A DNA stretch of 64,000 bases, from the NCBI GenBank assembly GCA_015143295.1, contig CM026570.1:24993250-25057249 (forward strand), in the 5' to 3' direction. Within the stretch, counting starts at the first letter, position 1, and the number at the start of each line of letters is the position of its first letter. This DNA comes from Tetracentron sinense (Eukaryota; Streptophyta; Magnoliopsida; Trochodendrales; Trochodendraceae). A program made the translations under genes and the position numbers. The notes below the pieces were generated by a model. That model did not search any database and was not told the origin of the DNA. It saw only the letters and a program-made list of their open reading frames with translations. This document shows positions 1-64,000 of this stretch, piece after piece.

Positions 1-1545
1 TGTGTGCGCTCAACAAGGATTCCACTACTCTTACAGAGTAATTAATATTGAGTTGATACTTGTCAAAACCAGACTTGAAAAACTCATCGTTGGTATTTAT
101 CGATGAAATGGTTTTATTGAGGAGTTTATTTTATATATAAAAGAAATGTAATAATAATTATTATTTCTTTTTAAGAATTTCTAAAATGTTTTGAAAGTCC
201 AACTTTGATTAAAAGTATCAAAGAAAATGAGTTCTCAATATAAGCCAGAGATTAAAAACAGTATTAGATATTGTCCCGTAAGCTTATAACAATATTTGAA
301 ATGAAGGGACACATCTGTAAACAAATCTTGTGATAGAAATACCTGCAAGTAATTCTCTATTTTCTAGAGGTTAATCACATTGTGTTAATAGACATTATTG
401 TGATTGGTGGAAATCCTGAGATATAGATGAAATTCTATAATCCTAATGGAGTGATAGGAAAGGTGTTTCTTAGTAACAATGTTTTAACCAAAAGGTTGAG
501 TACTTGGTCCCACAACCGGAAATAGGAGATCCCTTTAGATCTCACACACTAGGACCTTCTTAAAGTATTTAATTTAATTATTAATTAAATTAATTAATTT
601 CTCTAAGTAATCACTGCATGGTATAGGTGGAATTACATTAGATGTGATAAACCAAATGGATAGGACCCATTGGGAATTTTGATAAAAGATTAAATGTATG
701 ACATTAAGGGATTTGGAACCCTAAGGGGCATGTGGAGTGGGGCCCACCTAGGGTGGGACACCCACATCAAAGAAGGACCTTTGCTTTAATTAGTTTCTAA
801 TAACTAATCTCCTTATTGGATAAGGTTAGTTAGTTAGTTAGTTACTAGTTAAAGATTCTCTAATTGTTAGAGATTCTATTAGTTTGTTACTAATTAAGAT
901 TCTTTATTGAATAAAGATATGATTAGTTAGTTACTAACAGATAAGATTAGTTTCTATTAATGATTAATCCTAATTAATTAGGATAAATAAAGAAAATAAA
1001 CAAATTGAGGAATTCTAATTAGATTAGAATAAGGAGTCTTGGGTTGCAAGCAACCCAAGCAAGAGGCTATATAAAGGGTTGGACACCCACTTTGGGATTG
1101 GATGAATTCCATAAGTTTTTCTCTCCCTTTCTCCTCAAACCTCATGCCCACTCCTCTCTCTTTAGGGGTGTACGGTCACACCTCCCCCTTCTTTCTTCTC
1201 TTGTCTTCTAGTTTGAATATCAAGAAGTCATCTTGTTCATTCAAGAAAGGATCTTTAGTTCAAAATCCAAGAGATAGAATTTTTGAAAGGGTCATTAGCT
1301 TCCATTAGAAAAAGCTTTAAAGGAAAAAGAAGGTTCGTGTGGATTGCGAAGGAGACTTGACACTTATGGAGTTTTGCCCGGTATCAGTTTTATCATAGAT
1401 TTGACTTAACAATTTCAAAGTCGCAAAGGTGAATGTTATTTAAACCTTCATTAAATAAAATCAATTAGAATCTTAGTCAGATCTTGAGATTCGATGTATG
1501 CCCCCCAATAACTGTTTTTCTAAAATTAAAAAGAGGCATACTTCA
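1..1545 (+). repeat. Partial 5' LTR of Ty1/copia element 1
   Basis: The right edge is firm: the sequence ends in CA at 1545 and is followed at once by a tRNA-Met-type primer site. The left edge is not visible and may lie before the window. A TATA box at 1068-1075 suggests U3 lies to its left and the transcript starts near 1100. The 68-residue frame at 1102-1308 lies in the R/U5 part and I do not regard it as a gene. A GTTA run (about 827-845) and a short AT-rich stretch (about 568-600) are simple-sequence patches. The matching 3' LTR is absent because the element is cut off near 6515. Confidence 0.7.
1038..1075 (+). promoter_or_regulatory. LTR core promoter: perfect inverted repeat next to a TATA box
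   Basis: Ten-base arms CTTGGGTTGC and GCAACCCAAG, separated by AA, occupy 1038-1059. The box TATATAAA follows at 1068-1075. This is the expected place for the U3 promoter of the copia LTR. The inverted repeat could be a dimeric factor site or a cruciform-prone sequence; its role is inferred. Confidence 0.6.
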
Positions 1546-1546
1546 G

Positions 1547-1558
1547 TGGTATCAGAGT
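1547..1558 (+). other. Primer binding site (tRNA-iMet type)
   Basis: TGGTATCAGAGT lies one base after the LTR end. It matches the initiator-Met tRNA primer site used by most plant Ty1/copia elements (canonical TGGTATCAGAGC), with the last base changed. Confidence 0.8.
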
Positions 1559-3303
1559 CTTGGCTATGTTTCTCTTTGATTTTATCGTATAATCAAATTT
1601 TAATTATATCAAGATTACCTCCCCTATAAATTTCGACCACCCCCGTGATGAATCTTTTTTTATTCTTGATCACAACTTGATTATAAGATAATCATTAATA
1701 GGGTTAAGGGATTCCCCTCTAATTATTAAAGGAGTAATCAAGCCCTTTTAAATTAGTGTGATACTAATTTTGGTTTTGGATTTTTTCAAAACATCTTTTA
1801 ATTCAAATAGGGATAGACATTTAGAGATATATAAATCTGGTTATAGCCCTTAAGGATTTAGAGATCATTTTTAGATCATTAAATTAAATTATTTAATTTA
1901 TTCTGAGAGCCCCGGGCTAGCATAAATAATATATATTATATTGACCATGATAAATAATTATTATTTTATGTATTGGATGGGTTCCATAAATCATACCTCA
2001 TTCTCTTTCCCCTCCCCTCCCATTTTTCTAATTTTTAGAATAGGGTTGCTGATTTATGGTGGACTAAATTAACCGAAGTAGATGCCCGGAGAACCATTGC
2101 AAGATAGCAAATAGTTGTAGGGCTTTATTTAATTCTCATGTTGTAATTAAATAAGGTCGTATGATTTTTGTGAACCCATTGTGAAATTATAATATGATTA
2201 TAATTATTTTATTATTATTCATATGGTGATTAATAGTATTTCCTTTAGTCCGAAAGCTTAGATAATTGTGATTATCGCCTTTAATGATAATTTAGGATAA
2301 TTGGATTATACCCTGAATAATGGATTGTGTTTAAGTGTAAATTGCTTATATTTGGACACAATACATTACTAGTACTCTTTTGGACGTGGAGTTTGTGACC
2401 CATGTGGAGATTTTTACGTAAAACCTTTGCATACGAGATTATTGGATAATCGTGTCTGAAAAGACATTAATCGTTATGAAAGTTAAATGGATCACTAAAT
2501 TAACATCCAAATACCCTAAGGTGATAGGGATGAATAAGTTTTTATCATAAGGTGAAAACCCTAATGATCAAAACCCCCTGTGAGGGCTAGTGGGAGTTTA
2601 TCACTCCTTAATAATCCTATTCTCGAAAATTTTCATCATTCATATGATAAATATTTCTATGATATGATCATGTCTGTTTAATATTATTCCCTTCAAGAAA
2701 AAAGTGATAATAAATTGGATTATTAATCCTGAGGCCTTCTATTATTAATAAGACTATAAATTAATTAGCCTGAGTCTTGTCTTGCCAAAAAGTATTGACA
2801 TAATTCAGTCTGAATTAAACTCCTAGAGCCTTATTTCTATTGTAAATAAGTTTGTGTATGGCCTGATAAGGAGTGTCAACTAAAATTGGGGCACAACCTT
2901 TACTTGATCATATGACGAACTAGATTAATGAGTTTCACTTAAACAATAAACATGGCGGCTGAAACAGTGACAATCATGTTGTCCTTTGAGGTTGCAAGAA
3001 AATTGGGAATCACTGATTTACATAAACAGTTATGCATGAGATGATCAGTGATGGCTGGTTACAATCCACCTTGTAGTGCATGTGTGGTACTATCCTAAAA
3101 TGAAAGATTGCATGTGTATTATAAGGATCCTAATACTCATTTGGAATAAAAGGTTTATTCTCTAATTTCATATACTGAAGCGAATAATGAAATTTGAACA
3201 AAGATAAGAGGATCATCGCAGATTTTAAAATCTCAAAAATCCGTTGAATATATGTGTAAAAATTAATGTAATAATTTATGCTTATTTTATTGTGTAAATA
3301 GTT
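1559..3303 (+). other. Long untranslated leader of copia element 1
   Basis: About 1.7 kb separates the primer site from the first gag codon. It is AT-rich, has no long reading frame and no recognised domain. Most plant copia elements have a much shorter leader, so this may be a lineage feature or contain a decayed insertion. I see nothing else in it. Confidence 0.5.
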
Positions 3304-4179
3304 ATGAATCTCCTTTCCAATATTCTAGAAGAGAATCATTTGACTGGTCCAAATTTTGTGGATTGGAAAAGAAACCTTGACATTGTGCTTATCTCTCAGA
3401 AGATAGCTTATGTTTTCTCTTCCAACTATCCGAAATTTGATGAGGCAGTTCAGGCCCCTGAGGCGGTTGAGAAAGCCTCAAAGTGGCATGAGTCAAATAG
3501 TTTGGCCAAATGCTACATGCTTGCATCTATGTCGAATGTCCTTCAGCAACAACATGAGGATTTTGCTACAGCTAAGGGCATATTGACTAATCTCAGTGAG
3601 ATGTTTGGGGAACAGAACAGAACTACTAAGCAGTTGGCTATGAAAGGACTGATGAGAATCAAGATGTCTGATGGTACCCCAATCCAGGTGCATGTTGTCA
3701 GGATGATGGAGTTCATTAATGAACTCTTGACTCTTGGAGCAGATCTTGATCAACAGGGTCAAACAGATGTGATCCTGAACTCTCTCCCGAAATCTTTTTC
3801 AACTTTTGTGTTGAATTACAACATGAACAAATTGGCGACTGCTCTGCTAGAGCTCCTAAACATATTGCAATGAGCTGAGGACCTTATAAAGCGTACTAAG
3901 CTCTATGCAAATGTGGCAGAGGGAGTTGGACCTTCAAGGCCTGGGCCTAAGGGCAAAAGCAAGAAAAAGAAGAAGTCTAATTTCTCAAAGTTTCTCAAAG
4001 GCAAGAAGGGTAAGAACAAGGAAGCTTCTGAGAAGAAGGACAAGGAAAAGAATCAGAATGTCTAATTCTATTACAAGAAACCAGGTCACTGGAAGAGGAA
4101 TTGCAAAATTTACTTAGCTTCCCTCAAGGACAAGCCTTTGGAAGGTATGTTTGAATCTTTCATAATTGAATTCAACTTC
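3304..4179 (+). pseudogene. gag: Copia element 1 gag (nucleocapsid precursor), broken
   Basis: The first 189 codons (3304-3873) read as a plant copia gag (UBN2-type). It begins MNLLSNILEENHLTGPNF, followed by the typical W..W-free helix-rich region, a GLMRIKMSDGTPIQVHV segment and a conserved MMEFINEL motif. A stop at 3871 breaks the frame. A lysine-rich stretch follows (about 3940-4060), then a damaged zinc knuckle near 4067-4110 in which KKPGHWKRNC remains while the first two cysteines are lost (one position is now a stop). Gag would form the virus-like particle and bind the RNA. The family call is secure; the gene is dead. Confidence 0.85.
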
Positions 4180-5082
4180 ATAGTTGGTTCCTCTAACTCT
4201 TAGTGTGTAGATAGTGGATCTACCTCACATATTTGTAATATGTTACAAGGGTTTCAGGAGAACAGAAAGCTCAATGATGGGGAAGTTAAGATAAGGATGG
4301 GAATGGAAGCAAGTGTTGCTGTGATCGTCATCGGAACTTATGTTTTAGAATTTTCTTTAGATAGGATTTTGGTTTTAAAAGACTGTTTATATGTACTGGA
4401 CATGCGCAGAAATTTGATTTCTGTTTTTAGTTTAATCGTTAATGGTTATTCAGTGCATTTTTATACTAATGTAGTTATCAAATACAATAATAGTTTTATT
4501 GTTTCCGGCACATTGTTTAATGGCCTTTATTTTCTTGATCCTATAAGAAATTCTGTAAATAACATTGAGGATAAAGAGTCCACCAGCGTGACACCTCACA
4601 AAAGAGGTAGAGAGTCTATGAATCCAACATACTTATGGCATCTCAGATTAGGTCATATCAATTTGGATAGGATCAACAGATTGGTAAAGGATGGTTCTTT
4701 AAACCATTTACATGTTGAACCTTATCCAACTTGTGAACCTTGTTTAACAGGTAAAATGACCAAAAGGCTATTTACAGGCAAACCTATGAGAGCCACAAGT
4801 ATATTTGAATTAATTCACACTGATGTATGTGGGCCCATGAATCGTTCAGTCAGAGGTGGCTTTATCTACTTCATTAAATTCACATATGATTTTTCAAGAT
4901 ATGGTTATATATGTCTAATGAAACACAAGTTGGAATCTTTTGAAAAGTTCAAAGAATTCCGAAATGAAGTAGAAAAGCAATTAGGTAAATTTATTAAAAC
5001 TCTCAGATCCGACCGAGGAGGAGAATACCTCTCGAATGAGTTCATGGATTATCTTAGAGATAATGGAATTTTATCCCAATAG
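4180..5082 (+). pseudogene. pol: Copia element 1 protease and integrase N-terminal half
   Basis: A stop at about 4201 sits just before the protease active-site motif VDSGSTSHIC (near 4207-4236). The open stretch 4240-5082 then carries the rest of the protease, the GAG-pre-integrase zinc segment (WHLRLGHINLDRI near 4637, with paired cysteines in PTCEPCLTGK) and the start of the integrase core (LIHTDVCGPM near 4810, LRSDRGGEYLS near 5004). Order PR-IN before RT is diagnostic of Ty1/copia. The frame ends in a TAG at 5080 where the family normally continues. Protease would cut the polyprotein and integrase would insert the cDNA. Confidence 0.85.
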
Positions 5083-5730
5083 ACTCCCCCAGGAACACCT
5101 CAATTTAATGGTGTTTCAGAAAGAAGAAATCGAACCCTATCGAATACGGTTCGTTCAATACTGATTTGCCAATTTCCTTTTGGGGAAATGTATTAGTGAC
5201 TGCAATCTATCTATTGAATAGGGTACATTCTAAGTCTATTTCCAAAACTCCAATTGAGCTATGGATGAGGCGAAAGCCTAGTTTAAAGCATGTCAGAGTA
5301 CGGGGTTGTCTAGTTCATGTGCGAAAGCAGAACTTTGACAAGTTGAAAAGTAGGACTGAGAAGTGCCTATTTATAGGATACCCAAAAGAAACTCATATTA
5401 TTTCTATAATCCTAGCGAACAAAAGGTGTTTATAAGCAGAAATGCCATTTTTCTAGAAGAGGAAATGATCCTCAATAAAGAAGATGGATTTAGAATTGAT
5501 CTTAAAGAGCAAAATCAGGATAAGATGACCATGGTTAAACCTATCCTAACTGAACTTTTAAATACACAACAACCTAGGAGAAGTACAAGGATTAGTCGAT
5601 CTCCAGATAGATTGTCTTATCAGCATGAGGTATATTCTATGGAATCGGATTCCATCCTTACACTCATCAAGAAGCAATATGTGATATTGATTCTGATAAT
5701 TGGAATAAAGTCGTGTCTGAACCCTGATTG
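5083..5730 (+). pseudogene. pol: Copia element 1 integrase C-terminal half, frameshifted
   Basis: The TPQFNGVSERRNR integrase motif can be read at 5096-5135. A frame change follows: 5166-5435 continues with the conserved FWGNVLVTAIYLLNRV and TPIELW region, and 5363-5731 overlaps it in another frame with the linker before reverse transcriptase (STRISRSPDR). At least two frame changes and several stops separate the pieces. This is plainly a decayed copy of a well-known domain order. Confidence 0.8.
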
Positions 5731-6515
5731 AAAAGCCTGAGGGAATTAGACCCATTGGGTGCAAATGGATCTACAAGAGGAAACGTGGATCTGATGGAAA
5801 GGTAGAGACCTTTAAAGCAAAGCTTGTGGCGAAAGGCTATAGTCAAAGAGCTGGTATCGACTATGAGAAAACCTTTTCACCAGTAGCAATGCTAAAGTCC
5901 ATCAAAATTCTGTTATCAATTACTGCTTACTATGATTATGAAATTTGGCAGATGGATGTCAAAACCGCTTTCTTGAATGAAAACATTCAAGAGGATATTT
6001 ATATGGACCAACCCAAAGGTTTTGAACTCTATAACCAAAATAATAACGTATGCAAATTGATAAAATCCATTTATGGTCTTAAACAAGCTTCTCGGAGTTA
6101 GAACATCCGTTTTGATGAATCAATCAAATCGTTTGGTTTTCACCAAAACATGGATGAGGCATATGTGTACAAAAAGGTCAATAGGAGTGCAATAACTTTC
6201 CTAGTTATTTATGTAGATGATATTCTACTCATTGGGAATGATGTAGGAATGTTATCAACTGTTAAAATTTGGTTGTCATGAAACTTTGCTACGAAAGACC
6301 TTGGTGAAGCCTCCTATATTTTTGGTCTTAAATAGTTAGAGATCGAAAGAAAAGGATGCTGAGATTATCCCAAGTCAATTATATTGACAAGATCTTGTGC
6401 AAATATAGTATGGAAAATTTAAAGAAAGGGATATTACCCTTTAGGCATGGAATTAGTCTCTCCAAATCAAATTCTCCAAAGACTGATGATGAAAGCGAGT
6501 AAATGAGCAGATTAG
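5731..6515 (+). pseudogene. pol: Copia element 1 reverse transcriptase, truncated
   Basis: The stretch 5826-6101 reads as the copia reverse transcriptase core: KGYSQRAGIDYEKTFSPVA, WQMDVKTAFLNENIQEDIYM and IYGLKQASRS, ending in a stop where the family has W. Further on, the catalytic box YVDDILLIGND is found at about 6210-6242. Another stop follows near 6332. Recognisable copia sequence ends at about 6515, so the end of RT, all of RNase H and the 3' LTR are missing. It is then joined to Tat/Ogre sequence. Confidence 0.85.
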
Positions 6516-6524
6516 TCAAGGTCT

Positions 6525-7020
6525 TTGCATATCAAGCCTGCTTGCTTGCAGCACAGTCCTAACGGCTCTTTTGATTGGATACCCATAGAGTATCTAGAAA
6601 ACCAGTACAAGCGCCAGTGGAACCCTAACACCATAGCAGCTGAATTTCCCGGTCTCAACGCTCTTGCACTGATAGCTATATCTCAGTTGGTATTCCTAAA
6701 GTGTCGCACCCTTGCCGAATCAGTACTGGTAGGGATCATCGAGGACATGCACAACTCCGGATCAGTTATACCCGTTATCCTTGCAGAGCTTCTCAGAGCT
6801 CTCAACCAAGCGGCAGACCACAGAAATGACATCTTTCATGCCAGTACAACTCTCTTGTACCTATGGTTAGTAAGACACTTGCCTACGATCGTCCTAGTGC
6901 CCGCTGATCTCCGTGATGCATACAGTCTACACCGGAATATTTCTCAGAATCAGGACAAGATAGTGTCTACAGATGTCAAAATGCTCTACCAACTTCTCCA
7001 AAGCCTGTCAGAGGAGGGGA
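6525..7020 (+). pseudogene. Tat/Ogre-type extra ORF, DUF7745-like domain, N-terminal part
   Basis: This frame gives a helix-rich segment with FPGLNALALIAISQLVFL and VIPVILAELLRALN. It resembles the DUF7745 domain that I know from extra ORFs upstream of gag in plant Tat/Ogre gypsy elements. Its molecular role is unknown. It is cut at 7020, where a minus-strand LTR begins, and it continues beyond that insertion at about 9436. The match is from pattern memory, so the domain name is likely but not proven. Confidence 0.6.
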
Positions 7021-7854
7021 TGTCGCGCCCCAAAATACCCCCTAGGAGTTAAGGGATACCTTAGGAGTGACTAGTCGTACCTGACAAATCATTACGTAAT
7101 GAACAAGGTAAACATAATATTATAACAACAATAATTAGAGCTCGGAAGCTAAAACATAAGTACGGAAGCATGAACCAACTTTTTCTTTTATCTATAAGGC
7201 GGTCTGTATTCTAAGTTTGATATACAAAACATGATAAAAGTAAAGGTGGACATGCCCACCTATCAAAATATCAAAATACAAAAAGAGAGAATCTCGCTAT
7301 CACTCCTCTTAACAGTAATCTAAATACGGTCACACGTCTCGGTCTCTATCCTCATGCAACTGCATCGGGATAGGTGGCTCCCTCTCCTCTACATACTTTT
7401 CCTCAACCCAAGGCTCAGGGTTGAGGTTGTCCACGATACCTGCCGACATAAAAGTATGGCTGAGTATGGAATACTCAGTAAGTACAAGCTACTAGCTAAC
7501 CAAAACAATAACAATCACACAAAGGCAACATGATATAATTCATCACATCAATTTAAACAATAATAGCAACATATGACATTCATAACATTAAAAGTAAAGT
7601 ATTGTAATAATCTTGACATGCTTGGATGAATGCGAAAACTCCGGTAAAACTCGTACTTTAAAAGTCATGTCTTATTCTTGAAAAACAATATTTCGTGTTT
7701 CTTTCAAAACTTGCTTGTCAATGTTTGAAAACTTGTTCTTGTCTTGGTCTTGTTCGTGAGAATCACACAATGTTTGTCTTGTCTTGCTTGGAATCACTTG
7801 TCTTGCTTGTTCTTGTCATATCTTGACATGTTCTTGACTTGACTTGCTTGTATA

Positions 7855-8125
7855 CTTGTGAGCCAGAGGTTAGTGCCCTTAAAGCGACTTGTGAGCCGGG
7901 AATATAAATTCTCTTCAGCGAAATATATACATAGAAAATGGTACACCAACCTCCTTGACTTGTTTTCTTATGAGCCAGGTATGACATATCTTACGATATG
8001 CCCTACCCTTGACCGGCTCGATGTTCGGCTTTATCAACTCGTTTGTTTTCCTTGTGAGCCAAGTGTGACATATTCTAAGGATATGCCCTACCCTTGACTG
8101 GCCCGATGTCTGGCTTTATTGTTCG
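7855..8125 (-). repeat. Degenerate tandem repeats in LTR-A
   Basis: The phrase GTGAGCC is repeated at about 7857, 7889, 7971 and 8055. The last two units, about 84 bp apart, share an imperfect inverted repeat (CATATCTTACGATATG and CATATTCTAAGGATATG) followed by CCCTACCCTTGAC. The same module occurs twice in LTR-B at 15356-15475, so it is an ancestral part of these LTRs. Confidence 0.7.
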
Positions 8126-8947
8126 TTTCGTGAATCACAATTCTCGTTCTTGTTGTTTCTTGTGTACATATACTTTAGAAAAATCGATTCATACATGCAT
8201 GTGTGTAACAATTATAGTAAACATGATGACATAACTTGAATAAAAGGATCTCATGAGTATAGCATTTCCATTTCTAATATAAGAATGTGGGAATGTAGAT
8301 AACATGTAGAGCATTTGATTAAAATAGTCATTTAGGAAGAACAACTAAATTCATGCTTTCATAATTTTCATTCATTCATTCAAATTGTCATTTAAGCATT
8401 TTATCAAACATTTGGTATGCAATATCTTCATGGGCCATGTCTTTAAGTTGTTAGGTGCATACTTTTCATCAAAACATCAAAGTATGTTCATTATTTGTGA
8501 GACGTCCTTCCGCCATTTCCATCATATAACATCCATCACATCCATACGACATCCATCGCCTCAACCATTCACCCCACACATCCACATCCATTCATTCCAC
8601 TTATCTTGTTCATATTTGGAGAAAATAGCATATTTCAAAGGAAGAGAAAGAACATAAGGTAAAAATCATCAATATCAAGAGAAAAACCTAGGTTATTACT
8701 AAGGGAGTTGGTAGGGTGTACTAACCTTGAGACCAAGGCTTGATCTTGGAGAGAACCCCCTTGATTAGGAAGAAGATTCCTTCTTGATTTGAAACCCCCA
8801 AGCTTGGTAGAGGAGAATCCTAACTTGAGAATGCTTGATTGGGGAAGATCCTCCCTTTTATTCAATCCAAACCCTTCTTGGAATCCCCAAATCTCTCCTC
8901 TTCTTTCTCTCCTTTTCTCTTAACCAAAAACTCCCAAATGTATTCTC

Positions 8948-8954
8948 ATTTATA
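8948..8954 (-). promoter_or_regulatory. TATA box of LTR-A
   Basis: On the minus strand this reads CCTATAAATGAG. It lies 56 bp downstream (in element sense) of the nearest palindrome of the array at 9011-9257. The spacing is the same as in the plus-strand Tekay LTR at 25487. Confidence 0.6.
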
Positions 8955-9010
8955 GGCCTAAGGGTTGAAACCCTTGATTTCGGGTCTTTAAAAAAACAGA
9001 GTTCCGTGAT

Positions 9011-9257
9011 GACGATCGATCGTCGATCTTGGGATGATCAAATCCATGATCTGGTAAGCTTACCCAGATTTCTATCTCCAGACGATCGATCGTCAGTGTT
9101 GGGCTATCGATCGTCCAGCTTCCTGAAAGCCATCAAATTTATGGGTTCAAGGTGATCGATCGTCAAGTTTTGGACGATCAATTGTCCAAGTTCCAGTAGG
9201 TTGCCCAGGTTTCTGGGTTCATGATGATCGATCGTTGCCATGTGGCGATCGATCGTC
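9011..9257 (-). repeat. Palindrome array A (GACGATCGATCGTC type), 4 pairs
   Basis: Palindromic 14-mers begin at 9011, 9081, 9151 and 9223, i.e. every 70-72 bp. Each has a second, more variable copy 21-22 bp further on (9033, 9103, 9173, 9244). Perfect copies are at 9011 and 9081; others carry one or a few changes. Between pairs a degenerate sequence with TTCTGGGTTC recurs, so the whole block is an old tandem array of a ~70-bp unit holding two palindromes. It lies upstream of the LTR-A TATA box. Confidence 0.85.
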
Positions 9258-9440
9258 AATCCCAGTTTTTTATCCTTTTCACCTGCAGACCCCCTTGGGG
9301 TATTTCGGTCATAACTTTTGACTCGTTTGTCGAATTTTGACGATTCAACTTGTGTTGGATTCGTCTTTCGAAAAGGAAAATTTTTGGTATATTAGAATCT
9401 TCTAATTCTTCTTTATTTATTAATTGGACTACATAAAAGG

Positions 9441-10269
9441 CAGATTGACTATGAAAACGTTGTTCATTAGGTACGAAAAGTTCCGAGGTGCTATAGGAGA
9501 TCACATGGCAATGTGAGTGGCTAGTCCTGAAAAAGCTACCTCGGGTCGTAATAACCGAGAGACGATGCATGATTCTCGTCGGTCTAACTGGCTCAGCAGT
9601 CTATGCACTACTCCGAGTCCTTCGTCAGTTTGGACTCCCTCAGTATATCTCAGTGATAGACTAGTAAGAAAATGATTGTGTCAGCTTCACAGTGCACTCT
9701 GAGAGCCTTACTCGACGCTTCCAGTCTGATTGGCGAAGCTCCAGACAAGAACAGTGGCCAGACTTTGTGGTTACATCAGGACCACCGACTGATGTAGTAT
9801 ACCAACTGTGGGCGGAAGATTCTGACATTCCATCTTGCATGCCCGCACCAAGGGAACTGCCCATACCAGCAACAACTCCATTAAGAGGAACCATACTCAT
9901 AGGTGAAATGGTGGTTCCCTGTAGAGAAATTTTCCTAGAGAGACGGCTACTGATCTAGGAGAGGGAGATAAGACTACGGAAGGCCCAACAAGCGTTCAGG
10001 CAGCAGGAAGCCGAACGGAACTACAAACTCCAAGTCATGTAGTGACAGGTCGAGCAGCTTGAGCAGACAGTCCAAGCACTCCAGAAGAGACGCAGAAGCG
10101 ACACCCAAGAAACAACCATCATCAGGGCCTAGCTACACTTCTATCAAGAGCAGTTTGACAGTGCAAAGGTTGAGATGATCTCCCGGATCCTACAGTTCGG
10201 ATTCGAAATGTTTAAGGCTACCGAGGCAATTGACAACATGGAGGTTGAGGTCACATCCCTCCAGTAGCA
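9441..10269 (+). pseudogene. Tat/Ogre-type extra ORF, C-terminal part
   Basis: After LTR-A the + strand again reads like the DUF7745-type ORF: a segment with VYALLRVLRQFGLPQYIS (about 9600-9650), then VTSGPPTDVVYQLWAED (9770-9820), then a charged coiled-coil-like stretch with many Glu, Gln and Arg (ERRLRKAQQAFRQQEAERN, about 9962-10020, and QLEQTVQALQKRRR, about 10057-10100). Stops at 9661, 9957, 10039 and 10130 show that it is dead. A globular domain followed by a coiled coil fits the extra ORF of these elements; function unknown. Confidence 0.55.
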
Positions 10270-12328
10270 AACCATGGACCTTAACGGTGTGCCCCAGCTA
10301 CATGAATTCGCGATCCCTGATGGACCTGCCTAAGATCGAGTCTTTTCATTTTTTTGAGTCGCACAGTCCTGTACTCACTTTGCATGCATCAATGAAAAAT
10401 TATTTTTCTAGCATCTTCTTCCTGACATCATGCATATTCATGTTTAGCCATTACACTCTTTTCAGTTGCATGAGCCGACCAATGACTCGCTCTATGATTG
10501 CAACTCTCACAGAAGCAGTAGTCGTAGACGTGGTTTTAACTGAGGTACCAATAACGGAAGAAGCATACAGCACAACCTCCCCTAATAGTCAGTCAGAATC
10601 CATGGCAAAACCTTCCGACCAGCATCAGAGAACCAATGAGATCTTACAGTCACATGAAAGAGACATCACACCATGCAGGCTAAGTTAGACAGTGTTCTGG
10701 AATTCTTGAAGAATCTCATTGGTGTTCGAGTCGATGACTCTCCCATCCGAAACCCTACAGGGGAATCCTCTTAATAGCCTCATCCAGAGCCACATCAGCC
10801 TATCCTCATCATCATCCTTAATCCCGTGCCCGCACCAGGCAGAGGTGAAGCAGAATATGATCAGTATGATGAGTAGCCTAAGGCCTTGCACATCAATCAG
10901 GAGAGGCCATCATCCTCAAATCCGACTTCGTCCCTCAGGGACCAACATGAGGAGATCAAGCAGATGAAAGACGAAATGAGATGCATGAAGGGAGCATCCG
11001 CCAACTCCAGTCTATCTCTTGAAGATCTGACATTTTCATCTGGGGATACCATTCCCCCAGGGTTCAAAGTACCAGACTTTGACAAATATGATGACACAAG
11101 CTGCCTAAAGCAACACCTATAACTGTATCTAGGGGACATGCTCCAACCTAACAAGAACCAGCCTCTACTCATCTTGTATTTTTCGAAGAGTTTGAAGGGA
11201 GCAGCCCTTACTTGGTGGATGTTGGTTGACAAGCAACGAATCAAGACTTGGCAAAATGTCATGGACAGCTTTGTGGAGCAATACTCCTTCAATCAACAAC
11301 TTCGGCCTCAGCGAAGCCAATTGGAGCAGATGTACCAGCGAAACAATGAGTCCTTCCTGGAATATGCTACCCATTGGAGGGAGATGGAAGCAAAGATATC
11401 TACTTCGATCCCCAAGGAGGAGTTGACAAATATATTTATGGGCACTTTGAAGCAGCCTTACTTAACTTTAATGGTAACTCTACCAGTTGTGGACTTTGGC
11501 ACCATTATCAAGACTGGTGCCTGCATCGAGACAACCATCCAGAGCGGTGCCATTCACTCTAGCCTAGGGCTTACTCCTCCAGAACAGCAGCTCCAGCAGG
11601 CAGAAACAGTGGTTCCAAAGACCAGAGAAGAAAGGAAGTGTTCAGATGGTGGTTGCAGCAGCACCTATCCGATTACCGGCACTTACCGCTCAGTCTCAGC
11701 CAATATCCAGAAACACACGACTAATTAGACAAAACCAGGGACAGAATCATCCCCTAGAAACTTCACCCCTCTTCCATACACTTTCAGTCAGTTATAGGAT
11801 TTTTTGACCATACAGGGTCTTCTCACCTTGAGAGGCCCTACCCCTCTCTTACCCCCCGACAAACAGAACAAAAATTACCAAGTCGATCATTACTGTGCCT
11901 TTCATCAAGGCCCGGGTCATGCTACAAACTATTGCATTGGCCTGAAGTGCGTCATCCAGGATCTCCTGGATGATATAAAATTGAACTGGCCCCCGGGAAC
12001 ACCAGTATCAACCAGATACAACAACCAAGTCAATTTCATTGAGTGGGAAGAGCCCGAGGTAAGGCAGCCAAAACCCAGCGTACCAGCAATGGATGATGGC
12101 ATCATCAGACCTTCCTATCAGCCTTCTGTCATAATCCATTTCCCCCAGACAAATATTCAAGCTATCCTACCACTGGTACGGATCCCTTTTCTTGAGCTAG
12201 TCAAAGAACAAATCATCTACACCATCCTTTGCCCTATAAACTGGCCCACGGCCCCAGCTCAAGCCTTTACCTCTTCAAGCCTAATCCGGATCCCTTACAT
12301 CCCAGCTACACCGTTTAACCTCAACTGA
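10270..12328 (+). pseudogene. gag: Tat/Ogre-type gag
   Basis: A likely start is MSRPMTRSM at about 10471. The conserved retrotransposon gag domain spans about 11055-11560: PPGFKVPDFDKYDD, KSLKGAALTWW, FVEQYSFNQQL and TNIFMGTLKQPY are all typical of plant Tat/Ogre gag. A gap in the frame at 11120 and stops at 10773-10778 and 10876 break it. The piece 11804-12328 holds the second conserved block, YCAFHQGPGHATNYCIGLK, the knuckle-like segment of these gags. Proline-rich spacer follows. Gag would form the particle; this copy is not functional. Confidence 0.85.
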
Positions 12329-13135
12329 GTACCCGCTCCTCGCTCTCTCATCCTTGAGAGTGAGAGCATAGCCTCCCTCACCTGATCTGGCCAGGTATAC
12401 CAACCTCTAGTGGCAGAGATGGCAAAGGCAAAAAGAACAGAGAAAGTATGGGTGTCAGACTCAGAGAAAGAAGCAGTGGACTCAGCAGTTCTGCTGAAAA
12501 TTCTAGAAAAGGCAGAAGAGTTCAATATCACGCAACAATTGGGCAAGACTCCAGTACAGATCTCCATCTTGGGTCTTCTCTTGACTTTCGAACATCACCA
12601 GAAGCAGCTGTTCCGGGAATTTAACAATGCCTACATAACACCAGATATCACGCCCGAGAAATTGGGGCATATGGTTGGACAAGTACTTGAATCAAGAATC
12701 ATCTCCTTCACATAAGAGGAAATATCAAACAGTGATAGGGATCATACCCGGGCTCTTTACATCGCAATACAATGCATGGACAAAACTTTATCATCAGTGC
12801 TAATCGACAATGGCTCCAGCCTAAACGTCTGCACTTTATCTACACTGTAAGACCTGGGTCTAGATCTCAGTCAAGTAAAGAAAAGTCCCATGACCATCAG
12901 GGCTTTTGATAACTCAACCAGGCAGAATCTGGGTGACATCGACTTAACCATCGGGGTCGGTCCTGCTCAGTTCACTACCAACTTTCAAATTGTGAATGTG
13001 TCGGCATCGTTCACCTTGCTCATTGGGAGGCCATGGATCCACAAGGCCAGAGCCATTCCCTCCTCTCTCCATCAGATAATCAAATTCATTCAAGATGACC
13101 ACTTGGTCGTGATTTCACCAGAGGAGTAAGCAAGT
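12329..13135 (+). pseudogene. pol: Tat/Ogre-type aspartic protease region
   Basis: A lysine/glutamate-rich linker (12410-12715) precedes the protease. The active-site motif reads VLIDNGSSLNVC at about 12797-12832, with the DNGS variant usual in this lineage. The flap/core follows in 12890-13129, including FTLLIGRPWIHKARAIPSSL, the ILGRPW-type signature. Stops at 12715 and 12847 break the frame. It would process gag-pol. Confidence 0.8.
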
Positions 13136-13760
13136 TCCTTCGGGGACATCTAGGAGCTGGGGCAAGGCGTAGCCTTCATGACAGACCAGTTTGAGTAGGT
13201 CAGTTCTATTGCTCAGATAGAAGAATGAAGCAGTGAAGCAGTACCGCCGTTTGTCAGGGTGATGGCCATAATGAACTACCAGCCGAGGTTAGGCCTGGGA
13301 GCTAGAAACCAGGAAATGAAGAAGAGATATGCACCTCCTCGCTACACATCGCCATTCGGATTTGGGTACAAGCCCAAGTTCAAGGACTATCTCTCAAAGC
13401 TCATAAAGAAGAACAGCCGGTCGGCGAAACCAGAACCCGACCCCACATCTCTGTAACCTTCCCGGTAGGGACATTCGAATCATACCCTGATACCCTTCTT
13501 ACACCAGTTGCCAAAATTTGAAACCCCCAGCCCAGTGACGAGTCTTCAGGGATTCCAGATCCAAAAGTATTCAGCATGACACAGATGTTCGATGAGCTGA
13601 CTATCGAAGATACTGCAGAAACAAAAGATTCAACAGGAGAGCAGCTCTACACCCTCTCTAACAGTGCTGAGGCATCTTCCAGTCGCCGACCATTAATCCC
13701 ATTGTGGACCAAGGCTCTGACCATCGAGGTCATCCAGGGCCGAGACAAGCAAAGTACATG
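13136..13760 (+). pseudogene. Tat/Ogre G-patch-like segment and linker
   Basis: The stretch 13259-13456 contains NYQPRLGLGARNQ and FGFGYKPKF, the glycine-spaced pattern of the G-patch-like segment between protease and reverse transcriptase in Tat/Ogre elements. A serine- and acid-rich linker follows (13576-13760). No catalytic role is known; G-patch domains in general contact RNA or RNA helicases. Confidence 0.55.
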
Positions 13761-14090
13761 ACAGGTTGGTTCGATCAAGCAGTGACCGAAGCACCATTCT
13801 TCTCCTCCTTCTATCTTCTCTTTTGCTCCCATTACAAAATCCAAATGTTGGCCACTATCGGCCTCTTTTTGTTGAGTCAGCATTTTGTAAACAACAATCA
13901 CTTGTTTTATCAATAGAAAATCTGATATTTTGACTCAAAACATATTTTGCACAAAGCATTTCATTGGGCTGATGACGAAATCAAATAGACTTTTCTCTTG
14001 AAAGGCTAGTGTCCTGAAGCCACCAAAAAAATAATAAAAACATGCTAAACTAAGTTGAATGATTTGCCAGAAAATCGCCAGTACTAAGGC
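13761..14090 (+). other. AT-rich spacer between protease and RT; possible intron position
   Basis: The coding signature stops and the sequence becomes AT-rich with pyrimidine runs. Coding sense resumes near 14090 (IIELSEVEYDSEQEEEL). Ogre elements are known to carry an intron between protease and reverse transcriptase, and this spacer is in that place. I cannot assign splice sites with confidence because the copy is decayed. Confidence 0.35.
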
Positions 14091-15134
14091 TACACCGAAA
14101 CCATCATTGAACTTTCAGAAGTTGAGTATGACTCAGAGCAGGAAGAGGAACTGCCTTAAGAGATTTTAGACCTCCTAGAGCACCGTGAAGGGATACTACA
14201 GTCTAACATTGAGTACACTGAGACCATAAACCTTGGATTCGAAGACAACCCCCAACTCTTCAAGATTAGCACAACCATGATCCCACAGTAGAGGACATAC
14301 ATGATCAGCTTTCTGAAGAGCTACTATGACGTCTTCACCTAGTCATATGGAGACATGCCCGGCCTGGACCCAACATTGGAGGTACACAAACTGCCCCTGA
14401 ACCCAAAGATGAGATAAATTAAGCAGAAACTGAGACGAATGGTCGCAGAAGGTCAAGGAAGAGATAGAGAAGCAGATTAAAATAGGCTTCTTGGCGATAG
14501 CAACCTACCCTGAGTGGTTAGCCAACATCGTACCGATACCCAAGAATAATGGCAAGGTCCGAATGTGTATCGACTACTACAATCTGAACAAGGCAAGCCT
14601 AAAGATAACTTCCCTCTCCCGTATATCGGCATCCTGTCGACAATACAGCGGGGCATGAGACACTTTCATTCATGGATGGTTTCTCTGGGTACAACCAGAT
14701 CAGAACAGCAGAAGAAGACATGGAAAAAACCTCCTTCATCACACCTTGGGGCACGTTCTGCTACAAGATAATGCCCTTAGGACTCAAGAATGCAGGGGCA
14801 ACCTACCAGAGGGCTATGACAGCATTATTCTATGACATGATCCACAAGTCAGCTGAAATCTATGTGGATGATATGATAGTCAAATCGCCTACTGCCAGGC
14901 AGTACTCTGAAGACCAGAAAAGACCGTGTGACAGACTCAGAGAGTTCGGCCTAAGACTGAATCCGGCCAAATGTATCTTTGAAGCCTCATTAGGAAAACT
15001 CTTTGGTTTCATAGTCAGCAAAAGAGGCATCGAGATCGATCCAGCCAAGGCCATCATCGAAATGCCAACTCCCCAAACTGAAAAGGAAATCTGTGGATTC
15101 TTGGACAGAATTCAGTACATCAGTCAATTCATCT
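14091..15134 (+). pseudogene. pol: Tat/Ogre-type reverse transcriptase
   Basis: The acidic lead-in (about 14090-14260) is followed by the RT: NIVPIPKNNGKVRMCIDY (14525-14578), MDGFSGYNQIRTAEEDMEK (14672-14728), TPWGTFCYKIMPLGLKNAG, and the catalytic box EIYVDDMIVKSPT (14856-14894). IQYISQFIS at 15106-15132 is the usual end of the RT thumb. Recognisable sequence stops there. RNase H and integrase are missing because LTR-B is joined on. Several stops (14158, 14289, 14340, 14415) and frame changes make it dead. Confidence 0.9.
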
Positions 15135-15145
15135 CATGTCTTGGA

Positions 15146-15330
15146 AACAAATACTAGTACTCGTACCTGGTCTTAGTACACTAGTATCATTTCATGCTTG
15201 TCATTTTACTTTGAGACAAATGCTAATACCCATACCTAGTCTTAGTATACTAGCATCCTATCATACTTGTTGGGGAATAGATGTTAGTGCCCGTACCTGG
15301 TTTTAGTACACTAACATCCTTCCATGTTTC
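15146..15330 (-). repeat. Three hairpin-like repeats in LTR-B
   Basis: Three units (about 15151-15188, 15221-15255 and 15287-15319) share a loop with CGTACCTGGTCTTAGTA, allowing a few changes. Each is bounded by an inverted repeat whose arms differ from unit to unit: ATACTAGT/ACTAGTAT, ATGCTA/TAGCAT, and GATGTTAGTG/CACTAACATC. Pairing is kept while sequence drifts. See the findings. Confidence 0.75.
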
Positions 15331-15355
15331 TTGATTCTTGCTTGTCATGTTTTCT

Positions 15356-15475
15356 TGTGAGTCAAGTATGACATATCCTAGGGATATGCCCTACCCATAA
15401 CATTCATGCTTGTTTGCTTGAGAGCCAGGTATGACATATTCTAGGGATATGCCCTACCCTTGACATTCATGCTTG
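15356..15475 (-). repeat. Two tandem units with an imperfect inverted repeat (LTR-B)
   Basis: Two units, about 64 bp apart, each read GACATATYCTAGGGATATGC followed by CCTACCC. They match the module in LTR-A near 7970-8125. The arms CATATCC and GGATATG form an imperfect inverted repeat. Confidence 0.75.
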
Positions 15476-16582
15476 TTTCACAATTCACATTTCTTGTTCT
15501 TGGATTTTCTTTTCATATACTTATACATAAAAACTTGATTCATGCATGCATGTGTATTTGTGTGTGACCCTAGGTGATATCATGTTGACATGGGACAATA
15601 AAGTAAAATATAGTATTTCAATTCCTTCAATAATCGTGTTGACACGAAATAATAAAGCATAATATGACATTTCTTATAATTACATAGACATGGGGAATTT
15701 AATGAAAACATATAAAGCAATTGATCCAATTTACGAACTTATTAATGAGTACACGCGATTTGAAGGAATATATATTGCATTTGATTATAATTACCCAATC
15801 TGGAAAAATCCCTAAATCCTAGCATCAAAATCTTGAGTTGGATTTTCATACATGCATTTCATCAAACACCTTGCTTGCAACATTTCTTCAACTTTTATTC
15901 ATGTTTTCTTAGTCTTAGATTCACAAATTCATTCATTCATGCATTTTATCAAACATGTGGTGTTCAATCTTTTTAAAATCATTTATGCATATTTTCTTGT
16001 TCCAACATTTCATCAACACTTGGGTGTATTTGTTATTAGTACAATGCCCTTCCACCAGTTTCATCACACACATTCCTCACAACCATATGGCATCCAAGTG
16101 CCTCAACACCCATTCATCCCACACATCCTTTAACATTTCATTATTCTTATAAAATTTTAGGAAAATCCTTGGTTTAAGATAATACTTGGAATATAAAAGC
16201 TCAAATCATCATCATTTAAAAGAAAAACCTAGGTTATTACTAAGGTCAACTAGAAGGGTGTAATAACCTTGAGATCAAGACTTGATCATGAAGAAAAATC
16301 TTGGATTAGAAACCCCAATGGTAGATGAGAACCCTTTCTTGAAGAATGCTTGATTGGGGAAGATCAAACCCTCTTCTCCTCTTGATCTTGGATGAAATCC
16401 TCTTTGATTTGGAAAATCCCACTTGATTTGGAAGAGGATTCAACCTTGAAATGGTGAGAGGGATCTTCCCTTGATCTTCTTCATCTTTACTCCATAACCC
16501 CCAATCTTCTTTCTCTTCCTCTCTCAATCTCCCCTTTCACTCTCTCTAGGTTTTGGGTAAGCAAAATCCCCAATGGGTTGTC

Positions 16583-16590
16583 TATTTATA
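16583..16590 (-). promoter_or_regulatory. TATA box of LTR-B
   Basis: Minus strand reads TATAAATA. It is 57 bp downstream, in element sense, of the nearest palindrome at 16648, nearly the spacing seen in LTR-A and the Tekay LTR. Confidence 0.65.
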
Positions 16591-16647
16591 GACAAGGGGG
16601 TTAAAAACCCTTATTTTCGTATCTTTAAAAAAACAAAATCATGTTCT

Positions 16648-16752
16648 GACGATTGATCGTCAGTCTGGACGATTGATCATCCACGTTCCTGAATGTTATC
16701 AAGATTTCTAGGTTACTGATGATCGATCGTCTTCTTGGGACGATCGATCGTC
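16648..16752 (-). repeat. Palindrome array B (GACGATCGATCGTC type), 2 pairs
   Basis: Palindrome-like 14-mers start at 16648, 16668, 16718 and 16739. The pairs are 70 bp apart and members of a pair are 20-21 bp apart. The copy at 16739 is perfect. This is the same motif and geometry as array A, with two rather than four units. Confidence 0.85.
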
Positions 16753-17609
16753 CAAATCCTGAGAACTACCCAGAATTTTTCCTTTTCGTATTTTGACCAT
16801 AACTTTGACTCGGTCATTGGATTTTGACGATTTAACTTGTGTTGGACTCTTCTTCGAAAGGGGAACAACTTTCATATTTTATAAAACTCCTAATTCTTCA
16901 TTATTTATGGCCCAAAGTGGCCATAAAGGTGACTAGGTCAGGAATTTCAGCAGAAAAATTATGGAAAAGTCACATTTGACTTGTCTTAGACTCAAAATAT
17001 GAAAAAACATTAAATATGAACCTCGAAGAGGATTCCAATATGGTTCTAATGGTTCAAGAATCACTTGATTTTGATAAGAGGTGAGAAAACTAGACTTCTC
17101 TTAAGTTGATGTTTTGTAGAGGCTTCCCTCTTTTAAACATCTAGAACATTTTCCATCTTTTGTTTTCAACATCCATAACCTAGGAAACATTCCTAAGACC
17201 TTCATACACATTAACATAAATTGTTCATACAAAGCTTGAAAACCCCATCTCCCATTTTCATTGAGAATCTTTCAAGACTATACCTTAGGCATCAAGCCGT
17301 AGATACTATTCATGACACTATTTACTACCCTTTTCATATGAACAGTGATCGTGAGATCCGGGGTTCTACATGAAGTCAAATGCTTCATTTGCCAATGTGA
17401 TTTAACAGGGAGATCACTCTTGTATAGTGAATGGATTTTGTCCTCAGGGGTAGAGTATGACGTTAAGCAGATTTATCCTGTTGTGACATTGATAAAGTTG
17501 GGTTTTGATCCTTGCGGTGTGCGGAGTTGGGCTGTACTTGGAGTCAGGGACCTGGGGTTGCTTTATCAATAAGATTCTGCTCTGTCTTAATCTAGGGGTA
17601 CTTCTGTTG

Positions 17610-18110
17610 AGTGTTTTCAACTTATCATTTTTTTGCCCTTGGAATGACAAACTCTGGGGTCACATAATTTTTGCGCAATGAGGTCATTTTCGGTTTTCAC
17701 TCATGCCTGCGAAGTTGATAAATATTATTCATTTTTTGCCCCTGGGCTCAAGACCAGGACTGGGGTTTGCGTAATTTTTGTGTACTAGTGTCATTTTTGG
17801 TTTTCACTGGGTCCGCGATGTATTTGAATGGAACCAAGGACGTTGGGACGAGATTCTTCTCAGGGATGCTTCTATCAGGTGCTCGCTGCTTTCAACTTTT
17901 CCCTTTTTGCCTTTAGAATGACCAATTCTGGGGTAGTATAACTTTTACACAATGAGACTGTTTCCAGTTTTCACTCATGCATGCGAATTTGATAAATATT
18001 CTTCCTTTTTTTTCCCTGGTCTCGAGAATAGGTCTGGGGTTCGCGTAATTTTTGCGCACCAATACCATTTCTAGTTTTCACTAGGCCCGCAATGGATTTG
18101 AATGGGGTTA
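17610..18110. repeat. Diverged tandem duplication, two ~275-bp units
   Basis: Unit 1 (about 17610-17845) and unit 2 (about 17885-18110) share TGCCYTTRGAATGAC, TTCACTCATGC, GATAAATATT and GTAATTTTTG phrases in the same order. Each unit itself has two related halves (each with a TGGGGT...TAATTTTTG...TTTTCACT pattern), so the array is effectively fourfold. Confidence 0.7.
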
Positions 18111-18447
18111 TGCTCAAGTCATTGCCTTAGATGTCGGTATCTCGCTTTTTGATGCTTGTCTGATAATATTCCTACACTCTTAGTCTCTAGGGGATCTAGG
18201 AGGACTTGTCGGTAGGATAAAATGTAGGCTAAGGGGACCGAAGTTTGGGACACCCTGAGGATTGCTGTATTTTGGAACACCTCTTGAATTTGTTGCTTGA
18301 ATTTTGACCGGACTTTTTTCTTTTGACTTAGCCCTGCTTTTTTATTTGGCCCTGCTTTTGAGTTGGGCCTTCCTTTTTTTTTTTTTGTATTTGGCCATGC
18401 CCCTTTTTTTTTTATCTGGTCTTGCTCTTGATGAGGCCAATTTTTGG

Positions 18448-18516
18448 GCTCAATTGATTGAGCGCTTTTGCTTTTCCTCTAGGTGAGGCTGAATTTTCTG
18501 GCTCAACTGATTGAGC
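18448..18516. repeat. Pair of imperfect palindromes GCTCAAYTGATTGAGC
   Basis: Two 16-mers begin at 18448 and 18501. Arms GCTCAA and TTGAGC pair perfectly around a 4-bp centre. They recall the LTR palindrome arrays in design but are 53 bp apart, and I see no convincing TATA box beside them. Confidence 0.6.
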
Positions 18517-19859
18517 ATTTTGACCGCACCTGATTTTCAAGTTGCCTATGTACCATTTGCAAGATCAGGTCATGACGTAGTTCAAAATGGTGTTACGGAT
18601 GACGAGGGATGGTGTCCCATTGAAGTTGTTTGTGAAAGAGAGGTTATTCGGCTCAAAGGGATAACTAGCGAATTTCACTTTGATTTGACTGGGGGTTAGA
18701 TAGTTCTGGTGGGGATGAGGTGTCAAGGATGGCCTCATGACCTTTCCCAAAGCGACTATGAGTGCAAGCATTATCAGACAAGACCCTAGGCGCCATACTT
18801 TGACTTTGTCCGTTTTGATTGGCTCGGGCTTCTAGTGAATTGATCGAGACTGCCTCTAGCATCGGATGCTTAATGATACTTCTATGAAGGGGAGACACTT
18901 TGCACCAGTTTGTTGATCTGTGCAGCTGGTCTGCTTCTGGTCTGAGTCTCCTACAGCTGAATGGTCTTGCTCCCCGGCTTAGGCAAAAGACTCTTTGGTG
19001 ATTGCTCTGTCGTACTCTGGATTTCTTTAATTTGAATCTGGATAAGACAAGATGCCACCCGCTCACGTACTAATGAGGGCGATGTGGTGACGGTGCTTTA
19101 GCCTGCATTATGGATAGTTTCGAATCTCATAATCCTGGAGAGAGCTTTGCCCCTCTATGTCCGTATTTCAAAATTTGATTAAATATGGAGATTATGCCAG
19201 TTGATCGAAAATGGGCTTGCCCCTTGCTCTTAATTGTCCTCTGCCCATGGCGTAGCGAGGTTCCAATTTTTGCACACTTGGGATCGTTACCCAGTTCTGT
19301 CATGAATTCTGCTTTTCGTCATATTCTGGCCCCGAGTATTGCGAGTTTGAATGTTTATTTGAATGATCTCTGTTTGAACCAGTAAGCTTAGTCAGCACTC
19401 TGTTATTAGGAAGAGAGATACTTTTGGATTTTTGAGCGGCTTCAGATTACTAGCCCTCTTGAGAAGTGCTAGGTCATGCTTTTATTAGCCGGTTTTTGGC
19501 ACAAAGGAAAGATGAGACTCTGGGAAGTATGGTTGCACTGGATCGAAGATTGGAACATGATTCTATAGGAGTACTACAGTCTGGATACGTACATGGGCCA
19601 CTGTGACCAACTCTTGTGGAAAAGAGAAACCTAACTGGCTTGGCTTTGATCAACCTTGTTCAGTATTTTGCTCTGGATTGCTTCTGGGCTTGATGCTTAG
19701 ACAATGCGAGTACTGGATGCATAGAGCAAATCACTACCGGGGTAAGACAGGCTAATGAATACGCTGGTGGAGACCCGTGAATGAGGTGACTTCTTATGTG
19801 AGACTCAAAAATGAAAAAGCACTTGCCTCTAAGTGGCTCCCTTCATGGACTGGGGTAGA

Positions 19860-20500
19860 CTGGACTCTACGAGTGCATGGATGGTGCAGGTGCAGTGGAC
19901 TGGTAGTGCAAATGTAGAAGGTGCAAGTGTCAATGTACTGTAGTGCAATCTGACTGATGCAAGTGCAAATGCATGGTGGTGCAGGTACATGGACAATGTA
20001 GTGCGAGTGCCTGGGTGAAAGAAGTATCATGTAATGGCGGTGGTACTTGGACTAGAGTAGAATGGACTCTACAAATGCAGTGCATGGTTGATACAAATGC
20101 AGTGTACTGGTGGTGCAAATGCCTAGGTAGTGTAAGTGCAGTGGAACTGAGTGACAGTTGCCTTGATGGCATGTGCAAGCACTGAATGACGCAAGTGCAG
20201 GGCGGATGTAGTGCAAGTGTGAAAATGTAGTGCGGTGTACTGATGGTACAAGTGTAAGTGCATGGTGGTGCAGGTGCATGGAAAATGCAGTACAATGGTG
20301 GTGCAAGTGCTAGATGATGTATTGCAAAGGCACTGTAATGCCGAAGGAGGCATGTAGTGTAAGTGTTGTGCACACATGAAACGAGGGTAGTGACTGTAGG
20401 TAATAGACAGTGCAATGAGAGTACTTAGTGTAATGGAATTGCAGTGGCAACTTGTGAATATGTAGTGTAGTGATGGAGTAGTCCCATGATGGTGATGAGG
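19860..20500. repeat. Low-complexity array of GTGCAAGTGCAGTGG-like units
   Basis: GTGCAAGTG, GTGCAGTG, GGTGGTGCA and ATGGTGGTG are repeated many times with drift. Long frames appear on the minus strand (for example 19930-20415 and 20123-20512, rich in His, Cys, Thr and Leu), but they result from the repeat and not from a gene. Confidence 0.8.
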
Positions 20501-20518
20501 AGATCTTTCCAAAATCTT

Positions 20519-21413
20519 GATTGAACTCTGAATTCAGAAATTTAAAATTTGGATTTGGAATTGGAATTTAAATTAAATCTTATCTTGAATTTGTATTGGA
20601 ATTTGAAATTGAAATTTGAGTTGAATTTGAATTGAATATGATTTTCAGTTTGATTTTTGAATTTTGGATTATGAAATGAATTTAGAATTTGAAATCTGGG
20701 TTGAGTTTTAATTGAATTTGAATTTTAGTTTGGTTTTTGAATTTTGAATTTGGAGTTTGAATTAAATTTGAATTTTGAATTTTGAAATGAATTTGGAATT
20801 TGAATTGAATTTCAAATCTGAGTTGAATTTGAGTATGTTATTTGACTTGAATTTGAATTTTGAATTTTAAAATTTGGAATGAATTTGAATTTAATTTAAG
20901 TTTGAATTTGGAATTTTAAAATGAATTTGAACTTTGATTTTGAATTTGAATTTGAATTTGAATTTTGTATTTTGCATTTTAAAATGAATTGGAACTTGAA
21001 TTGAATTTGACTTTGAATTTGAATTGAAATTTGCAATTTGAATTTTAAAATAAATTTGAACATTTATTTTGAATTTAAATTTGCATTTTGAATTTGGGTT
21101 GGATTTGAATTTGAACTTGAGTTGAATTTGACATTGAATTTGAAATTTGAAATTGAAATGTTATTGAATTTAAAATTTGAATTTGAAACTTGAGTTGAAT
21201 GTTATTTGAATTGAATTTGAATTTGGAATGTTAAAGAATTTGAATTTGGAATGTTATTGAATTTAAAATTTGGATTTGAAACTTGAGTTTAATGTTATTT
21301 GAATTAAATTTAGATTAAATTTGAACTGAATGTAATATGAATTTAGAATTTGAATTGAATTTGAATATGATTATTGAATTTTAACTTTGGAGTTTGAATT
21401 GAATTTGAAAGGG
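20519..21413. repeat. Degenerate (GAATTT)n satellite-like block
   Basis: About 0.9 kb is built almost wholly of GAATTTGAATTT-type hexamers with insertions such as GAAATTTGAA and GAATGTTATTT. Longer sub-units (for example TTTGAATTTGGAATGTTA near 21220 and 21245) indicate local higher-order duplication. Confidence 0.9.
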
Positions 21414-22609
21414 TGTGACAAGGCATACGTGATCTGATAGGGCAGACGGACAGAGATCCGATATGCTAACCCGTGTTGTTGGTAATCAGGGCCCATCGGG
21501 TCAAAGTCGGGATAGGTCTCTTAAGACCTATCTAAACCTGGGATTCAAACCCCATATGTGGTGCCCGGAAACAAGGTTGGATGTGTTTTATTACAATGAC
21601 AAACATGACTCATTACATGCCACTGGATGAGTGCTTATCTAGTTAAATATATCCTGATAGTCAGCAATGATCCGGGACAGGTATAGGATACAAGTAGATT
21701 AGGGTTTAGAATATCCATCTTGGTGGGTTGCTAGTGGACTATACCTCTACCTAGCTATATGTCAAATGTTAGGGGATGCAGGTGTTCCTAAAGGGGATAG
21801 GGTCACTTAAAACTGTATATCCGACTCCCCGGTATAGAACAGACTTGAAAATGGATGATTGATGTAAGTTGGAGCGTTTCAAGTCCTTCCCTGAGGATAA
21901 TCATCCAACAGGCGTCAGAGGCGAGCCTCCAAAACTGTTAAGCTTCTATCACTGAGGATAATCATCCAACAGTCATAAGCGTATTAAGTCTGACTACGGG
22001 TTTAGCTGGGTCATTGCACTACCATGTATGTATGGAATGCACAGTAAAAAATACACCCAAAGAGATAAAAGAATTAACATTAGGCTAAATGACTTACATA
22101 TTTTGATTAATTTTAAAGTTTATTTAACTTATACCTAGGTTCCGGGTCAGCAGAGTTGCCGGAACTGTGAGCACAGATTTTACTCACTGGTTTGACTAAG
22201 AGTCGTTGCCTATTTATTTTAAGAGATAGGTCCAGGGTTTAGATCAAGTTTGATGGTCTCGATTAGAGTTACAGTAAGCGATTCGATTAAGTCCCAGGAA
22301 GGTCTTAGGCACCTCGAGAGCCCCGTCTAAGAATGTTACCTACTCCCTAAGTTCAAGCCAAATTAAAGTCAAGATAAATGAAAATGCCTAAGTATTTAGA
22401 GTGATGCTAATTCAAGAAATGAAAAATCCTAGACTAGGGTTGAACCCGGATTGAGTTGCCTACGTACTCACCAGGGTGAGATCAGACTGAGCATAGTTCT
22501 GGCACATGAACTCGTGTCGGGGTTAAGGAGAGTGTGTGTGTGTGCACTGGGGTAGCTAGGGTTAAGGGTTGATTGGCCGAGTGGCCAAATGCACCAGAGT
22601 CGTTAGGGT
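21414..22609 (+). repeat. Tat/Ogre LTR-like conserved blocks
   Basis: No gene. The segment 22190-22340 (GAGTCGTTGCC ... GGAAGGTCTTAGGCACC) and the segment 22450-22505 (GTTGCCTACGTACTCA ... GAGCATAGTTCTGG) look like the two conserved landmarks I associate with LTRs of Tat/Ogre elements in eudicots, in + orientation. This matches the orientation of the Tat/Ogre coding remnants at 6525-15134. A duplicated phrase CTGAGGATAATCATCCAAC occurs near 21892 and 21953. Recognition is from memory and needs a database check. Confidence 0.4.
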
Positions 22610-22885
22610 TTAGCTCAAAAAAATAGGGTTGGGCCAGGAGGCTAAAGAATAGGCCCGGAGGCTAGGATACGGGCCTAGAGGCCAAGGTAAGGGCCCTGAG
22701 GTTAGGGTTAAGCCCGAAGACTAGGGTATAGGCCCAGAGGCTAAGGAAAAGTCCCGGAGGCTAGGATATGTGCTCGGAGGCCAAGGTATGGTCCCTATGG
22801 CTAAGGTTAAGCCCGAAGAGTAGGGTAAAGGCACAGAGGCAAAGGATTGGGCCCAGAGGCCTAGCATTAAGCCTGAAGGCTAGAT
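22610..22885 (+). repeat. Degenerate tandem array of GGCCCGGAGGCTAGGAT-like units
   Basis: About ten units of 25-30 bp: GGCCAGGAGGCTAAAG, GGCCCGGAGGCTAGGAT, GGCCTAGAGGCCAAGGT, CCCGAAGACTAGGGT and so on. Two alternate forms (GGCCC..GAGGCTA and AGCCCGAAG.CTAG) are interleaved, so a higher-order unit is likely. Confidence 0.8.
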
Positions 22886-23430
22886 TTTTTGCCTTTTTGA
22901 TTTTGTATGTTTTTTTTAAATTGTATTTTTTATATTTTTTGGGGTGTAAAGTCCATGTTTTTTGTGTTGGCATATTCCGGTGTCAAAACAAGTGAGTCTA
23001 GGTGTCTAGGTGTGTGTCTTGTGTCATTACCTTCAAGCATCCACGCCAAAGCGAAGTTGAAGACCAAAGAAGACCGGTTGATCCACTCGGTTAATCATTC
23101 CCTTCATAGGATGGTAAGTGACCTAGATACCATGTGACCATAGGTGGGATTTGACCTAAAATAATCCTAACATGATGCCTTAGGTGGTAAGTGTCCTAGT
23201 CTAATCATACGGACCCTAGGTGATGAGATAAGTAGTGCAAAACTTGTTTTAAAATTCTGAAATTTTCTGATATTTTTCAAAAAACCAAGGTTGCTTGCGA
23301 GAGGCATATCTCCCAAACCGTAACTCAGATTTTGCTCTATAACATGTCAAATCGACCGGGTCGAAAAGAAATAAAATTTCATGAAGGGACCGAGAACTAA
23401 AAACAAAGATTTAAAATCGTTTTTAGCCTC

Positions 23431-23590
23431 AGGGTCGACCCTGGCCGTTTAGGATTGACCCTGAAGAGAGGAAATTTAGTATGGGCTTTTTGGACAGAAT
23501 GTTAGTTTTTTTAGGGTCGACCCTAAGAGACCTTTTGGTAGACCGAAGTGGCATGTTGGGTCGACCAATGGATCCCCATGGGTTGACCCT
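23431..23590 (+). repeat. Palindrome array D1 (AGGGTCGACCCT type)
   Basis: Perfect 12-mers are at 23431 and 23513. Variant copies start at 23451, about 23535, 23557 and 23579. Neighbours within groups are 20-22 bp apart. The array lies upstream of the LTR TATA box. Confidence 0.85.
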
Positions 23591-23679
23591 GATATGGGGG
23601 TTTTGCTAAAATGATTCTTTGGTTCCTTCTTTGGTTTTTAACCTATTTTAGCAACTTCTAAGCTTCGTTTTCACTTCCC

Positions 23680-23690
23680 TATTTATATAG
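23680..23690 (+). promoter_or_regulatory. TATA box of solo LTR D1
   Basis: TATTTATATAG lies about 90 bp after the last palindrome. The equivalent box in D2 is TATATATAG at 27505-27513, also about 91 bp after its array. Confidence 0.6.
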
Positions 23691-24464
23691 AACTCTTCCA
23701 CTTCGTGGAGTACAACTTAGGGAGTGTGTGGAGAGGGTTTTGAAGTTCCTCCAGAGGTCATAAAACCTCTGGAAATTGGTGCTCTCCTCCCCTGTTGTTA
23801 GTACACAAAACCTAGAGTTTACAAGCCAAAAGTTTCAATATTGCTTGTTTGGACTTGTGCATTGAAGGAGTCCATCTAGGTGATGATTCTTATCAAACCA
23901 TCAACCCGTTATGGATAGAACACCTTGGCCAGAGTATTCCGGAGCCTTTGCGAAGAAGATCGATCCGAGAAGGATTGTGGTAGAGTGATTTGGTCGGGGT
24001 AATCTGAAGCCGTCATTGACGGAGATCGATCGAAAGATCGTGGACTATTTTTGAGACACAAAGAAAAGTACAAGCGGCCATGGTTGATCTCGGGACTTGT
24101 GAGTACGTGATGAATTTTCAAGGCGTGGAGGACTAAGAACTAAAGGATTGTAGTGTCGAGTCCGAATGAGTCAAGTTCAAGTCTTGTAAGTTCTTGTTTA
24201 CTTTGTCTTAGTGGATTCTCATGGCTGGACTAAGTCCTGTGATTTTCCCGGAAGGGTTTCCACATAAAAATCCTTGTGTTGTGGTTTGCTTAGTTTTTCT
24301 TATTCCGCACTTAAAGTACACCATCCCTTAAGTTAATAACTTAATTGTTAAAAATATAAAAAGGGTAGATAGACTTATAGGAAAACCGATCCATCCCCTT
24401 ACCTTATGAGATTCTCAACTCAAACATTGAATTGAGGTTCACCGAATTAAGATCTTTCATGGGG

Positions 24465-24805
24465 TATTTGAATAATAGTTTAGGCTCGTTGCAGAGCAAT
24501 GGCTTGAGTGTCTAACCTAGAGTTAATCAAATTAACTAAGGTTCTCCTAGAATGCATCTAAAGTTTATCTAAGGATTACTCAAAAATAGGGAGTTTAATT
24601 AATTGAGACTAATGAAATCACCTAATGACTAACCTAAGGTTTTTCACTATGTAAAACTAAGCCAGAAAGTTATTTAGGCTAAGACTAATTGAACGTAACC
24701 TAGGGTTAATCTGACTTGGTAAAGATTCTCCTAGAAGGCTTCTAAAGTTTCTCTAAAAGAGAGTTTAATTAATTGGAACTAATAGATTCACCTAATAACT
24801 AATCT
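24465..24805. repeat. Spacer with a diverged tandem duplication
   Basis: No gene. Phrases such as GGTTCTCCTAGAATGCATCTAAAGTTT (24540) recur as GATTCTCCTAGAAGGCTTCTAAAGTTT (24724), followed in both by GAGTTTAATTAATTG and a CACCTAATRACTAA phrase. The unit is about 185 bp. Confidence 0.7.
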
Positions 24806-25283
24806 TGTAGAGACCCGAATCTTTTTCATGCTTTTTATCATGTTTTAATATGTGAGTATTTATATCTAATTAGTGTGGTGTTATCTAGGCTTAATCAAGT
24901 TGTATAGAGAGGGAGGCCTTAACACACCTGAACTTTAGGAACCTCTAGTTTTGTTACCGTTTATCAGAATTGAGTGATTCTTGAACCATTAGAAAGGTAT
25001 TAGAATCTTTTTCGAAGTTCATTTTTAATATTTTTCCAGATTTTGAGTTTAAGCTAAGTCAAAAGTGGGTTTTCCGATGTTTTGTCTAATGAAATTGCAG
25101 ATCAGTCCACTTGTGAACCCATTTAGACCATTTAAAACTCAGAATTAGGAGTTGCATAACCATGAAAGTTGTTCTCCATCAAAGACAAATCCAACGCAAG
25201 TTGAATCGTCAAAATCCGATAAGCGAGTCAAAAGTTATGGTCAAAATACAAAAACAGGAAAAAGTCAGTCGGAATCAGGGGAC

Positions 25284-25431
25284 TGCGATCTTTCGCAATA
25301 GAAGTGCGATCTATCGCAATGGTAGTGCAATTGATCGCAATGTAAGGGCGATCGATCGCACACAGGCAAGTTTTTGGAATTTCTTTTGGGTTTAAGTGCG
25401 ATCTATCGCACTATAGGTGCAATTGATTGCA
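25284..25431 (+). repeat. Palindrome array C (TGCGATCGATCGCA type), + Tekay LTR
   Basis: Fourteen-mers start at 25284, 25305, 25326 and 25347, exactly 21 bp apart with 7-bp spacers (ATAGAAG, ATGGTAG, ATGTAAG). Two more start at 25397 and 25418, again 21 bp apart, after a 50-bp step. Arms are mostly TGCGAT and ATCGCA with one or two changes per copy. Confidence 0.9.
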
Positions 25432-25486
25432 ATCGCGCCCAATTTTTTTTTAAAGTTGCGGATTTTGGGGTTTTGAACCCCTAAGT

Positions 25487-25495
25487 TATAAATAG
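25487..25495 (+). promoter_or_regulatory. TATA box of the + Tekay LTR
   Basis: TATAAATAG lies 56 bp after the last palindrome of array C. A transcript start would be expected near 25520. Confidence 0.65.
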
Positions 25496-26341
25496 GAGTT
25501 CTATTTCGTGGGTTTTAGGGTTCTAAGCCATTTCTAACCTAATTTGGCAAATAGGGAGAGTAAGAACCTAGGGTTCTAAGAGGGTTTTAGCTTGGAGAAG
25601 AAGGGTTTCTCTTAAAGAAGAAGAGGATTAGCTTGGAGATCTTCCCTAAAGCATCTCGGGTGCGATTTGGATCCAAGGGAGGGATCCCTAAGGTCGATAA
25701 ACTCCCTAACTCAACTCTATTATTGATTTTTGAGAGTATTAGTATGATATAAATGTTAGAAATGGAGATTGTGTATGTTTTCCTAATTATGTGTGGATTA
25801 AGCTTGTTAGAGATGGACATTGGTTTATACTATGGATGAATTGAATGGAGGACGGGAAATACTATGGTGGATAGGGATGAATGTATGGATGTGGATCATG
25901 TTTGGGTTGTGGGGATGGATTATTATGTGATGGAATGTTAAAAATGTTAAAGGGCAAAGTATCTATAATTAACGCACTCAAGGTGTTGGATGAAATGGTT
26001 AAGAAAGAGAAATGCTAGTATGATGCTATTGATTATTAATAAACTAAGTTAAATGGATAATTGTTGTTGTTATGATAGATTATGCCCTATTTATTTTGTA
26101 TGGTGATCGGTATTCGGGTAGGTCAAACCTTAAAGGAAAATCCTCCACGTTGAGAATTCTCTAACTAGGGAGATGTAACCTAGCGGAGTTTCCTAACGGA
26201 AGATCGGAACCTAATGGAGGAATCATTCGAATTTCAATCACGACATTCAAGCACACGTGCACTCACATGATGAGTATGTAAGTCTCACGAGTTTACTTGT
26301 CTCACAAGCATGCATGCATTGGACACAAACATGTTACGAAT

Positions 26342-26605
26342 TATGCCATAAAAGAATGATCCTCCACTACGAACATCCACTCTACACGTTGTTGCACTCA
26401 TGTTATAATATGAAAGAATGATCCCCCACTCGAACATCTACTCTACGCATTGTCACAGTCATGTTATACAATGAAAGAATGATCCCCCATTACGAACATC
26501 CACTCTACGCGTTGTCGAACACTATGAATTATGCGTTGCCAGGAAAAAAACATATTATAATTATGCGTTGATGGAACAAACACACTATGAATCATGCATG
26601 TATGA
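26342..26605 (+). repeat. Tandem repeats in the Tekay LTR leader
   Basis: Three ~61-bp units share GAAAGAATGATCCCCCACT and CATCCACTCTACGC. They are followed by about three ~38-bp units sharing AATTATGCGTTG. The minus-strand LTR has the same two modules near 37130-37330 with two of the ~61-bp units, so copy number varies between LTRs. Confidence 0.8.
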
Positions 26606-26986
26606 GTCTATGCATATGTTAAGTTCAAGTTCATGAATAGGGGTTACACAAGTACAAGAGTTAAGATGATGTTATGACATGTTATATGCTTCGCACTCTG
26701 ATTATACCTATGTTATGTGAATCTATTATGATTAAACATAGATAAACTAAGTTATGATATTTTCATTGCTCATGTTATTTTATGTTGTGGTTAGTTTGTT
26801 TATTCATTGAGTATTCCATACTCAGTCGACCTATCATTGTCTTCAGGTTTAGGAGAAGAGCCGTGCACTGAGGAGGTGTACGCCAAAGAGGGAGAAGAAG
26901 GTGAACTTCTTGGGGAGGAGGCTAGGGATATTGATAGTTATTCCTATTGATTAGTTTCAGTATTTTCTTTTTGGAATGGATGTTTA

Positions 26987-28287
26987 TGTAAAGTCTATGT
27001 TTTTGTATTGGCATATTCCGGTGTCAAAAGAAGTGAGTCTAGGTGTCTAGGAGTGGTTCTTGTGTCATTGTCGTCAAGCATCCACGACAAGTGATCTTGA
27101 AGCCTCATCACTCACAGTGGCTCAAAAGTTGGAATTAAGAAAGAGACCTAGTTGACCCTATGATACCTCATGAAAATGTTCATTCATCATTAAAAATAAG
27201 TCAAATTAGAGAAGGGTTGATAGGAGAATGCATTCAATGTTTAAAAAGATGAAAAACCAAAAAAAAAATGCAACTCAGGGTTGACCCTGACCGTTTTGGG
27301 TCGACCCTGAAGAGCCCAAGATTTGTACCAGGTTTTTTGGCAGGGAATAGGTTTTGTGAGGGTCGACCCTGAGGACCATCTGGTCGACCGAATGTGCCTC
27401 ATAGGTCGACCCTGATATAAGGGTTTTGCTAAAATGATTCTTTGGTTCCTTCTTTGGTTTTTAACCTATTTTAACAACTTCTAAACACCGTTTTTGATTC
27501 CCTTTATATATAGAACCCTTCCAGTTCATGGAGAACAACTTAGGGAGTGTGTGGAGAGTATTTTTAAGTGTCTCCAGAGGTCATAAAACCTACGGAATAT
27601 ATTTTTCTCCTCTCCTTTTGTTAGTGCATTAAACCTAGAGTTTTCAAGCCCAAAGTTCCAATTTAGCTTGTTTGGACTTGTCCTTTGAAGGAGTCCATCT
27701 AGGTGATGATTCTTATCAAACCATCAACCCGTTCTGGATAGAACACCTTGGCCGGAGTGTTCCAGAGCCTTTCCAAAGGAGATCGATCCGAGAATGATTA
27801 TGGTAGAGTGATTTGGTCGGTGGAATCCGAAGCCGTCATTGACGGAGACCGATCGGAAGATCGTGGACTGTTTTCGAGACACGGAGAAATACGAGCGGCT
27901 ACAGTTGATCACGGGACTTGAGAGTACGTGGTGACTTTTCGAGGTGTGGAGGACTAAGAACTGAAGGATCGTGGTGTCGAGTTCGAAGGAGTCAAGTTTG
28001 AGTCTTGTAAGTTCTTGTTTACTTTGTCTTAGTGGATTCTCATGGCTGGACTAGGTCCCATGATTTTTCCCGAAAGGGTTTCCACGTAAAAATCCTTGTG
28101 TTGTGGTTTGCTTGGTTTTCCTTATTCCGCACTTAAAGTACATCATCCCTTATCTTAATATCTCAATTGTTAAAACATCAAAAAGGGTAGATAGACTTAT
28201 ATGAAGCCCTCACCATCCCCTCGAACTTGTAGATTCTCAACTCAAACCCTTGATTTGAGGTTCACCGAATTGTTTTATTTTTTTTCA
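26987..28287 (+). repeat. Solo LTR, family D (copy D2), nested in the Tekay LTR
   Basis: It starts TGTAAAGTCT and ends TTTTTCA. GTTTA precedes it (26982-26986) and follows it (28288-28292), a perfect 5-bp target duplication. It is colinear with D1 but about 0.2 kb shorter, mainly through loss of sequence after the first ~200 bp. Frames inside (27724-27912, 28201-28407) are chance frames. Confidence 0.9.
27277..27413 (+). repeat. Palindrome array D2 (AGGGTCGACCCT type)
   Basis: Twelve-mers start at 27277, 27297, 27359, 27380 and 27402, with steps of 20, 62, 21 and 22 bp. The copy at 27359 is perfect. The same grouping is seen in D1. Confidence 0.85.
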
Positions 28288-29096
28288 GTTTATATCAGAC
28301 CTTTTGACTTCCAGTTGATGTTGCTTAGTTGTTTTACCGTGTTGATGGTTTTAGATTACTTCGTTTATGAGGGGTTATGTCATGTGGATTATCATTGTAC
28401 AGGATGATTTGGCTTTTCATAATCCGAATTTTATCATCCTCATTTTTGGAGACTCGTGTAGTATGCCTTGTATGCATGGATTTTTAAGCAGGTTTAAGTA
28501 ATGTGACGATTTCAAAGTCCTATTTTATGTTATATGCATCGTATTCTGATTATACCTATGTTATGTGAATCTATTATGATTAAGCATAGATAAACTAAGT
28601 TATGATATTATCATTGCTCATGTTATTTTATGTTGTGGTTAGTTTATTTATCCGCTAAGTATTCCACACTCAGTTGACCTGTCATTGTCTTCAGGTTTAG
28701 GAGAAGAACCGTGCACTGAGGAGGCGTACGCCGAAAAGGGAGAAGAAGGTGAGCTTCCTGAGGAGGAGGCTAGGGATATTGATAGTCATCCCTATTGATT
28801 AGTTTTAATATTTCTTTTTGGAAGAGATGTTTATATCCGACTTTTTGACTTTCAGTTGATGTTGCCTTAGTTGTTTTACCCTATTGTTGGTTTTAAACTA
28901 CTTCGTTTATGAGGAGTTATGATATGTGGATTATCATTGTACAGGATGGTTTGACTTTTTATGATCGAAATTTTATTATTCTCATTTTTGGAGACTCGTG
29001 TTTGTATGCCTTGTATGTCACGGATTTAAATAGGTTAAGGAAATTTGACGATTCCAAAGTCTTATTTTAGCCTTGTAGGATTTCGGGATCGTTACA

Positions 29097-29576
29097 AAAC
29101 TAAGATAGTGAAATCACTCGGCTTCCCTAAGCATAAAATATCTTAGGATTTAATCTCTTGAACAATTAAAATCATTGCATAAAACTTACATTAACAATCG
29201 CAGAAAATTAACACAAGTGATTTCAATTTCAATTTTATAACTTCTAAGACAATGATAAAACTCCATTAAAATCGAATATAAACTTTAAAATCAATTCATA
29301 AAAATAACTCTCTTATTATGCAATCAATGTTTACAAGTGAAAAATCTAAATAAAAACAAAATAAATATACAGTAACTTGGCTAGGGTTACATCTAAACTC
29401 TATAAATGAGAGTTAATTCATGGCAAGGAGGAAACCATCATGTTCATTGACAAACATGAAGAACTCATCCTCAAGGCTTCACAGATCTCCAGAGCAGCTT
29501 CTCTTTCAAAATCCAAAAATTCTCAACCCTTCTTATGGTCAATGACTCTCCAATTTATAGAAAGAGGGTTTCCTAT
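29097..29576. other. Spacer after the Tekay solo LTR
   Basis: AT-rich sequence without a supported gene. It may be part of the older element into which the Tekay LTR inserted, since ACTAAG phrases recall 24640-24660. Confidence 0.3.
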
Positions 29577-31050
29577 TTGTAAGCACCCAATTTTTACACC
29601 CCCTTTTTTCTAGCCATGGTTAATAAATTTAACGATGGCTAACTTTAGTCTAACCCTAGGTCAAATAATATATTCAAGCCCTAGGCCTAGTCTAACCCTA
29701 GGTCTAACCCTAGGACTTGACCTAAACCAAAAGACCCAAAGTTAGTCTAAAACCTAGGGTCCAATCCTAGCCCAAGTCTTGCCATAAGAGCTTAAAGCCC
29801 AAACCTTGGCCCAATTCTAAGACCTCACACCCCTGGACCAAAATCAAAAACCCAAATCGGGGACAATCCCATGCCCACATGCACCATGCTGATTCTCTTC
29901 TTTGGGAAAAGTTAGTATACATCTAACTTACACTTACTAACACATTTTGTTTTTGTTTTGTGAAATGATAACGTGTGACCCACACCTATCTGAACCATGC
30001 ACATGTTGTAGCTAACACATACCCAAGACCCATTCCCAAAAACAAAAGCCAAGGTTCCCTTTTAGGCAAAATCAGAGAACCCAAACGTTCTCGGCAAGGC
30101 CAACCACCTTTCCCATGTTAAACCAGCCCAGTCATTTCTTGGTTGCAAAATTTTCTGGACCATATTTGACCCTCCAATGGCCCCCCACCTTCCCACCTAA
30201 CCTCTTCCCTATTTATCAACATGCCCACCCTTTAGAGTATAAATAATAGCCTGTTCTCCTCCCTTGGACCCACAAAAAATCCTAGGGGAAAATCCCTGTC
30301 AATTTGTGTTTCCCGTTTTTCTGGTGAGGAGAAGAAAGGAAAGAAAAAGCATCCCTTACCCCCTTCTTGATTTCTCTTCTCCTTCATCTCATTGTTTGGG
30401 CAGTAGAGAAACTCTGCCACCCTCCTTAGACTCTCACCTCCACAGGGACGTTCTCTCTCTCGCTCGTACTCACCAAAGCTGCCCCACCATCTCCTCTTCT
30501 CCAAGCAGGATTGTCTCCTGTGTACACCTCTAGCTACTGTCTCTAGTTGCAAGTCCTCTCTCACCAAGAGCAAACAACAATCACAACACCAAGAGAGGTA
30601 CCACCTCTTCTTCCACCTACAGTACGAAGAAGAAGATATAAAAGAGGAAGATCCTCTTGGTTCGGTCCCACTTCCAGTAGAGAAGAGAAGAAAGGAGGAC
30701 CTTCTCCATTCAACCCCAACTTGCTCACCATTTGTTTTCTCGCATGCTCAATAGCAGCCACAGGTGAAGGTTCTTGTTCCATTTTTCTAAGCTTAACTCC
30801 ACTTAGTTTGTCCTGTTGTTGTTAAAATTCTGAATAGTGGTTAAGTTAGGGTTTGGTTAATTTTTTCTCTTTATAACTTAATGTCATGTTAGTATAAGTT
30901 AGATTTTAGGTTCCTCGTTCCTTTTATGTAACTTACCTCTAGTTAGTTTGTTGTCTTGTTAATGAAATTCTGATCAATAGTTAAGTGAATGTTTGGTTAG
31001 CTTGCTCTCTTTTTAACTTAATGTCATGTTAGTATGAGTTGGATCTTAGG
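29577..31050 (+). repeat. Probable partial LTR of an unassigned gypsy-like family
   Basis: TGTAAGCACCCAATTTTTAC at 29577 is a plausible LTR start. A TATA box (AGTATAAATAATAG, about 30236-30249) is followed by a CT-rich leader with frames on both strands (30232-30825) that show no domain and look like leader sequence. A ~140-bp tandem duplication closes the segment. It ends abruptly at about 31050 against the truncated Tekay LTR. No second LTR or coding region was found, so the identity is tentative. Confidence 0.4.
30768..31048 (+). repeat. ~140-bp tandem duplication
   Basis: Unit 1 (about 30768-30907) and unit 2 (about 30908-31048) share AGTTTGT, AATTCTGA, TAGTTAAG or TGGTTAAG, and TTAACTTAATGTCATGTTAGTAT in order, with moderate divergence. 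Confidence 0.75.
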
Positions 31051-31054
31051 TTTA

Positions 31055-31620
31055 TTGCGATCGATCGCACTACCATTGCGATAGATCGCACTTCTATTGC
31101 GATAGATCGCAGTCCCTGATTCCGACTGACTTTTCCCCGTTTTGGTATTTTGACCATAACTTTTAACTTACTTATTAAATTTTGGCGATTTGACTTGCAT
31201 TTGACTCGTCTTTGAAAGGGGAACAACTTTGATATTTTACAAAAATCCTAATTTTAAGTTTTTAAAGGTCTAAATGGGATCTAAAGCTGACTAATCTACA
31301 ATTTCATCAGACAAAACATTGGAAAACCCACTTTTGACTTAGCTTAGCCTCAAAATCAGGAAAAACATTAAACAATAGCCTCGAAGAGGATTCCAATACC
31401 TTTCTAATGGTTCAAGAATCACATAATTACGATAAATTATGACAAAACTAGAGCTTCTTAAAGTTCAGGGTGTGTTAAGACCTCCCTCTCTTTACAACTT
31501 TGATTAAGCCTAGATCACACCACACTAATTAGATATAAATACACACGTATTAAAACATGATAAGGATTATAATACCCCTAATACTTGCACAAAAAGCATA
31601 AAAAGATTCGGGTCTCTACA
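31055..31620 (-). repeat. Truncated 3' LTR of the minus-strand Tekay element
   Basis: On the minus strand it begins TGTAGAGACCCGAATC at 31620, directly after the polypurine tract. It matches 38318-38868 of the 5' LTR. It stops inside the palindrome array at about 31055, so TATA box, R and U5 are missing. Three palindromes remain, starting at 31056, 31077 and 31098, exactly 21 bp apart. Confidence 0.9.
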
Positions 31621-31636
31621 TCCTCCCCCCTTAAAA
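31621..31636 (-). other. Polypurine tract of the Tekay element
   Basis: The minus strand reads TTTTAAGGGGGGAGGA directly before the LTR start TGTAGAG. This primes plus-strand DNA synthesis. A GGGGACGAAATTC phrase just upstream is usual in this lineage. Confidence 0.9.
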
Positions 31637-33204
31637 GAATTTCGTCCCCGAAATTTATGTACCTTAGGTGAACAAGTGCGGGTACTTTTCGCGGACCTCG
31701 GCTTCTCTCTCTCAAGTAGCGTCTTCTCTAGAGTGATGCTCTCATTGCAAGAGTACAAGAGGAGTGACCTTAGAACGCAATTCTTGCTCCTTCCGGTCTA
31801 AGATTCGAGCCGGTTGTTCCACTAGAGTCAGATCTCCCGAATTTCCAAGGGTTCCAAATCAATGACGTGTGAAGGATCTGAAATATAATTGGTCAACATA
31901 GAGTTATGAAATACATTATGCACACCTGCCATGTGAGGTGGTAAGGTAACCCGATAAGCAACTTCTCCGACCCGGGTGATGATCTCAAAATGACCCACAT
32001 ATCTCGGACTTAGGTTGCCCCGCTTGCCGAATCTCATCACTCCCTTCGTAGGTGAGATCTTAACAAGCACAAAATCTCCGACTTGAAACTCAAGATCTCT
32101 CTAGCGAGTATTGGCATAGCTCTTCTGCCTACTCTGAGCTATTTTTAACCTCTATCTGATCAACTGAACTCTATCCACAGTCTGACCAATGAGCTCGGGA
32201 CCCAAAAGCTTCATCTTGCCAACTTAGTCACAACACAATGGTGAACGACAACTCCTCCCATAAAGTGTCTCAAATGGAGCCATTTGAATACTCGCTTGGT
32301 AGCTATTGTTGTAGGCAAACTCAACCAATGGCAAGTGATCATCCCAACTGCTCTAGAAGTCTAATATGCAAGCCCGTAGCATGTCTTCTATGATCTGGTT
32401 CACCCTCTCAGTTTGCCCATCTATCTGTGGATGAAATGTCGTATTGAAATCTAAATGGGAACCCATAGCTTGCTGAAAACTCTTCCAGAATCTTGAAGTA
32501 AATCTTGGGTCTTGATCAAATACAATGCTGACTGGCACTCCATGCAGACGGACCACTTCTTTGATATAAAGGTTAGCCAACTGGTTGAAATTGAATGTGG
32601 TCTGATATGCAAGAAAATGAGCTGACTTAGTCAATTGGTCAACCACCACCCAAATGACATGAAAGTTCTTAGCCGTCCTTGGCAAACCAACAACAAAATC
32701 CATAAAGATATTTTTCTACTTCTACTCGGGAATAGGAAGAGTCTGAAGAAGTCCTGCCGGTCTGCGGTGTTCGGCCTTCACTTGTTGACACACCAAACAC
32801 TTGGATACATAGGTAGCCATATCATTTTTCATACCTTTCCACTAGAAATACTTCTGAAGGTTCTGGTACATCTTAATACCTCCCAAATGAACAGTGTACT
32901 TGAACTTATGTGCTTCATCCAGAATCTTCTTTCTTAAATCTTCAACATTCGAAACACAAAGTCTACCCTTGAAACAGACTCCACCATCTCTCCAAGAGAA
33001 ATCCTCAAACCCGCTGCTAAGCGAATTGTTCATGGCAGCTTGCAGATCTCCATCATTCCACTGCAAGTCTTTAATCCTGTCCATTACGGTTGGCCTGACC
33101 ATAATGTTAGCCAACAAAGCTCTAGACACTCCCACACTGAAACCCGCATCAAGGCTAGACACCTCTTCAAGTAGCTTTAATTCTTGGACCATCAAGTGTG
33201 CCAA
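31637..33204 (-). pseudogene. pol: Tekay integrase with C-terminal chromodomain remnant
   Basis: The zinc-binding N-terminus lies in 33204-32842 (HLGGIKMYQNLQKYF near its end). The DDE core is in 32703-32353: MDFVVGLPRT, VVDQLTKSAHF (first D), IVFDQDPRFTS (second D) and HPQIDGQTERVNQ (E). The C-terminal part 32070-31828 has RYVGHFEIITRVGEVAYR and ends DPSHVIDLEPL. A decayed chromodomain follows to about 31650, ending REKYPHLF, the usual last residues in Tekay. Stops at 32345, 32220 and within the chromodomain, and frame changes, make it dead. The chromodomain would have guided insertion to marked chromatin. Confidence 0.9.
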
Positions 33205-33216
33205 TAATCCAGTAGG

Positions 33217-33702
33217 TCACTTACTTAGCGCATCTGCCACCACATTTACTTTTTCTGGGTAGTACTGGATAGAGCAATCATAATCCTTGAAGAATTCCAT
33301 CCAACGGCGTTGCCTAAAATTAAGCTCTTTCTGCGAGAACAAATACTTTACACTCTTGTGCTCGGTGAATACTTCAAACTGCGCACCGTACAAGTAGTGT
33401 CTCCAGATCTTGAGAGCAAAGACTAATGCTGCCAATTCCAAATCATGGGTAGGATAGTTCTTCTCGTGGTCTATTAACTGCCGAGAAGCATAGGTAATCA
33501 CATTCCTATGTTGCATAAGAACACAACCTAACCCAATGAGTGAGGCGTCACTATACACCACAAAACCTTCACTACCGGATGGTACAGTCAGGATGGGAGC
33601 GGTGGTAAGACGTTTCTTCAACTCAAGGAAACTCCTCTTACATTTCTCATTCCACTCGAACTTGGCGTTCTTTCGAGTTAGGTGAGTGAGTGGAGCTGCC
33701 AA
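33217..33702 (-). pseudogene. pol: Tekay RNase H
   Basis: A 161-codon open piece reads as gypsy RNase [21 protein letters not shown] (first catalytic D), [20 protein letters not shown] (catalytic E), [18 protein letters not shown] (H in place of D at the usual TDHKS) and NVVADALSK at the end. The TDHKS to TEHKS change affects a conserved acidic residue. Stops separate it from RT and integrase. Confidence 0.9.
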
Positions 33703-33726
33703 ACTGGAAAATTCTTCTACACATCT

Positions 33727-34320
33727 CTAATAATATCCAGCTAGGCTCAAGAAGCTTTGAACCTCTGTCACACTCTTTCGCCTTCCCCATCCTTCCACTG
33801 CTTCTAGCCAAAACTTGCACTTGCTAAGCTTAGCATATAGCTTATGCTCACGGAGTGTCTTTAGTGTGACCCGGAGATGCATCTCGTTCTCCTTCTGTGT
33901 CCTCAAGTACACTAGAATATCATCCACGAACACGATCACAAAGTGGTCAAGAGTCGGCTTGAAGATTCTGTTCATGAGATCCATGAATGATGCCGGAGCA
34001 TTTGTCAAACCAAACGACATGACTAGGAATTCAAAATGCCCATATCTAGTCTTGAACGCAGACTTGGGGATATCCTCGGCCTTTATCTTCAACTGATGGT
34101 AGCCCGACCTTAAATCGATCTTGGATAAATACTTCGCTCCTTGCAACTGATCAAACAAATCATCGATCCTTGGTAAAGGATATTTATTCTTGATAGTGGC
34201 CTTATTCAGTTGCCGATAGTCGATGCACATCCCCATCGAACCATTCTTCTTCTTCACAAACAACACCAGAGCTTCCCAATGTGATACACTTGGGCGGATG
34301 AATCCAAGATCAAGCAATTC
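33727..34320 (-). pseudogene. pol: Tekay reverse transcriptase
   Basis: The open piece 34317-33727 begins [20 protein letters not shown] (usually SPWGAPVLF) and continues [58 protein letters not shown] and the catalytic box [14 protein letters not shown]. An in-frame stop at its end and a frame change upstream disconnect it. Motifs and order are textbook gypsy chromovirus. Confidence 0.95.
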
Positions 34321-34962
34321 ATCAATCTACTCCTTTAGCTCTTTCAACTCTACTTGAGTCATCCTATACGGAGCTTTAGAGATGGGTACCATACCTAGAG
34401 CTAATTTAATCGCAAACTCTATCTCCCTATCCGGTGGCAATCCTGGCAAATCGTCAGGAAAAATATTTAGGAATTCATTCACCACCGAAATGTTCGAGGA
34501 GTTCGGCGCTTCCGGTGCAGAAAGGCTCAAGGCTGCAAATCTAGCTACATCCCTCTTGTTCAAACCCCGAAAATGAAATGGAGGCCCACTTACTGGTTTG
34601 AAGTTAACCACTTTCCCGAAACAGTCCACATGGCCATGGTAGGTGGAAAGCCAATCCATGCCTAAGATGATGTCAAAATCTTAAAAATTCAGGACAATCA
34701 GATCGGTTGGCAATTCTCTAAGACCTACCCGAGTATCACAAGGGAGATATACCTTATCAGTGATGATTGAACTACCCACTGGAGTGGCAATAGCCAGCTT
34801 ACGGTCTAACAGACTTGGCTCCGAAGGGAAAGCTTGAGCAAAACTAGGAGTGACAAAAGAATGAGTCGATCCGGTGTCAATCAACACACGAGCTAAACAG
34901 TCAATTACCAACAAGGTGCTTGAATTGGGTACATAGCTAAGTGTGTCAAAACATGTGCACAA
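34321..34962 (-). pseudogene. pol: Tekay aspartic protease and linker to RT
   Basis: Active-site motif VLIDTGSTHSFVTPSFA lies in 34962-34681. After a frame change, MDWLSTYHGHVDCFGKVVNF (34659 on) is the second protease landmark. The linker with PDDLPGLPPDREIEFAI leads into RT. Confidence 0.9.
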
Positions 34963-35039
34963 ACCATTATTATATACTTAGTATGTTTTTACACAGTAGC
35001 AAACATCATAGTCATACAAACAGAATAAACATCATACAT

Positions 35040-36246
35040 AATTTAATCTATGATTTAAACGTACCTTGCACAACGTTATCGGACGCCTGTGCATCCTGCT
35101 CGAAAATGGAAAACACTCGACCCTAAATTGGCTGGCGAGGCTGCTAGGGCCTCTGACCCTGAGATGGCCTCTGCTGTACTGGCTACCTGACTGGTGGTCT
35201 AGCTCCCTGGGGCTGACTCTGTGGTGGCATCTGCATACCTCCAACTGGGCAATCACGAATTTGATACTCAACACTTCGACAATGAAAGCATCCCCCTGTG
35301 ACTGCTCGGCACACACCCGGCACATGCCTCTTACTACAATAACGGCATACCTCATACGTAGTCGCCCATGGAGCATATGGGGCGGCTCGTGGTGCCTGAG
35401 GTGTAGCACGATGAACGATGGGTGCAACTACTGGCCTCTGATACGGGGTTGGCCTAGCCACTGGTGTTGGGCTTGCCATCCTTAGCCTCTTATCCTGTGG
35501 GCCATACTTGCCTTCCTACAGTCCCTTCTTCCTTAAAAATTCAGCCGACCTCCTCTCGATAATCAATGCTCGCTCGCTTACCTCTCGGCATGATCCAAGA
35601 CATAGAATCTCTACCTTGTCTCGGATGTGATCCCTCAAACCTCCTTGAAATCTCCTCGCCTTCATACTCTCTGTATTGATCAGATGAGGTACAAACCGGA
35701 ATAACTCTACAAACTTGGCCTCTTACTTGGCCACTGACATGCTCCCCTGTCGAAGATTAGAGAACTCGATCTCTTTCTGCTCCCTCACAGATGTCAGAAA
35801 ATACTGCTTATAGAAGACATCGAAGAACTCTCCCCATGCCCACTCCTATCCAACTCGTACCTCATTTCTCTTCCTGGATGCCGCCCTCCACCAATGTTTT
35901 GCTTCTCCTTCCATCATAAATGAGGCTCATCTCACTCTTTGCTCATCAATAGCCCCGAGCACAGAGAATATCTTCACCAACTGCATGATCCACAACTCTG
36001 CCACCGATGGATCCGTGCTCCCATAGAAGGCTAGAGGACTCATCCTCCTGAAAGCTTCCACTCCATTCTGTCAGGGTGGGTGGACCTCAACTAGCCTCTT
36101 TTGCTTTGTTTGACAGCTGCTAGCAATGCAGTTTGCTGAGCCATAATTTTAGCCTGTCTCTCCATGGCTGCAGCAATAGCTTCCATAGCCCGACTCACAT
36201 TAGCCTGGGGAGTACCATCTGGGGTATCCCCATCAGTTACCTCCAT
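35040..36246 (-). pseudogene. gag: Tekay gag
   Basis: A likely start is at 36246 (MEVTDGDTPDGTPQANVSRA). The following helix (AAMERQAKIMAQQTALLAAV) fits the Tekay gag N-terminus. The central gag domain (about 36080-35520) is badly frameshifted. In 35479-35183 two cysteine-rich motifs remain (CRYCSKRHVPGVC and CFHCRSVEYQIRDC), where the second lacks the usual GH. Gag would form the particle and bind RNA. Confidence 0.75.
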
Positions 36247-36463
36247 TTCTATTATTTCTTCCACCTCTCCTAATATCTATAATTCTGAGAAGAAGAAGAC
36301 AATTCATTTAGAAACACACTCATATAAATTATTAAGTCTACGCTTAAACAAAACTCAATTCTCAACAATTTTAACGTCCTAAGTTTGATGTTGCTCCCCT
36401 AAGATTGACATCTTCCTATTTCCTATACTTAATACCTTAGCCCTAAGGACTCTAATGCCTTGA

Positions 36464-36475
36464 GCTCTGATACCA
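36464..36475 (-). other. Primer binding site of the Tekay element
   Basis: The minus strand reads TGGTATCAGAGC, complementary to initiator-Met tRNA, four bases after the LTR end at 36480. Confidence 0.9.
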
Positions 36476-36479
36476 CCTC

Positions 36480-38868
36480 TGTAACGACTCCAAAATCCTA
36501 CAAGGCTAAAATAGGACTTTGGAATCATCATATTTCCTTAACCTGCTTAAATCCGTGACATACAAGGCATACTAACAGGAGTCTCAAAAAATGAGGATAA
36601 TAAAATTTCAATCATAAAAAGTCAAACCATCCTGTAAAATAATAATCCATATATCATAACTCCTCATAAACGAAGTAGTCTAAAACCATCAATAGGGTAA
36701 AACAACTAAGGCAACATCAACTGAAAGTCAAAAAGTGGGATATAAACATCTCTTCCAAAAAGAAATACTAAAAAAAATCAATAGGGATGACTATCAATAT
36801 CCCTAGCCTCCTCCTCAAGAAGCTCACCTTCTTCTCCCTCTTCGGCGTACGCCTCCTCCATCCACGGTTCTTCTCCTAAACTTGAAGACAATGACAAGTC
36901 GACTGAGTATGGGATACTCAGGGGATAAACAAATTAACCACAACATAAAATAACATGAGCTATGATAATATCATAACTTAGTTTATCTATGGTTAATCAT
37001 AATGGATTCATATAACATAGCTATAGTCAGAGTGCGAAGCATATAACATGTCATAACATCATCTTAACTTGTGTACTTATGTAACCCTTATTCGTGAACT
37101 TGAACTTAACATATGCATAGACTCATACATGCATGATTCATAGTGTGTTTGTCCCGTCAACGCATAATCATAATGTTTTTATCCTGACAACGCATAATTT
37201 ATAGTGTTCGACAACACGTAGAGTGAATGTTCGTAATGGGGGATCATTCTTTCATAGCATAACATGAGTGCGACAATGCGTAGAATGGATGTTCGTAGTG
37301 GGGGATCATTCTTTCATGGCATAATTCGCAACATGTTCGTGTCCAATGCATGCATGCTTGTGAGCCAAGTGGACTCATGATACTTGAATACTTACCATGC
37401 GAGGGCACGTGTGCTTGAGTGTTGTGATTGGAATTCGAATGAGTCTTCCCTTAGGTTCCGATCTTCCTTTAGGAAACTCCGCTAGGTTACATCTTCCTAG
37501 TTAGAGAATTCCCAACGTGAAAGATTTTCTTCTAAGGTTTGACCTACCTGAATACCGATCACCATACGAAATAAATAGGGCATAATCTATCATGATACAC
37601 AAAAAATATCAATTTAATTTAGTTTCTTGATAATCAAAAACATCATACTAATATTTATCATTTTTAGACATTTCAACAAACATCTAGAGTGCGTTAATTA
37701 TGGATACTTTGCCCTTTCACATTCTTAACATTCCATCACACCATAAACCAACCACACGATCCAAACATAATCCACATCCATCCCATCCTCCATAATATTT
37801 TCCATCCTCCATACAATTCATCTATAGTATAAACCCATTTTCATCTCTAACAAGCTTAATCCATGCATAATTTGGAAAAACATACACAATCTCCTTTTCT
37901 AACATTTATATCATACTAATACTCACAAAAATCAATAATAGAGTTGAGTTAGGGAGTTTATCGACCTTAAGGATCCTTCCCTTGGGATCCAAATCGCTCC
38001 CGAGATGCTTTGTGGAAGATCTCCAAGCTGATCCTCTTCTTCTTTAAGAGAAATCCTTCTTCTCCAAGCTAAAACCCTCTTAGAACCATAGGTTCTTGCT
38101 CTCCTTATTTTCCAAATTAGGTTAGAAATGGCTTAGAACCCTAAAATCCACGAAATAGAACCCCTATTTATAGCCTAGGGGTTCAAAACCCCAAAATCTG
38201 CAACTTTTAAAAAACTGTGCGCGCTTGCGATCGATCACACTTATAGTGCGATAGATCGCACTTAAACCCAAAAAAAATTCCAAAAACTTGCATGTATGCG
38301 ATCGATCACACTTACATTGCGATCGATTGCACTACCATTGCGATAGATCGCACTTCTATTGTGATAGATCGTAGCCCCTGATTCCAACTGACTTTCCCCA
38401 TTTTGGTATTCTGACCATAACTTTTGACTAGCTTATCGGATTTTGACGATTTAACTTGCGTTGGACTCGACTTTGAAAATGGAACAACTTTGATGTTTTA
38501 CAAAAATCCTAATTTTAAGTTCTTAAAGGTCTAAATGAGATCTAAAGCTGACTAATCTGCAATTTCATCAGACAAAAGTTCTGAAAACCCACTTTTGACT
38601 TAGCTTAGACTCAAAATCTGGAAAAATATTAAACATGAACCTTGAAGAGAATTCTAATACCTTTCTAATGGTTTAATAATCACTCAATTCTGATAAACAG
38701 TGATAAAACTAGAGTTTCCTAAAGTTCAGGGTATGTTAAGACCTCCATCTCTTTACAACTTTGATTAAGCCTAGATCACACCACACTAATTAGATATAAA
38801 TACATATGCATTAAAACATGATAAAGATTATAATACCACTAATACTTGCATAAAAAGCATAAAAAGAT
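36480..38868 (-). repeat. 5' LTR of the minus-strand Tekay element
   Basis: On the plus strand it begins TGTAACGACTCCAAAATCC (LTR end) and runs to about 38868, where the last ~10 bases of the expected terminus (GGGTCTCTACA) are replaced by copia LTR sequence. Length is about 2.4 kb, within the usual range for Tekay (Del). Tandem repeats lie at about 37130-37330, a TATA box (minus-strand TATAAATA) at 38165-38172, and a palindrome array at 38226-38373. Confidence 0.9.
38226..38373 (-). repeat. Palindrome array C' in the Tekay 5' LTR
   Basis: Fourteen-mers start at 38226, 38247, 38297, 38318, 38339 and 38360, with steps of 21, 50, 21, 21 and 21 bp. It is the mirror image of the array at 25284-25431, so both number and spacing have been kept while individual bases differ. 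Confidence 0.9.
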
Positions 38869-39319
38869 TTAGAACTTGCCTACGTCCGCGCCTTTAAGCT
38901 TCCCACTTTAAGGATTTTCCCACGATTCTACTAATCGCACTCTTCTTTATGGGCAGAGAGTAAGCCTTTACAATCATTTTCGCTATCTCAGGATCAAACC
39001 TCTTCAAGAGAGACCCTCTCTTGGATACAAGAAGAACATCTTCTTAACTTGTGCAAGAATACTCAATTCTTGACTTCAACTTTTTCAGAAATTTGTTGGA
39101 TATAAAATCTGAATTTTAAAGCTCCTAATTGAGCTAGGTATGAATGGAATACAAGCTAGTAATCACTCAAAAATGATTGAAATTGAATGCTCAAGTTATG
39201 AGGGATTGGGATTCTAGCTTTTCAATAGAAAAATAGAGTATTGATTGCTGGAGAATATTGAATAATCAAAGTGTGAATGAATAGTATTAGAATCTTGTAT
39301 TTTGTTAATAAATAAGCTC

Positions 39320-39327
39320 TATTTATA
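39320..39327 (-). promoter_or_regulatory. TATA box of the SIRE-type LTR
   Basis: The minus strand reads TATAAATA, 72 bp downstream (in element sense) of the nearest palindrome at 39400. In the other LTR the same position (about 63961-63972) is mutated and no longer reads as a TATA box. Confidence 0.6.
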
Positions 39328-39399
39328 GTTGAGCAAACAATTATAGCCGTTGGGAGCACATTTAATGCGAACTAGCCGTTACACACATTTCCCGCAAGC

Positions 39400-39508
39400 A
39401 CTCGACGACGAGTGAGTAGTAGTCGTCGATGAGTGGGATGACAGAACTCAAATTGAGCTTTCTGTTTTGCCACTCGTCGACGAGTTCTCTGAATTTTCAC
39501 AGAGAACT
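39400..39508 (-). repeat. Palindrome array E (ACTCGTCGACGAGT type) in the SIRE-type LTR
   Basis: Palindrome-like 14-mers start at 39400, 39421 and 39472, with steps of 21 and 51 bp. The last is perfect. It overlaps an inverted repeat with arms GAGTTCTCTG and CAGAGAACTC (39483-39508). Confidence 0.85.
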
Positions 39509-39791
39509 CATTTTCTGGAGACCAAAAAGATGGGAAAAGTTATATAGTCCAAGGGCAATCTTAAGATTATCATTTTAAATAATTTTAGGCCCTAAGAATG
39601 ATGTCCAAATTATTCTAAGTCTCCTAAGGTCTATATAGGTAAACTTTGAGCAATCATTTTCAATGTCTTGAGGACTTTAGAAGGTCCTAGACTTTGACAC
39701 TAGTCTTCATTGAGTAATGATCTTGCTATGGAACTTATGGAGCTTCAAATTTGACTTGGTTTCAAGAATTGGCTTGAGTCCTTGAAGCTTT

Positions 39792-39807
39792 TTCCCTTGA
39801 AGTGACT
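39792..39807. other. LINE target site duplication, left copy
   Basis: TTCCCTTGAAGTGACT occurs here and again at 55460-55475. This 16-bp duplication frames the LINE and proves that it inserted into the SIRE-type LTR. Confidence 0.95.
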
Positions 39808-40134
39808 TTTTTTTTAATTAAAGCCTCTTAGAGGAGAGGGGGGTTAGGCAAACCCCTACCGGTTTATTAATATAATTAAAAATGGGGGGACATAAAACCT
39901 TACCCCTACAGACTCGAAACCAGGGGGGACATAAGCCTTACCCCCCAAAACTCAAAAGACACTAATTAAAAAAAGGAGGGGGGACATAAAACCTTACCCC
40001 TACAGACTCGAAACAAGGGGGGACATAAACCTTACCCCTAAAAACTCAAAAAACACTTATACAAAATTGGGGGGGGGGGGGGGGGGGGGATATGAAACCT
40101 TACCCCTACAGACACAATAAAAACCTTTAAGATT
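39808..40134 (-). repeat. LINE 3' UTR with GGGGGACATAAACCTTACCCC repeats
   Basis: A phrase of the form GGGGACATAAAACCTTACCC is repeated five times between 39886 and 40110, in an A/B pattern (CTACAGACTCGAAA after one form, AAAACTCAAAA after the other). A run of 21 G residues occupies 40069-40089. The poly-A tail is the T run at 39808-39815. Such G-rich repeats near the 3' end might form quadruplexes on one strand. Confidence 0.8.
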
Positions 40135-40139
40135 GAATA
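40135..40139. other. Reina target site duplication, left copy
   Basis: GAATA here and at 45442-45446 directly flank the two LTRs. It is a perfect 5-bp duplication. Confidence 0.95.
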
Positions 40140-40558
40140 TGTTAGAGTTTTAATTTGAGGAATTGTTAGAGTTGTATGGGGTCATGGCTTTTGTAATTGC
40201 TTAGGTACTCCAATAGCTACTGATGTACTCAATTAGCTAAAATAGCAAGTACCAAGTATGATATTGGCTATAATAAGGCTTTGTGGAAGCTGGTACCCGT
40301 AAGGGGTGTAAGGGTTAGTTGGGTTAGTTTGTAACAGCTAGTGACAGCTATAGGAAGTTAGTTACACAGCTGGGGCAGTTAGTTACAAGGGTAGATTTGG
40401 GGTATAAGGGTGAGAGGAATGTAACCAATTGAAAAAAAAGAAAGAAATTCAGTATTCTCTTCCTGCAACTCTATTCTTCTCTATTCTTGTATTTTCTTAA
40501 GGAGGCCTTGCTAACCTCAAACTAGCTACCATTTCTTTTATCAAATTGGTTCATTACA
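40140..40558 (+). repeat. Reina-type element, 5' LTR (419 bp)
   Basis: The LTR starts TGTTAGAGTTTTAATTTG and ends GGTTCATTACA. It differs from the 3' LTR at four positions by direct reading (a base each in GCTTAGGTACTCC, GATGTACTCAA, CTTTGTGGAAG and TTGCTAACC), i.e. just under 1 percent. Confidence 0.97.
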
Positions 40559-40561
40559 ATT

Positions 40562-40574
40562 TGGTATCAGAGCC
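40562..40574 (+). other. Primer binding site of the Reina-type element
   Basis: TGGTATCAGAGCC, complementary to initiator-Met tRNA, lies three bases after the LTR. Confidence 0.95.
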
Positions 40575-40586
40575 AAGATTCTACGA

Positions 40587-43500
40587 TTGATGGCCGAGAC
40601 ACGATCAAATGCTGCCATGGTAGCCACTAATGAAGCCATTGCTTCTCTTCGAGCCACTTCTGATCACCACAGCAAAAGCATTCAAGAGATTCAGAATATC
40701 CAAGAGATTCATACCAGAACAATGAATGAGATGAATCAACATCTCGTGACAATCCTTCAGAAGTTGAACACTGATGACAACAGATCATATGAACCTTCAT
40801 CTACAATCCATAATTCTTCTTTAGTGTCTTTTGGTAGACCTGTTAGGCTTGATTTCCCACGCTTTTCAGGTGATGATCCTGCTAGCTGGGTGTATAAGGC
40901 TAACCAATATTTTGCATATTACCAAACTCCAACTACTGAGAAGCTTTTGGTGGCTTCCTTTCATATGGATCAAGAAGCTCTGGTTTGGTTTCAAGATACA
41001 GAGGAGGCTGGTATTTTCTGTAATTGGGAGGGAATGGTACAAGCTTTACACGTCAGGTTTGGATCAACACCCTATGATGATCCTATGGAAGCCCTTACTA
41101 AGTTGAGACAGACTTCAACAGTAGCTGTTTACAAGTCAGATTTTGAGGCTTTATCAAATAGAATCAAAGGCTTATCTGCAATGCATAAGATGAGCTGCTT
41201 CTTAAGTGGTTTAAAGGATGAGATACGTTTGCCTGTGAGGATGTTAAACCCACAATCATTGAATGCAGCCTTTGGACTGGCTAAGATTCAGGAGGAATAT
41301 TGGACAAGTTGCAAAAGGAGTTCTAGAATTCAGCAGGAAACAGGTAAGCCATCTATCTTGGGTCTTCCTAAAGTCAATACGTTTGTAGAAGCTAAGTCCA
41401 AAATTCCAATCAAAAGAATTTCCCCTGGCCAAATGGAAGAGAGGAAGAAAAAGGGGTTATGCTATAACTGTGATGACAAATGGAGTCCTGGTCATAAATG
41501 CAAAAGTGCCAAAATATTTCTTCTCGAGGGTATTGAGTTGGTGACTGATTCACAATCTGGGGTTAAAATCACTGAGTTGGAAGAAGAACTTGGGAGTTCA
41601 ATCACTGAAGGGGAAAACACTAATACCAATTCTGAGGAGGTTGAGATAACCTTATATGCTCTAATTGGTAACCCCACACCTAAAACTATGAGGATTAGGG
41701 GCAAAATCAATGGAGTGAGTTTGGTAGTTTTGCTAGACACAGGTAGCACCCACAATTTCATTGATGCAGCCTTAATCCCTGGGTTGCAATTGTTGGTTGA
41801 CCACTCTCAGACATTAGAGGTTAAGGTAGCCAATGGTGCTTTGGTAAGGACTCGGGGGTTTTGTGATCAAGTGCCAGTATGCTTACAAGGGAAGGAATTC
41901 TCTATTCAATTCCATGAGTTACCACTTGGAGGATGTGATGTGGTGCTAGGAACTCAGTGGTTAACTACATTGGGTGATATTCAATGGAATTTTCAGTTCT
42001 TGACTATGGAATTCTTTCACCATGGGCACAAAATTAGGCTGCAAGGTTTGAACGAAACTGACTTACATCTCATTGATGGAGATCAATTCCTTAAAGCCCC
42101 AATCAAGAAGGGTTTGTTGGTTCATATTTCAACTCCCTCCTCAACTAAGAAACAGGCTACTCTACATGTGGAAGTGATTGATCTACTTCAAGATTTTGCT
42201 CAGGTTTTTGACACTCCAGTAGGGCTACCTCCTCTCAGGGGACATGAACATCATATCACTCTTAAGGAAGGAGCTCAACCAATTTGCCAGAGGCCATACA
42301 GGTATCCTTTTTATCAAAAGAATGAGATAGAAAAAATAGTTAAAGAATTATTGTCTGTTGGGTCTATAAGGAATAGTTGCAGTCCTTTTGCCTCTCCTGT
42401 TTTGTTGGTGAGGAAGGCAGATGGCTCTTGGCGTATGTGCATTGATTATAGGCAACTTAACTTGAATACCATTAAGGATAAATTTCCTATACCTGTCATT
42501 GATGAATTGCTTGATGAGCTGAATGGTGCCTGCATATTTTCTAAACTTGACTTAAGGTCAGGTTATCATCAAATTAGGATGAGTGAGGAGGACATTCCTA
42601 AAATAGCCTTTAGGACTCATGAGGGGCATTATGAATTTCTGGTTATGCCCTTTGGACTCACTAATGCTCCTTCAACATTTCAGTCCCTAATGAATCAAGT
42701 GTTTAAACCTTTTCTTAGAAGGTTTGTTTTAGTATTTTTTGACGACATTCTGGTGTATAGCAAGTCCCTGGTTGAACATGTCTCTCATCTCAAGGCTGTA
42801 TTGGAGGTGTTAACTAAGGAGCAATTATTTGCAAAGAAATCCAAGTGTGTCTTTGCTTGTGAACAAGTTGAATACTTGGGCCACTTGATTTCTGGTGAGG
42901 GGGTAAGGACTGACCCTAAGAAAACTGTTGCAATGCAACAATGGCCTACCCCAAAGGATGTTAAGGCCTTGAGGGGTTTCTTAGGTCTCACAGGTTATTA
43001 CAGTAAATTTGTGAGAGGGTATGGGCAGATTGCAGCCCCATTGACAGCCCTTTTGAGAAAGAATTCTTTTACTTGGACTGAAGAAGCTGAATTGGCTTTC
43101 CAAAATCTCAAGTCTGCTATGTCCAATCCACCTGTATTAGCTCTTCCCAATTTTAATAAAATGTTTGTGGTGGAGTGTGATGCTTCAGGTGTTGGGTTAG
43201 AGGCTGTCTTGATGCAAGAAGGAAGAGCTATAGCATTTCACAGCCAGGCTCTCAAAGGCAGGAGTTTAGCCTTATCAACTTATGAGAGAGAACTACTGGC
43301 CTTGGTCACTGCTGTGCAAAAATGGAGGCCATATCTGGTTGGTAACTCTTTTCTGGTAAGCACAGATCAGCAGAGCCTTAAGTACATTTTGGAACAGAAA
43401 ATTGGTACACCAGCCCAACAAAAGTGGATCACCAAGTTGCTAGGGTATGCTTTTATTGTTGAATATAAGAAGGGTAAAGAAAATGTGGCGGCTGATGCTT

Positions 43501-43841
43501 TGTCAAGACAGGTTACTAGTAATGAAGTTCCATCTCAGGATGGGGTTTTGTGTATGATTTCTTTTCCCACTCCTGACTGGTTAGCTCAACTTAAATCCAG
43601 TTATGCTGCTGATCGACACATCATGAATATGTTGGAAGCTTTTCAAACAGGAAAGGAAGGTCCTAAGGGTTTTACTATGCAGAATGGGTTGTTGTTATAT
43701 AAAGGCGGGATGTATTTGGGGTCTTGTGATGCCTTAAAAACAACTATTTTGCAACAGGTACATGATGGACCATGGGGGGGCATTCTGGGGTCCTTAAAAC
43801 CTTACATAGGGTTCAAAGGGACTTCTATTGGCCTGGGTTAA
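40587..43841 (+). CDS. gag-pol: Reina-type gag-protease-RT-RNase H polyprotein
   Basis: An uninterrupted frame of 1084 residues. Gag spans about residues 80-210, followed by a zinc knuckle CYNCDDKWSPGHKC at about 292-305, typical of Reina. The protease motif LLDTGSTHNFID is at about 382. Reverse transcriptase has [10 protein letters not shown] (about 616) and the catalytic LVFFDDILVYSKS (about 713). RNase H has VVECDASGVG (about 860) and ends AADALSRQ (about 970). The last ~20 residues are out of the proper frame: after HDGPWGG a run of seven G (43774-43780) shifts the reading and a stop follows at 43839. The integrase lies downstream in the other frame. The start is the first ATG pair after the primer site. 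Element is chromovirus, Reina lineage, by small size, short LTRs and knuckle type. Confidence 0.95.
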   Translation: MMAETRSNAAMVATNEAIASLRATSDHHSKSIQEIQNIQEIHTRTMNEMNQHLVTILQKLNTDDNRSYEPSSTIHNSSLVSFGRPVRLDFPRFSGDDPASWVYKANQYFAYYQTPTTEKLLVASFHMDQEALVWFQDTEEAGIFCNWEGMVQALHVRFGSTPYDDPMEALTKLRQTSTVAVYKSDFEALSNRIKGLSAMHKMSCFLSGLKDEIRLPVRMLNPQSLNAAFGLAKIQEEYWTSCKRSSRIQQETGKPSILGLPKVNTFVEAKSKIPIKRISPGQMEERKKKGLCYNCDDKWSPGHKCKSAKIFLLEGIELVTDSQSGVKITELEEELGSSITEGENTNTNSEEVEITLYALIGNPTPKTMRIRGKINGVSLVVLLDTGSTHNFIDAALIPGLQLLVDHSQTLEVKVANGALVRTRGFCDQVPVCLQGKEFSIQFHELPLGGCDVVLGTQWLTTLGDIQWNFQFLTMEFFHHGHKIRLQGLNETDLHLIDGDQFLKAPIKKGLLVHISTPSSTKKQATLHVEVIDLLQDFAQVFDTPVGLPPLRGHEHHITLKEGAQPICQRPYRYPFYQKNEIEKIVKELLSVGSIRNSCSPFASPVLLVRKADGSWRMCIDYRQLNLNTIKDKFPIPVIDELLDELNGACIFSKLDLRSGYHQIRMSEEDIPKIAFRTHEGHYEFLVMPFGLTNAPSTFQSLMNQVFKPFLRRFVLVFFDDILVYSKSLVEHVSHLKAVLEVLTKEQLFAKKSKCVFACEQVEYLGHLISGEGVRTDPKKTVAMQQWPTPKDVKALRGFLGLTGYYSKFVRGYGQIAAPLTALLRKNSFTWTEEAELAFQNLKSAMSNPPVLALPNFNKMFVVECDASGVGLEAVLMQEGRAIAFHSQALKGRSLALSTYERELLALVTAVQKWRPYLVGNSFLVSTDQQSLKYILEQKIGTPAQQKWITKLLGYAFIVEYKKGKENVAADALSRQVTSNEVPSQDGVLCMISFPTPDWLAQLKSSYAADRHIMNMLEAFQTGKEGPKGFTMQNGLLLYKGGMYLGSCDALKTTILQQVHDGPWGGILGSLKPYIGFKGTSIGLG

Positions 43842-45010
43842 GGTCAGATGTGAGGAAGTATGTTAAGGAGTGTGATATTTGCCAAAGGCTCAAGCACGAA
43901 ACATGTAACCCAGCAGGTCTGCTATAGCCTTTGCCTATACCAGAGAGACCTTAGGTGGCTGTGAGCATGGATTTTGTAGAAGGCTTGCCAAAATCTCAGA
44001 TGAAGGAAGTGGTGATGGTAGTGGTGGACAGGTTCACAAAGTTTGTTCACTTCATAGCCTTGTCTCATCCATATACTGCTTCCAAAATAGCAAACTTGTA
44101 TTTGCAACAAGTGTTTAAACTACATGGAATGCCCACTTCAATTGTTAGTGACAGGGACCCTATTTTCACTTCTCATTTTTGGCAAGAACTGATGAAGCTT
44201 CAAGGTATTCAATTGGCAATGTCCTCAACCTATCACCCCCAAACAGATGGCCAAACAGAGGTTGTGAATAAGAGTCTTGAACACTATTTGAGAGCCTTTG
44301 CAGCTGACAAACCAGCTACTTGGGTGGAGTGGTTGCCACTTGCTGAATACTGGTTTAATACCAATTTTCACACCTCACTCAAGCTAACTCCATTTGAAGC
44401 AGTGTATGGCTATTCCCCTCCCAGATTGATGGACTACATTCCTGGTACAACAAAGATTGAAGGAGTGGATGCTCATTTGAGGACTAGACAGCAACTGACT
44501 TCATTATTAAGGCAGAATTTGGTAGCAGCACAAGAAAGGATGAAGTTGTATTGTGACAAGCATAGGACTGAGAGGAGCTTTTCTGTGGGAGATTGGGTAT
44601 TCTTAAGACTTCAACCCTATAAACAGAAGTCTCTTAAGCACCACCAGTTGAAGAAATTATCTCCTAAGTACTATGGGCCATTTCAGATCTTGCAGAAGGT
44701 TGGTGAGGTGTCTTATAGATTGGATTTACCTCCAAATTCTAAGATTCATCCCACCTTCCATGTATCTTGTTTGAAAGCTAAGCTTGGGCAACATGTGGTT
44801 TCCATTCCCACTTTACCACCTACTGATGTGGAGGGAGCTGTTATCACAGAACCAGTAGCTGTGCTCCAGGAAAGGTCTCATCAGCTTCGAAATAGAACCA
44901 TCACTCAAGTTTTGGTCCAATGGCAAGGAGAAGGTATTGATGATGCCACTTGGGAGAGCTTATATGTTATGCAGCAAAGGTTCCCTCACCTTGTGGGCAA
45001 GGTCTTTTAA
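43781..45010 (+). pseudogene. pol: Reina-type integrase with chromodomain
   Basis: After the frameshift the integrase zinc motif (YVKECDICQRLKHE, about 43858-43900) can be read, then two in-frame TAG codons at 43927 and 43952. From 43955 the frame stays open to 45010. The DDE residues lie in MVVVDRFTKFVHF, IVSDRDPIFTS and HPQTDGQTEVVNK. The C-terminal domain includes LSPKYYGPFQILQKVGEVSYR. A chromodomain closes the protein (ITQVLVQWQGEGIDDATWE). Both stops sit where the family has Gln and Trp-type codons, so single-base changes account for them. Confidence 0.92.
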
Positions 45011-45022
45011 AGAGGGAGGTAT
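45011..45022 (+). other. Polypurine tract of the Reina-type element
   Basis: AGAGGGAGGTAT directly precedes the 3' LTR. It would prime plus-strand synthesis. Confidence 0.8.
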
Positions 45023-45441
45023 TGTTAGAGTTTTAATTTGAGGAATTGTTAGAGTTGTATGGGGTCATGGCTTTTGTAATTGCTTATGTACTCCAATAGC
45101 TACTGATGTGCTCAATTAGCTAAAATAGCAAGTACCAAGTATGATATTGGCTATAATAAGGCTTTCTGGAAGCTGGTACCCGTAAGGGGTGTAAGGGTTA
45201 GTTGGGTTAGTTTGTAACAGCTAGTGACAGCTATAGGAAGTTAGTTACACAGCTGGGGCAGTTAGTTACAAGGGTAGATTTGGGGTATAAGGGTGAGAGG
45301 AATGTAACCAATTGAAAAAAAAGAAAGAAATTCAGTATTCTCTTCCTGCAACTCTATTCTTCTCTATTCTTGTATTTTCTTAAGGAGGCCTTGCCAACCT
45401 CAAACTAGCTACCATTTCTTTTATCAAATTGGTTCATTACA
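45023..45441 (+). repeat. Reina-type element, 3' LTR (419 bp)
   Basis: Same length as the 5' LTR and more than 99 percent identical. It is followed by the second GAATA (45442-45446), after which LINE sequence resumes. Confidence 0.97.
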
Positions 45442-45446
45442 GAATA

Positions 45447-46219
45447 TCATGAAAATACCCTAAACGTAGTTTATCCATCTGAATGAGAGTTTTGACTTTT
45501 CTAGGAGTAGAATCTAGAGAAAGAAAAGATCCAGAACTTCTCCTTTGGCAACCAATGTTAGCTGACTCATCAGCAACTGTGTTTGCTTCTCGATAAATGT
45601 GCTATAACGAAAAACCGGCCAATATGCAATGCTTGATATGCTTATCCCAGTACCAAGTTTTCCATGTACTTGCAGTTCTATTATTCCACACCTCAACTAG
45701 GCTCTTGGAATCAGATTCAATGATTACATTATGGAGATTAAGATTCTTGCATAGATTTAATCCATCCAAAAGAGCTCAAGATTCCACTACATAGTTGGAA
45801 CAATTGCCATAATCCGAGAAAAAACAAGCAACAAAATTACCGTTGTGATCTCAAATAATCCCTCCTCCTCCGGCATTACCAGGATTACCTTTAGAAGCAC
45901 CATCTATATTCAGCTTAAATTTGGTATGAGGAAAAATCCAATAAACCATGATCACCCGGAGTCTACTGATAGGAGTTTGTCTAGTAGGAAATAAAGGTGA
46001 TAAATCTAAATTTTTATTATCATTGACTGATCCTAGATCACACACCTTTCTAGTGATGAGACCAATAAGAGTTCTTGCATTAAGCGAAATACCTTCATGT
46101 TTCCTTCGACATCTTTCTATCCAAATCTCCCAAACTATCAGGCAACAAGATGAAGAAATCATTATTCCTTGAAGAAGTCGCTCTAAACCATCTTGTAAGG
46201 GTACAATGAATAGAGTCAT
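45447..46219 (-). pseudogene. LINE RNase H domain, C-terminal end of ORF2
   Basis: The minus frame from 46219 leads into LNIDGASKGNPGNAGGGG (first catalytic D), and beyond a stop at about 45850 the sequence continues with IIESDSKSLVEVW (second D) and ANTVADESAN (final D). The Reina element is inserted right after this domain. RNase H would remove the RNA strand during reverse transcription. It is the only complete RNase H in the window's LINE, since the duplicated copy ends early in the domain. Confidence 0.85.
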
Positions 46220-49200
46220 GCTTGAAATATGGAATGATACACCAGGAGGATAAAGAATTCCAAACTGCCGCTAACTCGCTGTTATTAAGAAGATGAGAAG
46301 TTCCTTCCTCACAAGTAATAGAGCAACAATAACATTTGCTAGCCATCGGAATGCCAATGTGTTGAATGGTCAAATCTGTTGAAATAACACAGTGCATGAT
46401 TTTCCAGCAAAAGACACGAAATTTGGTAGGGATAATTGACCTCCAAACATATTTGGCCCAATCTAACTCATCCCCTTTATAACGCAACATATCTTAGGCA
46501 GTTTCAACAGAGAATTCTCTCGAGGAATTAGAGGTCCAAACATACGGTCCTTATATCGTCAATGGTAGAAGGAGTGAGGAATTAACTTACCTGCGAAAGA
46601 TCCCAGTTACCTTCTTCATTAATCATCTGAGCTATAAGCGGTTGACTATGAGGAGTTGTAGATGCCATAGTGCCAACAGACAAACCAGAAATTTATTTTA
46701 GCTCCATTATCAAAAAGAACTGAGGTGTTAGAAAGCATCAAGTGAAAAACTTCGCAAATAACAAACCATAATTTAGAAGAACCTCTGGTGGGCAATGCAT
46801 TCCACACATGATCTATGCAATATTTGGCTTTGAAGAATCAAGCCCAAAGACAATCTGAAGTATATATGCGCCATGCTTGTTTTACACAAAAAGCCTTCGA
46901 AAATTCAGCGAACTTTCTAATACCTAGACCACCTTCTGTACAGGCCAAAGTACATTTTTTCCATCTAAACCAATATCGATGCCTACTCACTTCAAAGTTA
47001 TTCCAAAAAAATTTGCCAAAATTTTATCAATTTTTCCAGTAATTCCAGAGGGTATAGTAATACCTGAGATGATGTGGATTGGTATCGAAGAAAAGACATA
47101 ATTGATAAGAATTAGTCTCCCACCAGCAGAAAGAAGTTTTTCGGACCACCCACTAACACGATTTTGAATTTTCTCAATAAGAGGAATGAAGTAAGATATT
47201 TTCTATCTACCTTTCATCAACGGAACTCCCAGGTAGATAAGAGGAAAGTGTTTAAATTGAAACCTAGTTCTGTTGGAGATGTCTCTTTTTCTGGCTATAG
47301 ATAGATTGTCTGAGCAATAAAGAGAACTTTTATTCTTTGCGCAGAAGAATCTTCATATTTGGAGAGAAAATCAGTAATTCTTTTGATACTTTTAGCACTA
47401 CCCTTGCAGAAAATAAGAGTATCATCCGCAAATAAAAGATGGGTGACTGCCAAACCATTTCTCCCCATAACAAAAGAATAATTCGGGTGGGAAGATATAA
47501 CTTTAAGTCCTCTACATAGGACTTCTTCAGCCAATATAAAAAGAGTAGTAGATAAAGGATCACCTTGACGTAAACCTCTGGAACTAGTGAAAAAACCATG
47601 AAGAGACCCATTGATAACAACCGAGAAGCTTTGATTCTGAAGATATCCCTGAATCAGACTGATAAATTAACCCAAACTTCTTCAAAACTTCTATAATGAA
47701 GTTCCATTCCATTCGATCATACACCTTCACCGTATCAAACTTAATAATGATGTTCCCGCCGAAGACTTTCCTGTCCACTTCATTAACCATTTCCTGAGCA
47801 ATAGTTATATTATCAGTGATGTTCATTCCTTTAATAAACCCTAATTGCTCTTTAGAAACAATTTTAGGGAAAATAGGGGCCAACTGATCAGCTAATATTC
47901 TGGAGAATACTTTATAAAAAATTTGCATAAGATGACAGATTTATAATCAGAAAAAGTCGATCGATCCTCACATTTAGCAATCAGGGCTATGGCTGTAGCA
48001 TTAACTGATTTAAGAATAATCGGATTATAAAAGAAATAATGAACAACCCTAATTAGATCAGCCTGAATAATATCCCAGCAAGCTCTAAAAAAATTATCAT
48101 CGAAACCATCCGGACCAGGAGCACTATCTTCTGAGAGACTGAAAACCACCTGTTTAACCTCTTCCAAAAAGGGAACAGAGGCAAGAAAACAATTATCTTC
48201 ATCAGTAATCATTGGAGGAATAAAGTTTATAATGTTATGATGAATAGGATTTTGAGAAGATGTAAGAAGATCTTGAAAATACTTAGAAGCTTCATCACCA
48301 ATATCTTGTTGATTATCTATCCAATCCCCCAAGGCATTTTTAATTTTTTCAATGCTATTCTTTTTCTTTCTTTGATTAGCAATGGCATGAAAAAACTTCA
48401 TGTTGCTGTCGCCTTCTTTGAGCCATTTAATCCTGGATTTTGCTTCCAAAATATCTCCTATTGCATCATCACCTGCTGTAAGTTATCCTTCAGAGTAGTA
48501 AGCAAAGCAATCTCAGTAGCACAAATTTTCTCTTCCAGCTCTTTGATACGAACAAAAATATTTCCAAAGGTATCTCTATTCCAACTCTTAAGAAATTTTT
48601 TAATCTCTTATGCTTTAAGAAAAATCCAAGGATAGGATCTGCAACAATAGGTAAAGCCCAAGAATCTTCTACAAGCTTTTTGAAATCCGAATGGGTTAAC
48701 CACGTCTTCTGAAACTTGAAGTTGGAAGGACGACTCGTAGATCCAGTTTCAAACTTTAGAATAAGAGGAGCAGGATCTAAATTGAGCCTGGATAAATGAG
48801 AGGCCCGAGGAGCAGGTAATTTATTACTCCAAGCCACATTATATAAGACCTGGTCCAATCTGGCATAAATTTTGTTAAGACCCATTTGGTCATTGCACTA
48901 AGTGAATTTGTTACCGGTAAATCCAGCATCTATAAAACCCATGTCATTGATAAAGGCATTAAATTCTTCCATAGACCCAATATTGGGATCTCGACCTCCC
49001 ATTTTTTCCCTCAGGGAAGCAATTGCATTGAAATCACCAGCAAGAAGAAGAGAACCATGAAAATGAGATAACAGTAAAGATATATCATTCCAAAGAATAT
49101 GTCTGTCATTGCTAAGACATTTAGCATAAATAAAGCCACATCTAATAATGTATAAATCATGAATATTGACATCAATAATTAAAGCTTGATCAAGAGAAGC

Positions 49201-50056
49201 AAATAAAGAAACTTTCAACCAATCTTTCCAAAATAGCCATATTTTAGGGTGATAGAGATAACCCGGCATATTTAGCATCTTACTAAGAGAAAAAATATTC
49301 TTGAAAGACTGCATGGGTTCCATAATAGCAATCATAGAAATATTATATGTTTCCATAAGTTTCTTTAATCTAGCTTTAGAAGCTAGGTTCCCAACTCCTC
49401 TAATATTCTAAGATAGGATGCTAATCATTGGAAACTAGAGAGTTTTTTCCATCAATAAGGGAGCAAGAGCTCTAGATCGAGTTTATTCGGTCCGATGGGG
49501 GAATCCCTTTCTCTTTTTTTTAATAAACTCTTTTTCAACTTTGTTTCCTGACGAATTATTTTTCTGTTCATCTGAGCAAGAATTCTTTAGCTTCCCTTAT
49601 AAAATTTTCTCTATGCTCAAAGGGAACCGATCCTACTTTCGAATGGAATTCAGTTGAGGATGAAGAACGCCAATTAATGTCTCTGAAAGGCTTGTTAAGA
49701 GGAGGTAGAGAATTTTGCAATCTCTTCTCTAGGTTATGTATGTTCGACTGAAATGTAATAATAAAATTTGTATCGTTGTCATCAAAGGAAGTGTATTGGT
49801 CAGCAACAAAATTCTCTGTTTGAGTGGAAGCAATTTGAAGCTGTTGAGTGTTGCCTGACAAGGGGTTACTTTGCTGCTCTATGCTTCTCTGGGAGCCATC
49901 TCCTTAGGATCTCGAGGATTATTGTCATTCAAATATATTTCCTCTTCAATTCCTAAGATCGAAATAGTTTCTGCACTGTTAGAGTTAGAAGCTTCGTTTT
50001 TTTATCCCAGCAACCTCTCCATTCGGGTTTTGATCATCTTCTATCATCAATCCTGA
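45830..50056 (-). repeat. LINE internal duplication, copy 1
   Basis: This stretch repeats 50057-54284 almost perfectly. It contains the end of ORF1 (49861-49568), an ORF2 start at 49428, endonuclease (49356-48898), a linker frame (48885-48490), RT pieces (48449-47295) and the zinc-binding region (46490-46095). Differences that I can see from copy 2 in the central part are single-base changes in homopolymer length. Confidence 0.95.
46095..49428 (-). pseudogene. LINE ORF2 (endonuclease-RT), copy 1
   Basis: Starting at 49428 (MISILS, then a stop where W is usual, then NIRGVGNLASKARLKKL). The endonuclease carries MIAIMEPMQS and LLLAGDFNAI. RT begins in 48449-47892 (APGPDGFDDNFFRACW) and continues in 47928-47584 (LGFIKGMNITDNI, IIKFDTVKVYDRMEW). 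The catalytic FADD box reads HLLFADDTLIF in 47534-47295. RT zinc-binding domain in 46490-46095 (FRVFCWKIMHCVISTDLTIQ). Several stops and frame changes interrupt it, so it is inactive. Confidence 0.9.
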
Positions 50057-50319
50057 ACAAATTTACCGTTGTGATCTCAAATCATCCCTCCTCCTCCTGC
50101 ATATTTACCAGGATTACCTTAGACGCACCATCTATATTTCAGCTTAAATTTGGTATGAGGAAAAATCAATAAACCATGATCACCCGGAGTCTACTGATAG
50201 GAGTTTGTCTAGTAGGAAATAAAGGTGATAATCTAATTTTTATTATCATTGACTGATCCTAGATCACACCCTTTCTAGTGATGAGACCAATAAGAGTTCT
50301 TGCATTAAGCGAAATACCT

Positions 50320-53300
50320 TCATGTTTCCTTCGACATCTTTCTATCCAAATCTCCCAAACTATCAGGCAACAAGATGAAGAAATCATTATTCCTTGAAGA
50401 AGTCGCTCTAAACCATCTTGTAAGGGTACAATGAATAGAGTCATGCTTGAAATATGGAATGATACACCAGGAGGATAAAGAATTCCAAACTGCCGCTAAC
50501 TCGCTGTTATTAAGAAGATGAGAAGTTCCTTCCTCACAAGTAATAGAGCAACAATAACATTTGCTAGCCATCGGAATGCCAATGTGTTGAATGGTCAAAT
50601 CTGTTGAAATAACACAGTGCATGATTTTCCAGCAAAAGACACGAAATTTGGTAGGGATAATTGACCTCCAAACATATTTGGCCCAATCTAACTCATCCCC
50701 TTTATAACGCAACATATCTTAGGCAGTTTCAACAGAGAATTCTCTCGAGGAATTAGAGGTCCAAACATACGGTCCTTATATCGTCAATGGTAGAAGGAGT
50801 GAGGAATTAACTTACCTGCGAAAGATCCCAGTTACCTTCTTCATTAATCATCTGAGCTATAAGCGGTTGACTATGAGGAGTTGTAGATGCCATAGTGCCA
50901 ACAGACAAACCAGAAATTTATTTTAGCTCCATTATCAAAAAGAACTGAGGTGTTAGAAAGCATCAAGTGAAAAACTTCGCAAATAACAAACCATAATTTA
51001 GAAGAACCTCTGGTGGGCAATGCATTCCACACATGATCTATGCAATATTTGGCTTTGAAGAATCAAGCCCAAAGACAATCTGAAGTATATATGCGCCATG
51101 CTTGTTTTACACAAAAAGCCTTCGAAAATTCAGCGAACTTTCTAATACCTAGACCACCTTCTGTACAGGCCAAAGTACATTTTTTCCATCTAAACCAATA
51201 TCGATGCCTACTCACTTCAAAGTTATTCCAAAAAAAATTTGCCAAAATTTTATCAATTTTTCCAGTAATTCCAGAGGGTATAGTAATACCTGAGATGATG
51301 TGGATTGGTATCGAAGAAAAGACATAATTGATAAGAATTAGTCTCCCACCAGCAGAAAGAAGTTTTTCGGACCACCCACTAACACGATTTTGAATTTTCT
51401 CAATAAGAGGAATGAAGTAAGATATTTTCTATCTACCTTTCATCAACGGAACTCCCAGGTAGATAAGAGGAAAGTGTTTAAATTGAAACCTAGTTCTGTT
51501 GGAGATGTCTCTTTTTCTGGCTATAGATAGATTGTCTGAGCAATAAAGAGAACTTTTATTCTTTGCGCAGAAGAATCTTCATATTTGGAGAGAAATCAGT
51601 AATTCTTTTGATACTTTTAGCACTACCCTTGCAGAAAATAAGAGTATCATCCGCAAATAAAAGATGGGTGACTGCCAAACCATTTCTCCCCATAACAAAA
51701 GAATAATTCGGGTGGGAAGATATAACTTTAAGTCCTCTACATAGGACTTCTTCAGCCAATATAAAAAGAGTAGTAGATAAAGGATCACCTTGACGTAAAC
51801 CTCTGGAACTAGTGAAAAAACCATGAAGAGACCCATTGATAACAACCGAGAAGCTTTGATTCTGAAGATATCCCTGAATCAGACTGATAAATTAACCCAA
51901 ACTTCTTCAAAACTTCTATAATGAAGTTCCATTCCATTCGATCATACACCTTCACCGTATCAAACTTAATAATGATGTTCCCGCCGAAGACTTTCCTGTC
52001 CACTTCATTAACCATTTCCTGAGCAATAGTTATATTATCAGTGATGTTCATTCCTTTAATAAACCCTAATTGCTCTTTAGAAACAATTTTAGGGAAAATA
52101 GGGGCCAACTGATCAGCTAATATTCTGGAGAATACTTTATAAAAAAATTTGCATAAGATGACAGATTTATAATCAGAAAAAGTCGATCGATCCTCACATT
52201 TAGCAATCAGGGCTATGGCTGTAGCATTAACTGATTTAAGAATAATCGGATTATAAAAGAAATAATGAACAACCCTAATTAGATCAGCCTGAATAATATC
52301 CCAGCAAGCTCTAAAAAAATTATCATCGAAACCATCCGGACCAGGAGCACTATCTTCTGAGAGACTGAAAACCACCTGTTTAACCTCTTCCAAAAAGGGA
52401 ACAGAGGCAAGAAAACAATTATCTTCATCAGTAATCATTGGAGGAATAAAGTTTATAATGTTATGATGAATAGGATTTTGAGAAGATGTAAGAAGATCTT
52501 GAAAATACTTAGAAGCTTCATCACCAATATCTTGTTGATTATCTATCCAATCCCCCAAGGCATTTTTAATTTTTTCAATGCTATTCTTTTTCTTTCTTTG
52601 ATTAGCAATGGCATGAAAAAACTTCATGTTGCTGTCGCCTTCTTTGAGCCATTTAATCCTGGATTTTTGCTTCCAAAATATCTCCTATTGCATCATCACC
52701 TGCTGTAAGTTATCCTTCAGAGTAGTAAGCAAAGCAATCTCAGTAGCACAAATTTTCTCTTCCAGCTCTTTGATACGAACAAAAATATTTCCAAAGGTAT
52801 CTCTATTCCAACTCTTAAGAAATTTTTTAATCTCTTATGCTTTAAGAAAAATCCAAGGATAGGATCTGCAACAATAGGTAAAGCCCAAGAATCTTCTACA
52901 AGCTTTTTGAAATCCGAATGGGTTAACCACGTCTTCTGAAACTTGAAGTTGGAAGGACGACTCGTAGATCCAGTTTCAAACTTTAGAATAAGAGGAGCAG
53001 GATCTAAATTGAGCCTGGATAAATGAGAGGCCCGAGGAGCAGGTAATTTATTACTCCAAGCCACATTATATAAGACCTGGTCCAATCTGGCATAAATTTT
53101 GTTAAGACCCATTTGGTCATTGCACTAAGTGAATTTGTTACCGGTAAATCCAGCATCTATAAAACCCATGTCATTGATAAAGGCATTAAATTCTTCCATA
53201 GACCCAATATTGGGATCTCGACCTCCCATTTTTTCCCTCAGGGAAGCAATTGCATTGAAATCACCAGCAAGAAGAAGAGAACCATGAAAATGAGATAACA

Positions 53301-53655
53301 GTAAAGATATATCATTCCAAAGAATATGTCTGTCATTGCTAAGACATTTAGCATAAATAAAGCCACATCTAATAATGTATAAATCATGAATATTGACATC
53401 AATAATTAAAGCTTGATCAAGAGAAGCAAATAAAGAAACTTTCAACCAATCTTTCCAAAATAGCCATATTTTAGGGTGATAGAGATAACCCGGCATATTT
53501 AGCATCTTACTAAGAGAAAAAATATTCTTGAAAGACTGCATGGGTTCCATAATAGCAATCATAGAAATATTATATGTTTCCATAAGTTTCTTTAATCTAG
53601 CTTTAGAAGCTAGGTTCCCAACTCCTCTAATATTCTAAGATAGGATGCTAATCAT
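50320..53655 (-). pseudogene. LINE ORF2 (endonuclease-RT), copy 2
   Basis: Same domain order as copy 1. ORF2 starts at 53655. Endonuclease 53583-53125 with LLLAGDFNAI. Linker 53112-52717. RT 52627-51809 is open over 272 codons here because one extra A near 52141-52148 keeps the frame that is broken in copy 1. FADD box in 51759-51556. Zinc-binding domain 50715-50320. Upstream of it, 51245-51063 reads the thumb region FFWNNFEVSRHRYWFRWKK. The copy stops just after the first RNase H motif. Confidence 0.9.
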
Positions 53656-53708
53656 TGGAAACTAGAGAGTTTTTTCCATCAATAAGGGAGCAAGAGCTCT
53701 AGATCGAG

Positions 53709-54089
53709 TTATTCGGTCCGATGGGGGAATCCCTTTCTCTTTTTTTTAATAAACTCTTTTTCAACTTTGTTTCCTGACGAATTATTTTTCTTGTTCATCT
53801 GAGCAAGAAATTCTTTAGCTTCCCTTATAAAATTTTCTCTATGCTCAAAGGGAACCGATCCTACTTTCGAATGGAATTCAGTTGAGGATGAAGAACGCCA
53901 ATTAATGTCTCTGAAAGGCTTGTTAAGAGGAGGTAGAGAATTTTGCAATCTCTTCTCTAGGTTATGTATGTTCGACTGAAATGTAATAATAAAATTTGTA
54001 TCGTTGTCATCAAAGGAAGTGTATTGGTCAGCAACAAAATTCTCTGTTTGAGTGGAAGCAATTTGAAGCTGTTGAGTGTTGCCTGACAA
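53709..54089 (-). pseudogene. LINE ORF1, C-terminal part (copy 2)
   Basis: A 126-codon Gln/Asn/Lys-rich open piece with no named domain, located between the ORF1 zinc knuckle and ORF2. Its shorter twin is at 49861-49568. A frame change separates them from the DUF4283 part. Confidence 0.6.
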
Positions 54090-54499
54090 GGGGTTACTTT
54101 GCTGCTCTATGCTTCTCTGGGAGCCATCTCCTTAGGATCTCGAGGATTATTGTCATTCAAATATATTTCCTCTTCAATTCCTAAGATCGAAATAGTTTCT
54201 GCACTGTTAGAGTTAGAAGCTTCGTTTTTTTATCCCAGCAACCTCTCCATTCGGGTTTTGATCATCTTCTATCATCAATCCTGAGCCTGTACCAGCATAA
54301 TTGGATTCCTTATCTATTATTTTATGGGAGATAACCTTCTCTAAATGCAGATCTTGAGTCCCATTCATACAACCTTCCTCTTGAACAGCAATTGAAGAGT
54401 CTTGGTTTAGATCATGAATCTGATCTGGAATAGTGACTTCAGGAGGGTTCAGGATGGAGGTTTTATCAGAAGGAATCTCATCCGAATGGAATTTTTTTA

Positions 54500-55334
54500 A
54501 GACCCATTGCTTAGTTTGGTTCTTTCACTAAGCTCCATCCACTATCTGTTGAACTGAAATTTTAGTTTAGATCTGCCCTTCCCACACGTAATGGCATCAT
54601 GACCCAGTTTTTTACAGATCGAACAATATCAAAACTTCTTTTCATACTCCACCTTTTGCCATCTATTGTGGTCTCCTAAACCTAGCCAAAATCGGTCTGG
54701 GTTTTCTTTTTAAATTTCTATCTCAATGCAGACCCTAGCAACGCTAAGTCTAGTAAGAGATTTTGTGGCGCCATCCAACTTGAGAACTTTTCCGAAGATG
54801 CTTCCAATCGAAGTAAGCACAGAGTTATTAAAAAGGTGTATAGGAAGACAAGGAAAACTCACCCCAAATCAGCACTAAAGATGGTTCCATACCTGATAAA
54901 AAAGTTGGTCTCCATTTGAAAATTTTGAATAGGAACCCATTAATGTAGATAACTTCCTTTAACCAAATCATAAGGTAGTCCTCTTCCGATAAAAATCTGA
55001 ACAAGATATGGCGAGAATCAAGGATCCTAACTGAGAATTCCAGGTGAAGACCTTCAAACTTTTTCATATGAGCCTTAATAACATCAAGGGAGGGACGCCC
55101 ATATGCACACTTTGCAACAAGGGTTAAACAAGGAGGAGCAGCAAGGTTGGATGATTCTTCTTCAATGAAAAAGATAGCAGGTTCGCCCTTAAAAGATGTT
55201 GGTTTTTTCACTCGAACAAAGCTTGGAGTTGAAGCCACCAGAGAAGAAGACTTGTTTCTTACCACTGCAGCATAAGATGGGGGGAGATTCGGCAGCCTGT
55301 AGGAGGGATCTCCCTCCCCACCGCCGGCAGCCAT
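54500..55334 (-). pseudogene. LINE ORF1 with DUF4283 domain and zinc knuckle
   Basis: The best start is 55334 (MAAGGGEGDPSYRLPNLP); an in-frame ATG lies at 55346. DUF4283 covers about residues 60-165 (CAYGRPSLDVIKAHMKKF, ILFRFLSEEDYLMIW). After a frame change near 54860 the text continues with NNSVLTSIGSIFGKVLKLD, and a zinc knuckle CSICKKLGHDAITC lies near 54590-54630. Stops at about 54705 and 54629 break it. ORF1 proteins of plant LINEs bind the RNA in the RNP. Confidence 0.85.
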
Positions 55335-55459
55335 AGTGTTTAGCATGAAACCTAGCCAAAAATCCCCTCTTTGGTTTTGCTAACATGCACCTAATATTTT
55401 CTTTTGCTAAAGTGCACCGCCAAAGCCCATAAAGGTACTTAGGATCTTAACCAAATTTC

Positions 55460-55475
55460 TTCCCTTGAAGTGACT
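55460..55475. other. LINE target site duplication, right copy
   Basis: TTCCCTTGAAGTGACT, identical to 39792-39807. Confidence 0.95.
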
Positions 55476-55834
55476 AGTACTTGGACTTCGACTTAGATTC
55501 CCTTGGGTGGTTAAACTCTTCAATTCTTCATATCTTGAATGATGATCTTACTATTCTTTTTCTCTGAAATTACACATTCTAAATGAAAATATTAGTATCA
55601 TTAAGATCATTCCATTATTGTGTTATCATCGAAACTATTAAGGGTTGAACTAGTTTTATAATAAAATAATCATTGTTAAGTTTGAACCAAGAGAAGTTCC
55701 ACAAAGATTAATTTTAGAAATGTTTGTTCAAACAATTTGCATTTAATTTTCAAATTCATAAACAATGTATTATAAGCAAATTTAAGAGCATTAGAATATT
55801 TAACAAAAATCCATTTGCAACATTCACATTCACA
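55476..55834 (-). repeat. SIRE-type copia 3' LTR, proximal part (U3 start)
   Basis: Continuation of the LTR split by the LINE. On the minus strand it begins TGTGAATGTGAATG next to the polypurine tract at 55835-55853. Together with 38871-39807 it gives about 1.3 kb, and about 1.5 kb with the missing end. Confidence 0.75.
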
Positions 55835-55853
55835 TTTTCCTCCCCCTTGGCAT
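55835..55853 (-). other. Polypurine tract of the SIRE-type element
   Basis: The minus strand reads GATGCCAAGGGGGAGGAAAA at the LTR edge. GATGATGCCAA followed by a G run is characteristic of SIRE-type copia elements. Confidence 0.8.
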
Positions 55854-56027
55854 CATCAAAAATATACTAAAGAAAATTAAAGTAATCAACTCATCATGTG
55901 AATGGAAAAGGATGTCATATATATATCAAAAAGATTGAGGTACAAGTATGATCAGTCAACACATCCAAAAATAGAAAATAAGAACAGTAAATACATAAAA
56001 AGTAGAAAAATATAGAGGTGGTCTTCA

Positions 56028-57960
56028 TCACAACTTTTGCCTCTTCCTTGAGCTATCTGGTTTGAATGCAGTGTCCTTTCTCTTAGAAGTCTTGGACAGG
56101 TCTTGAGAGGAGTTAGAGGAGATCACATTCTCAACTGGTTGCTCTTTGGGTTGCTCTTCAGTCTTGGTTTGAGGCTGCTTAGTTGGGGGTGCTTGAGATG
56201 GAGCTGGAACTTCCACATCAGTATGGATAGGTACAAGTTCAAGCTTCTTCCTTATGCTCAGCATCTCCATAGCCACTTGATTTATTCTGGCAACCATCTC
56301 TCTAATGATAGGAGCTTGAGAATCCATTAATCCTACCATCTGTTGAATGAAGCTAGCTTGAACATTGACAGCCTTCCCCACACTAGTCATATCATCATCG
56401 AATCTGTCACTCACTACTGAGGCATCCACTGCCTTCCTCTCAATTAATGACAGTATGGAGTCAACCTTGTTCTTTACAACCTAACTAGATATCTCAATCT
56501 CTGTCAGTCTGGGCCCAATCACCTCATCTCTCTTCTTTCGCTCTGCCTGGATAATCTCCATCCTGGACTTTAGAGATGACAACCTGTCTCTAGTCTCGGA
56601 CTGGAACTGAATCTGACTCTGCCTCAACTCCAACTGGAATTGTTCCATGCTAGAAGCCATGGAAGCAATCTGACCAGCCATCAAGGACATCTGCTCATCT
56701 GATGGTGGTGGCCTACTGGGAGATACAAATTGCTGCCCAGGGTCCTCATAATGATCTAAGTCCTGTCTATGTGAGGACTTAGGAATCTCTACATCAATCA
56801 TAACATCTCCCCAATCAGGTCCAGCATCAGTCTTTGTTACTGTCTCAACAACAATCTCTTGGTCCTTTGGTAGCCCTAACTCAGTTGCTGCAGATGAAGG
56901 ACTGATAGGGGAATGGGTAGGAGAATGAGTAGGAGATGGAATGGGATCAAGGGAAGAAGGGAGTGGATTTGAGGAGTCACGAATGGAAGTAGAAGGAGGT
57001 ACAGGAGGAGTAGAGTGAGAAGGTGGAGGAGCAGAAGTGGGAATAGAAGGGTCTGGAATGGTTTGAGATTTTGGAACCCAAACTGGCCTCAATCAATGTG
57101 TTTCTCATACGCGTAATGGTAGCCTTTGAATACACATCTGAGTCGATCAGATTTTTCTTGTCATGATAGACAGACAAGGGGACTTTGAACTGTTTAAAGA
57201 CTCTGGTTAAGGCAAGACCAAAAGGCAATCTGGCTGAAGTTTTCTTGGCTGCATCTCTCATGACATGCATGATAATGAATGTAAGATCAACATGCTGGGT
57301 GGTTAGGATGCACCAAATTAGAAAGACATCAAAGAAGGTTATAAAATCTCTACCACCACCTCGAGGTACAATATCATAGGTGATAATGTGGTGAGCTAAC
57401 CTAGCATCAAGGGTGAGATCCTTGAGCTTAGGAAGGGACAGACTTTGTGTTGTCCTTGTTGACACACAATATGTTTAAAACCTCAAAAACATTAAACCCC
57501 TCATGGGAGACCCGTTGGTTAATGGTATAAGTTTGGAAGTCCCCACTAGGTAATTTAAGAATGGATTGAAGTTCATCATGGTTAAAAGAGATTTTCTTGG
57601 CATGAGCATATGAATTTATAGTTTTTGTGGTTTTATCATAGGTAAGATGGGAGTAGAATTACTTGACAAGGTCTGGGTACATGGATTCATGAAATCCTAA
57701 GAACCTATGCCACTTAAGGGCTTGGAATTTTGAAGCAATTACATCTAAGCCCATATCCTTGAATAAATCCAAATATGGAACCTTAACAAACATAGGTTCT
57801 TTCTTGATGAAGATCCTTGTTTCTCTTGGGCTTCCTTGGTCTGGAATAGGTTGGGAGCCTCTACCTGGGACGGTTCTTCAGCTTAATTTGCCCTTTTCTC
57901 TGTTGCCGTGGCTTTCTCCTTGGTATGCGGCACTGATGGGGTTTTTGTCGTTGGAGTCAT
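56028..57960 (-). pseudogene. SIRE-type third ORF: plant-transposon-protein-like, proline-rich, coiled coil
   Basis: A likely start is at 57960 (MTPTTKTPSVPHTKEKA). After frame breaks, text near 57740-57480 has KWHRFLGFHESMYPDLV and KISFNHDELQSILKLP, and 57465-56977 has HIITYDIVPRGGGRDFITFF and ARLPFGLALTRVFKQF. This pattern resembles the 'putative plant transposon protein' domain. The 57092-56481 piece is proline/serine-rich and then turns into a heptad-like coiled coil (MEQFQLELRQSQIQFQSET). The 56429-56028 piece has another helix and a basic tail (KRKDTAF..SSRKRQKL). SIRE elements are known for an extra ORF with proline-rich and coiled-coil parts after RT, sometimes called env-like; no membrane segment is evident here. 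Function unknown. Confidence 0.65.
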
Positions 57961-58480
57961 TGATTTAAGAGTAATGAAATAATTTAGAATAAGTTTGGAG
58001 GAGAATAGAAGAAGGTTTGAAGGTTTGGGAATGCAAGGGAATGAGGATTTGAAAAGATGAACTGTGAATCAAAAAAGAAATTAGGTTTTAATTTATTGAT
58101 TTGTGGTCACTCGTCGACGAGTAAGTTGGACTCGTTGCCCAGTGTCTTTGAAATCTTAGACTTTTAAGTCACTTGTCACCGAGTGGCTGAAGTTTGGCTA
58201 CTGGAATGGGCACTCGTCAACGAGTACAAGTCTATACTCTGACTCGTCGCCGAGTCCATACACAGAAACTAAATTTTCTTGATTTTTAAGTTCAAATCCA
58301 ATATCTTAAGCTTTTAAATCTTCCTTTTAATAAACATAGGATTATTATTAGATATTCAAAACCACAGTTCAAGTAGATATACAAAGTAAACACATTCCAA
58401 CATTCATCATATATCAACATGAAACATATTCAACCATTATTATCAATTTTTGAACTTAGGCATATTTTCATTTAATGTCA
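57961..58480 (-). promoter_or_regulatory. Spacer upstream of ORF3 with a palindrome array; candidate internal promoter
   Basis: Between the end of RNase H and ORF3 lies about 0.5 kb of noncoding sequence. It contains palindrome-like 14-mers of the LTR type (ACTCGTCGACGAGT) at 58109, 58130, 58171, 58212 and 58242. A pyrimidine-rich leader follows up to the ORF3 ATG. I do not see a clean TATA box (an AATAAATTAAAA stretch is near 58090). Promoter function is inferred. Confidence 0.5.
58109..58255 (-). repeat. Palindrome array E' upstream of ORF3
   Basis: Copies start at 58109 (perfect), 58130, 58171, 58212 and 58242. Steps are 21, 41, 41 and 30 bp. Variants such as ACTCGTTGCCCAGT, ACTTGTCACCGAGT, ACTCGTCAACGAGT and ACTCGTCGCCGAGT keep the outer arms. 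The motif is the same as in the LTR at 39400-39485. Confidence 0.85.
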
Positions 58481-59046
58481 CACAATCTAGTCATGCCTAA
58501 TTCTCTTCTTAAAGTACTAAATCTATCATAAGAGAGTGGTTTAGTAAATATGTCTGCAAGTTAGTTATTTGTTTCAACAAATTCCAATATTACATCCCCA
58601 TTTTGAACATGATCCTTTATGAAATGATTTCTAATTTCAATGTGTTTAGTTTTTGAATGATGAATTGGATTTTTTGTCATACATATAACACTTGTATTGT
58701 CACACTTAATTGGAATTTTATCATAAAACAAGTTGAAGTACTCTAGTTATTGTTTCATGTATAATGTTTGAGAACAACAACTCTCAGCTGCTACATATTC
58801 AGCCTCAGCTGTAGGTAGAGCTACAGAGTTTTGTTTCTTACATGACCATAAAACTAATGAGTGTCCTAAGAAGTGACAAGTGTCACTAGTGCTCTTCCGA
58901 TCAACTTTACATCCAGCAAAGTCAGCATCAGAATAACTAACTAGTTCCAGTGATGTGTTCTTAGGGTACCATAGTCCTAATTCAATTGTTCCAATTAAAT
59001 ATTTGGAAATTATTTTTATTGCAGTCATATGTGATTCTTTAGTATT
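58481..59046 (-). pseudogene. pol: SIRE-type RNase H
   Basis: The 59028-58747 piece reads YLIGTIELGLWYPKNTSLEL, YSDADFAGCKVDRKSTS (catalytic D) and TAEAEYVAAESCCSQ (catalytic E). A stop at about 58747 interrupts it; the text then continues to about 58480 with KTKHIEIRNHFIKDHV and LADIFTKPL, the usual copia RNase H end. Degrades RNA of the hybrid during cDNA synthesis. Confidence 0.92.
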
Positions 59047-59049
59047 AGC

Positions 59050-60358
59050 TTAAAATCTAGCACATATGCAAACACTAAACATGATATCAGGTCTACTAGC
59101 AGTCAAATAAAATAAACTACTAATCATACCTCGATATTTTGTTTCTTCCACACTAATGTCCTTATCATCTTTATCCAATTTTGTAGATGGACTCATGGGA
59201 GTATCAGCTTCCTTTGAGTTGTTCATCCAAAATTTATTGAGCAGCTCTGTTGTGTACTTGACTTGATTGATAAAGGTGTCTTCATTTGTTTGCTTGATTT
59301 GTAGCTCAAGGAAGAAGTTTAACTCCCTCATCATGCTCATTTCAAATTCACCTTGCATAGATTTAGCAAAGTCTTGACAATGCGATTCATGAGTAGAACC
59401 AAAAATAATATCATCAATATAGATTTGCACTATTATCATATCATCATTTTTGGACTTTATGAACAATGCAGTATCTATTTTTCCTCTAATGAACTCATTA
59501 TCAAGAAAAAGCTACTTAATTTACCTTACCAAGCTCTAGGAGCTTGTTTTAAACCATAAAGAGCTTTAGTAAGTTTAAACACATAATTAGGCATTTCATG
59601 ATTTTCAAAGCAAGGAGGTTGTTCAACATAAACTTTTTCGAAATAAATTCATTTAAGAAACCATTTTTGACATTCATTTGATATAGTTTAAAATCTTTAA
59701 AACTAGTATATGCAAGCAACATTCTAATAGCTTCAAGTCTAGCAACATGACAAAAGTTTCATCATAATCAATTCCCTCTTATTGGTTAGATCCTTGAGCT
59801 ACTAGTCTAGTTTTATTTTTAACAATATTTCGACTTTTATTTTTTTTGTTTCTAAATATTCACTTAGTACCAATTATAGATTTGCTTTTAGGTGTAGGTA
59901 CTAAGTCTCATACTTGATTTCTTTCAAATTGATTTAGTTCATCTTGCATAGCAATTCCCCATGATTCATCATTAATTGCTTCAAATGCATTTTTAGGTTC
60001 AATTTGAGAGATGATTGTAAGGTTATTACAGACATTTCTTCTTGTTCTTACACCTTATTCCATGTTACCAAGTATTTGATTTTTAGGATGATCTTTTATT
60101 AATCTCCATGCCTTAAAAAATTGAGTTTCATTTTCTTCATTTTCATCAAGGTTTCAACTTCAAGGTTTTATCATCATTGTTATTAACTTGATCTTCATTA
60201 TCATCTTTATTGATTTCCAAGGTTGCTATATCTTTAGATATGTTTTCAATTTTGGCATTTGGATCATCATCTTCAATTTTCTTAGATTCAAATGAATTAG
60301 ATTCATCAAATATAACATGCATAGATTCTTCTACAATTAGGAAAATTTTATTAAACAC
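59050..60358 (-). pseudogene. pol: SIRE-type reverse transcriptase and linker
   Basis: The linker (60358-60146) is acid-rich. The RT N-terminal half (about 60130-59480) is frameshifted but shows [20 protein letters not shown] in another frame. The open piece 59466-59050 has the catalytic box IVQIYIDDIIFGSTHESH and the thumb with ASRPDIMFSVCICARF. Motif order and wording are typical of SIRE/Maximus copia. Confidence 0.9.
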
Positions 60359-61140
60359 CCTATAAGCTTTGCTATTGGAAGAATAACCAAGAAATATTCA
60401 TTCACTAGATTTTGGTTCAAATTTCTTTAAATTGTGTTTATTATTAAGAATGAAACATTTGCATCCAAATACTTTAAAGTAATCAATATTAGGTGATTTT
60501 CAATTCCAAAGTTCATAAAGGGTTTTATTTAATTTGTTTATAATAACAACTCTATTAATCACATAGCAAGAAGTATTAATGGCCTCAGCCTAAAAATAAT
60601 TAGGTAATTTATGTTCATTTAACATAGTTTCTACTCATTTCTTGTAAAGATCTATTATTTTTTTCAACTACCTCATTTTGTTGAGGAGCTCTAGGAGCGG
60701 ATAAGTTATGATTAAAACATTTATCTTCACAAAAAGATTCAAATTATTTATTCTTGAATTCTCCACCTCTATCACTTCTAATATTATTAATAGAGTATTT
60801 GTTATTTTAAACTCTTTTACAAAAATTTTCAAACAAAACATGCACTTCACTTTTATGAGATAGAATAATACCCAAGTATGTATAGAATAATCATCAACAA
60901 TCATAAATGCATAAAGCTTATCACCTAAGCTAGCAACATCATTTGGCCAAAATAAATCCATATGCAATAATTCCAAAGGCCTAGAAGTTGAGATTTCTAG
61001 TTTCTTTTTAAAAGATAATTTAATTTGTTTTCCTAGTTGGCAAACATCACAAATTTTGTCTTTTGAAAACTTTTTTGGCAAACCTTTTACAAGATCATTT
61101 CTAGACAATTTAGATAATAAATTCATACTTGCATTACGTA
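60359..61140 (-). pseudogene. pol: SIRE-type integrase
   Basis: The 61126-60668 piece carries LISKLS-like MNLLSKLSRNDLVKGLP, KICDVCQLGKQ (zinc cysteines), and RPLELLHMDLFWP (first catalytic D) and MIVDDYSIHTWV. The rest of the core (to about 60360) is broken by stops and frame changes, with fragments such as HNLSAPRAPQQNEVVEKNN near 60660-60720. The wording is SIRE-like. Confidence 0.88.
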
Positions 61141-61610
61141 ATCTTCTATGTCATAACCAACTAGGTTCATTGATAGCTGAAAAACACATTAAGTTTTTAG
61201 AGACTAATTCATCAAAATCAATAGTATACACATTTTCATATCTATGAGTAATGAACATGATATTAATGTTATCTTTGTCTTTAATGATGCATACATTAGA
61301 TTTAAAAGATACATTTAAACCTTTATCACACAATTGACTAATACTAATTGAATTATGTTTAAGATTATTAACTAATAAAACATTCTCAATAAAAGTAGTA
61401 TTATCTTTACCAACATTACCTATACCGATGATCTTCCCTTTCATGTTGTCCCAAAATGTCACATGCCCTCCATCTTTAGGAGTAATTGAGATAAATAGTT
61501 TTTTGTTCCCCGACATGTGCATAGAGCATCCATTATCCAAGAACCACCTTGACTTGGGGGAGTTAAATTTCAAACATACCTATAAGATAAGATTTAAGTA
61601 ACTCCAACAT
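61141..61610 (-). pseudogene. pol: SIRE-type protease and pre-integrase segment
   Basis: The 61573-61151 piece begins with SRWFLDNGCSMHMSGNK, where the active-site triad is D-N-G in place of D-S-G, and continues with VTFWDNMKGKIIGIGNVG and LLVNNLKHNSISISQLCDKG. It leads directly into the pre-integrase zinc region. Confidence 0.85.
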
Positions 61611-63320
61611 ATGTTCCTACCGGTACCCACACAGTCTTGGTTGGTACCCAAACTGATTTTTGATTGGTCTTAGTAGGATAAGTTCCTTTAGGGACCCAAA
61701 CCATGTTTGGTCCTTTATGGATGGTCTTGGGAGTGAATGATCCATTTGGGACCCAAACTTTCTTCACCATTTTATTTCCATTAAAAGTAAAGAATACATT
61801 AAATAGTGGGTTTAAAACATTTGTTGATTTTGAAAAGAAGTTTTGTTATTCTTTTTGTTTTGCAAAGGGATTGTACCCAAGTCCGACCTTACCAAAGACA
61901 CATCTTTGTTGGCCCAAAAGTCTCTCAAGGTTCTTTTCACCCATAGACAAAGTGTGAGCTATCTTAGTCAAATCTTTGACTTTAGCTTGAAGCTCTTCAC
62001 ACTCACAAAGTGATCATTGGGATGAATTTTGAAATTTCTTTAATTTTTCATTCAAAATATCATTTTCTTCTGCAAGGGAGGTCTTGTCATTTTGTAAAAC
62101 TTCATAAGAATTTTTAAGAGAAATAATGTCCTTTTTGAAAGATTTGTTTATAGAGGCAATTCTTTTAATTTCTAAATAAAGTTCATCAAAAGCATCTCTA
62201 ATCTCATCATAAGAAAGAGATTCACTAAGTGAAGGATTTATATCATCCTCATTGGTCATGAGGCACAAATTAGTCATCTCTTCATCGCTAGAAGCTTCCG
62301 ATCCGCTTTCCTTGGAATCGTCTCATGTATCTTTCATAGCCTTTTTCCGGAACCTTTTGCTTTTCTTAGTGGAGGACACTTCGTCTTGATGTGTCCCGGC
62401 TTTTTGCATTCGTAGCAAATAATCAGTTTTTTTTTGCTTGTTTCACCTTTGGATAGTTCCTTAGTGAATTCTTTTTTGAAAGACTTCTTCTTGAAGTTCC
62501 TTTTGTTTTTGAGGAACCTCTTGAATTTTCTAGCCATGAAAAGTTATGTCTTCATCCTCCTCACTTTCCTCTTCTTCACTTTCTTCTTCTTGATGAGATG
62601 ACTTGAGAGCAAGTCCTTTCTTGTGCTTGAGCTCGTCTTCTTAATGTCCCTTCATGATTCATTAATGACTCAAGAAGCTCATCCATTTGGACCTTTGTCA
62701 AGTCCTTAGCTTCTTGAATGATCGTCACTTTGGAAGACCATTCATTTGGCAATGACCTCAGCACTTTTCTTACATTTTCTACACTAGAATAAACTTTACC
62801 AAGTGCCTTTTGTCCATTCAAAATATTAGTGAACCTAGTAAACATTTTAATAATTGATTCATCATTTTCTATTTTGAAAAGTTCATATTTGTGAACCAAC
62901 ATACTGATTTTTTCTTCTTTTACTTGATTGGTTCCTTCATATCTAACTTGAAGCTTATCCCATATTTTTTTGGCTGAATCACATCCAGAGACTCTATTAA
63001 ACTCTTGGGGGCTAAGAGCACAATAAAGATTGCAAATTTCCTTAGCATTAATCTGAATGAGTTTAATATCAGCATCATTCTATTTCTGAGGAATTTTAAC
63101 ATCATCAACTATTTTTTAGGGAAGATATGGACCTTTGACTATGACTGTCCAGCATTCATAATCAAGAGCTTGGATGTAATACATCATCCTAGTTTTCTAA
63201 TAGTTATAATTTTTCTCATTGAACAATGGAGGATGGGTGGTCGATTGGCCTTCTCCTAAGGTAGTAGCAAAGATGTTTGTCATTAAGGATCTTTAACTCA
63301 AGATTGTTAAATCTAAATAA
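61611..63320 (-). pseudogene. gag: SIRE-type gag
   Basis: The N-terminal part lies in 63260-62920 (FNEKNYNYWKTRMMYYIQ-like text near 63220-63170). The 62902-62576 piece has FKIENDESIIKMFTRFTNIL and VRKVLRSLPNEWSSKVT. The zinc knuckle CYECKKPGHIKTKCP is in 62537-62334. A coiled-coil segment follows in 62277-62014 (EVLQNDKTSLAEENDILNEK). The linker 62000-61610 has repeated WVPK-type phrases (GTKTVWVPK family). The frame is broken in several places. Confidence 0.88.
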
Positions 63321-63329
63321 CAGAGTATT

Positions 63330-63345
63330 AGGCTCTAATACCAAT
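63330..63345 (-). other. Primer binding site of the SIRE-type element
   Basis: The minus strand reads TTGGTATTAGAGCC near the LTR edge, one base different from the usual TGGTATCAGAGCC. Confidence 0.8.
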
Positions 63346-64000
63346 TGTTGCCCAGTTAATGGTTGATTAGGGTCAATGGCAAATTAAAATTTTAACTAAG
63401 TGATTTATGTGGAATTTAAATGAAATCATAAATTAGCTATAAGCAATAATAAACTGAATTAGAGAGAGAGAGGGAGAGACAAAGAATACCACACACATGA
63501 TATGTTATCGGGGTTCAACAACTTGCCTACGTCCCCGCCTTTAAACTTTCCGCTTAAGGATTTTCTCATGATTCCACTAATTGCACTCTTCTTTACAGGT
63601 AGAGAATAAGCCTTTACAATCATTTTCGCAGGCTCAGGATCAAACCTCTTCAAGAGAGACCATCTCTTGGATACAAGAAGAACTTGTTAACTTGTGCAAG
63701 AATACTCAATTCTTGACTTTAACTTTTACAGAAATTTGTTGGATATAAAATTCGAATTTGAAAGCTCCTAACTAAGCTAGATATGAATGGAATACAAGAT
63801 AGTAATCACTCAAGAATGATTGAAATTGAATGTTCAAGTTATGAGGGATTGAGATTCTAGGTATTCAATAAAAAAACAGAGTATTGATTGTTGGAGAATA
63901 TTGAATAATCAAAGTGTGAATGAATAGTGTTAGAATCTTGTATTTTGTTAATAAATAAGCTCTCTTTATTGTTGAGCAATCAATTATAGCCGTTGGGAGC
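63346..64000 (-). repeat. SIRE-type copia 5' LTR (runs out of the window)
   Basis: The plus strand starts TGTTGCCCAGTTAATGG at 63346. The segment 63526-64000 matches 38876-39365. A small frame at 63459-63653 lies in it and is not a gene. The TATA position (about 63961-63972) is mutated relative to the other LTR. The palindromes expected next lie beyond the window end. Confidence 0.9.

What the first reader, a model, noticed from the sequence alone, without database searches (positions are those of the whole stretch)
9011..58255. Several LTR groups share an architecture: 21-bp-spaced palindromes just upstream of TATA
Seven arrays (9011-9257, 16648-16752, 23431-23590, 25284-25431, 27277-27413, 38226-38373, 39400-39485) sit at the same place in LTRs from at least three lineages: the Tekay type and its LTR-A/B relatives, family D, and SIRE-type copia. 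The motif differs between groups (GACGATCGATCGTC, TGCGATCGATCGCA, AGGGTCGACCCT, ACTCGTCGACGAGT), but all are palindromic, have TCGA or ATCGAT-type centres, contain CpG, and are repeated at 20-22 bp, two helical turns. TATA follows at 53-57 bp in the Tekay-like LTRs, 72 bp in the SIRE type and about 90 bp in family D. Retained geometry with changing sequence suggests selection for a symmetric DNA site on one face of the helix, possibly a factor that co-evolves with each family, or a chromatin/methylation signal. I know of no standard name for this feature.
Basis: partly seen in the sequence, partly recalled or inferred. Interest (0 to 1): 0.88.

Follow-up and report, generated by a model that had tools for sequence, protein, structure and literature searches.

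The report
Helix-phased palindromes in retrotransposon promoters
Some jumping-gene families in one plant genome carry rows of mirror-symmetric DNA sites just upstream of their promoter, mostly spaced by whole turns of the DNA helix, and the layout is kept while the letters change symmetrically, which looks like docking sites for an unknown paired protein.

Summary
The seven arrays lie where stated; two more exist (31055-31111, 58109-58255). Exact pairs of the core palindromes at 14-44 bp number 1224, 1625 and 202 (T, A, S motifs) against 0 for the reversed pattern. Of the 150 places listed, 149 have spacings of 19-22, 29-31 or 40-43 bp: two, three or four helical turns. In 31 non-redundant loci, motif-blind palindrome distances form a comb of about 10.2 bp. 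Tekay-type arrays have 20-21 bp steps, a 49-50 bp gap and TATA 59-66 bp after the last centre. T2 and A keep the layout but differ in the outer bases on both arms, while spacers are near-random. The Sirevirus-like arrays match the published 'repeated motif' (RM) boxes, so the feature has a name there. I found no description of it in Tekay-type LTRs, of helical phasing, or of symmetric switching, in a limited library. Best reading: U3 enhancer of dyad sites for a dimeric DNA-binding protein. The factor is unknown; RNA/siRNA roles are not excluded. Family D could not be tested genome-wide.

The parts
9011..9257 (-). T1 array, 7 units of GACGATCGATCGTC type plus one decayed unit that I placed at 9038 from its spacing; pairs 21-22 bp apart, pairs separated by 49-50 bp
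8947..8954 (-). TATA box of T1, 63 bp after the last centre
   Evidence: read from the sequence
16648..16752 (-). T2 array, 4 units, spacings 21, 50, 20
16583..16590 (-). TATA box of T2, 64 bp after the last centre
23430..23592 (+). D1 array, AGGGTCGACCCT type, 6 units, spacings 20, 62, 22, 22, 22 (second unit from the 14-mer scan, the others from the GGTCGACC core scan)
23684..23691 (+). TATA box of D1, 99 bp after the last centre
25284..25431 (+). A1 array, TGCGATCGATCGCA type, 6 units, spacings 21, 21, 21, 50, 21
25487..25494 (+). TATA box of A1, 62 bp after the last centre
27276..27415 (+). D2 array, 5 units, spacings 20, 62, 21, 22
27505..27512 (+). TATA box of D2, 97 bp after the last centre
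26987..28287 (+). D2 solo LTR (TG...CA) inserted in the A1 LTR, flanked by GTTTA on both sides
   Evidence: junctions read; BLAST break points
31055..31111 (-). B1, truncated array of the A motif, 3 clear units 21 bp apart
38226..38373 (-). A2 array, 6 units, spacings 21, 21, 21, 50, 21
38165..38172 (-). TATA box of A2, 60 bp after the last centre
39400..39485 (-). S1 array in the Sirevirus-like LTR, ACTCGTCGACGAGT type, 3 units, spacings 51, 21
39320..39327 (-). TATA box of S1, 79 bp after the last centre
58109..58255 (-). SL array of the S motif in the linker, 5 units, spacings 30, 41, 41, 21, upstream of the extra 3' ORF region
56031..57474 (-). Extra 3' open frames at the env position; one (56980-57474) matches PF20167 at 41 bits, below its curated cut-off of 45
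55840..55847 (-). Sirevirus PPT octamer AGGGGGAG downstream of the extra frames
   Evidence: octamer from PMC2829016
31831..34680 (-). Gypsy protease, RT, RNaseH, integrase and SH3 pieces of the element that carries A2 and B1

Best explanation
The arrays are U3 enhancers built of dyad-symmetric binding sites, the same kind of thing as Sirevirus RM boxes. Each 12-14 bp palindrome binds a homodimeric DNA-binding protein. Neighbouring dimers sit a whole number of helical turns apart (mostly two), so they line up on one face of the DNA, bind cooperatively and act on the TATA box downstream at a family-typical distance. Families keep the layout but change the outer half-site bases on both arms together, as expected if the recognising protein or its preference changes. 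Shown here: symmetry, short-range phasing, TATA distance, symmetric difference between families, near-random spacers. Inferred: protein binding, cooperativity, effect on transcription. The factor is not identified.
For: Exact core pairs are frequent and phased: 1224 (T), 1625 (A) and 202 (S) at 14-44 bp, reversed-pattern control 0 in all five answered searches; 149 of the 150 listed places fall on 19-22, 29-31 or 40-43 bp. Motif-blind distances in 31 non-redundant loci: 71 at 19-22, 8 at 29-31, 31 at 39-43, 23 at 48-52, 39 at 68-73, and 0 at 15-17, 23-28, 32-38, 44-47, 53-57 and 74-78. Periodicity: 22 Tekay-type arrays, 10.15 bp, 109.7 of 148 against a null maximum of 41.9; 9 S arrays, 10.25 bp, 33.2 of 39 against 19.8 (200 random placements each). 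Outer arm bases, not used to find the units, agree within arrays at 646/720 while spacers agree at 461/1157, chance 0.25 (Tekay-type; S only 8/8 and 7/14). Outer pairs are complementary in 149 and 156 of 173 units against shuffle maxima of 103 and 144. T2 and A units sit at 155/134/84/64 and 154/133/83/62 bp from TATA, agree at 0-1 of 16 outer bases, yet 7-8 of 8 outer pairs stay complementary. TATA lies 59-66 bp after the last centre in 15 of the 16 Tekay-type loci with a TATA hit (22 examined).
Against: No binding, expression or methylation data were used. Between close copies A1 and A2 the units agree less (74/84) than the spacers (60/64); 7 of the 10 unit differences are CpG-type. Pairs 3-7 of the Tekay-type units, and all seven pairs of the S units, show no covariation above shuffles, partly because units were found by their core. 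Of 50 listed T pairs at 44-74 bp only 17 lie within 2 bp of a multiple of 10.25; the gap is 49-50 and repeats give 69. In the window alone the phasing of the long gaps depends on which arrays are used (p 0.001 to 0.54). TATA was not found in 6 of 22 Tekay-type loci and is at 102 bp in L001. Copies within a family are related, so counts are not independent events. At least two LTR regions in the window have no CpG palindrome array: the Reina-like LTR pair and the stretch before the copia PBS at 1547, the latter with three AT-rich or CpG-free palindromes.
Confidence: 0.6

Rival explanations
1. RNA role: the palindromes form hairpins in read-through or genomic RNA (U3 is at the RNA 3' end) and are templates or targets of small RNAs, as proposed for maize Sireviruses; or they serve RNA-RNA pairing.
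For: All nine array stretches tested fold better than shuffles, z -2.7 to -5.8. Passages in PMC5311732 and PMC10760457 say that maize Sirevirus palindromes are sRNA hotspots and have strong predicted structure.
Against: Repeated palindromes pair with each other whatever their role, so folding does not discriminate. Whole-turn spacing, with 29-31 bp as well as 20-21 and 40-43, is not a 21-nt register and is not needed for hairpins. Not excluded as an additional effect.
Confidence: 0.2
2. Anti-silencing array: an element-encoded or hijacked protein binds the repeats to remove methylation, like VANC of VANDAL transposons, and motif and protein co-evolve.
For: VANC motifs are clustered, differ between families and evolve by tandem repeats (PMC5735166 passages). 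Arrays are CpG-richer than the window (o/e 0.56-1.92 against 0.43, D lowest).
Against: VANC21 motifs lie in one orientation and no palindrome is mentioned in the paper's main text (0 occurrences). I saw no candidate extra gene in the A element, but did not search for one systematically.
Confidence: 0.1
3. Passive tandem repeats: 21-bp and 71-bp units multiplied by slippage or template switching, with palindromes persisting by chance.
For: A1 spacers are alike (TRF unit of 21 bp, 80% matches), and T1 is a loose 71-bp higher-order repeat, so duplication supplies copies.
Against: Within arrays, spacers agree at 0.40 where outer arms agree at 0.90. Two groups without clear homology share whole-turn spacings including three turns in S. 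T2 and A keep places and symmetry although their spacers agree only at 0.41-0.43 between flanks of 0.79-0.80 and 0.68-0.75.
Confidence: 0.06

Closest known systems
Sirevirus repeated-motif (RM) boxes, Bousios et al. 2010 (PMC2829016; passages and sections 9 and 19 seen)
   Same: Palindromic, repeated, CpG-bearing boxes in the LTR a short way upstream of TATA, motif differing between elements, extra copies before the env-like gene. Listed RMs include CGGTCGACCG (Vitis) and ACAATCGATTGT (Tnd-1), close in style to the motifs here.
   Different: Reported for 13 Sireviruses, absent from classic Ty1/copia; Ty3/gypsy is not mentioned in what I saw. All but Tnd-1 have a CGG-CCG core, which none of the motifs here has. 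Helical phasing and in-place symmetric switching do not appear in the passages I saw.
Maize Sirevirus LTR palindromes, Bousios et al. 2016 (not held; known from passages in PMC5311732 and PMC10760457 and from recall)
   Same: Palindrome-rich cis region, variable in sequence, with palindromes kept
   Different: Emphasis on small RNAs and hairpins; Ty1/copia only in what I saw
Variable 5' CpG island of Del/Tekay LTRs, Cruz et al. 2014 (PMC4029996; passages seen)
   Same: Same lineage as the probable carrier; [quoted passage not shown]
   Different: Found in monocot groups and reported absent from eudicot Del; the word palindrome does not occur in its main text
VANC target motifs of VANDAL transposons, Hosaka et al. 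2017 (PMC5735166; passages seen)
   Same: Clustered short motifs in non-coding TE DNA that change between families together with a binding protein
   Different: DNA transposons, nine-base motif in one orientation, element-encoded binder known

Membership tests
Sirevirus RM boxes (S array) | Palindromic repeated motif in the LTR shortly upstream of TATA | tested here: met
   S1 units 79 bp before TATA; other S-type copies 76-78 or 92 bp
Sirevirus RM boxes (S array) | In env-bearing elements, extra copies upstream of the env gene | tested here: met
   SL array 58109-58255 lies between the pol pieces and the extra 3' frames. That these frames are env is inferred from position; the one Pfam match is PF20167, below cut-off.
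Sirevirus RM boxes (S array) | CGG-CCG core | tested here: not met
   ACTCGTCGACGAGT lacks it; Tnd-1 is also an exception in the paper
Sirevirus RM boxes (S array) | At least eight copies per element | tested here: inconclusive
   3 units in the LTR at 39.4 kb and 5 in the linker at 58 kb; that both belong to one element is inferred, and the other LTR is cut by the window edge
Sirevirus RM boxes (S array) | Carrier is a Sirevirus: copia order, PPT octamer AGGGGGAG in the linker, PBS junction CA/ATTGG/TATCAGAGC | tested here: inconclusive
   Copia gag and pol pieces and one PPT octamer at 55847 fit; the PBS junction near 63500 does not read as the published one
Sirevirus RM boxes (T/A arrays) | Carrier is a Sirevirus (Ty1/copia) | tested here: not met
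   A element has gypsy RT, RNaseH and SH3_Tf2-1 pieces
Sirevirus RM boxes (T/A arrays) | Palindromic repeated motif in the LTR shortly upstream of TATA | tested here: met
Tekay/Del chromovirus (A element) | Ty3/gypsy pol | tested here: met
   the integrase pieces score below their Pfam cut-offs
Tekay/Del chromovirus (A element) | C-terminal chromodomain | tested here: inconclusive
   Pieces of the frame-broken end gave no Pfam match; resemblance is by recall only
Tekay/Del chromovirus (A element) | Long LTR (Del range 1.1-4.8 kb in PMC4029996) | tested here: met
   about 2.4 kb between BLAST break points and PBS
VANC-like anti-silencing system | Protein that binds the motif and removes methylation | not testable with these tools

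The most novel reading that the evidence does not exclude
Plant LTR retrotransposons of two superfamilies (Tekay-type Ty3/gypsy and Sirevirus Ty1/copia) share or have converged on a helix-phased array of dyad sites bound by a fast-changing factor. The recognition sequence switches symmetrically in place between families (GA/TC, TG/CA, TA/TA, GG/CC around one core), so the arrays record a contest between elements and a specific host or element DNA-binding protein.
Probability: 0.25. Interest if true: 0.85.

Novelty: new variant of a known kind. Interest (0 to 1): 0.62.

Why it matters
RM boxes were described in 2010 without an identified binding factor, and none is named in the passages I read. 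Helical phasing in LTRs of two superfamilies argues for a protein array on DNA rather than a passive repeat, and gives a sharp, cheap test: half-turn against full-turn insertions. The symmetric family-by-family variants are ready-made baits for finding the factor and for asking whether retrotransposon families compete through it.

Tried and rejected
Simple 21-bp tandem repeat: disfavoured because spacers are near-random and three-turn spacings occur. 21-nt small-RNA register: disfavoured by the 29-31 class and the 49-50 gap. Homology of D or S to the Tekay-type promoters: nearly all cross-group scores lie inside the range of 100 shuffles; T2-S1 in the core promoter exceeds it weakly (57 against a maximum of 49), so a distant link there is not excluded. 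Heat-shock elements in the 50-bp gap: looked at by eye only, not consistent. Relatives in viral contigs: none. Host name: RT neighbours at 57-75% identity among the 120 best of 8000 capped hits, the named ones mostly Tanacetum, Cucumis, Helianthus and Drosera, suggest a eudicot but do not name it. Unsupervised sample of the genome: not possible. Literature: listings (up to 20 titles each shown) gave me no paper on palindrome arrays in Tekay or other gypsy LTR promoters; this is a limited open-licence library, and the 2016 maize paper is not held.
Full report
What is there. The window is a nest of plant LTR retrotransposons. The seven listed arrays and two more (31055-31111, 58109-58255) consist of 12-14 bp palindromes with CpG. 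Perfect 14-bp palindromes with a CpG number 9 in the window, against a shuffle mean of 0.6 and maximum of 3; eight are array units and one, at 7095, is not.

Groups. T (9.0 and 16.6 kb) and A/B (25.3, 31.1, 38.2 kb) are homologous LTRs: T2 and A share a 79-80% identical block upstream of the array and a similar core promoter. The A element has gypsy protease, RT, RNaseH, integrase and SH3 pieces and LTRs of about 2.4 kb, so Tekay/Del is likely; the chromodomain was not confirmed. D2 is a solo LTR, 26987-28287, flanked by GTTTA (read); D is unclassified. S is a copia element on the minus strand with gag (62579-63079), pol pieces, extra 3' frames and the PPT octamer at 55847; it resembles a Sirevirus, though its PBS junction does not read as published.

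Layout in the window. Spacings in order along the LTR or window: T1 21,50,22,49,21,70, the 70 being 49+21 if a decayed unit at 9038 is accepted; T2 21,50,20; A1 and A2 21,21,21,50,21; D1 20,62,22,22,22; D2 20,62,21,22; S1 51,21; SL 30,41,41,21. In one search one D1 unit was placed 2 bp off (23539 instead of 23541). With five representative arrays, 13 of 23 adjacent spacings are 20-22, against a null mean of 2.4 and maximum of 9 in 5000 placements. Helical phasing of the window arrays: random-placement p 0.001 in eight of nine array choices and 0.007 in one; when only the long gaps are jittered p is 0.001-0.054 in eight and 0.54 in one.

Same genome. The window lies in a 1.16 Gb genome held by the tool. 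Forward counts of exact core pairs: T at 17-21 bp 840, T at 14-44 1224, T at 44-74 1704, A at 14-44 1625, S at 14-44 202. The control, the pattern read backwards, is 0 in all five. About 50 forward places are listed per search; those of the last four are tallied. T 14-44: 19-22 (33), 40-43 (17). A: 20-22 (41), 31 (1), 37 (1), 40-42 (7). S: 20-21 (38), 29-31 (9), 40 (1), 42 (2). T 44-74: 49-51 (13), 62 (2), 64 (4), 68-73 (31). The listed places are the first on the contigs, not a random sample.

Loci. Of 45 loci held, 31 were kept; 14 sharing at least 30% of 31-mers with a kept one were dropped. Motif-blind palindrome distances form a comb with empty troughs. L001-L004 and L016-L035 were chosen through a pair at 17-21 bp, which biases that pair; the others through pairs at 14-44. 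The best period is 10.15 bp for 22 Tekay-type arrays and 10.25 for nine S arrays, far above 200 random placements. The label 'Tekay-type' for the 22 rests on the motif; short conserved LTR strings were found in 13 of them. L001 has another context and L046, fetched later, lies in a third.

Promoter distance. TATA lies 59-66 bp after the last centre in 15 of 16 Tekay-type loci with a hit, 102 bp in L001, and was not found in 6 of 22. For S, one search gave a hit in 9 of 11 arrays (not in L038, L039): a CTATAA-like box begins 76-78 or 92 bp after the last centre in six (L036, L037, L040, L042, L045, window S1) and 17-18 bp after it in L043 and L044; the window linker array reads CAATAAATT at that place. 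I take L043 and L044 as linker arrays from their likeness to the window one. The 2010 paper suspected an internal env promoter but did not identify one.

Symmetric switching. T2 and A units stand at the same distances from TATA. Their cores agree at 31-33 of 40 sites, outer dinucleotides at 0-1 of 16, spacers at 0.41-0.43 (random 36-mers aligned the same way, gaps allowed: 0.57 +- 0.09), flanks at 0.79-0.80 and 0.68-0.75. Yet 8 of 8 (T2, A2) and 7 of 8 (A1) outer pairs are complementary. Genome loci add TA/TA and GG/CC (L047, L048). Over 173 units in 27 arrays the two outer pairs covary; the five inner pairs do not exceed shuffles, nor do those of 45 S units. Families are few, so this is a handful of events, not 173.

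Results against. Between close copies A1 and A2 the units changed at least as much as spacers (74/84 against 60/64), 7 of 10 differences being CpG-type, as expected if dead copies are methylated, but not evidence of constraint. D1-D2 units agree at 52/60, spacers 56/84, the stretch after the array 94/106. Only 17 of 50 listed long T spacings lie within 2 bp of a multiple of 10.25.

What it works like. The S array meets the RM description except for the CGG-CCG core; copy number and carrier are not fully settled. T/A arrays work like RM boxes but sit in a Ty3/gypsy element, so I do not file them as Sirevirus RMs. RNA folding is strong for all nine stretches tested and cannot separate an RNA role from a DNA role; whole-turn spacing favours DNA. 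Best estimate: enhancer of dimer sites, 0.6; the factor is open.

Literature seen: passages of PMC2829016 (plus sections 9 and 19), PMC4029996, PMC5311732, PMC10760457, PMC5735166, PMC6911290 and PMC5738225; other papers only as listings. That Tekay-type arrays, helical phasing and symmetric switching are not described rests on search in an open-licence library.

Noticed in passing
L043 about 1351-1550, L044, and window 58090-58110 (-): Linker palindrome arrays are followed 17-18 bp after the last centre by a CTATAA box in L043 and L044 (CAATAAATT in the window copy): a candidate internal promoter for the env-position ORF.
   Followed up: partly
45830-54284: A 4.2-kb stretch is repeated head to tail at 99.5% identity, with RVT_1 pieces on the minus strand; LINE-like by guess.
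   Followed up: no
40140-45441: Young Ty3/gypsy chromodomain element with 419-bp LTRs 99% identical and long open frames; its LTRs have no palindrome array.
   Followed up: partly
31050-31055: The B1 LTR of the A element breaks off inside its palindrome array, next to a 140-bp tandem repeat.
   Followed up: no
9011-9257: T1 shows a higher-order repeat of about 71 bp, each with two palindromes 21-22 bp apart.
   Followed up: partly
L046 about 1500-1620: CGATCGATCG units spaced 21, 49 and others lie in a context without the Tekay LTR strings, with outer bases partly unlike the other families.
   Followed up: no
20546-21409: About 860 bp of degenerate AATTTG-type repeats.
   Followed up: no
38869-38873: The Sirevirus-like LTR is cut off directly against the start of the A2 LTR, which also lacks its first bases: a rearranged junction.
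   Followed up: no
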